From positions 124,001 through 188,000 of the forward strand of contig NZ_MBSS01000068.1 of assembly GCF_001695855.1 (NCBI RefSeq): a DNA stretch of 64,000 bases, given 5' to 3'. Positions within the stretch are counted from its first letter, which is position 1; every line of letters starts with the position of its first letter. Under the pieces are notes generated by a model. That model did no database searches. It saw only the letters and a list, made by a program, of their open reading frames with translations, and was not told where the DNA came from. Positions 1-64,000 of the stretch are shown here, in pieces. The DNA is from Ensifer sp. LC163 (GTDB taxonomy: Bacteria > Pseudomonadota > Alphaproteobacteria > Rhizobiales > Rhizobiaceae). The position numbers and the translations under genes were made by a program.

Positions 1-34
1 CCAAGTGCAAAACAAGCAGTCGATCGGAGCCTAC

Positions 35-138
35 TGCATAATTCCTTAAATCGGATCCGATTTAAGGAGAAAATTATGCAGCAAGTTTAAAGCGTTACAG
101 CGTCCTTTGCGCGTCATATTTGACGCGCGGCGCTGTAA
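35..138 (+). repeat. RIME-type intergenic element, copy 1
   Basis: The element has two palindromes in tandem. The first has outer arms TGCATAATT and AATTATGCA around CCTTAAATC...GATTTAAGG. The second is TTACAGCG...GCGCGTCA...TGACGCGC..CGCTGTAA. I recognise this architecture as the Rhizobium-specific intergenic mosaic element. This copy lies just past the 3' end of the efflux operon and differs more from copies 2 and 3 than those differ from each other. Confidence 0.85.
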
Positions 139-198
139 GGTATGCGATGCGTGATGCAGCGATCCTAGCCTCAGTTATTAAAGCGATCGTCGTTGCCG

Positions 199-1350
199 CT
201 ACTTCTGCGCCTGCCCCGCCGGCATCGGCTTGACTGGCGCGCCGGGGAAGATCTTCTGCAGATTTCCGGCGATCACCTGGTCGCCTTCCGAAACACCCGA
301 GGCCAACCCAATGAGATCGCCGCTGGTCGGGCCGAGGGTGACGAGCCGCTGCTCGACCGTATCATCCTTGCCGACGACGTAGACATACTTGCCGAGCTGG
401 CTCGATCCGAGCGCTGTTCCCGGCACCATCATCACGTTCGGTTCATCCCTGATCTTCAGGCGCACGCGGACATACTGGCCGGGAAGCAGGGTCAGATCGG
501 CATTGTCGATCGTGGCGCGCGCTACCACCGTTCCGGTATTGCCCTCGACCGTGTTGTTTATGAAGCTGAGGTCGCCGCGGTAACGCGGTTCCTTGTCGCC
601 GGGCAGAAGCACCTCTGCCTCCACTTTGCCCTTCGTCCGGGCCTTCCGGATGTCGGCGAGTTCGGTTTCGCTCGGGTTGAACGAGACATAGATCGGCGAA
701 AGCTGCACAAGGTTGTTGAGCGGGGTTCCGGTCGTGTTGCTGACCAGTGTTCCCTCCGGCGCCAGGTTGCGCCCGAGCCGCCCGGCAAAGGGGGCGCGGA
801 TTTCGGTGTAGTCGAGGTTGATCTCAGCCGTGCGCACCGCCGCCTGCGACATGGCAAGTGCAGCCTCCGCCTGACGCACTGCGCTGTGACGCTGGTCGAA
901 ACTGTCCTTGTCCAGATAGCCTGTCGTGGCAAGCTCGTTGCCGCGCGTGAGATTGGATCGGAGATAGGCGAGTGACGCTTCGTCCCTTTCGACCTGGGCC
1001 TTTGCCTGATCCAGTTCCGCCCGATAGTCGCGTGCGTCGATCCGGTAGAGGAGGTCGCCGCCGTGAACATCCGAACCGTCCGGAACCGCCTGTGACTCGA
1101 TATAGCCGGAGACCTTGGCGCGAAGCGTCACGTTGCGGATCGCCTCGGTCCGTGCCGAATAGTCGAGATAGATGGGGATCGTTTTCTTGACGACCGCCGC
1201 GACGGGAACGGGCATGGCCTGTTGCGCCGGAGCCGGGGCGGCCCCGGCATCGCCGCCTTCGATCTCAAACCCGCCATTCCTGTAGTGGTAGGCCGCAGCA
1301 AGGGCGGCGATTATGACCACTGCGGCAAGGACCAGTCTCGAACCACGCAT
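199..1350 (-). CDS. RND efflux periplasmic adaptor subunit
   Basis: This 383-residue membrane-fusion protein of the AcrA/MexA type links an inner-membrane RND pump to an outer-membrane channel. One N-terminal hydrophobic segment (about residues 5-22) acts as an anchor or uncleaved signal and no lipobox Cys is evident. It is followed by the biotinyl-lipoyl hairpin (VTLRAKVSGYIE...DGSDVHGGDLLYRID), an alpha-helical hairpin rich in Ala/Gln/Glu, and beta-barrel segments (LDYTEIRAPFAGRLG). The ATG at 1350 is preferred over an upstream TTG because GGAG lies 6 nt before it. It follows the pump gene by 15 nt, reversing the usual adaptor-first order. No outer-membrane factor gene is present, so the pump probably borrows one. 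The substrate cannot be read from sequence. Confidence 0.92.
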   Translation of the reverse strand: MRGSRLVLAAVVIIAALAAAYHYRNGGFEIEGGDAGAAPAPAQQAMPVPVAAVVKKTIPIYLDYSARTEAIRNVTLRAKVSGYIESQAVPDGSDVHGGDLLYRIDARDYRAELDQAKAQVERDEASLAYLRSNLTRGNELATTGYLDKDSFDQRHSAVRQAEAALAMSQAAVRTAEINLDYTEIRAPFAGRLGRNLAPEGTLVSNTTGTPLNNLVQLSPIYVSFNPSETELADIRKARTKGKVEAEVLLPGDKEPRYRGDLSFINNTVEGNTGTVVARATIDNADLTLLPGQYVRVRLKIRDEPNVMMVPGTALGSSQLGKYVYVVGKDDTVEQRLVTLGPTSGDLIGLASGVSEGDQVIAGNLQKIFPGAPVKPMPAGQAQK

Positions 1351-1365
1351 GTTAGGCTCCAATCC

Positions 1366-4300
1366 CTATTCCGCCGCCTCCGGCTCTCGCCGCTGGCCGA
1401 CGGGCTTCGAGGAAAGTCCCTCCCGCCATTGTTCGATAACCGCGTAGAACACCGGGACGAAAATGAGTGTGAGAACGGTCGCCACGAGCATGCCGCCGAA
1501 CACGGTGGTGCCGATCGACTGGCGGCTGGCGGCACCTGCGCCTCTGGCGTACATCAATGGCAGCACGCCGAGGATGAAGGCGAAGGCAGTCATCAGGATC
1601 GGGCGCAGGCGCAGGCGCGCCGCTTCCGCTGCTGCTGCCACCACATCCAGCCCTTCCTCGCGCCGGCGGCGGGCGAACTCGACGATCAGGATGGCGTTCT
1701 TGGCGGCAAGTCCTACCAACATTACGAAACCGATCTGCGAATAGACGTCGATCTGCATTCCACGGAGCCATAGCGCCGACAGCGCGCCCAGGAGCGCCAG
1801 CGGCACCGAGAGCAGCACCATGAACGGCATCGACCAGCTTTCGTACTGGGCGGCCAGGATCAGGAAGCAGAAAACGAGCGCGAGCGCGAAGACGAGCGCG
1901 GCGATCGAACCTGCGCGGATCTCCTGATAGGTAATGCCGGTCCATTCGAATGTGTAGTCCCGCGGCAGCGTCGTGCGGGCCACCCGCTCCATCGCCGCCA
2001 CCGCCTGGCTCGAACTGAATCCGGGCGCTGCCGCGCCGTTGATCAGCGCTGATGGGTAGTTGTTGTAGTGGGTGATGGTCTCGGGACCGACCGTCGGCCT
2101 GAACGAACCAAGCGTGTTGAGCGGCACCATTTCGCCCCGGGTGTTGCGCACATAGAGGCGTGAAAGATCCGTGGCGGAAGCGCGTGCGCCCTGGTCGGCC
2201 TGCAGCGTCACGCGGAAGGTGCGGCCGAACAGGTTGAAGTCGTTGACGTAGAGCGAGCCGAAATAGATCTGCAGCGTGTTGAAGATATCCGGCAGGCTGA
2301 GTCCGAGGAGTTTCGCCTTGTCGCGGTCGAGGTCATAGTCGAATTGCGGGCTCGACGTGCTGAAGGTGGTGAAGAGCTGGTAGGGATTGATCTCCGGCTG
2401 CTTGCGCGCCTCGGCAATCAGCGCCTGGGTCGCATCGTTCAGAGCTTGAGCGCTGCGCCCGGCCAGGTCCTCGACCTGGAATTCGAAGCCGCCGGTCGCC
2501 CCCAGCCCCTGGATCGACGGCGGATCGAAGGCGAGCACCAGGGCATCGGGAATCTGCAGCAGTTGCGGCGTCACTGCCTCGCGCAACGCCGATGCGCCCT
2601 GTTCCGGCGGTCGTTCGTCCCAGGGCTTCAGGACCGCGAACTGTACGGCGGAGTTCGACTGGGCGGCAAAGGACAGGAAATTGAAGCCGACGACGGAGCC
2701 GACGAAATCGACGCCGGCGGTGCCGCGAAGGATCTCCTCGGATCGCCGCGCGACGGTCTCGGTCCGTTCGAGCGAGGCGCCGTCCGGAAGCTGGATGACG
2801 ACGAAGAAATAGCCCTGGTCTTCGACCGGCAGGAAGGTCGACGGCGTACGCTGCCACAGCGCGTAAGTGGAACCGATGGCGAGGAGGAAGAGGGCAAACA
2901 GCGCCCAGCGCCAGCGCACGAGCCTTGCTATGCTGCGCGCATAGCCGTGCGACAGCGCATGAAAGCCGGTGTTGAACCAGCGAAAGAGCGCAAAGCGCGG
3001 TTCGCCGCGATAACGCAGGAAAGCGGCGCTCAGCGCCGGGCTGAGGGTCAGCGAATTGAAGGCGGAAAAGGCGACAGAGATCGCGACCGTCAGGGCGAAC
3101 TGGTTGTAGAGGCTGCCGGCGACGCCCGGAATGAAGGCAACCGGCACGAAGACCGCGAGAAGCACCGCCGACGTCGCGATGATCGGCCCCGTCACCTCCT
3201 GCATGGCCTTGCGCGTGGCGGCAAGTGGCGGCAGGCCGGCCTCAAGCTGACGTTCGACGTTCTCGACAACGACGATCGCGTCGTCGACCACGAGGCCGAT
3301 GGCGAGCACCATGCCGAGCAGGCTCAGCATGTTCAGCGAAAAGCCGAACAGATACATGACGACCAGCGTCGCGATCAGCGACACCGGGATGGCGATCGTC
3401 GGGATGATCGTGGTGCGCAGGCTCTGGAGGAAGATGAAAACGACGGCAACGACGAGAACGAGCGCCTCGAGCAGCGTGAACACCACATCCGTCATCGCCG
3501 CCGAGACGAAACGCGTGGTGTCGTAGAACATGTGATAGGCGATGCCTGCGGGGAAGCGCTGCGACAGTTCATCCATTTTTGCCTGGACGCGGCTTTGCAG
3601 GTCGAGCGCATTGGAACCGGGCGCCTGGAATACGGCGAGTACGACACTTTCCTTGCCGTTGAAGGTGACCGACGACGAATAGAGCAGTGCCCCGAGTTCG
3701 ATGCGCGCCACATCGCGCAGCCGCGTCGTCGCCCCGGTCGTCTGGTCGGCCCGAAGCACGATATCGCCGAACTGCGCCGGATCGCTCAACCGGCCGAGCG
3801 CGTTGATCTGCATCTCGAAGGGTGTCCCGGCGGGTGCCGGCGATTGCCCGATCTTGCCGCCTGCGACCTGGATGTTCTGCTCGGCAATAACGTTCTGCAC
3901 GTCGACGGCGGTGATGCCGAGATTGGCCATACGGTCGGGATCGAGCCAGACGCGCATCGAATAGCGACGCTCGCCGAAGAGCTGGACGTCGCCGACCCCA
4001 GGCAGGCGCTTCAATGGATCGAGGATCTGCAGGTAGGCGTAGTTGCTGACGGAGGCGAAATCGACCGAGTTGTCGGGCGAATCCAGGCTCACCAGCACGG
4101 TGAAATTCGGGATCTGCTTGGCAATGGTCACACCGGTCTGGTTGACGAGCGCGGGAAGCGAGGATGCTGCCTGCGAAACGCGGTTCTGGACGTCGAGTGC
4201 GGCGGCGTCGATCGGATAGCCCACTTCGAAGGAAATGATGATGCGCGAAGAGCCGTCATTCGAACTCGTCGAGGTCATATAGAGCATGCCCGGCACGCCG

Positions 4301-4509
4301 TTGATCTGCTGTTCAAGCGGCGTCGTCACCGTATCGGCGACGACCTGGGCGCTGGCACCCGGATAGTTGGCGGCGACGACGATCTGTGGCGGCGTCACAT
4401 CGGGAAACTGCGAGATAGGCAGCAGGAAATAGCAGATGCCGCCGGCGAGGGTCATGATGATCGCGATTGCCGACGCGAAGATCGGCCGGTGAATGAAGAA
4501 GTCGATCAT
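1366..4509 (-). CDS. RND multidrug efflux permease (HAE1 type)
   Basis: This 1047-residue proton-driven inner-membrane pump of the AcrB/MexB family has the usual length. It starts MIDFFIHRPIFASAIAI, the typical first transmembrane helix. The proton-relay aspartate pair is present in GLVVDDAIVVVENVER (D409, D410) in TM4. Two large periplasmic loops and the family internal duplication are visible, and the second half carries the partner GLAAKNAILIVEFA. The start at 4509 is chosen because homology begins exactly there and 14 extra codons upstream have no family match. It is first in the operon, followed 15 nt later by the adaptor. A TetR gene is divergent, which suggests local repression. Drug specificity is unknown. 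Confidence 0.96.
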   Translation of the reverse strand: MIDFFIHRPIFASAIAIIMTLAGGICYFLLPISQFPDVTPPQIVVAANYPGASAQVVADTVTTPLEQQINGVPGMLYMTSTSSNDGSSRIIISFEVGYPIDAAALDVQNRVSQAASSLPALVNQTGVTIAKQIPNFTVLVSLDSPDNSVDFASVSNYAYLQILDPLKRLPGVGDVQLFGERRYSMRVWLDPDRMANLGITAVDVQNVIAEQNIQVAGGKIGQSPAPAGTPFEMQINALGRLSDPAQFGDIVLRADQTTGATTRLRDVARIELGALLYSSSVTFNGKESVVLAVFQAPGSNALDLQSRVQAKMDELSQRFPAGIAYHMFYDTTRFVSAAMTDVVFTLLEALVLVVAVVFIFLQSLRTTIIPTIAIPVSLIATLVVMYLFGFSLNMLSLLGMVLAIGLVVDDAIVVVENVERQLEAGLPPLAATRKAMQEVTGPIIATSAVLLAVFVPVAFIPGVAGSLYNQFALTVAISVAFSAFNSLTLSPALSAAFLRYRGEPRFALFRWFNTGFHALSHGYARSIARLVRWRWALFALFLLAIGSTYALWQRTPSTFLPVEDQGYFFVVIQLPDGASLERTETVARRSEEILRGTAGVDFVGSVVGFNFLSFAAQSNSAVQFAVLKPWDERPPEQGASALREAVTPQLLQIPDALVLAFDPPSIQGLGATGGFEFQVEDLAGRSAQALNDATQALIAEARKQPEINPYQLFTTFSTSSPQFDYDLDRDKAKLLGLSLPDIFNTLQIYFGSLYVNDFNLFGRTFRVTLQADQGARASATDLSRLYVRNTRGEMVPLNTLGSFRPTVGPETITHYNNYPSALINGAAAPGFSSSQAVAAMERVARTTLPRDYTFEWTGITYQEIRAGSIAALVFALALVFCFLILAAQYESWSMPFMVLLSVPLALLGALSALWLRGMQIDVYSQIGFVMLVGLAAKNAILIVEFARRRREEGLDVVAAAAEAARLRLRPILMTAFAFILGVLPLMYARGAGAASRQSIGTTVFGGMLVATVLTLIFVPVFYAVIEQWREGLSSKPVGQRREPEAAE

Positions 4510-4671
4510 GGCGGGATCGATCCTTGCAAGGCGCCGCCGGGAAGGGTCCACGGTGCGTCGTTTTGGTAAGGTGCCCCGCGACTGGAGCGTTCGAAGGGCA
4601 GAATGTTTGCGGCAGGGATGCTGGCGGCATGTCGGGAGATCCCGAAAACGGGTAGGCAGATGTCTGCCACG

Positions 4672-4683
4672 CCGACCATTCGG
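4672..4683. promoter_or_regulatory. Operator-like dyad near the RND promoter side
   Basis: CCGACCATTCGG is an inverted repeat (CCGA-N4-TCGG) extending weakly to GACCATTCGGTC. It resembles the GACC/GGTC half-sites common in operators of TetR repressors of efflux pumps. It lies about 165 bp upstream of the pump start codon. Confidence 0.4.
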
Positions 4684-4938
4684 TCAGCGGCGCGGTTCGT
4701 CGCCTTCGGCCCATCCAGCATGCGCATTGTAAGGCTCCAGCACGAGATCACGATGGGCCGGAGCGACCCAAATCCTGAACGTGATCGAAACTTATAAGTC
4801 TGTGCGGTGTGCACTCTGGCTAAAAGACGCCCGACGACCGCGCCCACCGACATTACGCTAGAAATTTTTCTGCAGTTACCGCCGTGTCCCGGAAGCCCTC
4901 GCGACAAACGGCACTCCTCGATGCGCCGCTGGCGAAAA

Positions 4939-4956
4939 TGTTACTGGTCGGTAACA
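4939..4956. promoter_or_regulatory. Operator-like dyad upstream of tetR
   Basis: TGTTAC-tggtcg-GTAACA is a perfect 6+6 inverted repeat with a 6 nt spacer. A partial second copy (TGTTATCGGTCG) follows at about 4965. The dyad lies 77-94 bp upstream of the tetR start and is a plausible autoregulatory TetR site. Confidence 0.5.
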
Positions 4957-5032
4957 TCTGCGCATGTTATCGGTCGCCAGCGGGTCGTCAAGGGGCCAGT
5001 TTTTCCATGCCGACGACGTCGGGCCGAATGCG

Positions 5033-5635
5033 ATGACCACGGATTCCTGCAAGCAACCACGTCTTTCGCCGCGCGATCGCATCGTCGAGGCGGCGCGCGA
5101 GCTGTTCCGCAGGCACGGCATTCGCGGGATCGGTGTCGACGCCATCGCCGATGCCGCCAGCAGCAACAAGATGACGCTCTATCGTCACTTCAATTCGAAG
5201 GACGAACTCATCGTCGAATGTCTTCAGCGCGCGGGAATGGAGATGGACGGCTTCTGGCGGGCGCTCGAGGACGCCCACCCCGGCGACGGGCTGGCGCAGC
5301 TCAGGGCCTGGGTCCGGCTGATCGCCGAACACCTCGGCGACGACGATTGCCACTGCGAAATGATGAGCGCCGCCGTCCAGCTGACGGACGAGGACCATCC
5401 CGGCAGGTCGGTGATCCGGAAGTTCAAGGATGCGCAACGCGATCGCGTCGTGGAGGTTTGCCGCAAGGCTGGTGTCGCCAATGCAGAACTGCTCTGCGAC
5501 ACGTTGCTGCTGTTGATCGAGGGCGCGCGTGTCGCCCAGCAAAGCAGCGGGGTGCAGGGGCCGAGTGTCCGCTTTGCGGAAATCGCCGACGCGGCGATCC
5601 TGTCCCTTTCCGGGAGCGATGCCGTCCCCAGATAG
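5033..5635 (+). CDS. TetR/AcrR family transcriptional regulator
   Basis: This 200-residue repressor has an N-terminal TetR helix-turn-helix at about residues 14-60 (RDRIVEAARELFRRHG...MTLYRHFNSKDELI), followed by a divergent helical ligand-binding domain. The ATG at 5033 is chosen because family similarity begins a few residues later; an in-frame ATG 69 nt upstream would add an unconserved tail. It is divergent from the RND pump, with a perfect TGTTAC-N6-GTAACA dyad between, so it most likely represses that pump and itself. The inducer is unknown. Confidence 0.88.
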   Translation: MTTDSCKQPRLSPRDRIVEAARELFRRHGIRGIGVDAIADAASSNKMTLYRHFNSKDELIVECLQRAGMEMDGFWRALEDAHPGDGLAQLRAWVRLIAEHLGDDDCHCEMMSAAVQLTDEDHPGRSVIRKFKDAQRDRVVEVCRKAGVANAELLCDTLLLLIEGARVAQQSSGVQGPSVRFAEIADAAILSLSGSDAVPR

Positions 5636-5647
5636 CAGCGCGTTTGC

Positions 5648-5926
5648 CTACCGCTCCGCCGGCCATTCGGGATGGTGGCTGTCGATCACGAAGACGTGGG
5701 CGTGTTTGTGCCCGTTGTCGATGCGCGCGGCTCCGGCGATGTGAGGGTGGTCCTCCGCGAGGTCATCATAGATGTGTTCAATCTCTTCCGGATCATGAGC
5801 GGGCCAAGGCCGTGTCGCCGCGAGCATGGCGGCTGCAGCAATGGGAAATCCGGCGGTCGCTCCGGCCCAGCCTGCAAGCGGATAGGCGATCAGCCAGCAG
5901 ACATGCGGCAGGGCGACGGCCAGGCT
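5648..5926 (-). pseudogene. C-terminal remnant of an MFS transporter
   Basis: The readable frame encodes about 92 residues. It begins inside a transmembrane segment (SLAVALPHVCWLIAYPLAGWAG) and ends with the histidine- and acid-rich tail HDPEEIEHIYDDL...HPHIAGA...HAHVFVIDSHHPEWP. I recognise this tail from the C-terminus of a family of ~400-residue proteobacterial MFS transporters. The preceding ten or so helices are absent: the frame meets a TAG just upstream and no start codon with a ribosome site is visible. I read it as a deletion remnant, with a toxin-antitoxin pair now occupying the adjacent sequence. Confidence 0.7.
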
Positions 5927-5979
5927 TGATATCAAACAGCAAATGAACTAAGTTCAAGAGACTAAGTCTGAGGTCGGTC

Positions 5980-6225
5980 TTGCGCACTTTCAATATTCAC
6001 GAGGCTAAGACGCATTTGTCGCGCCTCATCGAAAAAGCAGCCAAAGGCGAGTCCTTTATCATCGCCAAATCGGGCAAGCCCATGGTGAAGGTCGTCGCGG
6101 TCGAGGCTCCCGCAGCCGACGAAACCCGTCGTGTCGGATTCATGGCGGGGCAGTTTTCCGTACCGGAAGACTTCGATCGGATGGCTGGCGATGATATCGA
6201 GAAACTGTTTGGCGGCGAAGCATGA
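5980..6225 (+). CDS. Type II antitoxin, Phd/YefM family
   Basis: This 81-residue antitoxin starts R-T-F-N-I-H-E-A-K-T-H-L-S-R-L, the classic Phd/YefM N-terminus (EAK.hLS.L), and continues to KSGKPMVKVVAVE. The N-terminal domain should bind operator DNA and the acidic C-terminus (DDIEKLFGGEA) should wrap the toxin. The start codon is TTG at 5980; an in-frame TGA lies about 36 nt upstream and no ATG fits the conserved N-terminus. Its last codons overlap the toxin ATG (ATGA), the usual translational coupling. It probably autoregulates, although no clear dyad is visible in the short upstream gap. Confidence 0.88.
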   Translation: MRTFNIHEAKTHLSRLIEKAAKGESFIIAKSGKPMVKVVAVEAPAADETRRVGFMAGQFSVPEDFDRMAGDDIEKLFGGEA

Positions 6226-6608
6226 AACTCCTGCTGGATACACATCTCCTGCTTTGGGCTGCCGGGGAGCCTGAAAAACTGCCGACCGCCGCTCTGGCTG
6301 AAATCGAGAATGCCGACAATGATTTGCTGTTTAGCGCGGCGAGCCTTTGGGAAGTGGCCATCAAGCGCGGGCTTGGCCGCGCGGACTTTACCGTCGATCC
6401 TCGCCTGTTGCGCCGAGGCCTGATCGATAACGGCTACCACGAGCTTCCCATTACCAGCGAACACGCAGTAGCGGTGGATGGGCTGCCACCCATCCACAAG
6501 GATCCCTTCGACCGGATCTTGGTCGCTCAATCGATCGTGGAAGGAATCACGTTGCTAACGGTCGACGATCTGGTCGGGCAGTATCCAGCCCCCATTCGCC
6601 GCATTTAG
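6222..6608 (+). CDS. Type II toxin, VapC-like PIN-domain ribonuclease
   Basis: This 128-residue PIN-domain protein carries the acidic metal-binding residues of VapC nucleases: D6 in LLLDTHLLLW, E44 in SLWEVAIK, D94/D97 in KDPFDRILVAQ, and D115/D116 in LTVDD. VapC toxins cleave tRNA or rRNA. The LLLDTH...DPFDR subtype is normally paired with Phd-type antitoxins, as here. The start ATG overlaps the antitoxin stop. All catalytic acids are intact, so the module looks functional. It sits between a transporter remnant and a damaged regulator gene, consistent with an acquired cassette. Confidence 0.9.
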   Translation: MKLLLDTHLLLWAAGEPEKLPTAALAEIENADNDLLFSAASLWEVAIKRGLGRADFTVDPRLLRRGLIDNGYHELPITSEHAVAVDGLPPIHKDPFDRILVAQSIVEGITLLTVDDLVGQYPAPIRRI

Positions 6609-6758
6609 CAGTAGCTCTCGATCCTTGCTCGCTCAAATACTCAGCGCGCCCTTGGGGTTGTCTGACCGGGAACAAAAGGTCACTCTCTGAAGACTACGCT
6701 GCTTTTGGGGTTCTCCGCCCAACGATCTTACTTAACGGATGCCGCCAGCCGACCACTC

Positions 6759-7451
6759 TCACAGACGGGGCAAGGGGAATTTCCATGCGACGCATGTGGT
6801 CACGAGGTCGACGTCTGCGCCAGCGTGTTGAGCTGGCCCTGAAAGCTGCCAGTCCGGGTGTCTGCTGGGAGATCGTCTCAAGCTTCCACAAGGCTGATGC
6901 CGATCGATCTGAGCTGACGCATCCAGATGCAGGCCGGTCGCACCCATGAAATAGGTGTCGGCGCGAATGCGAGAAATCGCCTCGGCGCTTGCCGCTCCGA
7001 CCGTCACGATGGAATGCTTGAAAAGCCGTCCCCCGACGAGTTCGACCTCCACTGACGGATGGCGCGCAAGCTCGACCGCAATGTTCGGGCTGTGGGTGAT
7101 GATTGTTGCCTTGAGATCGAGAGGGAGATGGCGTGCCAGCTGTACGTTGGTCGTGCCGCCATCGAGAAATACGATCTGGCCCGGTCGGACCATCTGCGCG
7201 CCCGCGCGCCCAAGCCTGATCTTGGCTGAGGGTGCCAGCTTCTCCCGTTGATCAAAGTCCGCAGCCGCAGGCGAGACAGGTAAAGCTCCACCATGCACTC
7301 TTTGAAGCAACCCTTCACCGGCAAGCTCCCGCAGGTCGCGTCGGATCGTGTCTTCGGACACCCCAAGCTCCTGACTGAAACTCTTCGCCACCAAGCGGCT
7401 GTCCTGGCGTAACACCTTCAGGATCAGCGCCTTGCGCTCTGATGTGAGCAT
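6759..7451 (-). pseudogene. DeoR/GlpR-family regulator with aberrant C-terminus
   Basis: The reading frame (230 codons from the ATG at 7451) begins with an intact DeoR helix-turn-helix (about residues 3-57: MLTSERKALILKVL...GVSEDTIRRDLREL...RVHGGAL). Most of the sugar-phosphate sensor domain follows (FLDGGTTNVQLARHLP, ELVGGRLF, DTYFMGATGLHLDA). After about residue 177 the family sequence stops abruptly, and the last ~50 residues are Arg/Ser/Pro-rich with no DeoR similarity. Roughly the final 70-80 residues of a normal ~255-residue member are missing. I read this as truncation by rearrangement near position 6925. DNA binding might survive but sensing is doubtful. Its former target may be the divergent nudK-like gene or a lost operon. 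Confidence 0.7.
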
Positions 7452-7464
7452 GTTACAAACCTGT

Positions 7465-7504
7465 TGCACGAAATCATTCGAAGTTGCATGATTATGCACG
7501 AATC
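7465..7504. promoter_or_regulatory. Repeated TGCACGAA motifs in the deoR/nudK divergent region
   Basis: TTGCACGAAATCATTCGAA and TTGCATGATTATGCACGAATC lie side by side. TGCACGAA occurs twice with about 30 bp spacing (three helical turns), and TGCATGATTATGCA is a near-perfect dyad. This layout fits a DeoR-type operator between the two divergent genes; the assignment is inference. Confidence 0.4.
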
Positions 7505-7564
7505 GTGACCCGCTGTAGAGGCGCAATGACCACTATCGACCTTGCAGATATGAAGGAGGCTATC

Positions 7565-8191
7565 ATGAGCATTGCACACCGCGTTCGTGTGGAGGATGTC
7601 ACCGTCCTCTCGGACGACTGGTATGTCCTGAAGAAAACGAACTTCGCTTTCCAGCGTGGCGATGGAAACTGGCAGCGGCAGTCGCGCGAGACCTACGACC
7701 GGGGCAACGGTGCGACGATCCTTCTTTACGATCCAAGGCGCCGCACCGTGATTCTCACCCGCCAGTTCCGCTATCCCGCCTTCGTCAACGGTCATGACGA
7801 CCTCCTTGTCGAAGCACCGGCCGGACTCCTCGACAATGCCGAACCCGAAGCCCGCATCCGCGCAGAAACGGAAGAGGAGACGGGCTTCCGCGTGCGCGAT
7901 GTACGTCAGGTATTCGACGCGTTCATGAGCCCCGGCTCTGTAACGGAGCGGCTGCACTTCTTCGTTGGCGAGTACCAGCCGGGCGACCAGACTTCGGCGG
8001 GTGGTGGCAACGAGGCCGAGGGCGAGGACATTGCCGTATTGGAAGTTGGCATTGACGAGGCGCTTGCGATGATCGGCTCAGGTGCAATCCGGGATGGCAA
8101 GACGATCATGCTGTTGCAGTACGCTGCCTTGAACATCTTCTCCAGCACAAGGCCAGTTGGTTACGAGGAATCTCCTGCGGCGTCTCCTTAG
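7565..8191 (+). CDS. nudK: NudK-like Nudix hydrolase (GDP-mannose/ADP-ribose type)
   Basis: This 208-residue hydrolase cleaves nucleoside diphosphate linkages such as GDP-mannose or ADP-ribose. The Nudix segment GLLDNAEPEARIRAETEEET-G matches the spacing of E. coli NudK (YffH), including the EEETG metal-binding core. Upstream VILTRQFRYPA and downstream FDAFMSPGSVTERLHFFVGEY are also NudK-like. The ATG at 7565 is chosen because AAGGAGG lies just upstream and similarity starts at SIAHRVRVEDV. It is divergent from the damaged DeoR gene, so its control may now be altered. The exact substrate is inferred from family resemblance. Confidence 0.82.
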   Translation: MSIAHRVRVEDVTVLSDDWYVLKKTNFAFQRGDGNWQRQSRETYDRGNGATILLYDPRRRTVILTRQFRYPAFVNGHDDLLVEAPAGLLDNAEPEARIRAETEEETGFRVRDVRQVFDAFMSPGSVTERLHFFVGEYQPGDQTSAGGGNEAEGEDIAVLEVGIDEALAMIGSGAIRDGKTIMLLQYAALNIFSSTRPVGYEESPAASP

Positions 8192-8545
8192 CCGGTCAGA
8201 TCGGGGCTGATCGTCCTGCCGTGTAGAAGCGCAAATGACATGCGGGGCGAGTGACGAGCACCTACCGGCATTGCTGCATAATTCCTTAAATCGGAATCGA
8301 TTTAAGGACAAAATTATGCTGCAACTCAAAGTGTTACAGCGACCTTTGCGCGTCTAAATGGACGCGCGGCGCTGTCGACGCCTAGCGACAATTTCAGGTT
8401 CCAACGTGGGGGCGGTCGACTGATACCCAAGTTACTGCGGCGCCCGGTAGAACGTTCGCCGCTCGAGCAGGCAAACGCCAACTCGATGCCGCTCTCGCCC
8501 CAAGAGAAGGCGATGCCTCACCAGTGCGATATGGAACTCCGGCCG
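8192..8545. other. Convergent intergenic region holding RIME copy 2
   Basis: These 354 bp lie between the 3' ends of the nudK-like gene and the thiolase gene. Apart from the RIME element at 8275-8375 I see no gene or clear terminator. Short minus-strand frames here translate the repeat itself. Confidence 0.6.
8275..8375 (+). repeat. RIME-type intergenic element, copy 2
   Basis: It has the same two-palindrome layout as copy 1. It differs from copy 3 (34202-34303) at only about five positions and has the same orientation. Copies 2 and 3 therefore form ~100 bp direct repeats flanking the tryptophan/anthranilate region. Confidence 0.85.
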
Positions 8546-9748
8546 CTAAGGGCGCGTCAACAGCAGCGATATGCCCTGTCCGACGCCGATGCACATTGTG
8601 GCTATCGCGTGCCTGCCGTCCCGAAGCTCAAGCTCCAGCGCAGCGGTCAAAGCCAGGCGCGCGCCGGACATGCCGAGCGGATGCCCCAGGGCGATGGCGC
8701 CGCCATTGGGATTGACGCGAGCGGCATCGTCGGCGAGGCCGAGTTGCCGCATGCAAGCGAGCGACTGCGCGGCAAACGCCTCGTTTAGTTCGAAAATGTC
8801 GATATCGCCGATGCCGAGGCGGTGCCGGTCGAGAAGTTTGCGGGTGGAAAAGACGGGGCCGATCCCCATGATGCGCGGTGCGACGCCTGCCGTTGCAACA
8901 CCGCTGACCTTCGCAAGCGGCCTGAGGTCGTAGCGCTCGACGGCGTAGCCGGAAGCAAGAATGAGCGCTGCCGCCCCGTCGTTGACGCCCGAAGCATTCC
9001 CGGCCGTGACCGTACCGTTAGCGCGGAACGGCGTCGGAAGGCTTGCAAGCTTCTCGATGGTTGTCTCGCGCGGGTGCTCGTCCTGTTCGACGAGTGTCGT
9101 CTCACCCTTGCGCCCCTTAATCGGGTAAGGGGCAATCTCGCGCGCGAAACGCCCCTTCTTCTGCGCAGCTGCGGCGCGCGCCTGACTGCGGAGCGCAAAG
9201 CCATCCTGATCGTCGCGCGAGACAGAAAATTCCGTGGCGACGTTTTCGGCCGTCTCAGGCATCGAGTCTATGCCGTATCGTTTTTCCATGAGCGGGTTGA
9301 CGAATCGCCAACCGATCGTCGTGTCGTATATCTCGGCGCTGCGCTGGAAGGCGCTTCCGGCCTTCGGCATAACGAAGGGCGCGCGCGACATGCTTTCGAC
9401 GCCGCCGGCAATCACGATTTCCGCCTCGCCCAGGCGGATGGCGCGCGCGGCGTAACCGACAGCGTCCAGCCCGGAACCACAAAGCCGATTGATCGTCGTT
9501 CCGGGAACCGTGTCCGGCAGTCCCGCAAGCAACGAGGCCATGCGGGCCACATTGCGGTTGTCTTCGCCGGCCTGATTGGCACAACCGAGGACGACTTCAT
9601 CAATCCTCTCGGCAGGCACGCTCGGAAAGCGTGCCAGCGCCTCGCGGATTGCGTGAGCAGCAAGATCGTCGGGCCGCGCCGCCGACAAGGCGCCGCCGTA
9701 GCGACCGATTGGCGTGCGGACGCCACCAATGACATAGGCCTCGCTCAT
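8546..9748 (-). CDS. pcaF: 3-oxoadipyl-CoA thiolase (PcaF/PaaJ type)
   Basis: This 400-residue thiolase should cleave 3-oxoadipyl-CoA with CoA to succinyl-CoA and acetyl-CoA. It has the acyl-accepting cysteine in NRLCGSGLDAV (about residue 90), the base histidine in ALGHPLGMSGAR and the second cysteine in TMCIGVGQG. Beyond generic thiolase motifs it has stretches I associate with PcaF: GCANQAGEDNRNVARM, DTTIGWRFVNPLM and YGIDSMPETAENVA. The length is exactly PcaF-like. Its ATG overlaps the stop of the upstream hydroxyacyl-CoA dehydrogenase gene. It is the last gene of the 2-aminobenzoyl-CoA operon and suggests that 3-oxoadipyl-CoA is the terminal intermediate; no other beta-ketoadipate gene is nearby. 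Confidence 0.86.
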   Translation of the reverse strand: MSEAYVIGGVRTPIGRYGGALSAARPDDLAAHAIREALARFPSVPAERIDEVVLGCANQAGEDNRNVARMASLLAGLPDTVPGTTINRLCGSGLDAVGYAARAIRLGEAEIVIAGGVESMSRAPFVMPKAGSAFQRSAEIYDTTIGWRFVNPLMEKRYGIDSMPETAENVATEFSVSRDDQDGFALRSQARAAAAQKKGRFAREIAPYPIKGRKGETTLVEQDEHPRETTIEKLASLPTPFRANGTVTAGNASGVNDGAAALILASGYAVERYDLRPLAKVSGVATAGVAPRIMGIGPVFSTRKLLDRHRLGIGDIDIFELNEAFAAQSLACMRQLGLADDAARVNPNGGAIALGHPLGMSGARLALTAALELELRDGRHAIATMCIGVGQGISLLLTRP

Positions 9749-11724
9749 GGTGTCAGATCCTTGTCTTGCTGCGCGGCGAACATTGGCCCACCCTTGTGCG
9801 CCGGAAAGCCGTAGCCGTTGATCATCACCAGGTCGATGTCGCCGGGACGCGCGGCAATGCCTTCGGCCAGCAGTGCCATCCCTTCATCGTCCATCGCCTT
9901 GAGAAGCCGGCTCATGATCTCCTCCGCAGTGAAAGGGCGCGGCGTGATGTTCTTGGCGGCCCGCGCCGCTTCGATTACCGTGGTCACTTGCGGATCGACG
10001 GAGCGCTCGCCATTGGGGTAGGTGTACCAGCCGCGGCCGCTCTTGCGACCGAGACGACCCGCCTCGCAGAGCCTGTCGGCGATTTCGACATACCGTGCGG
10101 ACGGATCTCGGGTCGCGGCCAGCCGCTTCCGACGCGCCCAGGCGATCTCCAGTCCGGCCATGTCGTTGACGGCGAAGATCCCCAACGGAAAGCCGTAGGC
10201 CTCCAGCGCCGCATCGATTTCCTGCGGCAGGGCGCCATCCTCAAGCATGAACTCCGCCTCACGGCGATAGGCGGAAAAGATGCGGTTGCCGATGAAGCCT
10301 TCGGTGACGCCGCAGACGATGGGCAGCTTGCCGAGACGCTTCGCGAAGGCAAGTGCGGTCGCCAGAACGTCAGGCGCTGTCTTGGAGCAATCGACGACTT
10401 CGACAAGGCGCATGACGTTGGCGGGCGAGAAGAAGTGCAATCCCACCACCCGCGACGGATTGGCCGTCGCTGCTGCAATCGCATCGGGATCGAGATAGCT
10501 CGTGTTGGTCGCGAGAATGGCACCGGGTGCAACGATGCCATCGAGCCTCTGCAACAATTCCGTCTTGACCTGGAGGTCGTCGAACACCGCTTCGATAACG
10601 AGATCAGCGGTGGCGAGTTCTGTCGCTTCGATGGTCGTCTGGAGCCGGGCGAGGCAGTCATCGCGCCGGCTCGCCGTCAGGCGTCCCGACTGGACGGATT
10701 TGTCGAGAACTCCAGCAATGCGAGCGCGACCATTGTCGGCTGCTTCTTGCGTCTGTTCCAGGCCGATGACGCGATAGCCGGCGGTCAAGGCTGATACCGC
10801 GATGCCTGCGCCCATCAGCCCGGTGCCGACCACGGCGACGGTCTCGATCTTTCGTGGTGAAACCTTGTCGAGTCCCTCGACCTTGCCGGCGGCGCGCTCG
10901 GCGAAAAACACGTGGAGAAGAGCAGCAGATTCGGCGGAATCGCGCAGGCGCAGGAAGGTAGCGCGTTCTTGTGCCAGTCCCTCCGCCAGGTCCAGCTCAG
11001 CCGCGGCCCTGACCAGTCGAACGGCCTCGACTGGAGCCGATTGGCCGCGGGCTTTCGCGAGGATTTTCGCTTCCGCGGCGCTTACGGCAGCGGCGTCCGT
11101 GGCCGGAACGTCGGTCAAGCCAGTTCGGCGGAGCGGATTCCTGGCGCATTCGCGCACGAGTGCGAGCGCTGCGGCGAGATGATCTGCGGTGATACCGTCG
11201 GCGAGCCCGAGCGCCTCTGCTTCTTCCGCCTTGACGGTGCGCCCCATGCCGATGAGGTCGATGGCCGCAAGCACGCCGATCAGCCGTGGCAGACGTTGCG
11301 TGCCACCTGCGCCCGGGACAAAGCCGAGCTTGACTTCGGGCAGTCCGAACGAGGCCTTCTCGCTGGCGATGCGGCCGTGGCAGGCGAGCGCCACCTCGCA
11401 ACCGCCACCAAGTGCCGCGCCGTTCACGGCAGAGACGACCGGCTTGTCGAAGTTCTCGATGCGGTCGATCACCTCGGGAAGTGCCGGTTCGACCGGCGGC
11501 TTGCCGAACTCCTTGATGTCAGCCCCGCCAATGAAGGTGGTGCCCGCACCGGTGATCACGAGACCGGCAATCGTCGGAAGATCGGCAGCATGGTCGAGCG
11601 CCGCCATAAGGCCGGACCTGACATGCGCAGAGAGGGCGTTGACGGGCGGGTTGTCTATGGTGACGACGAGAACGTCGCCTTCATGAAGGGCGGAGACACT
11701 CGCCGAAAATCGGATCTCGGACAT
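9745..11724 (-). CDS. Bifunctional enoyl-CoA hydratase / 3-hydroxyacyl-CoA dehydrogenase
   Basis: This 659-residue FadB-like fusion has an N-terminal crotonase domain (about residues 8-190; oxyanion segment FIGGADIKEF, and LPEVKLGFVPGAGGTQRLP with the catalytic Glu). A Rossmann NAD-binding 3-hydroxyacyl-CoA dehydrogenase domain follows (VAVVGTGLMGAGIAVSAL, about 296-311; GLHFFSPANVM with the catalytic His), then the C-terminal dimerisation domain. It would hydrate and oxidise a CoA ester, plausibly giving 3-oxoadipyl-CoA for the following thiolase. The ATG at 11724 is preferred over one 15 nt upstream because a TGAGG sequence lies 9 nt before it. It follows the RidA-like gene by 11 nt. Confidence 0.88.
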   Translation of the reverse strand: MSEIRFSASVSALHEGDVLVVTIDNPPVNALSAHVRSGLMAALDHAADLPTIAGLVITGAGTTFIGGADIKEFGKPPVEPALPEVIDRIENFDKPVVSAVNGAALGGGCEVALACHGRIASEKASFGLPEVKLGFVPGAGGTQRLPRLIGVLAAIDLIGMGRTVKAEEAEALGLADGITADHLAAALALVRECARNPLRRTGLTDVPATDAAAVSAAEAKILAKARGQSAPVEAVRLVRAAAELDLAEGLAQERATFLRLRDSAESAALLHVFFAERAAGKVEGLDKVSPRKIETVAVVGTGLMGAGIAVSALTAGYRVIGLEQTQEAADNGRARIAGVLDKSVQSGRLTASRRDDCLARLQTTIEATELATADLVIEAVFDDLQVKTELLQRLDGIVAPGAILATNTSYLDPDAIAAATANPSRVVGLHFFSPANVMRLVEVVDCSKTAPDVLATALAFAKRLGKLPIVCGVTEGFIGNRIFSAYRREAEFMLEDGALPQEIDAALEAYGFPLGIFAVNDMAGLEIAWARRKRLAATRDPSARYVEIADRLCEAGRLGRKSGRGWYTYPNGERSVDPQVTTVIEAARAAKNITPRPFTAEEIMSRLLKAMDDEGMALLAEGIAARPGDIDLVMINGYGFPAHKGGPMFAAQQDKDLTP

Positions 11725-11735
11725 GTCGGCAAGCC

Positions 11736-12131
11736 TCAATCAGGGATGACGGCGGTGGCCTGGATCTCGATCTTGGCCCGGTCTTCGACCAGCGCGACCA
11801 CCTGCATTGCCGCCATGGCCGGAAAATGCCGGCCGATGGTTTCGCGGTAGGCCTGGCCGATGCCGCGCAGGTTACCGACATATTCCTGCTTGTCGGTGAA
11901 GTACCACGTCATCGAAGTGATGTGCTGCGGTTCGGCGCCGCCAGCGGCGAGCACCGCAACCACGTTCTTCAGCGTCTGGCGCACCTGCTCGACGAAATCG
12001 TCGGTCTCGAACTCGGAGCGTTCGTTCCAGCCGATCTGGCCACCGACGAAAACAGTGCGGCCCTTGGCGGCGACGCCATTGGCGTAGCCGATGGGCTTTG
12101 CCCAACCTTCAGGTTGCAGGATGGTGTGCAT
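11736..12131 (-). CDS. RidA/YjgF-family protein lacking the canonical Arg
   Basis: This 131-residue protein has the RidA fold signatures GRTVFVGGQIGWN, QVRQTLKNV, WYFTDKQEY and KIEIQATAV. RidA proteins hydrolyse reactive enamines and imines, releasing ammonia. The arginine that binds the substrate carboxylate in E. coli RidA (FPARSCVEV) is replaced: the segment reads FPAMAAMQVV, with Met106 in that place. In this operon the substrate carboxyl would be a CoA thioester, so loss of that Arg fits an enamine-CoA deaminase that removes the 2-amino nitrogen. This is my inference. The gene overlaps the thioesterase gene by 23 nt. Confidence 0.82.
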   Translation of the reverse strand: MHTILQPEGWAKPIGYANGVAAKGRTVFVGGQIGWNERSEFETDDFVEQVRQTLKNVVAVLAAGGAEPQHITSMTWYFTDKQEYVGNLRGIGQAYRETIGRHFPAMAAMQVVALVEDRAKIEIQATAVIPD

Positions 12132-12537
12132 TGGTCGTCTCCAGATGTTGTGTCAGTGCGGCGCGGATGTCATCCGGCCATGCCAAAGAAGCGTGATTGT
12201 CGAGCGAGGTGGCAACGACGCGCTGGTTAGCCGTCCAGAGCACAGTGTCCCTGGCGGAAACCGAATGTTCCATGTCGAGCGACGAGCGGCCAATGCGTCG
12301 GACCACGAGGGTAAAATCGAGCGCGTCGCCCTGAAAGCCCGGACGCGCGAAGGTGAGATCGAGGCGCACGGTCGGCACGCCGATCCGTCGCTCGTCGTTC
12401 ATCGCCTTCCAGGGAAAGCCGAGCGACGCGAAGAAGTCCTCGGTCACCCCGACGAGGATGTTGAGATAGGACGGGAAGTAGGCGATCCCTGAGGGATCGC
12501 AGTCTCCGAACCGCAGCGGCCTCTTGGTCCTGAACAT
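12109..12537 (-). CDS. 4-hydroxybenzoyl-CoA-type hotdog thioesterase
   Basis: This 142-residue single hotdog-fold acyl-CoA thioesterase has the active-site block RFGDCDPSGIAYFPSYL, with the Asp of the 4HBT/YbgC family (D-P-x-G). The helix FASLGFPWKAMNDE and strands TVRLDLTFARPGFQGD follow. The ATG at 12537 is favoured over one 15 nt upstream because GAGG lies about 9 nt before it. It starts 11 nt after the glutaryl-CoA dehydrogenase gene and overlaps the RidA-like gene. Similar thioesterases accompany aerobic aromatic-CoA pathways, where they may rescue CoA from dead-end thioesters; that role is inferred. Confidence 0.85.
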   Translation of the reverse strand: MFRTKRPLRFGDCDPSGIAYFPSYLNILVGVTEDFFASLGFPWKAMNDERRIGVPTVRLDLTFARPGFQGDALDFTLVVRRIGRSSLDMEHSVSARDTVLWTANQRVVATSLDNHASLAWPDDIRAALTQHLETTNAHHPAT

Positions 12538-12548
12538 CGATGCCGACC

Positions 12549-13736
12549 TCAATTGGCGAAGGCGGCGATGCCGGTGATGGCACGGCCAAGGATCAGCGCG
12601 TGGATGTCGTGCGTGCCCTCATAGGTGTTAACCACATCGAGATTGACGAGGTGGCGGGCCACCGGAAACTCGTCCGAAATGCCGTTGCCGCCGAGCATGT
12701 CGCGCGCGGTTCGGGCGACTTCCAGCGCTTTGCCGCAGGAGTTGCGCTTGAGGATCGACGTCAGTTCGACCGGCGGATTGCCTTCGTCCTTCATCCGTCC
12801 GAGGCGCAGGCACCCCTGCAGGCCAAGGGCAATTTCCGTCGCCATGTCCGCGAGCTTCTTCTGGATCAGTTGGTTGGCGGCGAGCGGCCGGCCGAACTGC
12901 TTGCGGTCAATGACGTATTGGCGTGCCGTCTCGTAACAGGATTCGGCCGCGCCGAGCGCACCCCAGGCGATGCCGAAGCGCGCGGAATTGAGGCAGGTGA
13001 AGGGACCCTTCAGTCCGGTCACATCGGGCAGCAGGTTTTCTTCCGGCACGAAGACCTCGTCCATGACGATCTGGCCGGTGATCGAGGCCCTCAAGCCCAC
13101 CTTGCCATGGATTGCCGGTGCGCTCAGGCCCTTCCATCCCTTTTCGAGGATGAAGCCGCGGATAACGCCATCAGCGGTCTTTCCCCAGACGACGAAGACG
13201 TCGGCGATCGGTGCATTGGAGATCCAGGTCTTGGAACCGGAAAGCAGATAGCCGCCATCGACCCTGACGGCGCGGGTGATCATCGATCCCGGATCGGAGC
13301 CGTGGTCTGGTTCGGTGAGGCCGAAGCAGCCGATCTTCGTTCCGGCAGTCAGTCCAGGCAGGTATTTGCGCTTCTGGTCTTCGCTGCCGAACGTGTAGAT
13401 TGGCACGATCACCAGGGAAGACTGGACGCTCATCATCGAGCGGTAGCCGCTGTCGATGCGTTCGATCTCGCGGGCGATCAGGCCGTAGGACACATAGTTC
13501 AGTCCCGCCCCGCCATAGTCTTCGGAGACCATGGGGCCGAGCAGGCCGAGTTCGCCCATCTCGGCAAAGATCGACGGATCGGTCTTTTCGTGGCGGAACG
13601 CCTCCTGCACACGGGGGGCAAGCCGGCCTTCGGCGTAGCCCTCAGCGGTGTGGCGCACCATGCGCTCTTCTTCTCTCAACTGTGCATCCAGGTTGAATGG
13701 ATCCTGCCAGTCGAATGACGCCTTTGAGCCATGCAT
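12549..13736 (-). CDS. gcdH: Glutaryl-CoA dehydrogenase-like flavoenzyme
   Basis: This 395-residue acyl-CoA dehydrogenase has the features of glutaryl-CoA dehydrogenase: [38 protein letters not shown], the FAD segment [14 protein letters not shown], and the catalytic base Glu in [17 protein letters not shown]. Glutaryl-CoA dehydrogenase oxidises and decarboxylates glutaryl-CoA to crotonyl-CoA using ETF. The ATG at 13736 has GGAGGG 8 nt upstream; an in-frame GTG lies 9 nt further up. Its presence in the 2-aminobenzoyl-CoA operon suggests a six- or five-carbon dicarboxylyl-CoA intermediate. The true substrate could be a relative of glutaryl-CoA. Confidence 0.85.
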
Positions 13737-13751
13737 GCTCGACACCCTCCG

Positions 13752-14948
13752 TTATCCTGCTACGCCCTTCATCAGCTCGCGGCCGATGATGAGCTTTTGA
13801 ACCTCGGTCGCGCCCTCGTAGATGCGCAGCGCCCGGATCTCGCGATAGAGCCGCTCCGTGATCTCGCCGACGCGCACGCCACGGCCGCCGAAGAGCTGCA
13901 GCGCCTGGTCGATCACCCATTGCGCATTCTCGGTTGCCGTCATCTTGGCCATTGCGGCTTCGCGGGTCGTCGGCCGCTTCTGCACGTCGCGTTGCCAGGC
14001 GGTGCGGCACGTCAGAAGTGCGGCGGCGTCGATTGCGGTCGCCATTTCGCCGAGCGTGCTTTGTGCCGTCGGTAGATCGGCAAGCGTCGCGCCGAACATC
14101 TTGCGGCTTTTCGCATGCGACACAGCCTCGTCGAGCGCTCTCCGGGCAAAGCCGATAGCGGCCGCGGCGACGGAAGGGCGGAAGATGTCGAGGGTGCGCA
14201 TGGCAATCTTGAAGCCTTCGCCCGGACTTCCAAGAAGCTGTGACGCCGGGATACGGCAATTGTCGAAGCGAAGCCGGGCGAGCGGATGTGGCGCAATCGT
14301 CTCGATGCGCTCGGCAATCGTGAAGCCGGGGGTGTCGGCGAAGACCACGAAAGCGGAAATGCCGCGGGTGCCGGGCGCTTCGCCGGTGCGGGCAAAGACC
14401 GTGTAGGCGTCGGCGATGCCACCGTTCGAGATCCAGGTCTTTTCGCCATCGAGCACGAAGTGGTCGCCGTCGCGCCGGGCAGCACAAGCCATCGCCGCGA
14501 CATCGGATCCGGCATCGGGCTCGGAAAGCGCAAAGGCTGAAATCCATTCGCCGCGGGCGACTTTGGGCAGAACCGTCTGCTTCAGCGAATCGGAGCCGGA
14601 AAGGCTGATCGCGCCGGTGCCGAGCCCCTGCATGGCGAAGGCAAAGTCGGCAAGGCCATCGGTATAGGCAAGCGTTTCGCGGATGAGGCAGAGCGCCCGG
14701 CTGTCGATCTCGTCGCTTGCGCCGTCGAACGCCTTCGGCACGCAATGGCGAAGCACGCCTGCGGCGCCGAGAGCGCTCACTAGCTGTCGGCAGGCGGCAT
14801 CGACATTTGAGTGATCGATCTCGCCCAGGCCGCCGCCGGCTACGAACGCGTCCAGCTCCGCCGCAAGAGCGCGATGGCCTTCCTCAAAAAACGGCCAGTC
14901 GAGATGATCGCGGGTCGGCCGATGCGGCGCCTTCGCATGGGAACTCAT
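13752..14948 (-). CDS. Acyl-CoA dehydrogenase
   Basis: This 398-residue FAD enzyme of the acyl-CoA dehydrogenase family should introduce a 2,3-double bond into a CoA ester and pass electrons to ETF. Visible motifs are [37 protein letters not shown] and the C-terminal [21 protein letters not shown], with the catalytic Glu in YEGATE. The N-terminal domain is divergent ([15 protein letters not shown]), which suggests an unusual, perhaps alicyclic, acyl group. It starts 2 nt after the enoyl-CoA hydratase stop and ends 15 nt before the glutaryl-CoA dehydrogenase start. A role on a reduced 2-aminobenzoyl-CoA-derived ring or ring-opened product is inferred. Confidence 0.85.
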
Positions 14949-14950
14949 GC

Positions 14951-15793
14951 TCAGTTTCCCCTAAACTCGGGCTTTGCCTTGGCGGCAAAGGCCTCGAAGG
15001 CGCGGCGGAAGTCGCCGGTCGCCATGCAGATCGCCTGGGCCTGGGCTTCCGATTCGATCAGCTGGTCGATGCCCATCGCCCATTCCTGGTCGAGCATCTT
15101 CTTCGTCATCGCATGGGCAAACCACGGGCCATCGGCGATGGTGCGTGCGAACTTCTGGGCCTCGGCAAGCAGCGACGGGCGCTCGTGCAACGCGTTGTAG
15201 AAGCCCCAGGCATGGCCCTCGGCCGCGGTCATCACTCGGCCGGTGAAGAGCAGCTCGCCGGCGCGGCCTTGGCCGATGATGCGGGGAAGTATGCCGCAGG
15301 CGCCCATGTCGGCCCCCGCGAGCCCGACGCGGCTGAAAAGAAACGCCGTCTTTGCTTCCGGTGTTGCGACGCGGAAATCAGAGGCCATCGCCAGGATTGC
15401 TCCCGCGCCGGCGCAAATGCCGTCGATGGCGGCGATGACGGGCTGGGGGCAGGCGCGGATCTGGCGCACCAGCTCGCCGGTCATGCGGGTGAAATCGAGC
15501 AGATCGGGCATCGACATGCGTGTGAGCGGCTCGATGATCTCGAAGACGTCGCCGCCGGAGGAAAAATTGTCATCGGCGCCGGTCAGCACCACGGCGCGCA
15601 CATCGCTGGCGCGGGCAAGCGACCGGAAGAGGTCGCATAGCTCCTCGTAGCTCTCGAAGGTCAGCGGGTTCTTCTTTTCCGGACGGTTGAGCGTGATCGT
15701 CGCGACCCGGCCGTCGGCATCCGTTTCGAACAGGAAGTGCTTCGCCTTGTGATCCCTAAAGGCACGCTTCTTGGCCTGCATCGGGTTTGTCAT
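14951..15793 (-). CDS. Crotonase-family enoyl-CoA hydratase/hydrolase
   Basis: This 280-residue crotonase-fold protein has [18 protein letters not shown], the oxyanion-hole segments [11 protein letters not shown] and [17 protein letters not shown], and [18 protein letters not shown]. Where classic hydratases have the GxGGTQRLPR region, this one reads [17 protein letters not shown]. The catalytic acids of a simple hydratase are therefore changed, and a hydrolase or ring-opening role is as likely as hydration. The ATG at 15793 begins 2 nt after the SDR stop. Its place just downstream of the SDR and the monooxygenase/reductase suggests an early step after ring reduction. Confidence 0.85.
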
Positions 15794-15795
15794 CT

Positions 15796-16568
15796 CTATC
15801 CTCCGAGAACTTCGCCGCCGGCAACCGCGATGGCCTGGCCGGTCATCGCGCTCGCCTTTTCCGACACGAGCCACGAGACGGTGTGGGCCACCTCGCCAGG
15901 TGTCACCAGCCGCCCTTGCGGATTGGAGCGCGCGAGGCTGGCGCGTGCTTCTTCGCGCGAGCGGCCGGTCTTTTCGCTGATCGTATCGAGCGCGCCGTCA
16001 ATGAGCGGCGTGTCGGTGAAACCCGGGCAAACGGCATTGATCGTGACGTCGGTGCGCGCAAGCTCGAGTGCCAGCGCCCGCGTCAGGCCGATGACGCCGT
16101 GCTTCGATGCGCAATAGGCCGATACGTAAGCATAACCAGTCAGGCCTGCCGTGCTCGCGACATTGACGATCCGGCCGTTGCCGGCACGGCGCACCGAGGC
16201 AAGTGCTGCCTGCGTTACGAGGAAGACCCCCGTCAGGTTGATGGTCAACACCCGCTGCCAGAGCGCGAGATCGGTTTTCTCGAACGGCGCCGAAGGCGCT
16301 TCCCCGGCGCAATTGACGAGAACAGCGATCTCTCCGGCCCGTGCGATCGCGCTTGAGACACCGCGTTCGACTGCCACCGGGTCGGTTACGTCGAATCCTT
16401 CGCAAAGGAAGGCCTGTCCGCCCGACGAGAGGATTTCGTCTCGCACGGCCTCCAGCGGTGCCGCGCGCCGTCCGGCGAGGCTGACGATATGGCCGTCTGC
16501 CGCGAGCGCCAGCGCGATCGCCTTGCCGATGCCGCTTCCCGCACCTGTAACGAGGGCATGCCTTCTGG

Positions 16569-16572
<4 letters not shown>
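15796..16572 (-). CDS. Short-chain dehydrogenase/reductase
   Basis: This 258-residue classical SDR has the NAD(P)-binding motif TGAGSGIG at residues 9-16, LVNCAGE in place of NNAG, a Ser in [11 protein letters not shown], and the catalytic YCASK. It should oxidise or reduce an alcohol/ketone, plausibly the 5-oxo or 5-hydroxy group left by the 2-aminobenzoyl-CoA monooxygenase/reductase. It overlaps the stop of that upstream gene by 4 nt and is followed 2 nt later by the crotonase gene. The substrate is inferred from operon position only. Confidence 0.88.
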
Positions 16573-18890
<2,318 letters not shown>

Positions 18891-18989
18891 GTCGTTCTCC
18901 TCCCGAGCTCCGGCTGCGTGTGTCGCCGTCGAGATGTCTTTGACCGTCATCCCGAACTGCGAGGAGCAGGGTGGACTCGTTCCGGAGAA

Positions 18990-19014
18990 ATTTCAAGCTT
19001 AAAATTGTTTTCGG
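18990..19014. promoter_or_regulatory. Putative MarR operator A (upstream of abmA)
   Basis: The segment reads ATTTCAAGCTTAAAATT then gttttcgg, a near-palindrome around AAGCTT, about 100 bp upstream of the abmA start. Almost the same sequence recurs at 33074-33099, upstream of the 2-aminobenzoate-CoA ligase operon, in the same orientation relative to that operon. The neighbouring MarR gene is the obvious candidate binder. Confidence 0.55.
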
Positions 19015-19112
19015 CAGATGTGACCACGATACCTGCGTCGGGAGCGCGGTGCGCGAGCGGCGAACTGTTTCGGAGGATCTCGGGAGAAGGCGTAGAGAAA
19101 GGCGCTGCGCCC

Positions 19113-19637
19113 TCAGGTGTTCCGGGCCAACGCGGCAATGATGGACCGCTTGAGCTTGGCAAGCTCGTCCATCAGCACGCCGCCGTCCTTCGCTGCAAGG
19201 CCGGCGAACAGGTCGGAGATCCAGTCGGCATGCCTTGCTGCCATCTTCTCGAATTCGGCGCGGCCGAAGGGTGTTAGCGCGATGATCTGCACGCGTCGAT
19301 CCGTAGGCAACGTCGTGCGGCTGATGTGGCCGCTCTCGGTCAGCCGCTCCACCAGAACCGTTATGTTGCCCGGCGAGACCATCATGCGCTTCGAGACTTC
19401 GCCCAGCACCATGCCATCAGGCGCGCGCTCGAGCTGGGCCATCAGGTCGAAACGCGGCAGGGTCGAGTCGAATTCCTCCCGGAGCCGCCGGCGGACCTCA
19501 CTCTCGACCAAGGTCGAACAGGTCAAAAGGCGCAGCCAGAGCCTGAGCTCGGCGCGATGATCGCCCGGAGCCTCGAGCGCCTTGGTCTCGCCATCCACCC
19601 ATTCCGGAGAGATGTCGAACTTGTCTTCACCCATCAT
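19113..19637 (-). CDS. MarR-family transcriptional regulator
   Basis: This 174-residue winged-helix regulator has the MarR core at about residues 55-140: FDLMAQLERAPDGMVLGEVSKRMMVSPGNITVLVERLTESGHISR, then the wing DRRVQIIALTPFG. The long N-terminal extension (DISPEWVDGETKALEAPGDHRAELRLWLRLL) is common in MarR proteins controlling aromatic-CoA pathways. It reads toward abmA 222 bp downstream, with operator-like motif A between them. Such regulators usually repress until a CoA thioester intermediate binds; 2-aminobenzoyl-CoA would be the natural effector. That is inference. Confidence 0.88.
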   Translation of the reverse strand: MMGEDKFDISPEWVDGETKALEAPGDHRAELRLWLRLLTCSTLVESEVRRRLREEFDSTLPRFDLMAQLERAPDGMVLGEVSKRMMVSPGNITVLVERLTESGHISRTTLPTDRRVQIIALTPFGRAEFEKMAARHADWISDLFAGLAAKDGGVLMDELAKLKRSIIAALARNT

Positions 19638-19731
19638 ACCAAACGTCCGCTTTCACAAAGCTGCAGGCGTATCCTGCCGCCTTGCCTTTATTAGAGATGT
19701 TTCCGGCTCTTGGACAGGCTGCGGCGCGCCG

Positions 19732-20505
19732 TCATTTGGACGCAAGCCCCGACAATGACTGGCGCCCGGAAGGCAAGGAGCGACCACCGTCCTCGGATTG
19801 AACATAGACATTGACGGTAAAGCCGATGTGCTCGGCCATCAGCGTCCTGGCGCGTTCAATGTCGCGGTCGAGTGCCGCCTCCATCAGCTCGGTGTGATGC
19901 TCGATCGCCATGGCGTCTTGCAAGGCCGCGACCGCTTCCTCGTATCCCGCGCTCATCCCGGCAGCAGCCCTCAAAGTCGGGGCCAGGCTCAGGAAACGGT
20001 GGTGGCGACGAAGCTGGTCGGAAATCGTTGACTGGAAGCGGGAAAGCCAGTTCGACCTTGACGCACCGATCAGTGCCGCGTGGAAGGCGGCGTGCTTTTC
20101 GTCCCACTCGTCGATCTCGCTTTCGGAGAAGTTTTCGACGGAAATCTTGCAGCGGGACAGCCGATAGTGCGCGGTGACGACGGCGGACTCCCATTCACTG
20201 TGGCCATTCTCGATCGACTCGAGGAGCAGCGGCATCTCGACGATCAGGCGCGCCCGGGTGAGGTCGTCCAGTTCGCCGCGTGAAACTGGAGCGACGGCGA
20301 AGCCGCGATTGCTGATCGCCGTGACGAGCCCCTCGGCCTCCAGTCGCGACAAGGCCTCCCTCAGAGGCGTCCAGCCGATTCCATAGCTTTCGCGCAGCGC
20401 GCTCAATTTCATCGGCGCGCCAGGCTTGAGCCGCGTCGCCAGGATGTCGCGTCGCAGCAGCCGGTAGGCCGATTCGGTTTTGGTCGACTGTTCGTGGTCT
20501 TGCAT
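19732..20505 (-). CDS. GntR-family (FCD-type) transcriptional regulator
   Basis: This 257-residue GntR protein has an N-terminal winged helix at about residues 12-75 (SAYRLLRRDILATRLKPGAPM...WTPLREALSRLEAEGLV) and a helical FCD effector domain (RLIVEMPLLLESIENG, DEKHAAFHAALIGASRS, HHTELMEAAL). The ATG at 20505 has AAGGGA 5 nt upstream. It is divergent from the importer-kynureninase operon starting at 20667, and AT-rich direct repeats lie in the gap. It probably controls that operon in response to tryptophan, kynurenine or a product; the ligand is unknown. Confidence 0.88.
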   Translation of the reverse strand: MQDHEQSTKTESAYRLLRRDILATRLKPGAPMKLSALRESYGIGWTPLREALSRLEAEGLVTAISNRGFAVAPVSRGELDDLTRARLIVEMPLLLESIENGHSEWESAVVTAHYRLSRCKISVENFSESEIDEWDEKHAAFHAALIGASRSNWLSRFQSTISDQLRRHHRFLSLAPTLRAAAGMSAGYEEAVAALQDAMAIEHHTELMEAALDRDIERARTLMAEHIGFTVNVYVQSEDGGRSLPSGRQSLSGLASK

Positions 20506-20537
20506 CAAGTTCCCTTAACGCCGGCATCGGATCGACA

Positions 20538-20580
20538 CAAATATATATAGTTCGGTATCATTGATCAAAATATATATAAT
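20538..20580. promoter_or_regulatory. AT-rich direct repeats, putative GntR operator
   Basis: CAAATATATATAG (20538-20550) and CAAAATATATATAAT (20566-20580) are direct repeats 28 bp apart around a TTGATCAA dyad, in otherwise GC-rich DNA. They lie between the divergent gntR and importer genes and abut the -35 hexamer at 20584. Confidence 0.5.
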
Positions 20581-20583
20581 TAT

Positions 20584-20612
20584 TTGACAAGAAGCCTGGC
20601 TCTCGCCATCAT
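20584..20612 (+). promoter_or_regulatory. Putative sigma-70 promoter of the importer-kynU operon
   Basis: A consensus -35 TTGACA at 20584-20589 is followed after 17 nt by CATCAT (4 of 6 matches to TATAAT) at 20607-20612, 55 bp before the substrate-binding protein ATG. The AT-rich repeats just upstream would let a GntR protein act here. Confidence 0.45.
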
Positions 20613-20666
20613 CCACGCACGCCGCCGAGGAGGGCGGTAACGCTCGTCAGATTCTGGGAGGGATGC

Positions 20667-21647
20667 ATGAGCAAGAGGATTTGGCTTTCGGGATTGGTCG
20701 TCGCCGGCACGCTGGCATGGGGAGCGGGAACGGCGGCCGCGGATCCGATCCGTATCGGCATCGCCAATTTCGGCGAGCATCCGCAACTGAGTGCGTCGAT
20801 CGCCGGCTTCAAGAAGGCGCTCTCTGAAAACGGCTTCGTCGAGGGTGCCGATGTGGTCTACTCCGAGAGCCATACAAACTTCGACGCCTCGCTCGTGCCG
20901 CAGATGATCGCCAAGCTCCAGGCCGAACAGCCGAAGCTGATCTACACGATCACCACACCCGTCTCACAGATTGCCAAAAAGGCGCTTGCCGGCTCCGGGA
21001 TCCCAGTCGTCTTTTCCGCCGTCACCGATCCGGTGGCAGCGAAGCTGGTTCCGTCCTGGGAGGCGGGCGATGAGGGCATGACCGGGGCGACGGATCTCCA
21101 GGACGTGGCGGCCGTCATGGCCTTTACCCGCAAGCTGCTGCCGGAGGCCAAGCGCTTTGGTGTGCCGTACAACCCGGGCGAGGCGAACGACACGGCGCTG
21201 CTCGACAAGATCAAGGAGGCGGCACCCGCGGCCGGCTTCGAGGTCGTGGCCGTCGGCGTCGACAACGTCAACGACATCCAGCAGCGCATTGCTTCGTTCG
21301 CCGGCAAGGCCGACGTGATCTATACGCCTGCATCCAACCTGCTCCAGCCGGCTATCGGGGCGGTCTCGGCGGCTGCGCGCCAAGCGCAGATCCCGATCGT
21401 CAATTCCGATGACGGTGCCGTCCGCGATGGCGTCGTGCCGGCAAGCTTTGCCGTCAACTACGAGCAGGTCGGCGTCAATGCCGGCAGGATCGCGGCTGAA
21501 ATTCTGAAGGGCAAGGATCCAAAGACGATCGCCCCGTCGCGCCCGAGCTATCAGGATCACGCGCCGCTGATCTCGAAGAAGTCGACGGCTGCCTTCGGGA
21601 TCGAGGTGCCGGCATCGCTCGCCGATTGCGGCTGCCTGGTCGACTGA
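20667..21647 (+). CDS. ABC transporter substrate-binding protein (TrpX-like, PF04392 type)
   Basis: This 326-residue periplasmic binding protein has a clear signal peptide (MSKRIWLSGLVVAGTLAWGAGTAAA, cleavage near 25). The mature part is of the ABC_sub_bind type: IRIGIANFGEHPQLSASIAGFKKAL, YTITTPVSQIAKKAL, GIPVVFSAVTDPVAAKLV and NSDDGAVRDG. Proteins of this family bind aromatic amino acids (TrpX), among other ligands. It is first in a plus-strand operon with an ATPase, a permease, kynureninase and a PLP enzyme, so tryptophan or kynurenine uptake is the natural guess. A 10-bp hairpin follows the gene at 21666-21692. Confidence 0.85.
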   Translation: MSKRIWLSGLVVAGTLAWGAGTAAADPIRIGIANFGEHPQLSASIAGFKKALSENGFVEGADVVYSESHTNFDASLVPQMIAKLQAEQPKLIYTITTPVSQIAKKALAGSGIPVVFSAVTDPVAAKLVPSWEAGDEGMTGATDLQDVAAVMAFTRKLLPEAKRFGVPYNPGEANDTALLDKIKEAAPAAGFEVVAVGVDNVNDIQQRIASFAGKADVIYTPASNLLQPAIGAVSAAARQAQIPIVNSDDGAVRDGVVPASFAVNYEQVGVNAGRIAAEILKGKDPKTIAPSRPSYQDHAPLISKKSTAAFGIEVPASLADCGCLVD

Positions 21648-21665
21648 CCTCCAAATGATCTGAAC

Positions 21666-21692
21666 AGTGACGGCGTGGGGAGCGTCGTCACT
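21666..21692 (+). promoter_or_regulatory. Intercistronic hairpin after the binding-protein gene
   Basis: AGTGACGGCG pairs with CGTCGTCACT around a 7 nt loop; the 10-bp stem has one G-T pair. There is no downstream T-run. It may protect the binding-protein mRNA 3' end and reduce read-through to the ATPase gene. Confidence 0.45.
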
Positions 21693-21714
21693 TCATCAAT
21701 TGAAGGGGGAGCCA

Positions 21715-22494
21715 ATGCTGGAAATCAGATCGGCCCGCAAGGTATTCTACAAGGGGCAGGCAGACGAAAAGACCGCACTCGACGGTCTCGACCTGCGCCT
21801 TGGAACGGGCGAATTCGGTGTCGTCATCGGCTCGAACGGTGCCGGCAAGAGCAGTATGCTCAATGCCATCTCAGGCGCGCTCGTGCTCGACACGGGCCAG
21901 ATCATCATCAATGGCGACGACGTGACGGCAACGCCCGTCCACAAACGCGCCATGCGGCTTGCGCGTGTGTTCCAGGACCCGATGCGCGGTACTGCCGCCA
22001 GCATGACGGTGGCGGAAAACATGTTGCTCGCCGAGCTGCGCAGCAACAAGCGCACCCTGCGGCGCGGACTGAACGCGACGCGGCTCGGTTCCTACAAGGA
22101 GCGCCTGTCGCTGCTGGGGCTCGGCCTTGAGAACCGTCTCGACACGCGGGTGGAGCTGTTGTCCGGGGGGCAACGGCAATCGCTGTCGTTGATCATGGCG
22201 GTCGGCGGCTCGCCCGAACTGCTGCTGCTCGACGAGCATACTGCCGCCCTTGATCCGCGCACCGCCGACATCGTCATGCAGGCGACGATCCGTGCGGTCG
22301 AAGCCTTGAAGCTGACGACGCTGATGGTGACGCACAACATGCAGCATGCCGTGGATTACGGCCACAAGGTCATCATGCTCGACGCCGGGCGCGTGCGCCT
22401 GGAAATCGACGGCAAGGACAAGGCGCAGACGACGGTGCCCGACTTGATTGGCCATTTCTCCGTCAAAACCGACCGCATGTTCCTGGCGAGCTGA
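21715..22494 (+). CDS. ABC transporter ATP-binding protein (TrpZ-like)
   Basis: This 259-residue cytoplasmic ATPase has Walker A GSNGAGKSS at about residue 40, the signature LLSGGQRQSLSL, Walker B LLLLDEHTAALDP and the switch histidine in VTHNMQ. LDEHTAALDP rather than LDEPT is typical of ATPases paired with PF04392-type binding proteins. The ATG at 21715 follows GAAGGGGGAG. The next gene, the permease, starts 5 nt after its stop. It energises uptake together with the flanking binding protein and permease. Confidence 0.9.
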   Translation: MLEIRSARKVFYKGQADEKTALDGLDLRLGTGEFGVVIGSNGAGKSSMLNAISGALVLDTGQIIINGDDVTATPVHKRAMRLARVFQDPMRGTAASMTVAENMLLAELRSNKRTLRRGLNATRLGSYKERLSLLGLGLENRLDTRVELLSGGQRQSLSLIMAVGGSPELLLLDEHTAALDPRTADIVMQATIRAVEALKLTTLMVTHNMQHAVDYGHKVIMLDAGRVRLEIDGKDKAQTTVPDLIGHFSVKTDRMFLAS

Positions 22495-22499
22495 CGATC

Positions 22500-23423
22500 A
22501 TGGATATTCTTCAAAACACCATCGCGAGCTTCATCTCGCTCATCCCCGTTACCCTGGCCCAGAGCCTGATCCTCGCCTTCGTCGTGCTCGGGATCATGAT
22601 CCCGTTTCGCATGCTGAGCTTCCCGGATCTGACCAGCGAAGGCGCGTTCCCGCTCGGCGGCTGCGTCTGTGGCGTGCTGATGGCAGCCGGCATGTCGCCG
22701 CTCACCGCGATTGCCATTGCCCTGCTGGCCGGTTTTGTTGCCGGCTGCTGCACGGCGTTCATCCATCTGCGCTTCCGCATCCATACCCTGCTCGCCGGCA
22801 TCCTGATGATGACGATGCTCTATTCGATCAATCTGCGCATCATGGGCCGGTCGAACCTCTCGGTCTTTGGCGCACCGACGGTCTTCGACTGGGCGCCGGG
22901 TCTGCAGCCGGGCTTTCCGGCAAGCAAGATCGTCGTCGCCGGCCTGATCGCTCTCGTCGTCTTCTTCCTGCTCTATCATTTCTTCAGGACCGAGAAGGGC
23001 ACCGCGGTTCGCGCCGTCGGGGCCAATCCTGATATGGCCGAGGCGCAGGGCATCAACGTCTGGCTGGCGACGATCGGCGGCGTCGGGCTCGCCGGTGCCT
23101 TTTCGGCAGGAAGCGGCGCGCTGATGGTGCAGTCGCAAGGGTTCGCCGACGTCAACATGGGCCTCGGCATCCTGATCAACGGGCTGGCGGCGCTGATGAT
23201 CGGCGAGGCGATCGTCGGCAAGCAGAGCGTGTTGCGCCAGCTCGCTGCGCCGTTCGTCGGTGCGATCGTCTACTATCAACTCGTTTCCTTCTGCCTGGCG
23301 GCCGGCATGCCGCCGCCGGATCTGAAACTTGCGACCGGCCTGTTCGTTCTGGCCATGCTGGCTCTGCCGAGCCTCAAGCGAAGCCGCGGGCCGGCGCCGG
23401 CCCGCGAAACCGTTCGCGAATAA
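22500..23423 (+). CDS. ABC transporter permease (TrpY-like)
   Basis: This 307-residue integral membrane permease of the BPD_transp_2 type has about eight to nine hydrophobic helices. Family landmarks are IPFRMLSFPDLTSEGAFPLGG near the N-terminus and GTAVRAVGANPDMAEAQGI, the cytoplasmic loop that contacts the ATPase. Only one permease gene is present, so a homodimer is expected. It is followed after 15 nt by kynureninase, linking the importer to kynurenine catabolism. Confidence 0.9.
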   Translation: MDILQNTIASFISLIPVTLAQSLILAFVVLGIMIPFRMLSFPDLTSEGAFPLGGCVCGVLMAAGMSPLTAIAIALLAGFVAGCCTAFIHLRFRIHTLLAGILMMTMLYSINLRIMGRSNLSVFGAPTVFDWAPGLQPGFPASKIVVAGLIALVVFFLLYHFFRTEKGTAVRAVGANPDMAEAQGINVWLATIGGVGLAGAFSAGSGALMVQSQGFADVNMGLGILINGLAALMIGEAIVGKQSVLRQLAAPFVGAIVYYQLVSFCLAAGMPPPDLKLATGLFVLAMLALPSLKRSRGPAPARETVRE

Positions 23424-23438
23424 CCAAGGACCGTCTTC

Positions 23439-24686
23439 ATGAGTGCTGTTCCCGATTTCGCCGCGATCGAAGCCATGGATGCCGCCGATGCGCTGCGTCC
23501 GATGCGCGAGCGCTTCACCCTGCCGTCGAACCTCATCTATCTCGACGGCAACTCCCTCGGCGTCGCGTCGGCCGCTGCCTTCGACGAACTGCGCAAGGCG
23601 GCGACGGAGGAATGGGGCCAGGATCTCATCCGCAGCTGGAACACGGCCGGGTGGTTCGACATGCCGCTTGCCCTGGGTGACCGCGTCGGACGGCTGATCG
23701 GGGCGGCCGCTGGCCAGACCGTCGTCTGCGATACCACGTCGGTCAATATCTACAAGGCTCTCCACGCCGCCATGGCGCTGAGGCCGGAGCGGTTGGTCAT
23801 CGTCAGTGAAGGCAGCAGCTTCCCGACCGACATCTACATGGCCGAGGGCGTGGTTTCGACGCGACCCGGCGCCTCGCTACGTCTCGAAGGGGTCGATGCG
23901 CCCGATATCGAGGATATGATCAACGGCGATGTTGCCGTGGTGCTGGTGAACCATGTCAACTACAAGTCCGGCGAACTGCGCGACATGGCGGCGCTGACGC
24001 GCAAGGCGCACGAGCACGGCGCGCTGATCATCTGGGATCTCTGCCATACGGCCGGTGCGCTCCCGGTCGATCTCGACAGCGCGAACGTCGACTTCGCCGT
24101 CGGCTGTACCTATAAGTACCTGAACGGCGGGCCCGGGGCGCCCGCCTTCATCTATGCGGCGAGGCATCACCACGGCGATATTCGCCAGCCACTCAGCGGC
24201 TGGTGGGGCCATGCACGCCCCTTCGCCTTCGAAAAGCACTATGCCGCCGGGGAGGGCATTCGCCGCTTCCTTTGCGGAACGCAGCCGATCCTGTCGCTTC
24301 GCGCGTTGAAAGGCGCGCTCGACGTCTGGGACGAGGTCGACATAGTCCAACTGCGCGAGAAGAGCATCCGGCTCACGGACCTCTTCATCGCGCTCGTCGA
24401 GGCGAAATGCGGCGCCTACGGCCTCGAACTCGAGAGCCCGCGCGACGGCACGAAGCGCGGAAGCCAGGTCTCGTTCAGCCATCCGAACAGCTACGAGATC
24501 ATGCAGGCGCTCATTGCCCGCGGCGTCATCGGCGATTTCCGTGCGCCGTCGACGATGCGGTTCGGCTTCACGCCGCTCTATGTCAGCTACGCCGACGTCT
24601 GGCAGGCGGTCGAAATCCTCGAAGAGATCCTGCGGACTGACGCGTGGCGGGATGCACGCTTTGCCGTTCGGTCCGCCGTAACCTGA
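23439..24686 (+). CDS. kynU: Kynureninase
   Basis: This 415-residue PLP enzyme hydrolyses L-kynurenine to anthranilate and L-alanine. The family block LDGNSLG occurs at residues 35-41, the Asp that binds the pyridine nitrogen lies in IIWDLCHTAGALPVDL, and the Schiff-base lysine is K226 in GCTYKYLNGGPGAPAF. GWWGHARPFAF and GTQPILSLRALKGAL are further kynureninase signatures, and the length is normal. It is cotranscribed with the TrpXYZ-like importer. Tryptophan 2,3-dioxygenase and a formamidase candidate lie 6-10 kb away, and anthranilate-CoA genes flank on both sides. Confidence 0.95.
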   Translation: MSAVPDFAAIEAMDAADALRPMRERFTLPSNLIYLDGNSLGVASAAAFDELRKAATEEWGQDLIRSWNTAGWFDMPLALGDRVGRLIGAAAGQTVVCDTTSVNIYKALHAAMALRPERLVIVSEGSSFPTDIYMAEGVVSTRPGASLRLEGVDAPDIEDMINGDVAVVLVNHVNYKSGELRDMAALTRKAHEHGALIIWDLCHTAGALPVDLDSANVDFAVGCTYKYLNGGPGAPAFIYAARHHHGDIRQPLSGWWGHARPFAFEKHYAAGEGIRRFLCGTQPILSLRALKGALDVWDEVDIVQLREKSIRLTDLFIALVEAKCGAYGLELESPRDGTKRGSQVSFSHPNSYEIMQALIARGVIGDFRAPSTMRFGFTPLYVSYADVWQAVEILEEILRTDAWRDARFAVRSAVT

Positions 24687-24709
24687 TCTCGCCGTATGTT
24701 TTCGCAGGC

Positions 24710-24733
24710 TGCGGGTGGTTCGTCGCCCGCAGT
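24710..24733 (+). promoter_or_regulatory. Hairpin between kynU and the PLP-enzyme gene
   Basis: CTGCGGG and CCCGCAG form a perfect 7-bp stem around a 10 nt loop, followed by TTTCTCC. It is too weak for a confident terminator but could attenuate transcription into the next gene. Confidence 0.35.
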
Positions 24734-24803
24734 TTCTCCGCAGTTCATAGGTTCCAGTCCGCGTGTCTGAACGCGTGAAGGCCGCAAACGGGAGATCTTG
24801 GCT

Positions 24804-25775
24804 ATGACGACTGCACTCCACCGCCCGACTTTGGACGAGATCGCCCAGGCTCGCACGCGCATCGCCCCCTATTTCGCGCGCACGCCGCTGGTCAGGCTCG
24901 ACCTCGGGCTTGCCGACCGGCAAATCTATCTGAAATTGGAGACCCTTTCTCCGATCGGCGCCTTCAAGCTTCGCCCTGCGCTGAACGCCGTGTTGTCGCG
25001 CGATGTTGCTGACCTGCGTGACGGCGTGGCAGTCACCAGTTCCGGCAACATGGCCTATGGCATGGCCTGGGCCGCGCGCCTCATCGGCGTGCCCATGGTT
25101 GCCTACATGTATCGCGGAGCGCCGCAGACCAAGATCGACGGCGTGCGCGAGCTTGGTGGCGAGGTGCGCTTCGTGAGTGCAGAGGCCTGGTGGGATTACA
25201 TTACCGGCGCGGACCTGCCGAATGCGCTGGAATTACTCATCAACCCGGTGACCGATCAGGCGGTGCTCGCCGGCAACGGCTCCATTGGCATGGAAATTGT
25301 CGAGGATCTGCCCGACGTCGATGTGGTGCTGACCCCCTATGGCGGCGGCAGCATGACCACAGGGGTCGCAAGCGCCGTCAAGGCCGGCTCCCGGTCGACG
25401 CGCTTCTTTGCGGTCGAAGATGAGAGCGCCGCTCCGGTCTGTGCTGCACTTGAAGCGGGGCGGATCGTGACGGTGGAAACCCGCCCGTCGTTCATCAAGA
25501 GCATCGGCGCGCCGTCCTTGGTCCCGCAGCTTTGGCCGGTCGCACGGGACCTGATCGACGGTGCGATTGCCGTCAGCCCCGCCCAGGTGACCGATGCGAT
25601 GCGGCTACTGTTTCGGAAGGCCAAGATCGTCGCCGAGGGGGCAGGGGCCACCTCCCTTGCCGCCGCGATCTCGCGACCGGATCTGACGGGAAATATCGTC
25701 TGCGTGATCTCCGGCGGCAATATCGACGCCGCGGCCTATTCCGTCGTACTGGGCGGTGGCATTCCGGCCGCCTGA
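24804..25775 (+). CDS. Threonine/serine dehydratase-like PLP enzyme
   Basis: This 323-residue fold-type II PLP enzyme has the Schiff-base lysine in SPIGAFKLRPALNAV (the family norm is GSFKxRGA), SSGNMAYGMAWAA in place of SAGNHAQG, the phosphate-binding glycine loop YGGGSMTTG and the terminal VISGGNID. The changed residues around the lysine and the SSGN loop argue against ordinary threonine dehydratase. Hydroxyectoine-pathway EutB-like dehydratases look similar. The ATG at 24804 is used, with GGAG 7-10 nt upstream; an in-frame TTG lies 6 nt before it. It is last in the importer-kynU operon, so an amino-acid by-product of tryptophan catabolism may be its substrate. Confidence 0.78.
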   Translation: MTTALHRPTLDEIAQARTRIAPYFARTPLVRLDLGLADRQIYLKLETLSPIGAFKLRPALNAVLSRDVADLRDGVAVTSSGNMAYGMAWAARLIGVPMVAYMYRGAPQTKIDGVRELGGEVRFVSAEAWWDYITGADLPNALELLINPVTDQAVLAGNGSIGMEIVEDLPDVDVVLTPYGGGSMTTGVASAVKAGSRSTRFFAVEDESAAPVCAALEAGRIVTVETRPSFIKSIGAPSLVPQLWPVARDLIDGAIAVSPAQVTDAMRLLFRKAKIVAEGAGATSLAAAISRPDLTGNIVCVISGGNIDAAAYSVVLGGGIPAA

Positions 25776-25787
25776 GCAAAAGCTCAG
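25772..25787. terminator. Palindrome containing both convergent stop codons
   Basis: CTGAGC-AAAA-GCTCAG is a perfect 6-bp inverted repeat with a 4 nt loop. It contains the TGA of the plus-strand PLP-enzyme gene (25773-25775) and the TGA of the minus-strand livF-like gene (25784-25786). No T-run follows on either strand, so termination strength is uncertain. Confidence 0.4.
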
Positions 25788-26470
25788 ACGCCGAGATAGC
25801 GGTCCTGGACCGCCGACGTCAGCGCTGTCGGTGCCCCCTCGAACACCGTCGCGCCCTTCTCCAGGACGAAGCAGCGATCGGCCACGGGCAGCAATTCCGA
25901 AAGCGTCTTGTCGACGACGAGGATCGACTGGCCGGCTGCCTTGAGCGTCCGGATCGCCGACCAGATGTCCTGCCGGATCACCGGCGCCAGCCCCTCGGTT
26001 GCTTCGTCGAGAATGAGCAGGCTGGGGTTGGTCATCAGCGCCCGGCCGATGGCAAGCATCTGCTGCTCGCCGCCCGACAGCGTGTTGGCATATTGATCGC
26101 GCCGCTCGCCGAGGCGGGGAAAGAGCGCGACCACCTTCTCGAATGTCCATTCGCTGCCGCGGGCAGTGGCAACGAGGTTCTCCATGACGGTGAGATTGGG
26201 AAAGCAGCGCCGTCCCTCGGGCACGAGGCCGAGACCGAGCCTGGCGATGCGATGCGGCCGCATGCCTGAGATCGCCTTGCCCGCAAAGCTGATCGCGCCG
26301 GCGCGCGGGCGCACGAGGCCGAGGATCGAGTTGATTGTTGTCGTCTTGCCCATGCCGTTGCGGCCCATGAGGGCTACCACTTCTCCCTCTCGCACATCGA
26401 GATTGACGCCGAAGAGCGCCTGGGAAGCGCCGTAGAATGTCTCCAGGCCTTTCAGTTCGAGGAGCGTCAC
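25784..26470 (-). CDS. Branched-chain-type ABC transporter ATPase (LivF-like)
   Basis: This 228-residue ATPase of the hydrophobic amino-acid (HAAT) family has Walker A ALMGRNGMGKTT, the LivF-type segment GLGLVPEGRRCFPNLTV, the signature LSGGEQQMLAIGRAL and Walker B LLILDEATEGLAP. It overlaps the LivG-like gene by 4 nt. It is last in the operon that begins with 2-aminobenzoate-CoA ligase and tryptophan dioxygenase, so the importer probably takes up an aromatic such as anthranilate or kynurenine rather than leucine. Confidence 0.92.
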   Translation of the reverse strand: MTLLELKGLETFYGASQALFGVNLDVREGEVVALMGRNGMGKTTTINSILGLVRPRAGAISFAGKAISGMRPHRIARLGLGLVPEGRRCFPNLTVMENLVATARGSEWTFEKVVALFPRLGERRDQYANTLSGGEQQMLAIGRALMTNPSLLILDEATEGLAPVIRQDIWSAIRTLKAAGQSILVVDKTLSELLPVADRCFVLEKGATVFEGAPTALTSAVQDRYLGV

Positions 26471-27216
26471 GCGGCTTCTCCCAGATAGGCGCGGCGAACT
26501 TCCGGGTCGCCGCGGATTTCGTCGACCGTGCCTGTGGCGATGATGCGGCCATAGACGAACACGGATATCCGGTCCGCGAGCGCAAAGACCGCGTCCATGT
26601 CGTGTTCCACCAGCAGCATCGGCGCTTCGTGGCGCAAGCCGTCGAGGAATGACGTCAGCCGCTTCGAGCCCTCCGGCCCCATGCCGGCCATCGGTTCGTC
26701 GAAGAGAAAGGCCTTCGGCGAAAGCGCCAGCGCGATGGCGATTTCGAGCTGGCGACGCTCGCCGTGGGAGAGTTCCGCCGCCGGCACATGAGCGCGTGCG
26801 GCGAGGTCGACGCGCTCCAGCATCGCCATGGCCGGTTCGGTCAGGTCCTTGTCGTCCGTCACCTGGCGTAAGAAGCGGAAGCTGCTGCCTTGCCGCGCCT
26901 GCACCGCCAGCATGACGTTGCGCAGCGCGGAAAACTCCTGTGCAAGCGAGGAAATCTGAAAGCTGCGCGCGAGACCGAGCCGGGCGCGAGCGGCCATGTC
27001 GAGCCCGCCTATGTCCTGGCCGAGAAAGCGGATCGTGCCGCTGTCGGCCCTGAGCGAACCGGCGATCTGATGGATGAGCGTGCTCTTCCCCGCACCGTTG
27101 GGTCCGATCAGCGCGTGGATCTGCCCCGGGTGAAGCTCAAGGCTGACCCCGTCGGTCGCCTTGAGCGCGCCGAATGATTTTCTGAGATCGCGGATTTCAA
27201 GAACTGGCTCAGACAT
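26467..27216 (-). CDS. Branched-chain-type ABC transporter ATPase (LivG-like)
   Basis: This 249-residue ATPase has Walker A IGPNGAGKSTLIHQI, the LivG-type ARLGLARSFQI and the signature AELSHGERRQLEIAIAL. SHGE replaces LSGG, as is normal for LivG, and the Walker B region is FLFDEPMAGMGPEG. The ATG at 27216 overlaps the end of the LivM-like gene by 8 nt. It pairs with the LivF-like ATPase as a heterodimer on the cytoplasmic face. Confidence 0.92.
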   Translation of the reverse strand: MSEPVLEIRDLRKSFGALKATDGVSLELHPGQIHALIGPNGAGKSTLIHQIAGSLRADSGTIRFLGQDIGGLDMAARARLGLARSFQISSLAQEFSALRNVMLAVQARQGSSFRFLRQVTDDKDLTEPAMAMLERVDLAARAHVPAAELSHGERRQLEIAIALALSPKAFLFDEPMAGMGPEGSKRLTSFLDGLRHEAPMLLVEHDMDAVFALADRISVFVYGRIIATGTVDEIRGDPEVRRAYLGEAA

Positions 27217-28180
27217 GACGCGGCTTTCCCGAGAGCAGACCCAGCAACCCGCCGCGCGCAAAGAGCACGATGCCGAGCAGGATGAGGCCTAGGAAGAATT
27301 GCCAGCGCTCGGTGATGCCGCCGAGCACATACTCGAAGAGGACGAAGATCATCGCGCCGGCGACAGGGCCGAACAACCGCCCCTTGCCGCCGAGGATGAT
27401 CAGGACGATCAGTTCGCCCGACATGTGCCAGGACATCATCGAGGGGCCGACGAAGCGATTGAGGTCGGCATAGAGCGCGCCGGCGAGCCCGGTGATCATG
27501 GCGGAGACGGCAAAGGCGACGAGCCGGATGTTGAAGGGTTCGATGCCGACTGCCGCTAGGCGCGTGCCGTTCTGTCTCGCCGCCTGCAGGGCGCTGCCGA
27601 AGCGCGACCCCTCGACCACGCGGAACAACAGAAGTGCGGCCATGAGCGCGGCATAGCAGATCAGGAAATAGGGCAAGGGCTTGGCGGTGTTGACGCCGGG
27701 AAAGGCGTTGCGCACCGACAGGGACAGGCCGTCCTCGCCGCCGTAGGCCGGCCAGGAAATCGCGAAATAGTAGATCATCTGCGCGAAGGCGAGCGTGATC
27801 ATGATGAAATAGACGCCTGATGTGCGCAGGCTGATGGCACCGATCGGCAGGGCGACGAGGCCTGCGACGACTACCGCCGTGATCCAGATGAGCGGCATCG
27901 ACGTCGTTGCCGGAATGCCGGCGATGAGCGGTTCGGCATTGAAGGCGTGGGTTGCGAGGATGCCGGCGACATAGCCGCCGAGGCCGAAGAAGGCCGCGTG
28001 TCCGAAGGAAAGCAGTCCGCCGAGCCCGAGCGCGAGGTTGAGGCCGACGGCGGCAAGCGCTAGGACGACGACGCGGGTCGCGAGCGTCACGTAGAAGGGT
28101 TCGCCCATGCCGGCGGCCAGAAGCGGTGCACCGAGGAGCAGCAGGGCAAACAGCAGATTGATTGTGGTTTCGCGGCTCAT
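27209..28180 (-). CDS. Branched-chain-type ABC transporter permease (LivM-like)
   Basis: This 323-residue inner-membrane permease has about nine hydrophobic segments. The LivM hallmarks are ALAAVGLNLALGLGGLLSFGHAAFFGLGGY and the cytoplasmic coupling loop RFGSALQAARQNGTRLAAVGI. The ATG at 28180 lies 7 nt after the LivH stop, and similarity begins there. It forms the translocation pathway with LivH for the adjacent HAAT-type binding protein. Confidence 0.92.
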   Translation of the reverse strand: MSRETTINLLFALLLLGAPLLAAGMGEPFYVTLATRVVVLALAAVGLNLALGLGGLLSFGHAAFFGLGGYVAGILATHAFNAEPLIAGIPATTSMPLIWITAVVVAGLVALPIGAISLRTSGVYFIMITLAFAQMIYYFAISWPAYGGEDGLSLSVRNAFPGVNTAKPLPYFLICYAALMAALLLFRVVEGSRFGSALQAARQNGTRLAAVGIEPFNIRLVAFAVSAMITGLAGALYADLNRFVGPSMMSWHMSGELIVLIILGGKGRLFGPVAGAMIFVLFEYVLGGITERWQFFLGLILLGIVLFARGGLLGLLSGKPRHV

Positions 28181-28187
28181 CGGGACC

Positions 28188-29108
28188 TCACGACTGTGCC
28201 GAAAACAGGCCGCTCGGCCTGAAGGCGAGGATGAGCGCCATGACGACATAGATCAGCATCGAGGCCAGCGCCGCGCCGATCGTGGTCGCCTGCGACGCGG
28301 GCATGGCGAGCGCGAGCATCGAGGGAAGCAGGAAGCGGCCCATCGTGTCGACCACGCCGACGATCACGGCCCCGACGAGGGCGCCCTTGATCGAGCCGAT
28401 GCCGCCGATGACGATGACGACGAAAGCGAGGATGAGGACCGGTTCGCCCATTCCGACCTGCACCGACTGGAGCGCGCCGACCAGTGCGCCTGCAAGGCCT
28501 GCAAGTGCTGCGCCGAGTGCAAAGACGACCGTATAGAGGGTGCCGATGTCGACACCGAGCGCACCGATCATCTCGCGGTCGGATTCGCCAGCGCGAATGC
28601 GCATGCCGAGCCGGGTCCCGGAGATCAGCAGATAGAGGCCGACGGCCACGGCGATGCCGACGCCGATGATCGCCAGGCGATAGAGCTGATACTGGCCGCC
28701 GCCGGGCAGGGGAACCGCTCCCTGAAGCAAGGGCGGAATGTCGAGATAGAGCGGGAACGAACCGAAGAGCCAGCGCGCGCCTTCGGACAGGATCAGGATC
28801 AGTGCAAAGGTGGCGAGCACCTGATCGAGATGATCACGGTCGTAGAGCCTGCGGATGACGGCGACCTCTATGATCGCCCCGACACCGGCGGCGGCCGCGA
28901 GACTGGCAATCAGGCCGATCCAGAAGGAGCCGGTCGCGGCTGCGACCGTGGCGCAGGCGAAGGCGCCGATCATATAGAGCGAGCCATGGGCAAGGTTGAT
29001 CAGGCCCATGACGCCGAAAATCAGGGTCAGGCCGGCGGCCATCAAAAACAGCATCACACCGAGTTGAAGCCCGTTGAGCAGTTGTTCGATCAGGAGTGCG
29101 GTGAACAA
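28188..29108 (-). CDS. Branched-chain-type ABC transporter permease (LivH-like)
   Basis: This 306-residue permease has an N-terminus typical of LivH (LLIEQLLNGLQLGVMLFLMAAGLTLIFGVMGLINLAHGSLYM). The coupling loop TRLGMRIRAGESDREMIGALGVD and eight or so helices follow. The gap of about 93 nt from the upstream binding-protein gene has only weak secondary structure, unlike the other ABC operons in this window. Confidence 0.92.
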   Translation of the reverse strand: MFTALLIEQLLNGLQLGVMLFLMAAGLTLIFGVMGLINLAHGSLYMIGAFACATVAAATGSFWIGLIASLAAAAGVGAIIEVAVIRRLYDRDHLDQVLATFALILILSEGARWLFGSFPLYLDIPPLLQGAVPLPGGGQYQLYRLAIIGVGIAVAVGLYLLISGTRLGMRIRAGESDREMIGALGVDIGTLYTVVFALGAALAGLAGALVGALQSVQVGMGEPVLILAFVVIVIGGIGSIKGALVGAVIVGVVDTMGRFLLPSMLALAMPASQATTIGAALASMLIYVVMALILAFRPSGLFSAQS

Positions 29109-29201
29109 GGGACCGGTCCAAGCTTCATATCAGGAGGACATGGATCATCGACCGGATGCCGGCGTTGCAGCCGAACACCCGGTGACAACGTGTGCGAAAC
29201 G

Positions 29202-30341
29202 TTACATCCCGCACTTCTCGGCGTAGGCGTCCTTGTGATCTTCGAAGGCGGTCGCGATGATCCGGTTGGTCAGGGCGCCGTCGTCTTCCTTCACCACCTC
29301 GCGGACATAGATGTTCTGGATCGGGTGGTTGTTGTTGTTGAAGGCGAACTCACCGCGGACGGACTTGAAATCCGCCGCCTTGAGAGCCGTACGGAAGGCG
29401 TCCTTGTCCTTGACGCTCGCCTTCGAAAGCGCGGCGAGGATCAGGTTTGCCGTATCCCAGCTTTGCGCCGCGTAGATCGACGGAAGACGCTTGTACTCGG
29501 CCTTGAAGGCCTCGACGAACTTCTTGTTGGCCTCGTTGTCGAGGTCCTTGGACCAGGTCGCCGAGTTCTTGACGCCGAGCGCTGCGTCGCCGATCGCCGG
29601 CAGAACGTCCTGGCTGAAGGAGAAACCGGGACCCATGACCGGGATGCCGACGCCCGATTGGGCATATTGCTTCATGAAGGCGATGCCCATGCCGCCGGGA
29701 AGGAAGAAATAGACCGAGTCGGCGCCCGAAGCGCGGATCTGGGCGATCTCGGCAGCATAGTCCGTCTGGCCGACCTGCGTGTAGATCTCGCCGGCAAGGT
29801 CGCCCTTGTAATACCGCTTGAAGCCGGTCAACGCATCCTTCCCGGCCGGATAGTTGGGCGCCAGGATGAAGGCGTTCTTGTAGTCCTTGTTGGCGTACTG
29901 CCCCATCGCCTCATGGAAATTGTCGTTCTGATAGGCGACGTTGAAATAGTTCGGGTTGCAGTTCGCACCGGCAAGCGCCGAGGGACCGGCATTGGGCGAG
30001 AGATAGATCACATCCTGCGCGACCGTGTTCGGCACGACGGCCATCGCGAGGTTCGACCAGATGATCCCGGTCATGAGGTCGACCTTGTCGCCCTGGATCA
30101 TCTTCTCGGCGATCTGCACCGCAAGTTCCGGCTTCTGGGCATCGTCCTCGATCACCAGTTCCACGTCCTTGTTGCCCGATTGCTTGATCGCAAGCGTGAA
30201 TGCGTCGCGCATGTCGATGCCAAGACCGGCGCCGCCGCCCGAAAGCGTGGTGATGACACCGATCTTCACCGGCTCGGCGTGGGCAAGGCTCGACGTTGCA
30301 AGCGAGAGGCCAAGAAGGCTCGCTGCCAGAATGCGGTTCAT
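29202..30341 (-). CDS. HAAT-type ABC transporter substrate-binding protein
   Basis: This 379-residue periplasmic protein has a signal peptide (MNRILAASLLGLSLATSSLAHA) and a Peripla_BP_6 fold: VKIGVITTLSGGGAGLGIDMRDAFTLA, DLMTGIIWSNLAMAVVPN, FILAPNYPAGKDAL, GADSVYFFLPGG and YAAQSWDTANLILAAL. Related proteins in aromatic-degradation clusters bind aromatic acids. Encoded 41 nt downstream of tryptophan dioxygenase, it probably captures anthranilate, kynurenine or a related compound. The terminal CGM is unremarkable. Confidence 0.9.
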   Translation of the reverse strand: MNRILAASLLGLSLATSSLAHAEPVKIGVITTLSGGGAGLGIDMRDAFTLAIKQSGNKDVELVIEDDAQKPELAVQIAEKMIQGDKVDLMTGIIWSNLAMAVVPNTVAQDVIYLSPNAGPSALAGANCNPNYFNVAYQNDNFHEAMGQYANKDYKNAFILAPNYPAGKDALTGFKRYYKGDLAGEIYTQVGQTDYAAEIAQIRASGADSVYFFLPGGMGIAFMKQYAQSGVGIPVMGPGFSFSQDVLPAIGDAALGVKNSATWSKDLDNEANKKFVEAFKAEYKRLPSIYAAQSWDTANLILAALSKASVKDKDAFRTALKAADFKSVRGEFAFNNNNHPIQNIYVREVVKEDDGALTNRIIATAFEDHKDAYAEKCGM

Positions 30342-30382
30342 GCTGTTCTCCTCTTATGGGTTCCCTTTTAAATTGCGTTCTA

Positions 30383-31219
30383 TCAGAGACCTGTACGCAC
30401 ATGCCAGAGCTCGGGGAAGAGTTCCACTTCAAGCATCTTCTTGAGATAGGACGCGCCGGATGTTCCTCCGGTTCCGCGCTTCATGCCGATGATGCGTTCG
30501 ACGGTCGTGACGTGGTTGAAACGCCATCGGCGGAAGTAATCCTCGAAGTCGACCAATTTCTCGGCAAGCTCATAGAGCATCCAATAGCGCTCCGGATCAC
30601 GATAGACGGTCTGCCAGGCGGTGAAGACCTTGTCGCTTTCCTTGCGCGTTTCGCGCCAATCGGCCTTGTCGGCTTCCTCACCGACATCGAACCCGTTGCG
30701 CGCAAGAAGCCGGATCGCTTCGTCGTAGAGCGATGGCGCGGCCAGGATAGCCTCCAGCTTTTCCATGATGTCGGGGCGATGCGCGTGCGGTCCGAGCATG
30801 GCGACGTTGCGATTGCCGGCGAGGAATTCGATCGCCCGGTACTGCCACGACTGGAAGCCGGAGGATTGACCAAGCGACTCGCGGAACTGCGTGTATTCGC
30901 TCGGCGTCATCGTGCGGAGAACGTCCCAGGCGCTGTTCAACTGCTCGAAAATGCGCGCGACCCGCGTCAGCATCTTGAAGGCCGGTTCGAGCCGATCCTC
31001 GCGGATCGATCGCACCGCGGCGTAGATCTCGTGCAGAGCGAGCTTCATCCAAAGCTCAGAGGTCTGATGCTGAATGATGAACAGCATCTCGTCATGGGCA
31101 TTCGAGAGCGGCTCTTGTGCGTCGAGCACCTTCTCCAGCATGAGATAGTCGCTGTAGGACATGCGTCCCTTGAACGACATCTGGGCGCCTTCCTTCGAAG
31201 GATCGTATGAGCTGCTCAT
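30383..31219 (-). CDS. kynA: Tryptophan 2,3-dioxygenase
   Basis: This 278-residue heme dioxygenase opens the indole ring of L-tryptophan to N-formyl-L-kynurenine. It has the substrate-site [19 protein letters not shown] (H51), [18 protein letters not shown], the heme-ligand H236 in [15 protein letters not shown], and the GTGGTSG loop at 249-255. Length and motifs are those of bacterial KynA. The ATG at 31219 overlaps the region of the ligase stop (31222), so the two are tightly coupled. It is followed by the HAAT importer. Cotranscription of kynA with an anthranilate-CoA ligase links the first and fourth steps of the route. Confidence 0.96.
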
Positions 31220-31221
31220 CT

Positions 31222-32841
31222 TCAGTTCTCCGACCGCAATCGGAACCGCTGGATCTTGCCTGTTGCCGTCTTCGGCAAGCAGTCCAGGAACTTTACCGAA
31301 CGCGGATATTTGTAGGGCGCGATCGTCGCCTTCACGTGGTCCTGCAAGCGCTTGACCGTCGCGTCGTCTGCCGACACGCCTGATGTCAGCACGACATAGG
31401 CCTCGACAATCTGGCCGCGCTCGGCGTCGGGTGCGCCGACCACGGCGCACTCCGCGACCTCAGGGTGCGAGATCAAGGCCGCCTCGACCTCGGGGCCGGC
31501 AATATTGTAGCCGGCGGTAATGATCATGTCGTCCGATCGGGCAGCGAAGTGGAAAAAGCCGTCCTCGTCCTGGTAGAAGGCATCGCCAGTCAGGTTCCAG
31601 CCGTTGCGGACATAGTCGCGCTGGCGGGCATCGGCCATGTAGCGGCAGCCGGTCGGACCGCGCACCGCAAGCCTGCCGATCGTGCCGCGGGGAACTTCGC
31701 GCATCTCGTCGTCGACGATCCTCGCCTCGTAGCCACTGACGGGCTTTCCGGTCGAGGCGGCCTTGCGGTCCTCGAAGCGGTTGGAAATGAAGATGTGCAG
31801 CATTTCGGTCGCGCCGATCCCGTCGAGGATCGGCTTCCCGGTTTTGTGCGTCCACTCCTCGAAGACCGGACCCGGCAGCGTTTCGCCCGCCGAGATCGCC
31901 ACCCGCAGGGATGAAAGGTCCGCACCGTTGTCCATCGCCTTCATCATTGCCCGATAGGCAGTCGGAGCGGTGAACGAGATCGTTGCTCTGTATGTCTCGA
32001 TGATCTCCACCATGTTTGCAGGCGTCGCATGCTCGAGGAGCGTTGCCGCCGCCCCGAAGCGCAAGGGGAAGATCGCAAGGCCGCCGAGACCAAAGGTAAA
32101 GGCAAGCGGCGGCGAGCCGACGAAGATATCGTCGGGTGTGACCCCCAGGACTTCTCTGGCATAGCCGTCTGCGATCATCATCAGATCGCGATGGAAGTGC
32201 ATGGTCGCCTTCGGGATCCCGGTCGTGCCCGAGGTGAAGCCGAGAAGCGCCACGTCGTCCCGTCCCGTTCGCACCGCCTCGAAGACGACCGACTTGTCGA
32301 GTGCGATCCGGTCGAGCTCGGCGTCGTGGTTCGCTGTCCCGTCGAAACTGACGACCTGTTTCAGGTAACGGCTGCCCTTTGCGCAGGCGGTCATCTCGTC
32401 CATCAGACGCGTGTCGCAGAGCGCCAGGCTGATCTCGGCCTTGTCGATGATCTTGGTCATCTCTCCGGCTCTGAGCATCGGCATGGTGTTGACGACGACG
32501 GCTCCGGCCTTGGTGGCCGCCAGCCAACAGGCGACCATGGCGGGGTTGTTGGCGGAGCGGATGAGCACGCGGTTGCCGGGCCTGACGCCGTAATTCTCGA
32601 CAAGCGCATGGGCCAGCCGGTTCGTCCAGTCGGACAGTTCCTTGTAGGTTCGGCGGCGACCGTTGCCGATCAGGGCGGTATGGTCGCCAAAACCCTTGGC
32701 GACCATGGCGTCCGTCAGTTCGACGGCGGCGTTGAGATGGTCCGGATAGTCGAAGCCTTCGAGAAGGAAGTCCGGCCATTCTTCCGGTGGTGGCAGATGG
32801 TCACGGGTGAACGTATCGACGTGCGAAGTCGGTCCAAGCAT
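31222..32841 (-). CDS. abmG: 2-aminobenzoate-CoA ligase
   Basis: This 539-residue AMP-forming acyl-CoA synthetase has the P-loop-like [21 protein letters not shown], the adenine motif [33 protein letters not shown] and the catalytic-lysine segment [33 protein letters not shown] at the N-terminus is typical of 2-aminobenzoate-CoA ligases. I chose the ATG at 32841 because similarity begins there and AAGGGA lies 11 nt upstream; an ATG at 32886 has no ribosome site. It activates anthranilate to 2-aminobenzoyl-CoA, the substrate of the abmA product encoded 12 kb away. It is first in the ligase-kynA-importer operon. Confidence 0.9.
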
Positions 32842-33172
32842 GTGGCGGCTGTTCCCTTGTTCAGTTCCTGCCTGTTGCTCAGGCATTTTCAAAGCCGGCT
32901 GAAAGTCTTGCGGTCGTGCGGATCCCTGCCGGTCAAGTCGGGCACGGGTATTCCTGCCGCACCGTTACCGACAGCGTGCGTCGTCGCGAGGGCGACGCCA
33001 ATGATTGTGATTGGCACAGCGAGACCTCCACTTCTCGGCTGAACATGGGGCAGCATCGCACCGGTCAAAAATTATTTCAAGCCTAAAGTTTTTTTTCGGA
33101 CGACGCATTGCGTTTCCCGGTGGGGCGGGCGATTGCTATGCCTGAGGAGACATCAGAGGGAGAATTGCATCG
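32842..33172. other. Divergent promoter region between the ligase operon and the hydrolase gene
   Basis: These 331 bp hold no credible gene. The region carries the second copy of the MarR-operator-like motif (33074-33099) and must contain the promoters of both divergent units. I see no convincing -35/-10 pair. Confidence 0.55.
33074..33099. promoter_or_regulatory. Putative MarR operator B (ligase/hydrolase divergent region)
   Basis: ATTTCAAGCCTAAAGTT followed by a T-run and CGG matches operator A (18990-19014) apart from two substitutions in the core 17 nt and a small difference in the T-run. It lies about 230 bp upstream of the ligase start and 74 bp upstream of the hydrolase start, so it could act on either. 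Confidence 0.5.
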
Positions 33173-34006
33173 ATGCTGGAACACCGCGTTTCCGACTGGA
33201 ACGACGCTTATGCCAACGGCTCGAACATCGCGCGCGGCGACCGCTGGCCGGAGGCGTGGGTCAAGCCCGCCGAAGCATTCCGCAACGCCCTCTCGGCAGC
33301 CGGGCGCGCGAAACTCGACCTTGCCTATGGCGAGCGCCCGAGAAACCGCATGGACCTCTTTCTCCCTCAAGGTTCGGCCAAGGGTCTGGTCGTCTTCGTA
33401 CACGGCGGATTCTGGCTGCAGCTCGACAAGAGCTTCTGGTCCGATCTGGCTGCCGGTGCGGTCGATAGCGGCTACGCCGTCGCCATGCCTTCCTACACGC
33501 TTTGCCCCGAAATTCGCATCGCAGGCATTGTCGAAGAAGTCGCGACAGCAATCACCGAGGCGGCGAAGCTGGTCGACGGGCCGCTGATGCTGACCGGCCA
33601 TTCGGCAGGCGGCCATCTCGTCAGCCGAATGATCACGGCGACCTCGCCGCTTTCGCCTGATGTGCAGGCGCGCATCCGCAACGTCGTCTCGATCTCGGGC
33701 GTGCATGACCTGCGCCCTATCATGTCGACCGCAATGAACGAGAGACTTGCGATCGATGAAGCCGAGGCGCTGTCGGAGAGCCCGGCGCTGCTGCGGCCGA
33801 TGCGAAATGCCCGCATCACCTGCTGGGCTGGCGGCGGCGAGCGCGCGGAATTCCTGCGCCAGAATGCACTGCTTGCCAATATCTGGACGGGACTGGGCGC
33901 GACAACGGCTGCGGTCATCGAACCGGATAGGCACCACTTTAGCGTCATTGATGGCCTTGTTGACGCCGGACATCCGTTGACGCGGACCCTGTTGTCAGGC
34001 TCGTGA
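33173..34006 (+). CDS. Alpha/beta hydrolase, probable kynurenine formamidase
   Basis: This 277-residue alpha/beta hydrolase has the oxyanion-hole motif HGGFW at residues 77-81, the nucleophile elbow GHSAGGH at 142-148 (S144), an Asp following HDLRPIM, and the catalytic His region DRHHFSVIDGL. HGG[FY]W with GHSAGGH is typical of the alpha/beta-fold arylformamidases that hydrolyse N-formylkynurenine to kynurenine; it is unrelated to the KynB cyclase fold. GAGGGAG precedes the ATG. It is divergent from the ligase-kynA operon, and no other formamidase gene is visible, so it fills the second step. An esterase of other specificity remains possible. Confidence 0.75.
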   Translation: MLEHRVSDWNDAYANGSNIARGDRWPEAWVKPAEAFRNALSAAGRAKLDLAYGERPRNRMDLFLPQGSAKGLVVFVHGGFWLQLDKSFWSDLAAGAVDSGYAVAMPSYTLCPEIRIAGIVEEVATAITEAAKLVDGPLMLTGHSAGGHLVSRMITATSPLSPDVQARIRNVVSISGVHDLRPIMSTAMNERLAIDEAEALSESPALLRPMRNARITCWAGGGERAEFLRQNALLANIWTGLGATTAAVIEPDRHHFSVIDGLVDAGHPLTRTLLSGS

Positions 34007-34410
34007 ACGATCTCCTGTCTGTGCAGGTGATCCGGCAATGTCAGGCTTCGCAGCCGCGGATTTGACTTGCAAGTCTGCCTTCAGGCAACGTGCGACGCCG
34101 GAGATCAGCGGCGCGATCACGACGATTGCGGCCAGACGCCATGGCGCCATGCCAATTCACCGTGAGTTCACGGCGAATTGCGACTTTGCGTGTGACGCAA
34201 CCGCATAATTCCTTAAATCGGAAACGATTTAAGGACAAAATTATGCAGCAACTCAAAATGTTACAGCGACCTTTGCGCGTCTAAATAGACGCGCGGCGCT
34301 GTAGCGCCACCGCTCGCCGGCTGTGTCCGAAATCGCTGGATATATGACATTTGAGACATTGACCTTTCGACCTACTATGGGGCTCCAGATGCAAGGGAAC
34401 GGAGTTTGCA
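34007..34410. other. Intergenic region holding RIME copy 3
   Basis: These 404 bp lie between the formamidase candidate and the SDR gene. RIME copy 3 occupies 34202-34303. A further inverted pair (AATTCACCGTGAGTTCACGGCGAATT, with arms AATTC/GAATT and CCGTGA/TCACGG) lies at about 34155-34180 and could be part of a transcript end. No gene is seen. Confidence 0.5.
34202..34303 (+). repeat. RIME-type intergenic element, copy 3
   Basis: This copy shares the two-palindrome architecture, nearly identical to copy 2 and in the same orientation. The first base of the outer arm differs (CGCATAATT). It marks the right edge of the tryptophan/anthranilate region. Confidence 0.85.
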
Positions 34411-35217
34411 ATGACCCACAATTCGAAAGGTACCGCGCTGATCACCGGCGCATCCTCAGGCATTGGCGCGATCTATGCCGATCGCCTGGCGCACAGGGGC
34501 TATGATCTCATCCTCGTGGCGCGCAATCGGGCGCGCCTCGACGAATTGGCCAAGCGCCTGACCGACGAGACCGGCCGCGCTGTCGAAGTCGTCGCGGCGG
34601 ACCTCGCAGACAAGGCGGATCTCCGGCTCGTGGAGAAACTGCTGCAGACCGACGCCAGCATCACCATATTGGTCAACAATGCGGGCATCGGCGCGACTGC
34701 CCCATTGCTGGCGTCCGATGTCGATAAGATGGAAGAGATGATCACGCTGAACGTCAACGCGCTGACGCGATTGACCTATGCAGCGGTTCCCGGCTTCGTA
34801 GCGCGTCGCACCGGCACGATCATCAACATCGCCTCTATCGTCGGTCTCGCACCAGAGGTACTGAACGGCGTGTACGGCGGGACCAAGGCCTTCGTCCTGG
34901 CCTTCACCTTGTCGCTCCACAAAGAACTAGCCGACAAGAACATCCGCATCCAGGCAGTGCTCCCGGGTGCGACGGCGACCGATTTCTGGGGTATTGCCGG
35001 TACGCCCCTCGAGCATGTGCCGAGCGAGATCGTGATGCCCGCCAAGGAAATGGTCAATGCCGCGCTGGTCGGCCTCGATCTGGGCGAGTTGGTCACTATT
35101 CCCTCGCTGCCGGACGCAGGCGATTGGGCGGCCTATGAAGCAGCGCGCCAGAAACTCATGCCGAACCTTTCCCTGAGCGTGCCCGCGGCCCGATATTGCG
35201 CCGGGCCAAGCGAATAA
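34411..35217 (+). CDS. Short-chain dehydrogenase/reductase (YqjQ/DltE-like)
   Basis: This 268-residue SDR has TGASSGIG at about residues 13-20, LVNNAGIGATAPL, INIASIVGLAP with the catalytic Ser, and YGGTKAFVLAFT with Tyr and Lys. After the active site the protein reads LPGATATDFW, typical of the SDR subgroup around YqjQ/DltE that acts on unknown alcohols or ketones. It is a single gene lying after RIME copy 3, outside the tryptophan cluster, and 330 bp before a GlxA-type regulator that may control it. No substrate can be assigned. Confidence 0.88.
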   Translation: MTHNSKGTALITGASSGIGAIYADRLAHRGYDLILVARNRARLDELAKRLTDETGRAVEVVAADLADKADLRLVEKLLQTDASITILVNNAGIGATAPLLASDVDKMEEMITLNVNALTRLTYAAVPGFVARRTGTIINIASIVGLAPEVLNGVYGGTKAFVLAFTLSLHKELADKNIRIQAVLPGATATDFWGIAGTPLEHVPSEIVMPAKEMVNAALVGLDLGELVTIPSLPDAGDWAAYEAARQKLMPNLSLSVPAARYCAGPSE

Positions 35218-35546
35218 AGCGGCGGCGGACCAGGAACAACGATGCGGCGTGTGTTCCCCGTGAGGCGCGCCGCTTCCCGAAGAGTAGGAACCGGCCCGAC
35301 CTTCTCAAGCGCATCATCGCAGCCCATGGAGGGCTTCGATCTGGGTAACGTCCACGTTGCATGAGAATGCGGAATTGGCCGGATCGTCAGTGAATTTCGT
35401 TTGGGTGGTCAGGGTCCTGTTGATGGGGGTCGGCATCATCCGTCCCCTGTGTCAGCCCGTGACCGGAGTGATCGAATTCCATATGCTGTGGGTATTTGTC
35501 TTGGCGCGAATGTGCTACATACAGCAATTCGGGACGGGATGTCGCC
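35218..35546. other. Intergenic region upstream of the GlxA-type regulator
   Basis: I see no gene, repeat or strong hairpin in these 329 bp. It presumably holds the promoter of the regulator gene. Confidence 0.5.
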
Positions 35547-36494
35547 ATGCACAAGATCGGTTTCGTCATATTTCCAAAATTCCAGCTCATGGGCTTCGCG
35601 GCGGTAACAGCCTTCGAGATGGCCAACCTCGAGTTCGAGGAACCTGTCTACGGTATCGAACTGCTCTCGGAGACCGGTGGCGAGATCAAGTCATCGGCTG
35701 GTTTCGGTGTCATCACCAAAGCCTTTGACGACACCGCCTATGACACGGTGATGTTTGGCGCAGGTTCGACCATTGAGCCGATGACGCCGGGACTGCTCGA
35801 ATTCGCGCGTCGGTCGCTGCAATCCTCGCGGCGCGTTGCCGCGCCCTGTACCGGCGCCTTCGTTCTGGCGGAATCGGGTTTGCTGGATGGACGTCGTGCG
35901 ACGACGCATTGGGCCTTTGCGCGCCAACTCCAGGAGCATTTCCCTGGCGTAAGGGTCGAGGAGGATCGCATCTTCATCGTCGACGGCAACGTTTGGACGT
36001 CTGCCGGAATGACAGCGAGCATCGACCTGGCCCTGGCGATGATCGAGAAGGACCATGGTCAGGACGTCGCCCGCTCCGTCGCGCGCAAGTTGGTGGTCTA
36101 TCATCGGCGTGCCGGCGGGCAATCGCAGTTCTCCGCATTGCTCGACCTGGAGCCCAAGTCAGACCGGATTCAGAGATCGATCGAATACGCCAAGGCCAAT
36201 CTGCGCAGCCTGTTGTCAGTGGAACAGTTGGCGGATGCAGCAGGGCTGAGTGCGCGTCAGTTCAGCAGAGCCTTCCGAGGCGAGACGGGACAGTCACCGG
36301 CCAAGGCCGTGGAGCATCTTCGCGTCGAGGCGGCACGGATGATGATGGAGCAAGGTCGCCACTCCATGGATGTGATCGCAGAGGAAACCGGCTTTGCCGA
36401 TCGTGATCGCATGCGTCGCGCTTTTCTTCGCACGCTCGGACAGCCACCCCAGACCATTCGGCGAAATGCCCGTGAAAGTGTGTCTCCGCCATGA
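35547..36494 (+). CDS. GlxA-family (DJ-1/PfpI + AraC) transcriptional regulator
   Basis: This 315-residue regulator has an N-terminal DJ-1/PfpI class I amidotransferase-like sensor domain (residues 1-190) with the nucleophile-elbow Cys C101 in VAAPCTGAFVLAESGLLDGRRATTHW. A C-terminal AraC double helix-turn-helix follows (about 215-310: LLSVEQLADAAGLSARQFSRAFRGETGQSPAKAVEHLRVEAARMM and DVIAEETGFADRDRMRRAF). The ATG at 35547 starts the DJ-1 strand HKIGFVIFP; a longer in-frame start is unconserved. It probably activates the upstream SDR gene or a distant target. The effector is unknown. Confidence 0.9.
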   Translation: MHKIGFVIFPKFQLMGFAAVTAFEMANLEFEEPVYGIELLSETGGEIKSSAGFGVITKAFDDTAYDTVMFGAGSTIEPMTPGLLEFARRSLQSSRRVAAPCTGAFVLAESGLLDGRRATTHWAFARQLQEHFPGVRVEEDRIFIVDGNVWTSAGMTASIDLALAMIEKDHGQDVARSVARKLVVYHRRAGGQSQFSALLDLEPKSDRIQRSIEYAKANLRSLLSVEQLADAAGLSARQFSRAFRGETGQSPAKAVEHLRVEAARMMMEQGRHSMDVIAEETGFADRDRMRRAFLRTLGQPPQTIRRNARESVSPP

Positions 36495-36718
36495 ATGGCC
36501 GGGCCGTCAGCGGGGGACGACATTGCTCAGCGGAGCCCGAGGTGCCGGCGTAGCGGAGAAAATTGAACGCCCCTGTCCATGGTGCACGAAGCCGCCGCCA
36601 TCAACAGGACGGCGCGGTCTCGGACTTCAGGCGAAACCTTGCTCCTCGTCTTGCTCATATCGGCTCCACTTTCTCATGACTTGGAGCCTCCGCCAAACCC
36701 GCTGCGGTTCAATATCAC

Positions 36719-38332
36719 CTACGCTGCGTCCCGCAGAATGAGATCGGCGCCCTTTTCGGCGACCATCATGGTGGGTGCGTTGATGTTGCCGGCAGTGATC
36801 TTCGGGAAGATGGACGCGTCGACGATGCGCAGGCCTTCGATGCCGTGCACCTTGAGCTGTGCGTCGACGACCGACGCCTGTTCGTCCGGTCCCATCGCGC
36901 AGGTGCCGCACAGGTGATAGATCGAACCGGAATTCTCGCGGAAATAGTCAATAAGCGCCTCGTCGCTGTCAAGCGAGGGTCCAGGCGAGACTTCCTCGGC
37001 GGTGACGGTCGAGAGGGCCGAGGCGGAGGCGATCCTGCGCACCAGCCGGCTTCCCTGCACGACTTCCTCGATATCCCTGTTCGCCGAAAGATAGTTCGGG
37101 CGGATCTCCGGCGCAGTGCGCGGATCGGCGGAGGTGATCGCGACGCTTCCCCGGCTGGCGGGTCGGCAGGAATTGAAGCAGATCAGGTAGCCGGGATAGG
37201 GTTCCGGCTTCAGTCCGGCCTTGGGATCCTTGGGAATGCGGTAGGAGAGCGGGTTGAAATAGAGCTGGATGTTCGGCTGCGCTTCGTCCCCGGTGCCGCG
37301 GAAGAAGCCGCCGGCCTGGTTGACGCTCATGGCGAAGGGGCCTTTGCCGGTCAGGAGATACTGGAGGCCGAGCTTGGCCTGGCCGAAGAGACTGCCGAAT
37401 TCGCCGTTGAGGGTCGGGATCGTCGCGCGGTAATAGTAGCTCGCGCAAAGATGATCCTGCATGTTCTGCCCGACCGCGGGCAGGTGCCGTCGCACATCAA
37501 GGCCAACCGCCTTGAGCGCGGCCCCATTGCCGAGGCCGGAGAGCTGCATGATCTGCGGGCTGCCGACCGCGCCGGCCGCCAGGATCACCTCTTTCCGGGC
37601 GCTGAAGATGCGTTTTTCTCCACCTTGCCGCACCTCGATGCCGGTGACGCGCCCGTCCGCGGCGAAGGTCAGCCGCCCGACCTGGGTGTCGCGCTCGATG
37701 ACAAGATTGGGGCGGCCGAGCGCCGGGCGCAGATATTCCGCACTGGAATGGGAGCGCTGGCCTCGGTTGGTGTTGACGTCGTAGACGCCGGCCCCCTCGA
37801 TCGAGGCACCGTTGAAATCCTCGTTCATCGGCAGGCCGAGTGCGCGGCAGCTTTCCAGGAACGCGTCGGTAATGCGGTGGGTCATCCCGCGCATGGGGGT
37901 GACGTGGATCGGCCCCTTGCCGCCATGCCAGGGGGATGCACCGCCCGCATGGGTCTCCAGCTTGCGGAAATAGGGCAGGACGTCGTCATAGGCCCAGCCG
38001 GGATTGCCGGCGCGCGACCAGTCGTCGAAATCCTCGCGCGCGCCGCGAACGAAGATCATGGCGTTGATCGAGCCGGAACCGCCTTGCACCTTGCCGCGCG
38101 GCACATAGATGCTCCGGTCGTGGAGCTGCGCTTCGGGCTCACTGTAGTACATCCAGTTAACGCGCGGATCGTAGTAGCTGCGCGAGTAACCGACCGGGAT
38201 CTTGAACCAGAAGGAGTTGTCGTTGCCGCCGGCCTCGACCAGGAGGACGTTGTGCCTGCCGCTCTGGCTGAGGCGGCTGGCGAGGATGCAGCCGGCCGAG
38301 CCCGCGCCAACGATGATATAGTCGTAGGTCAT
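36719..38332 (-). CDS. GMC-family FAD oxidoreductase
   Basis: This 537-residue glucose-methanol-choline oxidoreductase has the FAD motif YDYIIVGAGSAGCILASRLS at residues 3-22, GMC signature 1 around VPRGKVQGGSGSINAMIFVRG and signature 2 around AAGAVGSPQIMQLSGLG. Its catalytic region is HLCGTCAMG, and the NINAPTMMVAEKGAD segment near the C-terminus supplies the Asn. It oxidises an alcohol, with a quinone or other acceptor. It is last in the minus-strand operon after an aldehyde dehydrogenase and an enolase-superfamily enzyme. With the dehydrogenase it could take a primary alcohol to an acid. Choline specificity is not supported by context. Confidence 0.92.
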   Translation of the reverse strand: MTYDYIIVGAGSAGCILASRLSQSGRHNVLLVEAGGNDNSFWFKIPVGYSRSYYDPRVNWMYYSEPEAQLHDRSIYVPRGKVQGGSGSINAMIFVRGAREDFDDWSRAGNPGWAYDDVLPYFRKLETHAGGASPWHGGKGPIHVTPMRGMTHRITDAFLESCRALGLPMNEDFNGASIEGAGVYDVNTNRGQRSHSSAEYLRPALGRPNLVIERDTQVGRLTFAADGRVTGIEVRQGGEKRIFSARKEVILAAGAVGSPQIMQLSGLGNGAALKAVGLDVRRHLPAVGQNMQDHLCASYYYRATIPTLNGEFGSLFGQAKLGLQYLLTGKGPFAMSVNQAGGFFRGTGDEAQPNIQLYFNPLSYRIPKDPKAGLKPEPYPGYLICFNSCRPASRGSVAITSADPRTAPEIRPNYLSANRDIEEVVQGSRLVRRIASASALSTVTAEEVSPGPSLDSDEALIDYFRENSGSIYHLCGTCAMGPDEQASVVDAQLKVHGIEGLRIVDASIFPKITAGNINAPTMMVAEKGADLILRDAA

Positions 38333-38342
38333 GGCCTCTCCC

Positions 38343-39560
38343 TCAGCCGCGCGCGGGCGCGAACGCCTTTACGTCGGCGGGCTGGCTGTCCATCTGCAGG
38401 TGCAGCCGCTCGCCGGTATAAGGCGTGTGGCGCTTAACGACCTCCAGGTTCAGCTCGATGCCGAGCCCCGGTTCGCGCGAGGGGATGATATAGCCGTCCT
38501 CGACGGTGAGCTTGGTCTTCAGCACCTCGGCGTGGAAGCCGGAGAAATCGACGATTGCCTCATGGATGAGAAAATTGGGCGTCGCCGCCGAAAGCTGGAT
38601 GCTGGCCGCCGCGCCGACCGGGCCGTTATACAGATGCGGGGCGATCTGCGCGTAGTAAGCCTCGGCCATGCCGGCGATCTTCTTGGCTTCGAGCAGACCG
38701 CCGACGCGCGCGACGTTCATCTGCAGGATGGAGGCGGCCTTGCACTCGAGCACGCGCTGGAACTCGTATTTGGTCGTCAGCCGCTCGCCGGTCGAAACCG
38801 GGATGGACGTCGCGCGGGCGACCTCGGCCATGGCGGCCTCCTGCCCTGGCGGTACCGGTTCCTCGAACCACAGCGGATCGTATTTTTCGAGGCGACGGGC
38901 GAGGCGGATTGCCGAGGACGGCACCATCTGGCCGTGCGTGCCGAACAGGAGATCGGCGCTGCTGCCGACGGCCCCGCGGATCTTGCGGCAGAATTCCTCG
39001 CAGCGGTCCATCACGCCCAGCGACAGTTGATGGCCGGAATAGTTGGTGTAGGGGCCGGCGGGATCGAACTTGACCGCCGTGAAGCCCATGTCGACCATCT
39101 TCACGGCCCATTCGGCGGCAAGATCGGGGTCGCCATAGTCGTATTCGCCAGCCGCGTTGATCGGATAGAGATAGGTGTAGGCGCGAAGCTTCTCGTGCAC
39201 CGTGCCGCCGATGAGATCCGAGACCGGACGGCCGGCCGCCTTGCCGATGATGTCCCAGCAGGCGATTTCGAGGCCGGAGACGATGCCCATCATGGTCGGG
39301 TCTGGCCGCTGGGTGAAGCCGCTCGAATAGGCCGAGCGCCAGAAGCGCTCGATGCGGTGCGGATCGTGCCCGAGCAGGTGGCGCTCGAACACGTCGTCGA
39401 TCAGCGCTGTCATCGCGCTCGGATGGAACGAGGTCGCATAGATTTCGCCGACGCCTTCGATGCCGCAATCGGTTTGGAGGCGCACGAAGATCCAGTACAT
39501 GCCGCCGATATGCGGCGGGGGCACGGCGACGACATGGGTCGTGAGGGAGACGAGCTTCAT
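38343..39560 (-). CDS. Mandelate racemase/muconate-lactonizing (enolase superfamily) enzyme
   Basis: This 405-residue member of the acid-sugar dehydratase branch has an N-terminal capping domain followed by a TIM barrel with WFEEPVPPGQEAAM, VSTGERLTTKYEF and IAPHLYNGP, the last carrying the catalytic His. The first metal-binding Asp, usually in a D-x-H-G motif, is replaced: the segment is LLFGTHGQMVPSSA. This GTHGQ variant occurs in a subgroup, as I recall, but its chemistry is less certain. It starts 3 nt from the damaged transporter gene and lies 10 nt before the GMC gene, so it probably dehydrates or epimerises an acid-sugar substrate of this operon. Confidence 0.87.
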   Translation of the reverse strand: MKLVSLTTHVVAVPPPHIGGMYWIFVRLQTDCGIEGVGEIYATSFHPSAMTALIDDVFERHLLGHDPHRIERFWRSAYSSGFTQRPDPTMMGIVSGLEIACWDIIGKAAGRPVSDLIGGTVHEKLRAYTYLYPINAAGEYDYGDPDLAAEWAVKMVDMGFTAVKFDPAGPYTNYSGHQLSLGVMDRCEEFCRKIRGAVGSSADLLFGTHGQMVPSSAIRLARRLEKYDPLWFEEPVPPGQEAAMAEVARATSIPVSTGERLTTKYEFQRVLECKAASILQMNVARVGGLLEAKKIAGMAEAYYAQIAPHLYNGPVGAAASIQLSAATPNFLIHEAIVDFSGFHAEVLKTKLTVEDGYIIPSREPGLGIELNLEVVKRHTPYTGERLHLQMDSQPADVKAFAPARG

Positions 39561-39563
39561 GGA

Positions 39564-40082
39564 TTACCCCTTTTGCTTGAGACGGGTCATCAGGATCGCG
39601 GTCGCGACCGCGCCGAGCAGGCAGATGACGGCAATATAGCTGAAGTAGAACTGGTATCCGGCAAGGCCCGGATAGCGGTCGGAAAGATAGCCGTTGACCA
39701 GCGGCAGATAGGTGTCGGGCGCATAGCCGATGAGGGAAATGATGCCGATCGCAAGGCCGGTGACATGGGCCGGGACGTTGCAATCGTCGAGGATCGCCCA
39801 GTAAAGCCCGCGGATCGCATAGGTGAGCAGGCCGACGAAGAGAATGAGGCCGATCAGCACCGGTGTCGAGCCGATGCCGGGCAGCAGCACCATGCCCATG
39901 AGGCTGACGGCGGACAGGAGGAAGGCGAGAAGCAGCACCTCCAGCATCGTGGTCTGGTAGGGCTGGCGAAGATAGAGGATCGGGTAGATCGCGCCGGCGG
40001 CAATCGCGATCAGGGTCAGTTGCAGATAGCGCCCGCGCGCGCCCGCCGCCTTCGTGGCTGCGGATTCGAGGGTTGTGCTCAC
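39564..40082 (-). pseudogene. MFS transporter with in-frame internal deletion
   Basis: The 172-residue frame joins an MFS N-terminus (RYLQLTLIAIAAGAIYPILYLRQPYQTTML) directly to the C-terminal half of the same kind of transporter (GLLTYAIRGLYWAILDDCNVPAHVTG...GYAPDTYLPLVNGYLSDRYPG...YFSYIAVICLL). About five transmembrane segments remain of the usual twelve, so some 250 residues are missing. The join is near 39940, after TTMLEV. The frame is open and closely spaced with its neighbours, so it may still be translated. Transport by such a fragment is unlikely. The intact ancestor would have imported the operon's sugar-like substrate. Confidence 0.75.
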
Positions 40083-40094
40083 GGTTTTCCTCCC

Positions 40095-40122
40095 CCGGCC
40101 GGTTTTCAGAAGGTCCGGCCGG
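40095..40122. promoter_or_regulatory. Intercistronic hairpin between aldA and the MFS remnant
   Basis: Two CCGGCCGG blocks flank a 12 nt loop (ttttcagaaggt), giving an 8-bp GC-only stem in the 55 nt gap. Confidence 0.4.
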
Positions 40123-40137
40123 TCATGTGTAGTCGGA

Positions 40138-41562
40138 TCAGTGTTTCAGGATGACGAGCCGGGTCTGGGTGAATTCCAGCATGCCGTGCTTGCCGTCGTC
40201 GCCGCCGAGGCCGGACTTTTTCCAGCCGGAATGGAAGCCCTGGTAGGGATCGGCCGGGAAGCGGTTGATATAGAGTTCGCCCGCTTCGATGGTCGCGGCG
40301 GCACGCATGGCCTTGCGGTAGTTCTCGGTGAAGAGCACCGAACTCAAGCCGAACTGGTGATCGCTCGCGAGCGCCAGCGCCTCGTCGAAATCCGAGTAGC
40401 GCAGTACCGCAAGCACGGGGCCGAACACCTCTTCGCGCACGATCTCCATATCCTGGCGGCAGCCGGACAGCAGGGTCGGTGGATAGAAATAGCCTTCGCC
40501 TTGCGGCAGGAAGCCGCCCGCCTCGACGACGGCGCCCTCGGCGCGGGCGCGCTCCACCATGGCGTGGATACGCTGCCTTGATGCCTCGTTGGCGAGCGGG
40601 CCCATCCGGGAAGCATCGTGCGACCGGTCGCCGAACGCGCGGGCCATGAAAGCCGCCTTGAGCGTGGCGAGCAGGCGGTCATGCACGCTCTCGTGCACAT
40701 AAAGACGTTCGGCGCTCGTGCAGACCTGGCCGCAATGGGTGGTCTTTGCCGAAACGATCATCGCCGCCACGGCGTCGATGTCGGCATCGGGCTCGACGAT
40801 GACGGGCGTCTTGCCGCCAAGTTCGAGCGAGGGCTTTGCGATGTTGGCCTTGCAGTATTCGAGCACGGTCTGGCCGGCGCCGACGCTGCCGGTCAGGGTG
40901 ATCATGCCGACCGCCGGATGGGTAGCGAGCGTGCGGGCGACGCCGTGGTCCATGGTCAGGATGTTGAAGAGGCCGGCCGGCAATTGCGCATCCAGCACGG
41001 CTTCGGCGAAGACGAGCGCTGAGGCGGGCGTGTTGTTGCTCGGCCGCACGACGACGGCATTGCCGGCAATCAGCGCCGGCGCGATCTTCCGCACGAGCGT
41101 GTAGATCGGGTAGTTGAAGGGGATGAGGCAGGCGACCACGCCGATCGGCTCGCGGCGCAGAATGAGTGTTTCGTCGGCGTTGTCGCTTTCGATGACCTCA
41201 CCCTCGATGCGCCGCGCCCATTCGGCATGGTAACGCATCAACTCGACGCCGTAGACGACCTCGCTGGTTGCGTCGGCGAAGCTCTTGCCGGATTCGGCGG
41301 CGAGCGCCGCGCCGATGCGGTCGGCGCGCTTGACGAGCGCGTCGGCCAGGCGCCGCAAGGCATTGCCGCGCTCGATGGCCGGTAGCATGCGCCAGGCCTG
41401 CTGCGCCGACCTGGCGGCTTCGACGGCGGCGACGGCATCGGCCTCAGTGGCCGCGGGTACGGAGGTGAAGACCTGTCCGGTCGCCGGGTTCCTGACATCG
41501 ATCCGATTGGAGGAAGACGCTTCGACGAAGCGGCCGGCGTAAAAGTTGCGATAGTCGCTCAT
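40138..41562 (-). CDS. aldA: Lactaldehyde/glycolaldehyde dehydrogenase (AldA-like)
   Basis: This 474-residue NAD-dependent aldehyde dehydrogenase has PFNYPIYTLVRKIAPALIAGNAVVVRPSN, LTGSVGAGQTV, the catalytic Glu in PSLELGGKTPVIV and the catalytic Cys in THCGQVCTSAERLYV. The C-terminus YQGFHSGWKKSGLGGDDGKHGMLEFTQTR is close to E. coli AldA. The ATG at 41562 begins MSDYRNFYAGRF, where family similarity starts. It heads the operon and should oxidise a short hydroxyaldehyde released from sugar-acid catabolism or made by the GMC enzyme. A LysR gene on the same strand lies 189 nt upstream. Confidence 0.88.
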   Translation of the reverse strand: MSDYRNFYAGRFVEASSSNRIDVRNPATGQVFTSVPAATEADAVAAVEAARSAQQAWRMLPAIERGNALRRLADALVKRADRIGAALAAESGKSFADATSEVVYGVELMRYHAEWARRIEGEVIESDNADETLILRREPIGVVACLIPFNYPIYTLVRKIAPALIAGNAVVVRPSNNTPASALVFAEAVLDAQLPAGLFNILTMDHGVARTLATHPAVGMITLTGSVGAGQTVLEYCKANIAKPSLELGGKTPVIVEPDADIDAVAAMIVSAKTTHCGQVCTSAERLYVHESVHDRLLATLKAAFMARAFGDRSHDASRMGPLANEASRQRIHAMVERARAEGAVVEAGGFLPQGEGYFYPPTLLSGCRQDMEIVREEVFGPVLAVLRYSDFDEALALASDHQFGLSSVLFTENYRKAMRAAATIEAGELYINRFPADPYQGFHSGWKKSGLGGDDGKHGMLEFTQTRLVILKH

Positions 41563-41751
41563 GTCCCACCTCGGCGGGCCGCCAGTCGCCAAAGAGACGG
41601 GGCGGCCGAAGGAGAGAACCTCGAGAAATCACGGCGCGACCTCTCTCCCTAGCCGCGTTCGCTGTGCCCTTTCAGATGGGCTCGCGGGTGGAAATGCACA
41701 AACGAGTAATTTTCGGGTGCAGCATTCCTCAGAGGAATGGTCGGGCCGAGC

Positions 41752-42654
41752 TCATCGGCTTTCCGCCTCGGCTTCGCAGAACAGCCACGCGCGGAACGCC
41801 TGGACGTTGGGTGCGAGAGCAGCCTGCGGCCGGGTGACGAACCAGTAGGATTCATGGCCCTCGACCTGAATGTCGAAAAGCTGCCGCAGCGTTCCGCTGC
41901 GAAGGTCGTTCCGCACCATGGAGCGGTCGGCGATGGTGACGCCGAGGCCACAGCGCGCCGCCTCGATGGCGAGGTCGAGAACGTCGAATTCCAGTCCGCG
42001 GCTCGTGTCCAGATCCGGGAAGCCGGCTGCATCCAGCCAGTGCCGCCAGGTGAGGTAACGCTGGTCGGGCGAGGCCAGCACATGCAGGAACGTGAACTGC
42101 GCGAGGTCGCCGGGCGTGGCGAGCACCTTGCCTTCGAGAAGAGACGGCGCGGCGACGACGATATGTTTCTCGCTCATCAGCAGGCTGGCATCGAGTGTCG
42201 GCCATTCGCCGTCGCCGAAACGGACGGCGCAGTCAAGCAGACCCCGTTCCGCCATGCTGTCGGAAAGCTCCGTACCGATGCTGATGTCGATTTCCGGCAG
42301 GCTGCTCTTGAGGCCCGCCAGCCGCGGCACCAGCCAGCGCTTGGCGAATGTCGGCGGCACATTGATCCGGAGCCGGTTCCGGTTTTGCTTTTCGGCGATG
42401 CCGCGCAGCGACATCTCGATGTCGTGAAACGCCTGCCGGATGGTTTCGAGCAGGGCCGTGCCTGCCGGGGTCAGTTCGAGGCGGTGGTGATGACGGATGA
42501 TCAGCGGTTCGCGGATGTCGTCCTCGAGATTCTTGATCTGCTTGCTGACGGCGCTCTGCGTCAGGTTCAGCCGTTCGGCCGCCCGCGTGAAACTGCGGGT
42601 CTGCCCGACCACTTCGAACACCCTCATTGCCGACAAACCGGGAAGCTTTCGCAT
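41752..42654 (-). CDS. LysR-family regulator (GcvA-like)
   Basis: This 300-residue LysR protein has the N-terminal helix-turn-helix LSAMRVFEVVGQTRSFTRAAERLNLTQSAVSKQIKNLE, followed by a substrate-binding domain of the GcvA/AmpR kind (RLRINVPPTFAKRWLVPRLAGL, DCAVRFGDGEWP, VTIADRSMV). The ATG at 42654 is used since upstream in-frame codons are unconserved. It lies between the AldA operon, which has the same orientation, and the divergent lyase-ABC operon. A TTTG-N11-CAAA box upstream of the latter makes that operon the likelier target. Confidence 0.9.
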   Translation of the reverse strand: MRKLPGLSAMRVFEVVGQTRSFTRAAERLNLTQSAVSKQIKNLEDDIREPLIIRHHHRLELTPAGTALLETIRQAFHDIEMSLRGIAEKQNRNRLRINVPPTFAKRWLVPRLAGLKSSLPEIDISIGTELSDSMAERGLLDCAVRFGDGEWPTLDASLLMSEKHIVVAAPSLLEGKVLATPGDLAQFTFLHVLASPDQRYLTWRHWLDAAGFPDLDTSRGLEFDVLDLAIEAARCGLGVTIADRSMVRNDLRSGTLRQLFDIQVEGHESYWFVTRPQAALAPNVQAFRAWLFCEAEAESR

Positions 42655-42970
42655 GATCCTCTCGAACGATGTTGCGCACTCGCCGGCTCGGGTGCGGCGG
42701 TGCGGGAAACGTCCGGCATCATACGCGAAGATCGCCGGCAGCATAGTCAAATGGATAGCGACAAAACGATAGCGGCGGTCTTCCTGCACAAAGCGGGATG
42801 CCACGGCGGCAACCACCTGCCGGGCGGCGTGGTCGCTTTCTCAGGTGTGGGTCTGTCATCCGGCCTCGCGCAGCGCATGAGTTTTAGGAATGACCTCTGC
42901 GCGATAGTCGTTTGTCACAGGTGGTCAAATACCCGATCTATGCGCCCCGCTGGAGAGGAGAACAGCGTGC
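42655..42970. other. Divergent region between lysR and the lyase operon
   Basis: These 316 bp contain no gene. The one structure I can support is the TTTG-N11-CAAA dyad at 42911-42929. GGAGAGGAGAACAG precedes the lyase ATG as a ribosome site. Confidence 0.5.
42911..42929. promoter_or_regulatory. Putative LysR box
   Basis: TTTG-tcacaggtggt-CAAA is a T-N11-A type dyad with 4-nt arms, 41 bp upstream of the lyase start. It lies in the divergent region next to a LysR gene. The distance is short for an activator site, so repression or an untypical promoter position is possible. Confidence 0.35.
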
Positions 42971-44344
42971 ATGACCCCAGAACATCCCCCGACCCGTCAG
43001 GAATTCGACAGCATCGGCGCACACACCGTACCGTCGTCGGCCCTGTTCGGCATCCAGACGCAACGGGCGGTCGAACTCTATCCGCTTGGTGGCGCGGCGC
43101 GGTTTTCCGATTATCCGCTGCTCCTTGAGGCCATGCTTCAGGTCAAGAAAGCGGCGGCACGCACCAATATCGAGATCGGCGCGATCGATGCCGCCATGGG
43201 CGAGGCGATCACCCGCGCGGTCGATGAGCTACTGGCGCGGCCGCGCCCTGAGGCTTTCCCGGTCCATGCCTTCCATGGCGGCGGCGGCATTTCCTTCAAC
43301 ATGAATGTCAACGAAGTGCTGGCCAATCTCGCCAATGCCGAAGGTTTCGGTGCCGCCTACGGCAGCTATGCGCCGATCCATCCGAACGACCATGTGAACC
43401 TCAACCATTCCACGGCCGATTGCCTTTCCACCGGTTGCCATATCGCCGCGCTGGTCGCCTTCGAGGGTCTTTCGCAGGAAATAGAAGGGCTTGCGGCGGA
43501 TCTTGACCGGCTGGGCGCCGAATGGGCGCCGCTGCGCAAGCTCGCCCGCACCTGTCTTCAGGATGCGGTTGACATCGGCTTTAAGGACTATCTCGGCGGC
43601 GTCGCCGCCTGCCTGCGGCTCAATGTTGCGCGGGCCGCGCAGGACGCCGAGGGGCTGCGCCGCATCAGCATCGGCGGCAATATCATCGGCCGTTCGACCG
43701 ATTGCGAACCTGCCTTCTTCGCGCGGATCATTCCCGTGCTCAACGAGCAGCTCGCACAGGCGCGCCTGCCCGACGGGCTCGTTCGCACCGACAACCTGTT
43801 CGCCGCCTCGCAGGCGCATGACCGCCTGCTGGCGCTGGCCGGATCGCTCGACCAGACCGCGCGCACGCTCATCCGCTTCGCCAAGGACCTGCGACTGATG
43901 GCATCGGGACCGCATGGCGGCCTCGGCGAAATCCGCCTGCCTGCGGTGCAGCCTGGATCGTCGGCCATACCGGGCAAGGTCAACCCGACCATTCCGGAAT
44001 TCATGGTGCAGTGCGGCATGCTGGCCTGCGGCCGCGCCGCCGCGGTGGCCATGACCGGAGATCATGGCGAAATGGACTACAACCCGTGGGAAGCCGTGGT
44101 CATTACCGGCCTCCTCGACATGATCGCGATCCTGCAGGCCGGGGTTTCCACCCTGCGACACAACTGCGTGCAGGGGATGCGGCCCGATGCGGCGCGCAAC
44201 ACTGACAACGCCACAAGCCTGCTGCCCTCGCTGATCCGGCTGAAGCAGCTCAAGGGCTATAGCCACGCCTCGGCGGTGGCGAAGGAGGCGGCGGGAGACC
44301 TTGCCTTCGTGCGCCGCAAGGTGGCCGAGGCGGAAGCCGGCTGA
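42971..44344 (+). CDS. Aspartase/fumarase-superfamily lyase
   Basis: This 457-residue class II lyase has the conserved substrate loop GSSAIPGKVNPTIPEF (the usual form is GSSxMPxKxN; Ile replaces Met), FHGGGGISFNMNVNEVLANLAN, and HPNDHVNLNHSTADC, typical of aspartate ammonia-lyases. These enzymes eliminate ammonia or another group from a succinyl-like amino acid to give fumarate or an analogue. Sequence around the active site diverges enough that the substrate may be an aspartate derivative rather than aspartate. It is first in an operon with an aldehyde dehydrogenase, an aldo/keto reductase and a peptide-type importer. Confidence 0.85.
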   Translation: MTPEHPPTRQEFDSIGAHTVPSSALFGIQTQRAVELYPLGGAARFSDYPLLLEAMLQVKKAAARTNIEIGAIDAAMGEAITRAVDELLARPRPEAFPVHAFHGGGGISFNMNVNEVLANLANAEGFGAAYGSYAPIHPNDHVNLNHSTADCLSTGCHIAALVAFEGLSQEIEGLAADLDRLGAEWAPLRKLARTCLQDAVDIGFKDYLGGVAACLRLNVARAAQDAEGLRRISIGGNIIGRSTDCEPAFFARIIPVLNEQLAQARLPDGLVRTDNLFAASQAHDRLLALAGSLDQTARTLIRFAKDLRLMASGPHGGLGEIRLPAVQPGSSAIPGKVNPTIPEFMVQCGMLACGRAAAVAMTGDHGEMDYNPWEAVVITGLLDMIAILQAGVSTLRHNCVQGMRPDAARNTDNATSLLPSLIRLKQLKGYSHASAVAKEAAGDLAFVRRKVAEAEAG

Positions 44345-44390
44345 AACTTTCCATAGGGATTTCCAACCTCACTCTCTCACAAACCAAGGC

Positions 44391-45896
44391 ATGAAAGACA
44401 TGTTGCAGCAAACTGATCTCGCTTGGGCCGAACGCTGGCTGGCCGCGGAGAAGAAGCAGTATATCGACGGCGAATGGGTCCGGGGCGCGGGCGCCGAATG
44501 GAAGGTGATGAACCCGGCGACCGGCAAGCTGCTCTGCTCGATCGCGCTCGCCGACGCGGACCAGGTCGAGACCGCCGCGCTCGCCGCCAACCGCTGCCAC
44601 CGCAGCGAGGTCTGGAGCCGAAAGACGTCGCGCAAGGCGCGGGCCGACCTGCTGAACGCCATCGCCCGGCTTATCCGCGAGAATGTCGAAAAACTCTCGC
44701 TGCTGGAATCGCTCGCGAACGGCAAGACCTATGCCGAGGCGCTGGTCGACGACATCCCGACCTGCGCCGACATTTTCGAATATTATGCGGGCTGGACGGA
44801 CAAGTATTACGGCGAGGTTTCACCGGTCGAGGACGGGTTCCTGAACTTCACCTCGAAGGATCCGGTCGGCGTCTGCGGGCTGATCGCACCGTGGAATTTC
44901 CCGCTTTACCAGGCCAGCCTGAAGATCGCTCCGGCGCTTGCCATGGGCAACACCGTGGTGATGAAACCCTCGGAATTTACCCCGCTTGCCACGCTCTACC
45001 TCTTCGAACTGATCGGCCGGGAACTTGACCTGCCGAAGGGCCTGCTGAACCTCATCCTTACCGATGGCGAGGCGGCGAACCAACTCACGTTGAGCCGCAA
45101 CGTGCACAAGGTCTCCTTCACCGGCTCGACCGTGGTCGGGCGCAAGATCGTGCAGAATTCGGGCGTTTCCAACCTCAAGGCCGTAACCTTGGAGCTTGGC
45201 GGCAAGTCGCCCTGCATCTTCTTTGATGATACGCCGAACCTCGACGGGGCGATCGACCGCGCCTTCACCGTGATGTTCTCGCACAAGGGCGAGAAGTGCT
45301 CCGAGCCGACGCGCTTCCTGATCCAGAAAGGCATCTACGACTACGTTCTGGAGCGGTTGATCGCCAAGGCCGAGGCGGTGCGCTGCGGCGATCCGCTGGC
45401 GCCGGAGACCCAGCAGGGTCCACAATGCAACGAGGCGCAGTTCCGCCGCATCATGAGCTATATCGAGATCGGCAAGACCGAGGCCGAGCTTGTCGCGGGC
45501 GGGCGGGACGACCGCGCGGGCGAGAATGCGAACGGCCTTTTCATCCGCCCCACCATCTTCTCGAACGTGCCGGAAACCGCCCGCATCGCGCAGGAGGAGA
45601 TCTTCGGACCGGTGCTGTCCTGCACGCCGTTCTCGACGCCGGAAGAGGCGGTCGCAATCGCGAACGGCACGGCCTACGGGCTCGCCGCCGGGGTCTACAC
45701 CGGCAACGTGACGCTGGCGCACCGCATGGCCGAGCGGCTGGATGCGGGCATGGTCTTCGTCAACCGCTACGGCTGCTACGGCCTTTCCAGCCCCTTCGGC
45801 GGCTTCAAGGAAAGCGGCTGGGGCAAGGAAATGGCCATCCATTCGCTGTCTTCCTATACCCGGACCAAGGGGGTCTGGGTCTATTTCGGCGACTGA
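44391..45896 (+). CDS. NAD(P)-dependent aldehyde dehydrogenase
   Basis: This 501-residue aldehyde dehydrogenase has the cofactor-binding segment GVCGLIAPWNFPLYQASLKIAPALAMGNTVVMKPSE, the glycine motif FTGSTVVGRKI, the catalytic Glu E268 (TLELGGKSP) and Cys C303 (KGEKCSEPTRFL). The C-terminus PFGGFKESGWGKEMAI is standard. The context around C303 (EKCSEPTR) is unusual and may mark a distinct subfamily. The start is ATG 44391, with an alternative ATG 9 nt later; the ribosome site is weak. Downstream of it is a perfect 18-bp palindrome. It probably oxidises the aldehyde produced in the pathway served by the ABC importer. Confidence 0.9.
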   Translation: MKDMLQQTDLAWAERWLAAEKKQYIDGEWVRGAGAEWKVMNPATGKLLCSIALADADQVETAALAANRCHRSEVWSRKTSRKARADLLNAIARLIRENVEKLSLLESLANGKTYAEALVDDIPTCADIFEYYAGWTDKYYGEVSPVEDGFLNFTSKDPVGVCGLIAPWNFPLYQASLKIAPALAMGNTVVMKPSEFTPLATLYLFELIGRELDLPKGLLNLILTDGEAANQLTLSRNVHKVSFTGSTVVGRKIVQNSGVSNLKAVTLELGGKSPCIFFDDTPNLDGAIDRAFTVMFSHKGEKCSEPTRFLIQKGIYDYVLERLIAKAEAVRCGDPLAPETQQGPQCNEAQFRRIMSYIEIGKTEAELVAGGRDDRAGENANGLFIRPTIFSNVPETARIAQEEIFGPVLSCTPFSTPEEAVAIANGTAYGLAAGVYTGNVTLAHRMAERLDAGMVFVNRYGCYGLSSPFGGFKESGWGKEMAIHSLSSYTRTKGVWVYFGD

Positions 45897-45912
45897 TCCC
45901 GCACCGGATTTT

Positions 45913-45930
45913 CCCGGGGCATGCCCCGGG
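45913..45930 (+). promoter_or_regulatory. Intercistronic hairpin between the ALDH and AKR genes
   Basis: CCCGGGGCATGCCCCGGG is a perfect 18-bp palindrome located 16 nt after the aldehyde dehydrogenase stop. Confidence 0.5.
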
Positions 45931-45968
45931 CGCGCGCCTCCCATCGCTCAACCCGAAAGTCTCAAACG

Positions 45969-47006
45969 ATGCAATATATCCGTCTCGGCCAATCCGGCCT
46001 CAAGGTCTCGCGGCTCTGCCTCGGCACGATGAACATGGGCTCCAAGTCGTGGAAACCATGGATTTTCGACGAAACCGAAAGCGAGCCGATCATCGGCCAT
46101 GCGCTCGACAACGGCGTGAACTTCATCGACCTTGCCGACTTCTACTCGGCGGGTGCAGGTGAGGAAGTGGTTTGCAACGTGCTGCGGCGCCTGGCGCGGC
46201 GTGACGAGCTGATCATCACCACCAAGCTGGGCTACCCGATCGGTGGCGGCGCCAACAATGGCGGCCATTCGCGCAAGCGCGTCTTCGACGCGATGGACGG
46301 CTCTCTCGCGCGCATGAAGAGCGATTATGTCGATATCTACATGTTGCATTACTTCGATGCCGAAACCCCGGTCGAAGAGACCATGGAGGCGATGAACGAC
46401 CTCGTGCGCGCGGGCAAGACGCGCTACATCGGCGTCTCGACCATGTTCACCTGGCAGTTCGCCAAAATCCTGAACGTCTGCGAACGGAACGGCTGGGCCC
46501 GCCCGATCAACATGCAGCTTCAGCTCAATTGCGCCTACCGCGAGGAAGAGCGCGAGATGATCCCCTTCTGCGTGGATCGGGGCGTCGGCGTTTCTGTCTT
46601 CAGCCCGCTGGCGCGCGGCATCCTGACCAATGACATGAACTCGATCCGCAACCAGACCGATTTCTTCACCGCTGAGATGTATAATGATCGCGCCTCGCGC
46701 GACATTGCCATGTCCGTCGCCCGCGTGGCCGAGGCGCGCGGCATCACCCCGGCGCAGGTCGCTCAGGCCTGGGTTCTGAGGAAGCCGGAGATTTCGTCCA
46801 TGCTGGTCGGCGCCGACACGAAGGCGCAGTTCGACAGCGCGCTGGCCGCGCTGTCGATCGATCTGGACGACGAGGAGGTCTTCGAGATCGAGCGCAACTA
46901 CACGCCTTGCGACCTGATCAACGACTACACCGCCGGCAAACGCAAGCCGCGCGAGCCGCGTCCGGCGGCCGGGCGTTTCGCCACGCCCATGGCAGCGGTT
47001 GCCTGA
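45969..47006 (+). CDS. Aldo/keto reductase
   Basis: This 345-residue (beta/alpha)8-barrel NADPH-dependent reductase has an intact catalytic tetrad: D54 and Y59 in FIDLADFYSAG, K86 in IITTKLGYP and H127 in IYMLHYFD. The substrate barrel and the C-terminal cofactor motif (MLVGADTKAQFDSAL) match the AKR families that act on small carbonyls and sugars. The ATG at 45969 begins QYIRLGQSGLKVSRLCLGT, the classic AKR N-terminus. Palindromes lie on both sides, at 45913-45930 and 47013-47037. Its role in the operon is presumably to reduce or oxidise the imported substrate. Confidence 0.92.
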   Translation: MQYIRLGQSGLKVSRLCLGTMNMGSKSWKPWIFDETESEPIIGHALDNGVNFIDLADFYSAGAGEEVVCNVLRRLARRDELIITTKLGYPIGGGANNGGHSRKRVFDAMDGSLARMKSDYVDIYMLHYFDAETPVEETMEAMNDLVRAGKTRYIGVSTMFTWQFAKILNVCERNGWARPINMQLQLNCAYREEEREMIPFCVDRGVGVSVFSPLARGILTNDMNSIRNQTDFFTAEMYNDRASRDIAMSVARVAEARGITPAQVAQAWVLRKPEISSMLVGADTKAQFDSALAALSIDLDDEEVFEIERNYTPCDLINDYTAGKRKPREPRPAAGRFATPMAAVA

Positions 47007-47012
47007 GGGGAG

Positions 47013-47037
47013 GGCCGGACCGGATCGCGGTCCGGCC
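47013..47037 (+). promoter_or_regulatory. Intercistronic hairpin between the AKR and binding-protein genes
   Basis: GGCCGGACC and GGTCCGGCC form a perfect 9-bp stem with a 7 nt loop (ggatcgc), 6 nt after the reductase stop and 33 nt before the next start. Confidence 0.5.
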
Positions 47038-47070
47038 AGTGAGGCATTTCTAAAAAAGGGAGAAGAGGAA

Positions 47071-48672
47071 ATGACGGACTACAAGACACTCAGCGGCGCG
47101 CCGCTTCATCCGCAGGCCGAGACGCTGAAGCAGCGCTTTGCGGCCGGGGAGATCGACCGGCGCGGCTTTCTGCGCGCTCTGGCTTGGCTCGGCGTAGCCG
47201 TGGGCGGCGCAAACGCGTTCGGCGGCAAGGCATTCGCCCAGGAAACCCCGAAGGACGGCGGCACCCTGCGCTTTGCCTGCCAGATCCAGGAAATCACCGA
47301 TCCGATGATGACCAACTGGATCGAGGCATCGAACCTGTTCCGCAACAGCCTCGAATTCCTGACCTATGTCGACGAGCACAACGTCACCCACCCCTATTTG
47401 GCGAAAAGCTGGACACCCTCGGCGGACCTCACCGTCTGGGACTTCGAGCTGGACGAACGCGCCAAATGGTCGAACGGCGACGATTTCTTGCCCGAGGACG
47501 TGATCTTCAACATCGAGCGCTGGATCGCCCCGGATTCGCAAAGCTCGAACAAGACCGCCTTCGGCGTGATCTCGCGCGTGGAAAAGACCGGCGATCACAG
47601 CGTACGCATCACCCTGTCGCGCGCCATGGCGTCGCTGCCCGAACAGCTTTATTCCTACACCTGCCCCATCGTGCACCGCAGCTTCAAGGGCAACTGGCCG
47701 GCCGATCCAGTGGGAACGGGGCCGTTCGCGCTGGTCAGCCACGAGGTCGGCCGGCAGGCCATCTTCCGCAAGCGGCCTGATTACTGGGGCACGCCCGCCC
47801 GTCTGGACGAAATCCAGTACATCGACCTCGGCCCGGATGTGACGATGCACCTGGCGGCGCTCTCCAGCGGGCAGGTGGATGTCATCTATCGCGCCACCAT
47901 CGCCGAATACGACCTGATGAAATCGCTGCCCAACATCCAGATCCTCTCGGTCAAGGGCGCAAACACCATCGTCATGCGCATGCAGGTGGATCAGAAGCCC
48001 TTCGACGATATCCGTGTTCGCAAGGCGGTCGTGCTGGCCGCCAACAACCAGCAGATGCTCGATGTCGCCTATCGCGGCCAGGGCGATCTGGGCGCGAACC
48101 ACCATGTCTCGCCCACGCAGGCCGACTATTTCCCCTTGCCGGCGACTGCGCGCGATGTGGAAAAGGCCAAGGCGCTGCTGGCCGGGGCCGGTTATGCCGA
48201 CGGGCTGGATATCGAGCTGACCCTCGGCAACACGCAGGGCAAATGGGAGCAGGACACCGCGCAGGTGTTGCAGCAGAACCTTGCGGAAGCGGGCATCCGG
48301 CTGAAGCTCAACGTGCTGCCCGCATCGCAATATTGGCCGATCTGGAACAAGGTGCCTTTCGGCCTGACATTCTGGGCGCATCGTCCGCTGGGTACGATGA
48401 CCCTGGACCTCGCCTACCGTTCGGGCGGGTCCTGGAACGAAAGCCGCTTCGCCAGCCCCGAATTCGATGCAGCGCTGGACAAGGCGATGGCCGTGGTCGA
48501 TCCGCAGGCGCGCAAAGCCGCCATGCAGGAGGTCGAACGCATCCTCCAGGACAATGCCGTGATGGTACAGCCGTTCTGGGCCGAGCGCCTTAGCGCGGCG
48601 GCCGAAAAGGTCCGCGGCTTCGTGCTGCATCCGTCGGATTACTTCCGCATGGATGGCGTCTGGCTCGCCTGA
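47071..48672 (+). CDS. Peptide/opine-type ABC transporter substrate-binding protein (SBP family 5)
   Basis: This 533-residue periplasmic protein of the DppA/OppA family carries a twin-arginine-like signal (DRRGFLRALAWLGVAVGG, then FGGKAFA near residue 50). The mature domain reads DGGTLRFACQIQEITDP, then HPYLAKSWTPSADLTVWDFEL, LPEDVIFNIERW, VGTGPFALVSHEV and RVRKAVVLAANNQQML. A Tat signal suggests export in folded form, which is common in this family in alphaproteobacteria. GGGAGAAGAGGAA precedes the ATG at 47071. The ligand is unknown; an amino-acid derivative or opine fits the catabolic genes upstream. Confidence 0.9.
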   Translation: MTDYKTLSGAPLHPQAETLKQRFAAGEIDRRGFLRALAWLGVAVGGANAFGGKAFAQETPKDGGTLRFACQIQEITDPMMTNWIEASNLFRNSLEFLTYVDEHNVTHPYLAKSWTPSADLTVWDFELDERAKWSNGDDFLPEDVIFNIERWIAPDSQSSNKTAFGVISRVEKTGDHSVRITLSRAMASLPEQLYSYTCPIVHRSFKGNWPADPVGTGPFALVSHEVGRQAIFRKRPDYWGTPARLDEIQYIDLGPDVTMHLAALSSGQVDVIYRATIAEYDLMKSLPNIQILSVKGANTIVMRMQVDQKPFDDIRVRKAVVLAANNQQMLDVAYRGQGDLGANHHVSPTQADYFPLPATARDVEKAKALLAGAGYADGLDIELTLGNTQGKWEQDTAQVLQQNLAEAGIRLKLNVLPASQYWPIWNKVPFGLTFWAHRPLGTMTLDLAYRSGGSWNESRFASPEFDAALDKAMAVVDPQARKAAMQEVERILQDNAVMVQPFWAERLSAAAEKVRGFVLHPSDYFRMDGVWLA

Positions 48673-48682
48673 GAATGGGCGA

Positions 48683-48711
48683 GACGGCCGGGTGCCGGGC
48701 GCCCGGCCGTC
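48683..48711 (+). promoter_or_regulatory. Intercistronic hairpin 1 after the binding-protein gene
   Basis: GACGGCCGGG and CCCGGCCGTC form a perfect 10-bp stem with a 9 nt loop (tgccgggcg), 10 nt after the binding-protein stop. Confidence 0.55.
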
Positions 48712-48730
48712 AGAACATGCGGGAGCAAAG

Positions 48731-48750
48731 GATGCGGCCTTGGCCGCATC
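48731..48750 (+). promoter_or_regulatory. Intercistronic hairpin 2 after the binding-protein gene
   Basis: GATGCGGCC-TT-GGCCGCATC is a perfect 9-bp inverted repeat 19 nt beyond hairpin 1 and 22 nt before the permease start. Confidence 0.5.
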
Positions 48751-48772
48751 TCAGGGAGAAGGGGGAGAATCG

Positions 48773-49720
48773 GTGTTTCTGGGCATATTCCTGATGAGAA
48801 AGGTCGCGATTGCGGTCGCGACGATGCTGGTGGTCTCGTTCCTGATCTTTCTGGCGCTGGAAGTGAATGTCGAGGATGTCGCGGTCAAGGTGCTGGGACA
48901 ATATTCGACCGTCGAGCAGCGCGCGGCCTGGCTGGCGCAGAACGGTTATAACGATGCTTTCGCCCTGCGCTACGTGCGCTGGCTTGGCAATTTCGTGACG
49001 GGAGACTGGGGCATGTCCACCTTCTTCCGCGCCCCGGTGGCGGAGATGGTGATGCCGCGTCTTGCGGCTTCGGGCCTTCTCGCCGGCGGAGCCCTGCTTG
49101 TGATCGTGGTCTTCGGCCTCGGCCTCGGCGTGCTTGCCGGCATGCGGCCGGGCTCGCTCCTCGACCGGGTGATCTCGGTCTTCTCGGTGGTGACCACCTC
49201 CATACCGGATTTCGCCTCGGCGGTGTTCCTGTCGGGGATCTTCGTCTTCTGGCTGGGTCTGCTGCCGGGGGCGAGCGCGATGATCTCGGGGTTTTCGCTG
49301 GCCGAACTGGTCCTGCCCGTGTCGGTGCTCGGGCTCTATTCGATGGGCTATCTTGCGCGGGTGACGCGGGCCTCGATGGCCGACGTGATGGGCACCCACT
49401 ACATCCGCACCGCGCGGCTTAAGGGCGCCGGCATGGGCCGCATCGTGCTGCGTCATGCGCTGCGCAATGCGCTGATCACCCCGATCACGGTCATCATGCT
49501 GCAATTACCCTGGCTTCTGTCGGGCGTCATCGTGATCGAGGTCTTCTACGCCTACAAGGGCTTCGGCACGCTTCTTTACGACGCGGCGCTGAACCAGGAT
49601 ATCTACCTGATCGAAGCCTGCGCCATGGTTTCGGTTCTCGTCGTCGTGCTGAGCCAGATCCTGTCCGACCTGATCTACGGCTGGCTGAATCCACGCATCG
49701 CTCTGGGAGCCGAGGCATGA
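48773..49720 (+). CDS. ABC transporter permease (DppB-like)
   Basis: This 315-residue permease has about six transmembrane helices. Its N-terminus is LMRKVAIAVATMLVVSFLIFLALEV, and the cytoplasmic EAA-like loop is MGTHYIRTARLKGAGMGRIVLRHALRNALITPITVI. I choose the GTG at 48773 because AGGGGGAG lies 4-5 nt upstream and it keeps the whole first helix; an ATG at 48794 is the alternative. The stop overlaps the DppC-like gene (ATGA). Confidence 0.9.
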   Translation: MFLGIFLMRKVAIAVATMLVVSFLIFLALEVNVEDVAVKVLGQYSTVEQRAAWLAQNGYNDAFALRYVRWLGNFVTGDWGMSTFFRAPVAEMVMPRLAASGLLAGGALLVIVVFGLGLGVLAGMRPGSLLDRVISVFSVVTTSIPDFASAVFLSGIFVFWLGLLPGASAMISGFSLAELVLPVSVLGLYSMGYLARVTRASMADVMGTHYIRTARLKGAGMGRIVLRHALRNALITPITVIMLQLPWLLSGVIVIEVFYAYKGFGTLLYDAALNQDIYLIEACAMVSVLVVVLSQILSDLIYGWLNPRIALGAEA

Positions 49721-50559
49721 AGACGCTGTTTCCCTATCTGACAAAACCCCTCGTCCTGGTGGGCGGCGTGCTGGCCCTCGGCTGGCTGCTGGTCGCCATC
49801 CTCGCGCCGCTGATCGCTCCCTATGATCCCCTGCAGACGCTGCAGCCGCTCACCAAGCCGATGACGGTGGGCGCCAAGGGCGAATTCTTTCTGTTCGGCA
49901 CCGACATGCTGGGGCGCGACATCTTCTCGCGCCTCGTCTGGGGCGCCCGCACGGTGGTGATCTACTCCACGCTTGCAACGCTGACCGCCTACGCGTTCGG
50001 GCTGATCCTCGGCCTCGTGGCAGGGTATGCCGGAGGGCGGACGGATGCGGTGCTTTCGTTCCTCGCCAACGTGGTGCTGAGTTTCCCGGTGCTGGTGCTC
50101 TACATCGTCATCATCGTGGTGATCGGCGCCTCGCCGGTGAACATCGTCATTGCCGTAACGTTCAGCAGCGCGCCCGCCATCTTCCGCATCGTGCGCGGCA
50201 TCACCATCGACATCGCCAGCCGCGACTTCGTCAAGGCCGCCATCACCCAGGGCGAAAGCACCTGGCGCATCCTGCTGGTGGACATCCTGCCCAACACGAC
50301 CGGCCCGCTCTCCGTCGATTTCTGCCTGCGGCTCGGCTACACGGCGATCACCATCGGCACGCTCGGCTTCCTCGGGCTCGGCCTGCCGCCGCCGACACCC
50401 GACTGGGGCGGCATGGTCAACGAAGGCCGGTCCATGGCCATCGCCTTCCCTCATCTCGTCATCTTCCCCTGTATCGCGATTTCGTCCCTGACCCTTGGCC
50501 TCAGCCTGCTGGCCGACGGCTTGCGTGAGGTGAACGACGCGAAGGAGCGCCAGGCATGA
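49717..50559 (+). CDS. ABC transporter permease (DppC-like)
   Basis: This 280-residue permease has the DppC hallmark FLFGTDMLGRDIFSRLVWGARTVV near residue 60 and the coupling loop ASRDFVKAAITQGESTWRILLVDILPNT. About six helices can be traced. It overlaps both neighbours by 4 nt (ATGA), so it is translationally coupled with the DppB-like permease and the double ATPase. Confidence 0.92.
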   Translation: MKTLFPYLTKPLVLVGGVLALGWLLVAILAPLIAPYDPLQTLQPLTKPMTVGAKGEFFLFGTDMLGRDIFSRLVWGARTVVIYSTLATLTAYAFGLILGLVAGYAGGRTDAVLSFLANVVLSFPVLVLYIVIIVVIGASPVNIVIAVTFSSAPAIFRIVRGITIDIASRDFVKAAITQGESTWRILLVDILPNTTGPLSVDFCLRLGYTAITIGTLGFLGLGLPPPTPDWGGMVNEGRSMAIAFPHLVIFPCIAISSLTLGLSLLADGLREVNDAKERQA

Positions 50560-52130
50560 CCCAACCCCTGCTGCAAATCCGCAATCTTTCCGTGGCGCTG
50601 CCGAAAGGCGCCGACCGGCCCTTCGCGGTGCATGACGTCTCGCTGGAGGTGAGGCCCGCCGAGATCCTCTGCGTCGTCGGCGAATCCGGCTCGGGCAAGT
50701 CCGTACTGACGGCCGCGCTAATGGGAGCCGCGCCGAAAGGACTGCGCGTCGCCGCCGGCGGGGCCCTCATGGGCGGGCGCGACCTGCTCACGCTGAGCGA
50801 ACGCCAGTGGCGCGACATTCGCGGCAAGGATATCGGCATGATCTTCCAGGAGCCGATGGCCTCGCTGAATCCGGCGCTGACCGTCGCCCGGCAAATCGAG
50901 GAGGTTTTCGAGCTGCATTCCGACTATTCGCGGGCCGAGCGTGCCGCGCGGGCGCGCAAGCTGGTCGAGGAAATGCACCTGCCCGAGCCGGACAGGATCC
51001 TTAAAAGTTTCCCCCACCAGCTTTCAGGTGGCCAATGCCAGCGGGTGGTCATCGCCATGGCGCTGGCGATGAACCCGAAGCTGCTGATCGCCGACGAACC
51101 GACCACTGCGCTCGATGTAACGACCCAGGCCCAGGTGCTGAAGCTGATCCGGGAACTGCGCGACAACCACGGCCACGGCATCATCTTCATAACCCACGAC
51201 CTCGGCGTGGTGGCCGATATTGCCGACCGGATCGCCGTGATGCGCCGTGGCGAGGTGGTGGAGGTCGGCAGCGCCAAGCAAGTGCTGACATCGCCACAGC
51301 ACGACTATACCCGAGCGTTGATCGCGGCCGTGCCGAGTCTGGTGCCGCACGATCGCCCGTCGGCCGGGACCGAGGCGCCGGCGCTGGAGGTCACCGGGCT
51401 GAACCACTGCTATGGCGTCAAGCAGGTGCTGCATGACATCGCGCTTTCGGTCGCGCCGGGGCGGGTGCTGTCGATCGTCGGCGAATCCGGGTCGGGAAAG
51501 TCCACCATCGCCAAGAACCTGATCCGCTTGACCGACCCGACCTCGGGGACGATTTCCGTCGCCGGGCAGGCGATGCTCGACCTCAAGGGAGGCGCGCTGC
51601 GCCGCATGCGGCGCCGGATCCAGATGATCTTCCAGGACCCCTTCGGTTCGCTCAATCCGCGCCGTAAGGTGGGGCCGATGATCGCGCGCGCCGCGATGCT
51701 GTCGGGTGCAAGCCGCACGGAGGCGGTCACGCGGACAAAGGAACTGCTGGAACTCGTCGGCCTGCAATCCAGCGCCTATGACCGCCGTCCCGCTGCCTTT
51801 TCCGGCGGACAGCGCCAGCGGATCGGCATCGCCCGGGCACTGGCGATGCGGCCCGATGTGCTGATCGCCGACGAAAGCGTCTCGGCGCTGGATGTCTCGG
51901 TCCAGGCACAGGTGCTCGATCTATTGGCCGATCTGCAGAAGCGCCTGTCGCTCGCGGTGGTCTTCATCACCCATGATCTCAGGGTCGCAGCCCAGATCAG
52001 CGACGAGATCGTGGTGATGAGCCAGGGCCATGTGGTCGAGCGTGGCCCGGCAAGCCAGGTCTTGACCCGGCCGCAGCATCCCTATACCCGCGATCTTATC
52101 GAGGCGGCGCCGGGGCGCGGCGCTTTCTGA
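50556..52130 (+). CDS. Double ABC ATPase (DppD-DppF fusion)
   Basis: This 524-residue protein has two complete ABC ATPase domains. Domain 1 has Walker A GESGSGKSV at 42-50, signature LSGGQCQRVVIAMAL and Walker B LLIADEPTTALDV. Domain 2, from about residue 275, has IVGESGSGKSTIAKN, FSGGQRQRIGIARAL and VLIADESVSALDV. The two halves correspond to DppD and DppF of peptide importers, fused by a short linker (DRPSAGTEAPALEV). One chain therefore supplies both ATP sites. It ends the ABC operon, and a LysR gene follows 113 nt later. Confidence 0.93.
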   Translation: MTQPLLQIRNLSVALPKGADRPFAVHDVSLEVRPAEILCVVGESGSGKSVLTAALMGAAPKGLRVAAGGALMGGRDLLTLSERQWRDIRGKDIGMIFQEPMASLNPALTVARQIEEVFELHSDYSRAERAARARKLVEEMHLPEPDRILKSFPHQLSGGQCQRVVIAMALAMNPKLLIADEPTTALDVTTQAQVLKLIRELRDNHGHGIIFITHDLGVVADIADRIAVMRRGEVVEVGSAKQVLTSPQHDYTRALIAAVPSLVPHDRPSAGTEAPALEVTGLNHCYGVKQVLHDIALSVAPGRVLSIVGESGSGKSTIAKNLIRLTDPTSGTISVAGQAMLDLKGGALRRMRRRIQMIFQDPFGSLNPRRKVGPMIARAAMLSGASRTEAVTRTKELLELVGLQSSAYDRRPAAFSGGQRQRIGIARALAMRPDVLIADESVSALDVSVQAQVLDLLADLQKRLSLAVVFITHDLRVAAQISDEIVVMSQGHVVERGPASQVLTRPQHPYTRDLIEAAPGRGAF

Positions 52131-52243
52131 CGCTGCCGGCAAGCGTCGAACATGCCGGGTCCAGATCTCAATGCCGATCGGGGCGGGACGGAACCGGTCG
52201 GCCGGGACCTGCTGCTCCGGGCGCAAAGCCAGGTGTCGTTACG

Positions 52244-53131
52244 ATGTCGGTTTCTCCGTCCCTGACGTCTCTGCGGGTCTTCGCCGCCGTGGGGCAATGT
52301 CTCAGCTTTACCCAGGCGGCGCACCGGCTGGGTGTGACCCAGAGCGCGGTCAGCCGGCAGATCCGACAGCTCGAGAGCACGCTCGACGTCGCGCTCTTCC
52401 GCCGTATCGGCAACAGCGTCGCGCTGACGGAAGCAGGTGCCGTGCTGCATGAGCGACTGGTGGTGTCTTTCGATCTGATCGACGACGCGGTGCGCGAGGT
52501 GCGCGCGACGGTCCCGCGGCAGACCCTGAAGGTACTGGCGCCGCCGACGTTTGCCGCGCGCTGGTTGTCGCGGCGGCTGACCTCCTTCCGCCAGCGCTTT
52601 CCCGATCTCGACCTGTCGCTGCATATGCGGGGCGATGATAATGTTCGTTTCGACTGCGTGATCCGTTTCGGCGCCGGTCCGCGGGAGCGTCATACCAGCA
52701 CGCGGCTGATGACCGAACAGCATATCGCGGTGTGTGCGCCCGAGCTTCAGGCCGACCCCGAGCGCTTCCGTCGCAGCTGCTTGCTCTATGTGCTGGATGA
52801 ATCCCGCCGCCTACCCACTTGGGACAACTGGTTTGCCGCCGCGCAGCGCGACCGCCGGGATCTGCCTGAAAATGCCATGGAATTCGCCACACTCGACATG
52901 GTGATTCAGGCCGCTCTGACCGGGGCGGGGCTTGCCGTGGTGGACCGCAACATGATCGAAGCCGAATTGCAGTCCGGCAGCCTGATCCAGCTCGACCCGG
53001 TGGTGGTGACGGGGCCAATCGGCTACTGGCTCGACATTTCCGGCGAGCGCCTCGCGCGCTCGCGCGTGGTGCATTTCGCGCGCTGGTTGCAACAGATGGC
53101 CGGAACCGGCCGTGAAGGTACCCTTCCATAG
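52244..53131 (+). CDS. LysR-family regulator (GcvA-like)
   Basis: This 295-residue LysR protein has the DNA-binding motif LTSLRVFAAVGQCLSFTQAAHRLGVTQSAVSRQIRQLE at residues 7-44 and a GcvA-type effector domain (LKVLAPPTFAARWLSRRLTSFRQRFPDLDL, DCVIRFGAGPRERH, GLAVVDRNMI). It is a close paralogue in style of the LysR at 41752-42654: both have the PPTFAxRWL segment. It lies downstream of the ABC operon on the same strand and may regulate it. Two similar LysR genes thus bracket the operon. Confidence 0.9.
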   Translation: MSVSPSLTSLRVFAAVGQCLSFTQAAHRLGVTQSAVSRQIRQLESTLDVALFRRIGNSVALTEAGAVLHERLVVSFDLIDDAVREVRATVPRQTLKVLAPPTFAARWLSRRLTSFRQRFPDLDLSLHMRGDDNVRFDCVIRFGAGPRERHTSTRLMTEQHIAVCAPELQADPERFRRSCLLYVLDESRRLPTWDNWFAAAQRDRRDLPENAMEFATLDMVIQAALTGAGLAVVDRNMIEAELQSGSLIQLDPVVVTGPIGYWLDISGERLARSRVVHFARWLQQMAGTGREGTLP

Positions 53132-53193
53132 CCGCGCCACTCCATGGAGCGCAGGTCGCGACGCGGCGCAGACACACGGTGGTGGCACTACCG

Positions 53194-54552
53194 CTAATGC
53201 CCCGCCGCAGGTTCGATCTCGATATCGACATAGGGCTTTCCGGTCACCAGCGTTTCCATGTCGGTGCGCTGAGGTTGCGGCTCGCCGAGCAATGCCTCCT
53301 CGAAGCCGACGTAGTTTGGGAGGCCTTGGATCTGCGCCGGAGACAACAGCGGCGCGTAGATTTTTGTATTGGAGACGCGTTTGGCGATCTCGACCAACAA
53401 AGTGGAGCGCGGAATGACGTCATAAGGGGTGCGGGCGGTGGAGACGACCGCCTTTGGGCCGGATTTCGGCATGTTGCCGGCGGGGAGCGGCAGGATAGCG
53501 TCGAGAATGGTGCTGGCCTCGGTGACGGTGCGATCCTCCTTATCATTCCATGGGGTGGCGTTGGTGCTGCCGTGGTGCCCAATCTTGAGGAAGTCGACCG
53601 GCTGGTCGAGCTTCGCTCTCTGCCTTTTCCACGCAACATTCCAGGCACCATTATGCTGCCCGTCGACGAATGTCCCCTCCCATTCGGCATCGCCGACAAG
53701 CAGTAGGCGTCGGCCGCGCCATCCGATTAACAACATGATGCTTGTGTTGTTGATTAAGGTGCTGTCCTTGGCAGTGTAAGCAAAGGCGTTGGACATCATG
53801 CGCGACTGCAACCGGCGGAAGTCGAGACTGCTAATATTGCCAGGCTGCACATCGGCCGGCGCTCGACCCGAGGCGAGCACGCCGGCGGCAGCCTCAGAGA
53901 AGGCCCTTAGATCGATGGCCCCTTCATCGCCCATATAGTAGTAGTCGATATTGTAATCGGGGCCGAGGATCGTGAACGCGACGTCGCCAACGAGGGTCTT
54001 GAGGTTGAGCTCCGCGGCCTTGCTGTCGCTATGGACGTAGACCGGTGCAATGCCGTTTTGCTCCGGCAGGGTTTCGGTGAGCGTTTTGACAGCCGACTCG
54101 TTGCTGATGCTGTAGAGACTGACCATCTCCTGCAGAGCCGGACTAAGGGCGACGCGGCGCTTGGCAACATTACGCATCGCCGTTTCGGCGAGATTGTGGA
54201 AGGCACGAGCGATCTTGGATTGCGGATGCTTGCGATTCATGGCCGCGCTCAGCCAAATGTTCTCGATGGCAACGTCCTCAAAAAACAGTGGGTTGAAGCC
54301 CTTCATGTGATCCTCGTGCTCGTGGCTGAGCACGACGAGATCGAGGCGCCGCTTGCCATTGGCGAGCGGCAGCTCAGGCTTCAGGAGATTGAGGGCGGCT
54401 TTGAGGACCGCCTCCCCGGCTTTGCTGCCACAATCGATCAGCATGTGAAAGTCGTCGACCTCGCCGTCCTTCTTCCGTGCCTTCGGAATGCGGACATAGA
54501 TGCAGTCGCCGCAGCCCACATTGTAGGCACGGATCAGGAGCTTATCTGCCAT
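53194..54552 (-). CDS. ComEC-like metallo-beta-lactamase-fold hydrolase
   Basis: This 452-residue MBL-fold protein has the di-zinc motif H77-E-H-E-D-H82 in VVLSHEHEDHMKG. Other landmarks are the ComEC/Rec2-type start YNVGCGDCIYVRIP (compare DVGQGDA), MLIDCGSK, LLLVGDAEWEG and FLKIGHHGSTNATP. ComEC-type MBL domains degrade nucleic acid or other phosphodiesters. This protein has no membrane segments or signal peptide, so it should be cytoplasmic. It carries an insert of about 100 residues between the HxHxDH and the later motifs, and a C-terminal tail (VTGKPYVDIEIEPAAGH). It overlaps the upstream metallopeptidase gene by 19 nt, indicating coupled synthesis. The function is unknown. Confidence 0.85.
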   Translation of the reverse strand: MADKLLIRAYNVGCGDCIYVRIPKARKKDGEVDDFHMLIDCGSKAGEAVLKAALNLLKPELPLANGKRRLDLVVLSHEHEDHMKGFNPLFFEDVAIENIWLSAAMNRKHPQSKIARAFHNLAETAMRNVAKRRVALSPALQEMVSLYSISNESAVKTLTETLPEQNGIAPVYVHSDSKAAELNLKTLVGDVAFTILGPDYNIDYYYMGDEGAIDLRAFSEAAAGVLASGRAPADVQPGNISSLDFRRLQSRMMSNAFAYTAKDSTLINNTSIMLLIGWRGRRLLLVGDAEWEGTFVDGQHNGAWNVAWKRQRAKLDQPVDFLKIGHHGSTNATPWNDKEDRTVTEASTILDAILPLPAGNMPKSGPKAVVSTARTPYDVIPRSTLLVEIAKRVSNTKIYAPLLSPAQIQGLPNYVGFEEALLGEPQPQRTDMETLVTGKPYVDIEIEPAAGH

Positions 54553-56363
54553 TGGCTTTCTCCCATTTCATCGTGCTCGTCGCTGTGGATGCCCACATGG
54601 GGCGAGAGCGAGAAGCGCAAAATGCCACCGACCTTGTTGGCGGTCAGGGGCGCAACCGTCTTCTCGAGGATGCCAAGTTCGCCGCCCGCGATCTCGCCGA
54701 TCCGCCCGGCCTTGATCCGAGCCGCCAGCGCATTGAGGAACGCTTCCTTGCGCAGGGCGCCGCCCTGCTCTTCGGCACTTTCGTCAGCGCCCTTGCCCAT
54801 GAGCGGCTGGGTGCCGGGCTTGCGCATCCAGGAGAGCAGATTGCCGTCGATATCGAGCGCCAGCGTGCCGCCGCACAGCATGCTGGTCGTCTCGCCGGCG
54901 AACTGGCCGAAGCGTCCGCCCTCGAGAACAACGTCCTCCCGCCAGGTGTACTGGAGGAGAACCTGCCGCGGCTGGCGGCGCGCATCGGCAGTGAGTTTAA
55001 CTGCGGTAGAGAGATCCTGCACCGCGATATCGGCACTGTAGGGAATGAAAAGAGCGCTGCGGTTGTCGTCGAGGAAGCGGTAGGCCGCGGCGCGGGAACT
55101 GGCGATATCGGCGGCGTGATGATAGACCTGCGTGCGCAACCGCGTGAAAACGTCGTGCGGTTCCCGCAGCTTGCGACCCGTCTCAGGGCTTAGGACCTCG
55201 CGCTCTAGAAACACGTCAATCATCATCTGCCGGTAGCCATCCGGATCGGTCGGGTTGACGATTTCCTCATTGCGCAGCACCGCGAGGGCATAGTCCTCGA
55301 ACGTCACGTCGACGGGCGGCAACAAATCCAGGGGCTGGATCGCCATGCACTGCATGCGGCGGATGGTATGCCAGAAGGCCTCCCCAAGGGTTCGGCCGCG
55401 CTTCATGTAGTGGCGCGACAGCCTCTGGACGATGTCGAACATCGCGCCGGTCAGAACCTGCGACATGTAGTGCTGGCGTTGGTCATCCTTGATTGAACTG
55501 TAGCGTAGCTTGTTCAGCGCGCTGCGCAAATATGGCTGGTTCTGGACGGCTCCGCCGAATTCCTCCGCCAAATTTGACAGCGCACTGTCGACGGAGAGGT
55601 CGCCGCCGGTTTCGGCAGCGAGCCATTTGCGCAGCTTGTTGTTGCGGAAGGCGATGAGGATGGCCGACAGGTCGCCGAAGAATTCGTGAACGGCGGCCGT
55701 TTCGGCACTGACAGACTCGGCCAGCAAAGGGCGGAGGCCATCGAGCACGGCGTGGCCGAACTCGTGATTGATGATGTCGGCGGAAAGGCTGGTATAGATG
55801 CGCTTCTCGCCGCTGTCGAAATAGTAGAATTGGAGTGACTTGCTGTCGCGGTCATAGTAGGCGTTCTCGCCGTAGCCGGCGTTGGGGACGACGATCAACC
55901 TGTTGCCCTCAAAGCCGAATGGGATACGTCGGCCGAGGCCAAAACCGTTCTCATAGAAGTCGAGCGCATTTTGCAAAGTGGCCCAGACATTGACCTGACG
56001 ATATTGCGGTGACGCGATGTTGGCCTTGTTGAGAGGCACGCCATTTGTGTCCGTGAAGACATTGTTCTCGGCGTCCCAGGTTGCAGGCGGTGCAAGGGTT
56101 TCCGCAGAGGAATCGTAGTCGACAACAGCGAAGCGGGCGCTTGTGGGACCGTCGCCGATGCCCGGCTCCCAAGGCACATCGAAGGTTTCGTCGAAGTCGA
56201 AGTTTCGACGCAGTGTGCGGAGCGCGGGATCTTGGAAATACACGTCGAACGGAATGCGGAGCTGCAGCTCCTCTTGGGCGTCGCGCGTTAGGACTTTGCG
56301 CGCGGCGTAGAGCGCGGCTTTAGTCGCTTTGGTTGTGTCCACTGTCTTGGGTTTGGAGGGCAT
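54534..56363 (-). CDS. Thermolysin-like (gluzincin) metallopeptidase
   Basis: This 609-residue protein has zinc-protease residues H200-E-F-G-H204 in IINHEFGHAVLDGL. Then E227xxxD231 in VHEFFGDLSAI supplies the third ligand in the thermolysin pattern (ExxxD, 23 residues after the second His). No signal peptide or prodomain is evident: the N-terminus is PSKPKTVDTTKATKAALYAARKVL, so the enzyme is probably cytoplasmic, which is unusual for this clan. The C-terminal ~300 residues have no family I recognise. The ATG at 56363 has GGAG 8 nt upstream. It forms a two-gene operon with the MBL-fold gene, and neither neighbour is metabolic. A conflict or quality-control role is possible. Confidence 0.78.
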   Translation of the reverse strand: MPSKPKTVDTTKATKAALYAARKVLTRDAQEELQLRIPFDVYFQDPALRTLRRNFDFDETFDVPWEPGIGDGPTSARFAVVDYDSSAETLAPPATWDAENNVFTDTNGVPLNKANIASPQYRQVNVWATLQNALDFYENGFGLGRRIPFGFEGNRLIVVPNAGYGENAYYDRDSKSLQFYYFDSGEKRIYTSLSADIINHEFGHAVLDGLRPLLAESVSAETAAVHEFFGDLSAILIAFRNNKLRKWLAAETGGDLSVDSALSNLAEEFGGAVQNQPYLRSALNKLRYSSIKDDQRQHYMSQVLTGAMFDIVQRLSRHYMKRGRTLGEAFWHTIRRMQCMAIQPLDLLPPVDVTFEDYALAVLRNEEIVNPTDPDGYRQMMIDVFLEREVLSPETGRKLREPHDVFTRLRTQVYHHAADIASSRAAAYRFLDDNRSALFIPYSADIAVQDLSTAVKLTADARRQPRQVLLQYTWREDVVLEGGRFGQFAGETTSMLCGGTLALDIDGNLLSWMRKPGTQPLMGKGADESAEEQGGALRKEAFLNALAARIKAGRIGEIAGGELGILEKTVAPLTANKVGGILRFSLSPHVGIHSDEHDEMGESQWQISS

Positions 56364-56560
56364 GGCGAAACTCCAAAAAATTAGAATGGACAATTGAACG
56401 CCAGAGTTTAGATGGCGACGACGTAACAACTCGCACCAATAAATAGTCGATCTTGCTCCGCGGAACCAGCGGGCCTGTGAAGGAATAGTAATCCGCGGAC
56501 CTTCGCCGCTTACTCCACATGGCGCGGAGAGGTTGCTCATCGGGCCGGGAAGCAGACGCC

Positions 56561-57610
56561 CTATCGCACCCGCACACCGTGTTCGGCTTCAAAGAGGTAG
56601 AGGTTGTCCTTCGACAATCTTACCCCCACGGCGTTGCCGACCTTCGCAGAGAAATCCTTCGCCGCCTTCACCGTGAGCATGTCCGACTCGGTCTTGACCG
56701 TCACTAAGGTGTGATCACCGATGAGTTCGATCGCGTAGATATTCCCGTTCACGTCGGCTTCCTCGGGCGCCGTCACGGCGCAGTCCTCGGGACGCACGCC
56801 AAGCACGGCCTCTGCAACCTTGCCCATCACCGGAACCATGATTTTCGTCCCGCCCGTCATGAAAAGATTGCCGTCAAGCGTACCGCGCACAACGTTCATC
56901 GATGGCGAACCGATGAACTGCGCGACGAAGAGATTGGCAGGATCGTTGTAGATATTCGCCGGTGTATCCAGCTGCTGCAGCTTGCCTCCTTCAAGCAGGG
57001 CGACGCGGTGAGCCAATGTCATCGCCTCGATCTGGTCATGGGTCACATAGATGGTCGTGATCCCGAGGTCATGCTGCATGTGACCGAGTTCTGCCCGCAT
57101 GTGACCTCGCAATTTGGCGTCAAGGTTTGACAGGGGCTCATCCATCAGGAACACCTTGGGCCGCCTGACCATAGCCCGCGCCAGCGCCACGCGCTGTCTC
57201 TGCCCGCCCGAAAGCTGGCGGGGATAGCGCGCGAGGTAGGGCGTCAACTGGACCTGGTCGGCCACATCCTTGATGCGGGCTTCCATCTCGGGCTTTGGAA
57301 GTCTTCGGATCTTTAGCGGATAGCCGATATTTTCGGCGACTGTCTTGTGCGGATAAAGCGCATAGGACTGAAACACCATCGCCACGTCGCGGTTCTTGGG
57401 CAGCACATTGGTGACATCCCGCCCCCCGATGGTGATGATGCCGGAACTCACGGTCTCGAGCCCGGCGATCATCCGCAGCGCCGTGGTTTTCCCCGAGCCC
57501 GAAGCACCGAGCAACACGAGGAACTCGCCTTCCTTCACGTCGAGATCGAGCTCGTGCAGCACCCGCACCGAACCGAAGAACTTGACTACCTTCTCGAGCC
57601 TGACGGTCAT
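56561..57610 (-). CDS. Sugar ABC transporter ATP-binding protein (UgpC/MalK-like)
   Basis: This 349-residue ATPase has Walker [18 protein letters not shown] at 34-50, Q-loop [17 protein letters not shown], signature [15 protein letters not shown], Walker [17 protein letters not shown] and switch [11 protein letters not shown]-terminal TOBE/MalK regulatory domain follows ([22 protein letters not shown]). The ATG at 57610 starts [13 protein letters not shown]. It is last in the operon, 4 nt after the second permease gene. It powers uptake of a carbohydrate or polyol whose identity is not visible. Confidence 0.94.
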
Positions 57611-57614
57611 GTGT

Positions 57615-58640
57615 TCAACCTTTGACGGCGCCAACGAGCAGTCCCTTGGCGATGAAGCGTTGCAGGACAAGGGCGAGCAGAATGACCGGCACGATCATGA
57701 TGATGATGAGCACGCTCATGTACCACCATTGCGGTCCGCGCGTCGCGTTCTGTGCGGCGACCAAAAGGGGCATGGTCTGGGCGTTGGCTGTCGAGAGGAA
57801 CAGAGCCAGCAGGTACTCGTTCCAGGAGAAGATAAGCACCAGAAGGCTCGTGGCGACGAGGCCCGGCTTGGATAGTGGCAGGATGATCTCGAAAAAGATG
57901 CGGATTCTCGAGGCGCCGTCGAGCTCGGCTGATTCCTCAAGATCCTTGGGGATCGAGACGAAGAAATCGTACATCAGCCAGACCACGATCGGCAGGTTCA
58001 CCGCCGTGTAGGTGAGGATCAGCGCCACGTGGGTATCAAGCAGGCGGACCTGTTGGAACATCACGTAGATCGGGATCGCGGCCACGACCGGCGGAAAGAT
58101 GCGTTGCGAGATCATCCAGAACAGGATGTCGGGATTACCCAGCGTGGGCGAAGGGGTCCTGCGGAACATTCCTGCCCCGATGACGGCCAGCGCCAACCCG
58201 ACGGTGACCGCGATCAGCCAGTTCACGCCCAGTGCCGCGACCAGCACGATGACGAGGGCGACGGCGAGTATGAAGATGAGGATGGTCAAGAGCCGCGGCC
58301 GGAACGTGAACCGCGACAGCGCATAGGCGGCCAGCGACCCGGCGATCATTACAAGAAGCGTCGAGAAGACGGCCACGACCGCCGAGTTGAAATAGGGCCG
58401 GAACGTATCGTTGCCCAGATCGAAGAAGATGTAGCTCCAGGCGTGCAGCGACGGCAAGAAGTCGACGAAGGGCAGGTAGAAAGGTCCGCCGGATACGGCG
58501 ATAGGCACCTTGAACGAGGTGATCAGCACCCAATAGAGCGGGAACAGGACAATGAAGGTCCAGATGCCAAGCACCCCGTAGACCACGATCTTGGTCCCGA
58601 CGGCCATTTCACCGAGCTTCTTGGATTCGAAAATGCTCAC
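57615..58640 (-). CDS. Sugar ABC transporter permease (MalG-like) with extra hydrophobic segment
   Basis: This 341-residue permease has the MalG-type C-terminal EAA loop ESAELDGASRIRIFFEIILPLSKPGL and about eight hydrophobic segments. Between SRFTFRPRLLTILIF and FWMISQRIFPPVV it carries some 60 additional residues (VALVIVLVAALGVNWLIAV, then TVGLALAVIGAGMF) that ordinary ~280-residue members lack. The start is GTG at 58640, overlapping the stop of the preceding permease (GTGA) with GAGGAGG upstream. The insert corresponds in kind to one in the partner permease. Confidence 0.9.
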   Translation of the reverse strand: MSIFESKKLGEMAVGTKIVVYGVLGIWTFIVLFPLYWVLITSFKVPIAVSGGPFYLPFVDFLPSLHAWSYIFFDLGNDTFRPYFNSAVVAVFSTLLVMIAGSLAAYALSRFTFRPRLLTILIFILAVALVIVLVAALGVNWLIAVTVGLALAVIGAGMFRRTPSPTLGNPDILFWMISQRIFPPVVAAIPIYVMFQQVRLLDTHVALILTYTAVNLPIVVWLMYDFFVSIPKDLEESAELDGASRIRIFFEIILPLSKPGLVATSLLVLIFSWNEYLLALFLSTANAQTMPLLVAAQNATRGPQWWYMSVLIIIMIVPVILLALVLQRFIAKGLLVGAVKG

Positions 58641-59764
58641 TGGCGCGCCCTCCTCGCAGGATTGACGACGAAGTTGAAGAACGACACGCAGATGATCGTC
58701 GAGGTGAAGAGCAGGACATAGGAGATTGCAGCCGAAGCGCCCAGATCGAGGGCGCGCCACTGCATGAAGGCGTGCAGCGTGAGGGATTCGGACGCGATTC
58801 CGGGACCGCCATTGGTCAGGACGTTAGGAAGGTCGACGATCTTGAAGGCCTCGATCATGCGGATCAGCACGATGGTTGCCGCGACCGGGGCGACGGAGGG
58901 CCAGGTGATGTCAACGAAGATCTGGAAGCTGGAGGCGCCGTCTAGTTCGGCCGCCTCGAGTTCATCCTTGGGCTGGCTCTCGAAGGCAGCCAGCATGACC
59001 AGGAACATGAACGGGATCCATTGCCAAGAGTCGCCCAGAACGACCACGAGCCGCGCCGACCAGGCATTGGTCGCCCATGAGAAATCGCCCAAGCCCAGCC
59101 AGTGCCAGAGGGGCGAGATGGGCCCCACCGTCATGTCGGCCATCATGCGGAAAGTGTAGGCGATGCCCACCGGCGTGACCATGAGCGGGACGAAGAACAC
59201 CACGCGAAAAAAGCTTCGCCCGCGGATTCTGAGCGAGCAGAGAAAGGCCAGCCCGGCGCCGATGACGAACTGGATGGCGACCCCCAGCAAGACGTAGAAG
59301 ATCGTCGTCGACAGCGAGCCGATCTGGCCCTTGTCGCCGATCGTGGCGGCGAAGAGCCAGGCGAGCGCGGCGAAAAGACCAAAGGCTATGAGACGACCGA
59401 TCGCGCCCATGACGGTCACGTGGCCGGAAGCGACGAAGCTGCGAATGCCCCAGCCGATCAGGACAATCGCGGCCGCGACAATGAGCCAGCCGAGCCACGA
59501 TGTGGGCATGAATGTGCCAAGCAAATGATACTGCTCGGAGCCGAACAGCAGCTTCCTGAAATTGCTCCAGCCGACGAAGATGAGTTCGTATCCTTCGCTG
59601 CCCAGCCTGAAGCGCGACAGCGCAAGCCATGCCGAAATGATCAGCGGGAAGATCGAGAAGGCCAAAATGAGCAGGCTGGCCGGAAGCACGAAAAGCCGCC
59701 CAGAATGCCGATCGAACCAATCGACAGCGCGTGTCTGCCAAGTCTCCAAGGGCGTGTGCTCCAT
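58637..59764 (-). CDS. Sugar ABC transporter permease (MalF/UgpA-like) with extra hydrophobic segment
   Basis: This 375-residue permease has the EAA loop AAELDGASSFQIFVDITWPSVAPV and the helix VLPASLLILAFSIFPLIISAWLAL. Between NFRKLLFGSEQYH and GSLSTTIFYVLLGVAIQF lies an insert of about 70 residues with two extra membrane segments (WLGWLIVAAAIVLIGWGI and LIAFGLFAALAWLFAATIG). Usual members are ~300 residues. Its ribosome site (GGGAG) lies inside a perfect 12-bp hairpin 13 nt upstream of the ATG. It is preceded by the binding-protein gene and followed by the second permease. Confidence 0.9.
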   Translation of the reverse strand: MEHTPLETWQTRAVDWFDRHSGRLFVLPASLLILAFSIFPLIISAWLALSRFRLGSEGYELIFVGWSNFRKLLFGSEQYHLLGTFMPTSWLGWLIVAAAIVLIGWGIRSFVASGHVTVMGAIGRLIAFGLFAALAWLFAATIGDKGQIGSLSTTIFYVLLGVAIQFVIGAGLAFLCSLRIRGRSFFRVVFFVPLMVTPVGIAYTFRMMADMTVGPISPLWHWLGLGDFSWATNAWSARLVVVLGDSWQWIPFMFLVMLAAFESQPKDELEAAELDGASSFQIFVDITWPSVAPVAATIVLIRMIEAFKIVDLPNVLTNGGPGIASESLTLHAFMQWRALDLGASAAISYVLLFTSTIICVSFFNFVVNPARRARQ

Positions 59765-59776
59765 CTGGATTTGACG

Positions 59777-59804
59777 TTTCTCCCGTCCCGGAGGACGGGA
59801 GAAA
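59777..59804 (-). promoter_or_regulatory. Perfect hairpin covering the ribosome site of the first permease gene
   Basis: TTTCTCCCGTCC and GGACGGGAGAAA form a perfect 12-bp stem with a 4 nt loop. In the minus-strand transcript the 3' arm contains the only purine-rich ribosome-binding candidate (GGGAG) before the permease ATG at 59764. It could lower permease translation relative to the binding protein. Confidence 0.6.
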
Positions 59805-59820
59805 CCGGGTCGATGTGACG

Positions 59821-59927
59821 CTAAAGCGCGTCGCGATCTCTAGGATTCGCTTGCGGCGCTTAAGCACTTGTTTTTACGCATGTCGTTATCGCAAAACCGC
59901 GGCACACTTTTGCGCGACATGCTTTAG
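59821..59927. repeat. Rhizobial intergenic palindromic repeat, second family
   Basis: The minus strand reads CTAAAGCATGTCGCGCAAAA, then GTTTTGCGATAACGACATGC, then AAGCGCGTCGCGAT-like ends. I recognise this element from many Rhizobiales intergenic regions. It sits inside the operon, between the binding-protein and permease genes. Its end supplies the TAA stop of the binding-protein gene (59924-59926). Confidence 0.7.
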
Positions 59928-61402
59928 TTTGCGCCGATGGTCGACTTGTAGGCGGCGAGCTGTTTGTCGCGGCCAACTTCGTCGGTGATCTCGTTCCAGC
60001 CGTCTTCGATGGTCTTCATCGTGGTCGGAATGTCTATTTCTCCGGCGAGCATGCGGGCAATCGCCGTATCCAGCACGATCTGCTGATACTTCTGATTGTT
60101 CGGAATGCGCAGGTCGAGCACCATGTTGGGCGAATTCAGGCTCGCCTCAATGGCGCCCAGATAGTCCTTGGCCGCAGCTTCGCTCATGCCTGCCTTGCGC
60201 CAGTTATCCAGGCCCTGGAACTGCGATAGGCGGTAGGGGTTGAAGCCGGTGATGCCGATAGTGACGTCGACATTGGACTGCTCGGGTGCACTCATGTAGC
60301 TGAAGAAGGCGTAGGCCGCATCCTTCACCTTCGGGGCTGCCTTGGTGTTGATGCCGCCCGACCAGCCACCGAAGGCCGCGAAGGGCGCGTGGTTCACCCC
60401 GTCGATGGCGTAGGGGCAGATATCGGCTGTGCAGTCGACGAGCTTGCCGGTATCACGGTCGAGCACCTTGGCGGACCCCGGCAGGATGACGGCGCCTACC
60501 TTGTCGACCACCTTGGACTTCTCCGGGTCGATGGCGAGCGTGCCGATGTCGCCCCAGTCGATGGTCAGCGCACACTGACCCGAGGTGAACAGGTTGCGCG
60601 TGTCGCCCACGTCGAGGTTGATCTCGTCAGGCGGGGCATATTTGGTGGTCTCACTGTAGACAGCGAGCGCCGCCGCGAAGGCCTCGTTGTTGACCAGGGG
60701 CTTCATGTCGCGGACGTCGAAGAAGGCACCCTGCGACGTGCCCTTGGATTGCAGGAAGGCGCCGGCGACCGAGGTCACCATCCAGTAGGATTGGGCATTT
60801 CGCTTCTTGGCGATGCAGGAGCCGAAATCCGGCTTGCCGTCGCCGTTCATGTCCTTGCCGTTGGCTGCCTTGGCGAAAGCGATGTAGTCGTCCCAGGTCT
60901 GGGGCGCGCCGAGGCCAAGCTCCTTGGCCACATCGGTCCGGTAATAGACCATCTGGAAATCACCATCGAGGGTAATGGTGTAGGTCTTGCCCGCGAACTT
61001 CATCGAGAAATCGCGGAAAAACCCGCCGATGTCGTCGAGCTTGAGAGCGGCGTCCGCCTCGACACGCGGGCTAAGGTCTTCCATGAATCCCGGTGTCACA
61101 TAGTCCACCATCCACTGCGGCGCGAACACGCCGGCATCGAGCGAGTTGGTACCCGTCGACCAGTCGGTGAGGATCTTCTGGTAGAGATCGGAGAAGGGAA
61201 CCGTGATCACATTGATGTGGGCGCCCGTGAGCTTCTCAAAATCAGGAGCGCGGCGTTGCATCGGCTCGGCAATCTGCGGGCCGGTGAAGGTGATGACATT
61301 GACGGTCACGCCGTCAAACTCGCCAGCCCATGCGGAACCCGCAAAGCCCATAGCTGCCACGCCCGTCATCAGAGCGCCGGCAAACAATAAACGAATAGCC
61401 AT
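59924..61402 (-). CDS. Sugar ABC transporter substrate-binding protein (SBP family 1)
   Basis: This 492-residue periplasmic protein has a signal peptide (MAIRLLFAGALMTGVAAMGFAGSAWA, cleavage near 26). It then has a family-1 fold: FEKLTGAHINVITVPFSDLYQKILTDW, YTITLDGDFQMVYYRTDVAKELGL, TWDDYIAFAKAANG, GQCALTIDWGDIGTLA and AFFSYMSAPEQSNVDVTIGITGFNPYR. It is larger than the usual ~420 residues, as is common for this subgroup. It is first in the operon. A palindromic repeat and a strong hairpin separate it from the permeases, which may set its higher expression. Confidence 0.92.
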   Translation of the reverse strand: MAIRLLFAGALMTGVAAMGFAGSAWAGEFDGVTVNVITFTGPQIAEPMQRRAPDFEKLTGAHINVITVPFSDLYQKILTDWSTGTNSLDAGVFAPQWMVDYVTPGFMEDLSPRVEADAALKLDDIGGFFRDFSMKFAGKTYTITLDGDFQMVYYRTDVAKELGLGAPQTWDDYIAFAKAANGKDMNGDGKPDFGSCIAKKRNAQSYWMVTSVAGAFLQSKGTSQGAFFDVRDMKPLVNNEAFAAALAVYSETTKYAPPDEINLDVGDTRNLFTSGQCALTIDWGDIGTLAIDPEKSKVVDKVGAVILPGSAKVLDRDTGKLVDCTADICPYAIDGVNHAPFAAFGGWSGGINTKAAPKVKDAAYAFFSYMSAPEQSNVDVTIGITGFNPYRLSQFQGLDNWRKAGMSEAAAKDYLGAIEASLNSPNMVLDLRIPNNQKYQQIVLDTAIARMLAGEIDIPTTMKTIEDGWNEITDEVGRDKQLAAYKSTIGAN

Positions 61403-61503
61403 TACTTCCTCCCTTTATTAGGCATCCCATTTGCGAGGCCGCCTGTTAGTTGTTGATTTTCTTGCTACATTGCCATCCTCCTGAAACTAGGTCAGGGTCA
61501 TCT

Positions 61504-61579
61504 TGGTGGAGTCGAAGGGAGTCGAACCCTCGACCTCCGCAGTGCGATTGCGGCGCTCTCCCAACTGAGCTACGACCCC
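61504..61579 (-). tRNA. tRNA-Ala (anticodon CGC)
   Basis: The 76 nt cloverleaf includes an encoded CCA. The acceptor stem is GGGGTCG/CGACTCC with the G3-U70 wobble pair that identifies alanine tRNA. The D-arm is GCTCAGTTGGGAGAGC. The anticodon stem is CCGCA/TGCGG around the loop ATCGCAC, giving anticodon CGC, and the T-arm is GAGGG-TTCGACT-CCCTT. No integrase or repeat of its 3' end is seen next to it. Confidence 0.95.
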
Positions 61580-61761
61580 ATTCCGCCCTGTAAATTCGAC
61601 ACTCGGCCGAGAGCGCCAGTAACCGTATGCACGCATCAAGGTAGAGCATCTCGCGAATCATGAACGGATCCCTATTCTTTGCAAGGGGTAGCTGTTGGGC
61701 CCGACCCGATGCCGTAACTGGTGGCGAAGGGGCGAACCCTTGGCCATCGCGACTGCGTCAT

Positions 61762-61872
61762 TCAATAATCTAAGGCGACGCTACCGATATTGGGCGTGCC
61801 GTCCGCCGCCGCCGCGATGATGGACGGAATGACGCCTTCGAAGCCCTCGCCGAGGTCAGGGAGCCATATCAT
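61762..61872 (-). pseudogene. N-terminal fragment resembling a pyridoxamine-phosphate-oxidase/GAF-type protein
   Basis: The frame reads IWLPDLGEGFEGVIPSIIAA, then AADGTPNIGSVALDY, followed by a stop. The EGVIPSIIATxxxDGTPN pattern matches the start of a family of PNPOx-like or GAF-linked proteins several hundred residues long. Only about 37 residues remain. The upstream part of the open frame is unconserved, so this looks like a remnant. Confidence 0.45.
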
Positions 61873-61960
61873 CGCGTCTCCGCCCGGATCACGGTTCCCG
61901 CCTGGGGCCTGGGGCCTGGACATAGAGTTTGGCCGTACGCTCAGCCACGCTGTCGGCCCG

Positions 61961-62434
61961 TCAGTGTGCCGCCCTGCGGTAGGTGCCAACAAGCTCGGTC
62001 TTGGCGATGATGTGGGCGCGCATTTTCACTTCGATCTGGTCCTTGCTGGCCGCCGCAGATACATTCAGCCGGTCATCAAGTGCGTAGAGCTTGAAGAAGT
62101 AGCGGTGCGTGCCGATGGGAGGACAAGGGCCGCCATAGGCATTGCGATTCCAGCCGTTCCTGGCTGTGTCGGCGCCTGACGGCAGTTGCGAGATCCCTTC
62201 CGGAAGCCCGGACAGATCGGGCGGCAGATTGAAGACAACCCAATGTACCCAGGTCATCTTCGGATGGGCCGGATCCGGGGCATCCGGATCGTCGACGATC
62301 AGCGCGATGCTTCTGGTTCCGGCCGGGATGTCCGTCCATTCAAGAGGTGGTGAGATATCCCGTCCTTCGCACGTGTAGAGGCTGGGAATGGTTCCGCCAT
62401 CGTCAAAGGCGGGTGATGTGATGGTAAAAGTCAT
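61961..62434 (-). CDS. YbhB/YbcL (PEBP) family protein
   Basis: This 157-residue phosphatidylethanolamine-binding-protein fold member has the YbcL motifs TSPAFDDGGTIPSLYTCEGRDISPPLEW, LIVDDPDAPDP, WVHWVVFNLP and the anion-site block YGGPCPPIGTHRYFFKLYAL. The ATG at 62434 has GAGGA upstream and gives the normal length of ~158; upstream in-frame codons are unconserved. Bacterial members are of uncertain function, with kinase-inhibitor names by homology only. It is a single gene on the minus strand, divergent from the CapA-like gene. Confidence 0.92.
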   Translation of the reverse strand: MTFTITSPAFDDGGTIPSLYTCEGRDISPPLEWTDIPAGTRSIALIVDDPDAPDPAHPKMTWVHWVVFNLPPDLSGLPEGISQLPSGADTARNGWNRNAYGGPCPPIGTHRYFFKLYALDDRLNVSAAASKDQIEVKMRAHIIAKTELVGTYRRAAH

Positions 62435-62677
62435 GGGGTCCTCGGCGAGTTCAGGAAGCAGTTTCCTAGCGGCACTCGTGATGAGCCACTGCCTGGCGCA
62501 TTGTCCATCTAGACAGGGGTCCGGTCCAGAGAGGACATGGGACATCGCCCGATTGTCGGTTTCGATAGCCTGACAAGCGAAACGCCGGATGGTTTGCAAT
62601 TGCGTTGATGCGGCTCAATGAAATGACGCGCGCGGGATCACCATTGTTGAATTGCCATTGGCCGAGAAGGAGTATGC

Positions 62678-63769
62678 ATGAGGTTCTTTCTTTGCGGTGA
62701 TGTCATGACCGGCCGCGGCGTCGACCAGATCCTGCCGCATCCTTGCGATCCGGCTCTGTTTGAACGCTACTGCTCATCGGCGCTGGACTATGTCAGGCTT
62801 GCCGAACGGTCTTCGGGGCCCATTCCGCGCCCTGTATCGCTCGACTATATCTGGGGCGACGCGCTCCTGGAGATCGACAGCCAAGCAGCGGATCTCCGCA
62901 TTGCCAATCTCGAAACGAGTATCACCGCGAATGGCGTGCCAGAAGCCAAGGGCATCAACTACCGCATGCATCCGGACAATATCGGCTGCCTCGCCATTGC
63001 CAAGATCGATTGCTGCGTGCTTTCGAACAATCATGTTGCGGATTGGGGAATGCCGGCTTTGTCCGATACGGTCAGGTACCTTGCGCAAGCGGGAATCGCC
63101 AGCGCCGGTGCCGGCGACAATGCCGAAGCTGCGGGTCGCCCGGCGCTGCTGCACGCGGCAGCAGGACGACGGGTGCTGGTGTTCGGTTTCGGCTGTCCTT
63201 CTGCGGGCGTCTCGGCTCATTGGGCCGCCAGAAGGCAAAGGCCGGGCGTCAATTTCCTTGGCGATCTGGGGGACGCTGCTGTCGCGCGGGTCATACGCGG
63301 CACGGAGCAATGCCAAAGCGCCGGGGACCTCGTCGTCGTGTCGATCCATTGGGGGCCAAACTGGGGCTATGAGATACCGCAAGCGCATCGACAGTTCGCC
63401 CATCGGCTGATCGACGAAGCCGGCGTCGGCCTTGTTCACGGGCATTCGTCCCACCATCCGATCGGTATGGAAATCTACCGCGGCAGGCCAATACTTTATG
63501 GATGCGGCGATTTCATCAACGACTACGAGGGGATACGCGGTCACGAGGCCCTGAGACCGGATCTCGCGCTCGCCTATTTCGTGGACATCGACGACCGCGA
63601 CCATCGCTGTCGCGGCTTCGAAATGGTAGCGTTCCGCCGGACAAGATTTCGTCTCGTACGTGCTGAGTACGACGACGCCGTATGGCTCGCCGAGGTGCTT
63701 TCCAGACGGAGCCGGGGCTGCCGAATTGCGAAGGGGGACGATGCGTTGATCAGCCTTAGTGCGGCATGA
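62678..63769 (+). CDS. CapA-like metallophosphatase-fold protein
   Basis: This 363-residue protein of the CapA (poly-gamma-glutamate capsule) family has a calcineurin-like metal core: FLCGDVMTGRGVDQI at the N-terminus, IANLETSIT, VLSNNHVADWG, VVSIHWGPNWGYEIP and LVHGHSSHHPIGMEIYRGRPILYGCGDFIND. No signal peptide or membrane anchor is present, unlike true CapA, so it is probably cytoplasmic. Rhizobial and other bacteria carry this soluble form as a stand-alone gene of unknown role. AGAAGGAG lies a few nt upstream of the ATG. No capsule genes are adjacent. Confidence 0.9.
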   Translation: MRFFLCGDVMTGRGVDQILPHPCDPALFERYCSSALDYVRLAERSSGPIPRPVSLDYIWGDALLEIDSQAADLRIANLETSITANGVPEAKGINYRMHPDNIGCLAIAKIDCCVLSNNHVADWGMPALSDTVRYLAQAGIASAGAGDNAEAAGRPALLHAAAGRRVLVFGFGCPSAGVSAHWAARRQRPGVNFLGDLGDAAVARVIRGTEQCQSAGDLVVVSIHWGPNWGYEIPQAHRQFAHRLIDEAGVGLVHGHSSHHPIGMEIYRGRPILYGCGDFINDYEGIRGHEALRPDLALAYFVDIDDRDHRCRGFEMVAFRRTRFRLVRAEYDDAVWLAEVLSRRSRGCRIAKGDDALISLSAA

Positions 63770-63834
63770 CGGTCTAGCGATAGGGAAGCCGGATATGTCC
63801 GCATGCAAGACTTGAGTGGGGCAACGGCATGTCC

Positions 63835-64000
63835 AACTTGCTACCAAGGAGCGGAACCGAGCCGGATTGCGCGATTTCGAGGAGCGCCTCATCGAGATCG
63901 ACGGTAAGGACGTGACCAAGGCTCTATCGGCCAAGCGCGGGCTCGCCATGGCGTTCCAGTCCTAAGCGCTCTATCCGCACATGACCGTGCGCAACAACAT
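63835..64000 (+). pseudogene. Sugar-type ABC ATPase fragment with in-frame stop
   Basis: One frame reads AGLRDFEERLIEIDGKDVT, then KALSAKRGLAMAFQS, a TAA stop at 63963-63965, then ALYPHMTVRNN to the window edge. This is the Walker A to Q-loop interval of a UgpC/MalK ATPase ([13 protein letters not shown]), with the Tyr codon changed to a stop. Nothing upstream supplies a Walker A motif or start codon. The fragment continues beyond the window, so its full extent is unknown. Confidence 0.65.

Follow-up and report, generated by a model that had tools for sequence, protein, structure and literature searches.

A predicted two-module locus joining kynurenine genes to a 2-aminobenzoyl-CoA module in Ensifer sp. 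LC163

Introduction

A 25-kb block of Ensifer sp. LC163 (8546-34006 of the window, the whole 64,000-nucleotide stretch analysed) carries kynurenine pathway genes beside genes of the aerobic CoA-linked anthranilate route, and raises the question of whether both sets serve one route from tryptophan under one control. According to the available text of PMC9007349, tryptophan degradation via anthraniloyl-CoA monooxygenase/reductase was left out of GapMind for "lack of knowledge". The locus gathers candidates for the genes of missing steps, a predicted operator, a candidate KynB replacement and a possible glutaryl-CoA endpoint. A tryptophan/anthranilate route on rhizobial plasmids, its CoA half carried by one of conjugative type, would matter for how soil and root bacteria use tryptophan, kynurenine and anthranilate. 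From its sequence, the block is probably a catabolic locus of two modules, plasmid-borne in named relatives, with KynA joined to the CoA module.

Gene content and order

A sequence-only reading had named kynA, a formamidase-like hydrolase, kynU, a ligase, abmA, a beta-oxidation-like set, two importers and two regulators within 25 kb. All were confirmed, with intact reading frames and family matches (open reading frame and curated family search):

8546..9748, minus: PcaF-family 3-oxoadipyl-CoA-type thiolase (TIGR02430, 654 bits, cut-off 597)
9745..11739, minus: FadJ-like enoyl-CoA hydratase / 3-hydroxyacyl-CoA dehydrogenase (overlaps the thiolase ORF by 4 nt; the real start may be some nt further downstream)
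11736..12131, minus: RidA-family protein (PF01042 70.8, above cut-off; TIGR00004 55 bits, under the cut-off of 106)
12109..12537, minus: 4HBT_2 thioesterase (PF13279, E 6.5e-14 on ORF 12109-12552)
12549..13745, minus: glutaryl-CoA dehydrogenase, gcdH (PDB 3gnc, E 4e-206; human GCDH 1sir, 5e-164)
13752..14948, minus: acyl-CoA dehydrogenase, abm core (matched in 22/40 further abmA loci)
14951..15793, minus: enoyl-CoA hydratase-family protein, abm core (NF006107, 466 bits, cut-off 330)
15796..16572, minus: SDR dehydrogenase, abm core (family search and further abm loci)
16569..18890, minus: AbmA, fused flavin monooxygenase / old-yellow-enzyme (OYE) reductase (NF006101, 1353.6 bits, cut-off 1078)
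18988..19007, unstranded: palindromic box 1, attributed to the neighbouring MarR (motif search)
19113..19637, minus: MarR-family regulator (Pfam MarR_2, E 1.6e-8)
19732..20508, minus: GntR/FCD regulator of the kynurenine module (Pfam; divergent from the importer operon)
20539..20579, unstranded: two AAATATATATAR repeats, candidate GntR operators (conserved repeats)
20667..23423, plus: TrpX-type ABC importer (SBP, ATPase, permease; NF041285)
23439..24686, plus: KynU kynureninase (TIGR01814, 366 bits, cut-off 246)
24807..25775, plus: PLP fold-type II dehydratase-like enzyme beside kynU (PF00291; best NCBIfam EutB/threonine ammonia-lyase, under cut-off)
25784..30341, minus: LivFGMHK-type importer (LivG and LivM by family, LivK by Pfam, LivF and LivH via translations and annotated orthologues)
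30383..31219, minus: KynA tryptophan 2,3-dioxygenase (TIGR03036, 428 bits, cut-off 391)
31222..32841, minus: 2-aminobenzoate-CoA ligase (TIGR02262, 380.5 bits, cut-off 375)
33072..33091, unstranded: palindromic box 2, separating the ligase-kynA pair from the hydrolase gene (motif search)
33173..34006, plus: HSL-type alpha/beta hydrolase, candidate kynurenine formamidase

Starts of the thioesterase, the enoyl-CoA hydratase-family protein, AbmA, the PLP enzyme and the ligase were set by analogy with annotated orthologues in one locus (L239). The thioesterase ORF, the PLP enzyme and the GCDH identity of one acyl-CoA dehydrogenase were missing from the earlier gene list.

In a synteny comparison, gene order was contiguous in 12 of the 13 same-genus relatives bearing AbmA, so the arrangement is not due to chance. 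The exception was G011, where the locus was split and the thiolase had no match.

Kynurenine steps and importers

KynA and KynU, the pair by which the kynurenine pathway was recognised, both scored above their family cut-offs. Canonical KynB (TIGR03035) was found in none of 41 genomes, this one included, at E <= 1e-20; the same search did detect KynB elsewhere, with scores above cut-off in 5 and under it in 1 of another 15 genomes. The HSL-type hydrolase, present as claimed, is by its sequence the likely substitute for KynB and a candidate kynurenine formamidase. It resembled the animal kynurenine formamidase and showed an alpha/beta hydrolase fold, and H77, G78, G79, W81, G142-H-S-A-G146 and H255 were invariant (alignment, n = 18 sequences). 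Its HGG[FY]W and GHSAG[AG]HL segments, which we take to be marks of formamidase, were common to Drosophila KFase and also present in 9n8r, named a lipase. That the hydrolase is an ordinary esterase, with another enzyme deformylating N-formylkynurenine, is improbable but the likeliest of the alternatives. In its favour, close homologues (E <= 1e-45) occurred in 5/15 survey genomes with no KynA match, the hydrolase gene immediately followed kynU in genomes of R. freirei and R. rhizogenes that likewise gave no match to KynA, and its closest structures (2pbl, 9n8r) are not named formamidases.

The SBP of the TrpX-type importer scored below the cut-off for the tryptophan importer TrpXYZ (175.6 vs 390 bits). 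This importer stayed beside kynU in genomes with no KynA match, and is a candidate kynurenine importer; the Liv genes adjoined the ligase in abm loci lacking kyn genes, and LivFGMHK is a candidate anthranilate importer. The PLP enzyme has no explanation within the two-module reading.

Regulation

A palindromic box (approximately WWATTTYAAGCYTRAAATWW) occurred once before abmA and again between ligase-kynA and the hydrolase. The two sites scored 28.2 and 24.7 bits and the next best in the window 15.1, the matrix having been built from Ensifer sites, so that the top rank of these two is by construction. All 14 Ensifer genomes with AbmA, this one among them, had the exact 14-mer at the abmA site; at the ligase site it was present in each of the 13 examined (G011 left out). 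Outside Ensifer, the best site lay upstream of AbmA or MarR in 18/21 loci and reached at least 20 bits in 14/21; 15 of 22 further abm loci had a site of at least 18 bits upstream of a cluster gene. The motif scan found no box in 3/21 and 7/22 of these loci, respectively, and control kynU loci without AbmA reached at least 20 bits in only 3/72. Because abm genes in various Alphaproteobacteria have the box upstream of them, it was assigned to the adjacent MarR as its predicted operator.

A role of the box as general kyn regulator was rejected, since among 20 kyn loci away from abmA (part of 49 KynA genomes without AbmA linkage) it was present in just 4 (L178, L219, L223 and L228; about 0.7-1.3 kb from KynA in L219 and L223) and absent in 16.

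The kynU-importer operon lacked the box; it was accompanied by a separate GntR gene and by conserved repeats of another kind. This GntR was divergent from the importer operon in the present block and also where abm genes were missing from the locus. The block consequently does not look like the one regulatory unit that had been proposed, and looks like two modules with separate regulators. The placing of kynA and the ligase in one operon is supported by sequence, as the kynA ATG (31219) begins 2 nt past the ligase stop (31224-31222).

Occurrence in other genomes and on plasmids

KynA and AbmA co-occurred in 42 of 385 survey genomes (counted singly, 70 for KynA and 56 for AbmA; p 1.8e-25 by Fisher's test, kinship ignored). 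They lay within 20 kb of each other in 7 of these 42; the other 35 had them at a greater distance or on separate contigs. Further kyn-abm joins were found in a separate set of named loci (Maricaulis, Caldimonas, a Meiothermus MAG). The reported joining of the two branches is thus real here and recurrent, not unique. No joint kyn-abm locus in rhizobia, nor this box, was found in the literature searched, with subscription papers mostly outside the search.

Each half also occurred by itself. The GntR-SBP-ATPase-permease-KynU unit stood apart from abm genes in 6/15 same-genus relatives, of which G004 and G006 had no match to AbmA as a whole, to KynA or to the hydrolase, and at 40/40 loci chosen outside the linked set the stretch fetched around the abm module contained no kyn genes. 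These occurrences would suit neighbours with no joint flux, the first module salvaging kynurenine from outside the cell to supply anthranilate or tryptophan, the second serving anthranilate from sources such as indole breakdown or auxin, whose iad loci end in anthranilate (PMC9613470, in the text available). Such independence is unlikely, given the 2-nt gap between ligase and kynA behind a common box, the kyn genes adjoining abm genes in several unrelated orders, and G416, where the box stands before both abmA and a hydrolase-KynA-KynU operon some 1.9 Mb away from it.

In Ensifer the block sits on plasmid-filed records. On the S. meliloti plasmid pSmeAK21a, typed conjugative, the CoA half stood alone (thiolase to MarR, plus ligase) with both boxes kept, the kyn and Liv genes missing and a GntR remnant left. 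A 100-nt two-hairpin repeat flanked the cluster (8276-8375 and 34203-34302, 96% identical), for which Rfam gave nothing above gathering score. Matches to it occurred in 382 plasmid records, a single record holding as many as 40 counted places; being a dispersed rhizobial repeat, it gives no evidence of an island boundary, and the cluster as a repeat-bounded island was rejected.

Predicted CoA activation and dearomatisation

The closest solved structure to the ligase was 4wv3, 'Anthranilate-CoA ligase' (E 6.5e-90), with benzoate-CoA ligases ranking behind, and by sequence it qualifies as the 2-aminobenzoate-CoA ligase of the aerobic 2-aminobenzoyl-CoA pathway. AbmA showed the fusion expected of that pathway, its residues from about 425 onward matching OYE structures and its N-terminal part VioD. 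We take the fused OYE reductase domain to be a mark of the 2-aminobenzoyl-CoA enzyme. The chain from tryptophan through N-formylkynurenine, kynurenine, anthranilate and 2-aminobenzoyl-CoA to the AbmA product, as read earlier, is supported by these matches. Action of AbmA and the ligase on salicylate, as the NCBI name of NF006101 (bifunctional salicylyl-CoA 5-hydroxylase/oxidoreductase) would have it, is very improbable beside the ligase's closest structure, the RidA and kyn genes within the loci, the fused reductase domain, and an Arthrobacter protein assigned the 2-aminobenzoyl-CoA role that shares 50% identity with the enzyme of Azoarcus (PMC3534580, available text).

No anthranilate dioxygenase above cut-off was found in the genome, so the claim of growth without catechol is plausible. 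The best match (TIGR03228, 469.5 vs 671.9) sat within a benABCD-type set, and a benzoate-to-catechol route therefore seems to exist in this genome.

Glutaryl-CoA dehydrogenase and the lower pathway

The gcdH product matched a GCDH structure far better than 2ix5 (1.4e-71), the first match whose name is neither GCDH nor acyl-CoA dehydrogenase. It kept the SGYRS and NTYEGTHD segments, which presumably have catalytic roles in glutaryl-CoA dehydrogenase, and was classed as that enzyme. The genome held two copies, the other (housekeeping) one at G000:C56 being 69% identical; this second gcdH within a beta-oxidation set suggests glutaryl-CoA as the endpoint of the lower pathway. The gene was in the cluster in 11/14 AbmA-bearing Ensifer genomes (own included; missing in G003, G014 and G015). 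A further 40 abm loci, each 12-20 kb, all lacked it, which speaks against such an endpoint, and the idea that gcdH generally belongs to abm clusters was rejected. Outside Ensifer, it adjoined abm or kyn genes in G016, G307 and pSmeAK21a, was near kynA in 7/80 kynU loci (Cupriavidus, Pandoraea, Caballeronia), and lay beside the hydrolase in G277 and G172. The literature searched, with subscription papers mostly outside it, gave nothing on glutaryl-CoA in this pathway. The RidA-family protein is a candidate for the enamine/imine deaminase acting on what AbmA forms, and C7H8O4-CoA, which in Arthrobacter Rue61a was reported solely from anthranilate-grown cells (PMC3534580, available text), fits a deaminated product of AbmA.

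Proposed explanation

From gene content, order, conservation and the box, all observed directly, we infer activities, ligands and the lower path as follows. Module A (GntR, TrpX-type importer, KynU; in other rhizobia the hydrolase too) would take up kynurenine or N-formylkynurenine and convert kynurenine to anthranilate plus alanine via KynU, under GntR control. Module B (MarR, abmA operon, ligase, Liv importer) would turn anthranilate into its CoA thioester, which AbmA would dearomatise to an alicyclic CoA product that is then degraded. KynA is tied to module B through the ligase operon, so that tryptophan could enter as well, with the HSL-type hydrolase in place of KynB. MarR most likely represses both module-B promoters via the common palindrome, with anthranilate or the CoA ester of anthranilate as the releasing ligand.

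In the lower path, RidA would deaminate the enamine to 2,5-dioxocyclohexanecarbonyl-CoA, the SDR and crotonase would reduce and open the ring, the C7 dicarboxyl-CoA units would be shortened to glutaryl-CoA, and the extra GcdH would convert this to crotonyl-CoA. As a wider scheme, we put forward only tentatively an anthraniloyl-CoA route with RidA deamination, ring opening, shortening to glutaryl-CoA and an acetyl-CoA end, possibly governed by MarR and its palindrome across Alphaproteobacteria, with a dedicated gcdH and a captured kynA in Ensifer.

Comparison with known systems

The Azoarcus evansii abm locus is said, after work by Schuhle et al. in 2001, to include a MarR, a transport protein and a RidA-type protein. 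Its aerobic abm pathway has, like the present block, a ligase, a fused AbmA and beta-oxidation-type enzymes (PMC4539516, available text), to which the block adds kyn genes, a second glutaryl-CoA dehydrogenase, a thioesterase and a full Liv importer. KynA and KynU are shared with the beta-proteobacterial kynBAU pathway, whereas in the block no KynB was found and there are an HSL-type hydrolase, a separate importer and GntR, and KynA in the ligase operon.

For Cupriavidus metallidurans CH34, the chain from tryptophan through kynurenine and anthranilate to 2-aminobenzoyl-CoA has already been published as a genome reconstruction; the available text shares the assigned chain and gives no single locus or operator (PMC8879955). 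The same text reports no growth of CH34 on anthranilate despite its assigned kyn and abm genes, and CH34 was reported unable to use tryptophan (PMC2842291, available text), so these genes need not give growth.

Plasmid pUSP1 of Aminobacter sp. MSH1 had nearly the same block, including kynA after the ligase, the hydrolase and both boxes, but differed in lacking gcdH and the thiolase and in placing the PLP enzyme between MarR and GntR.

Gene content and conservation of the block

Intact genes, almost without gaps, were found by ORF and family matching at 8546-34006 of the window, and the genes named there by the sequence-only reading were all present with intact frames. The locus is real and functionally coherent, and it arranges known pathways in a new way. 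The box, the candidate formamidase and the proposed glutaryl-CoA endpoint are three testable additions.

Minus strand, in this order: GntR, MarR, AbmA (fused flavin monooxygenase/OYE reductase), SDR, crotonase, acyl-CoA dehydrogenase, putative glutaryl-CoA dehydrogenase (gcdH), thioesterase, RidA, FadJ-like enzyme, thiolase
Plus strand, in this order: SBP, ATPase, permease, KynU (kynureninase), PLP enzyme
Minus strand, in this order: ligase (2-aminobenzoate-CoA ligase), KynA (tryptophan 2,3-dioxygenase), LivKHMGF
33173-34006, plus strand, divergent from ligase-KynA-LivKHMGF: hydrolase, candidate kynurenine formamidase

From AbmA to the thiolase neighbouring genes overlapped or had short gaps between them, and 2 nt separated the ligase stop from the kynA ATG. 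In Ensifer the PLP fold-type II dehydratase-like enzyme (24807-25775) stayed part of the block, with no apparent pathway role.

AbmA was near full length in 13 of 15 same-genus relatives (one in-frame TGA reported in G010), and 12 of these 13 held the whole block in order, with the cluster gcdH missing in three (G003, G014, G015). The block of G011 was split, with KynA and the hydrolase on another contig and no thiolase match in place. G004 and G006, the two relatives in which AbmA was not matched in full, gave no KynA or hydrolase match either; their GntR-importer-KynU locus was present, 60-80% identical to that of the window, and four further relatives (G003, G005, G010, G015) carried a second copy of this locus.

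Distribution and separable modules

At least 80% of 9745-34006 was found in 14 plasmid-filed records (9 Ensifer, 4 Sinorhizobium, 1 Shinella) at 83-88% identity, the window's own genome being a draft. Sinorhizobium medicae pMl2 (typed conjugative) carried a fragmented copy with the AbmA match in four pieces; many genes of this copy were without annotation. A 100-nt two-hairpin dispersed rhizobial repeat stood as direct copies (96%) just beyond both block ends, at 8276-8375 and 34203-34302, and these could be recombination sites.

AbmA occurred in 8 of 80 kynU-centred named loci (best 80 of at least 594), with varying gene order: three Ensifer/Sinorhizobium, L109 (MAG), Caldimonas tepidiphila, two Maricaulis (one MAG) and a Meiothermus MAG. 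Among 385 Alphaproteobacteria, own genome included, 70 had AbmA (E <= 1e-150), 56 KynA (E <= 1e-50) and 42 both. The two lay less than 20 kb apart on one contig in 7 of the 42 (own genome, G084, G215, G233, G307, G322, G406), as judged by eye from coordinates, and contig breaks may conceal further cases; by coordinates L109 lies in G084. They were also close in two same-family genomes (G016, G022). The order in G322 was hydrolase, then AbmA-SDR-MarR-crotonase-ACAD-ligase-KynU-KynA-Liv, and in G209 KynA-KynU adjoined ACAD, ligase and RidA, with AbmA elsewhere.

Aminobacter pUSP1 held almost the entire block, without gcdH and thiolase, and its PLP enzyme sat between MarR and GntR, unlike that of the window. 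S. meliloti pSmeAK21a (typed conjugative) retained thiolase to MarR, the ligase and a GntR remnant, the kynurenine and Liv genes being missing. Rhizobium freirei and R. rhizogenes had a GntR-importer-KynU unit with the hydrolase immediately after KynU, and no KynA match in the genomes of these loci. Because such units occur in genomes with no KynA match, they argue for kynurenine or N-formylkynurenine rather than tryptophan as importer substrate; the importer binding protein scored under the TrpX cut-off. The GntR-importer-KynU locus L085, which has no abm genes, was followed by an aldehyde dehydrogenase gene.

Lower pathway

No anthranilate dioxygenase scored over its cut-off in the 6.5-Mb own genome. 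The nearest gene was nearer BenA (745.7 bits), yet under the BenA cut-off (781), and BenB, BenC and BenD followed, over cut-off.

By sequence, one cluster acyl-CoA dehydrogenase is predicted to be a glutaryl-CoA dehydrogenase; another copy, 68-70% identical, was present in the own genome, as in all 16 Ensifer genomes. Its company of PcaF-type thiolase, FadJ-like enzyme and RidA suggests a route to three acetyl-CoA and CO2, in which anthranilate would pass, in a putative order, through 2,5-dioxocyclohexanecarbonyl-CoA, a C7 dicarboxyl-CoA and glutaryl-CoA. The proposed 2,5-dioxocyclohexanecarbonyl-CoA is consistent with the C7H8O4-CoA of Rue61a (PMC3534580). Against the glutaryl-CoA route, gcdH was nearby in 0 of 40 further abm loci, though a housekeeping copy could act in its place, and the PcaF-type thiolase could point to 3-oxoadipyl-CoA instead.

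Regulation

Alignment of the inter-operon gaps across Ensifer gave two conserved islands, one ahead of abmA and the other in the ligase-hydrolase gap, with ATTTCAAGCYTAAA (the box) in common. MarR is the predicted binder from its gene position, and 26 of the 40 further abm loci gave a match to a MarR gene. A symmetrised weight matrix was built only from Ensifer sites, of which three were distinct. Among 21 loci from outside Ensifer, its top site fell upstream of AbmA or MarR in 18 (misses L195, L199, L207; chance 3e-14, provided that the loci are independent); in one of the 18, L203, the site did not beat its shuffles. A site of at least 18 bits preceded a cluster gene in 15 of 22 loci of 21 genomes (misses L260, L263, L265, L267, L273, L278, L280), drawn from the 40 further loci, of which the other 18 repeat genomes of the first test. 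In the control set of 72 kynU loci lacking AbmA (1.38 Mb), three reached at least 20 bits; two of these sites (L116, L166) were close to KynU, and some may be real.

The box lay between the abm operon and gcdH-kynA in G016, between gcdH-hydrolase and abmA in G307, and before hydrolase-KynA-KynU, far from abmA, in G416. Nine GntR-importer loci without abm genes scored at most 16.3 bits, and the window GntR-SBP gap held AAATATATATAR twice in place of the box. From these placements the locus is read as two interleaved regulons; the single regulatory unit of the sequence-only reading was not supported.

L228 (G077:C1) carried a MarR-KynA-KynU unit preceded by a strong box; its genome gave no AbmA match at E <= 1e-150, and the MarR may have shifted to kyn control. 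At L209/L252 (G257:C18), full abmA had beside it another AbmA-like match, partial and at 28% identity, which was preceded by its own box-like site.
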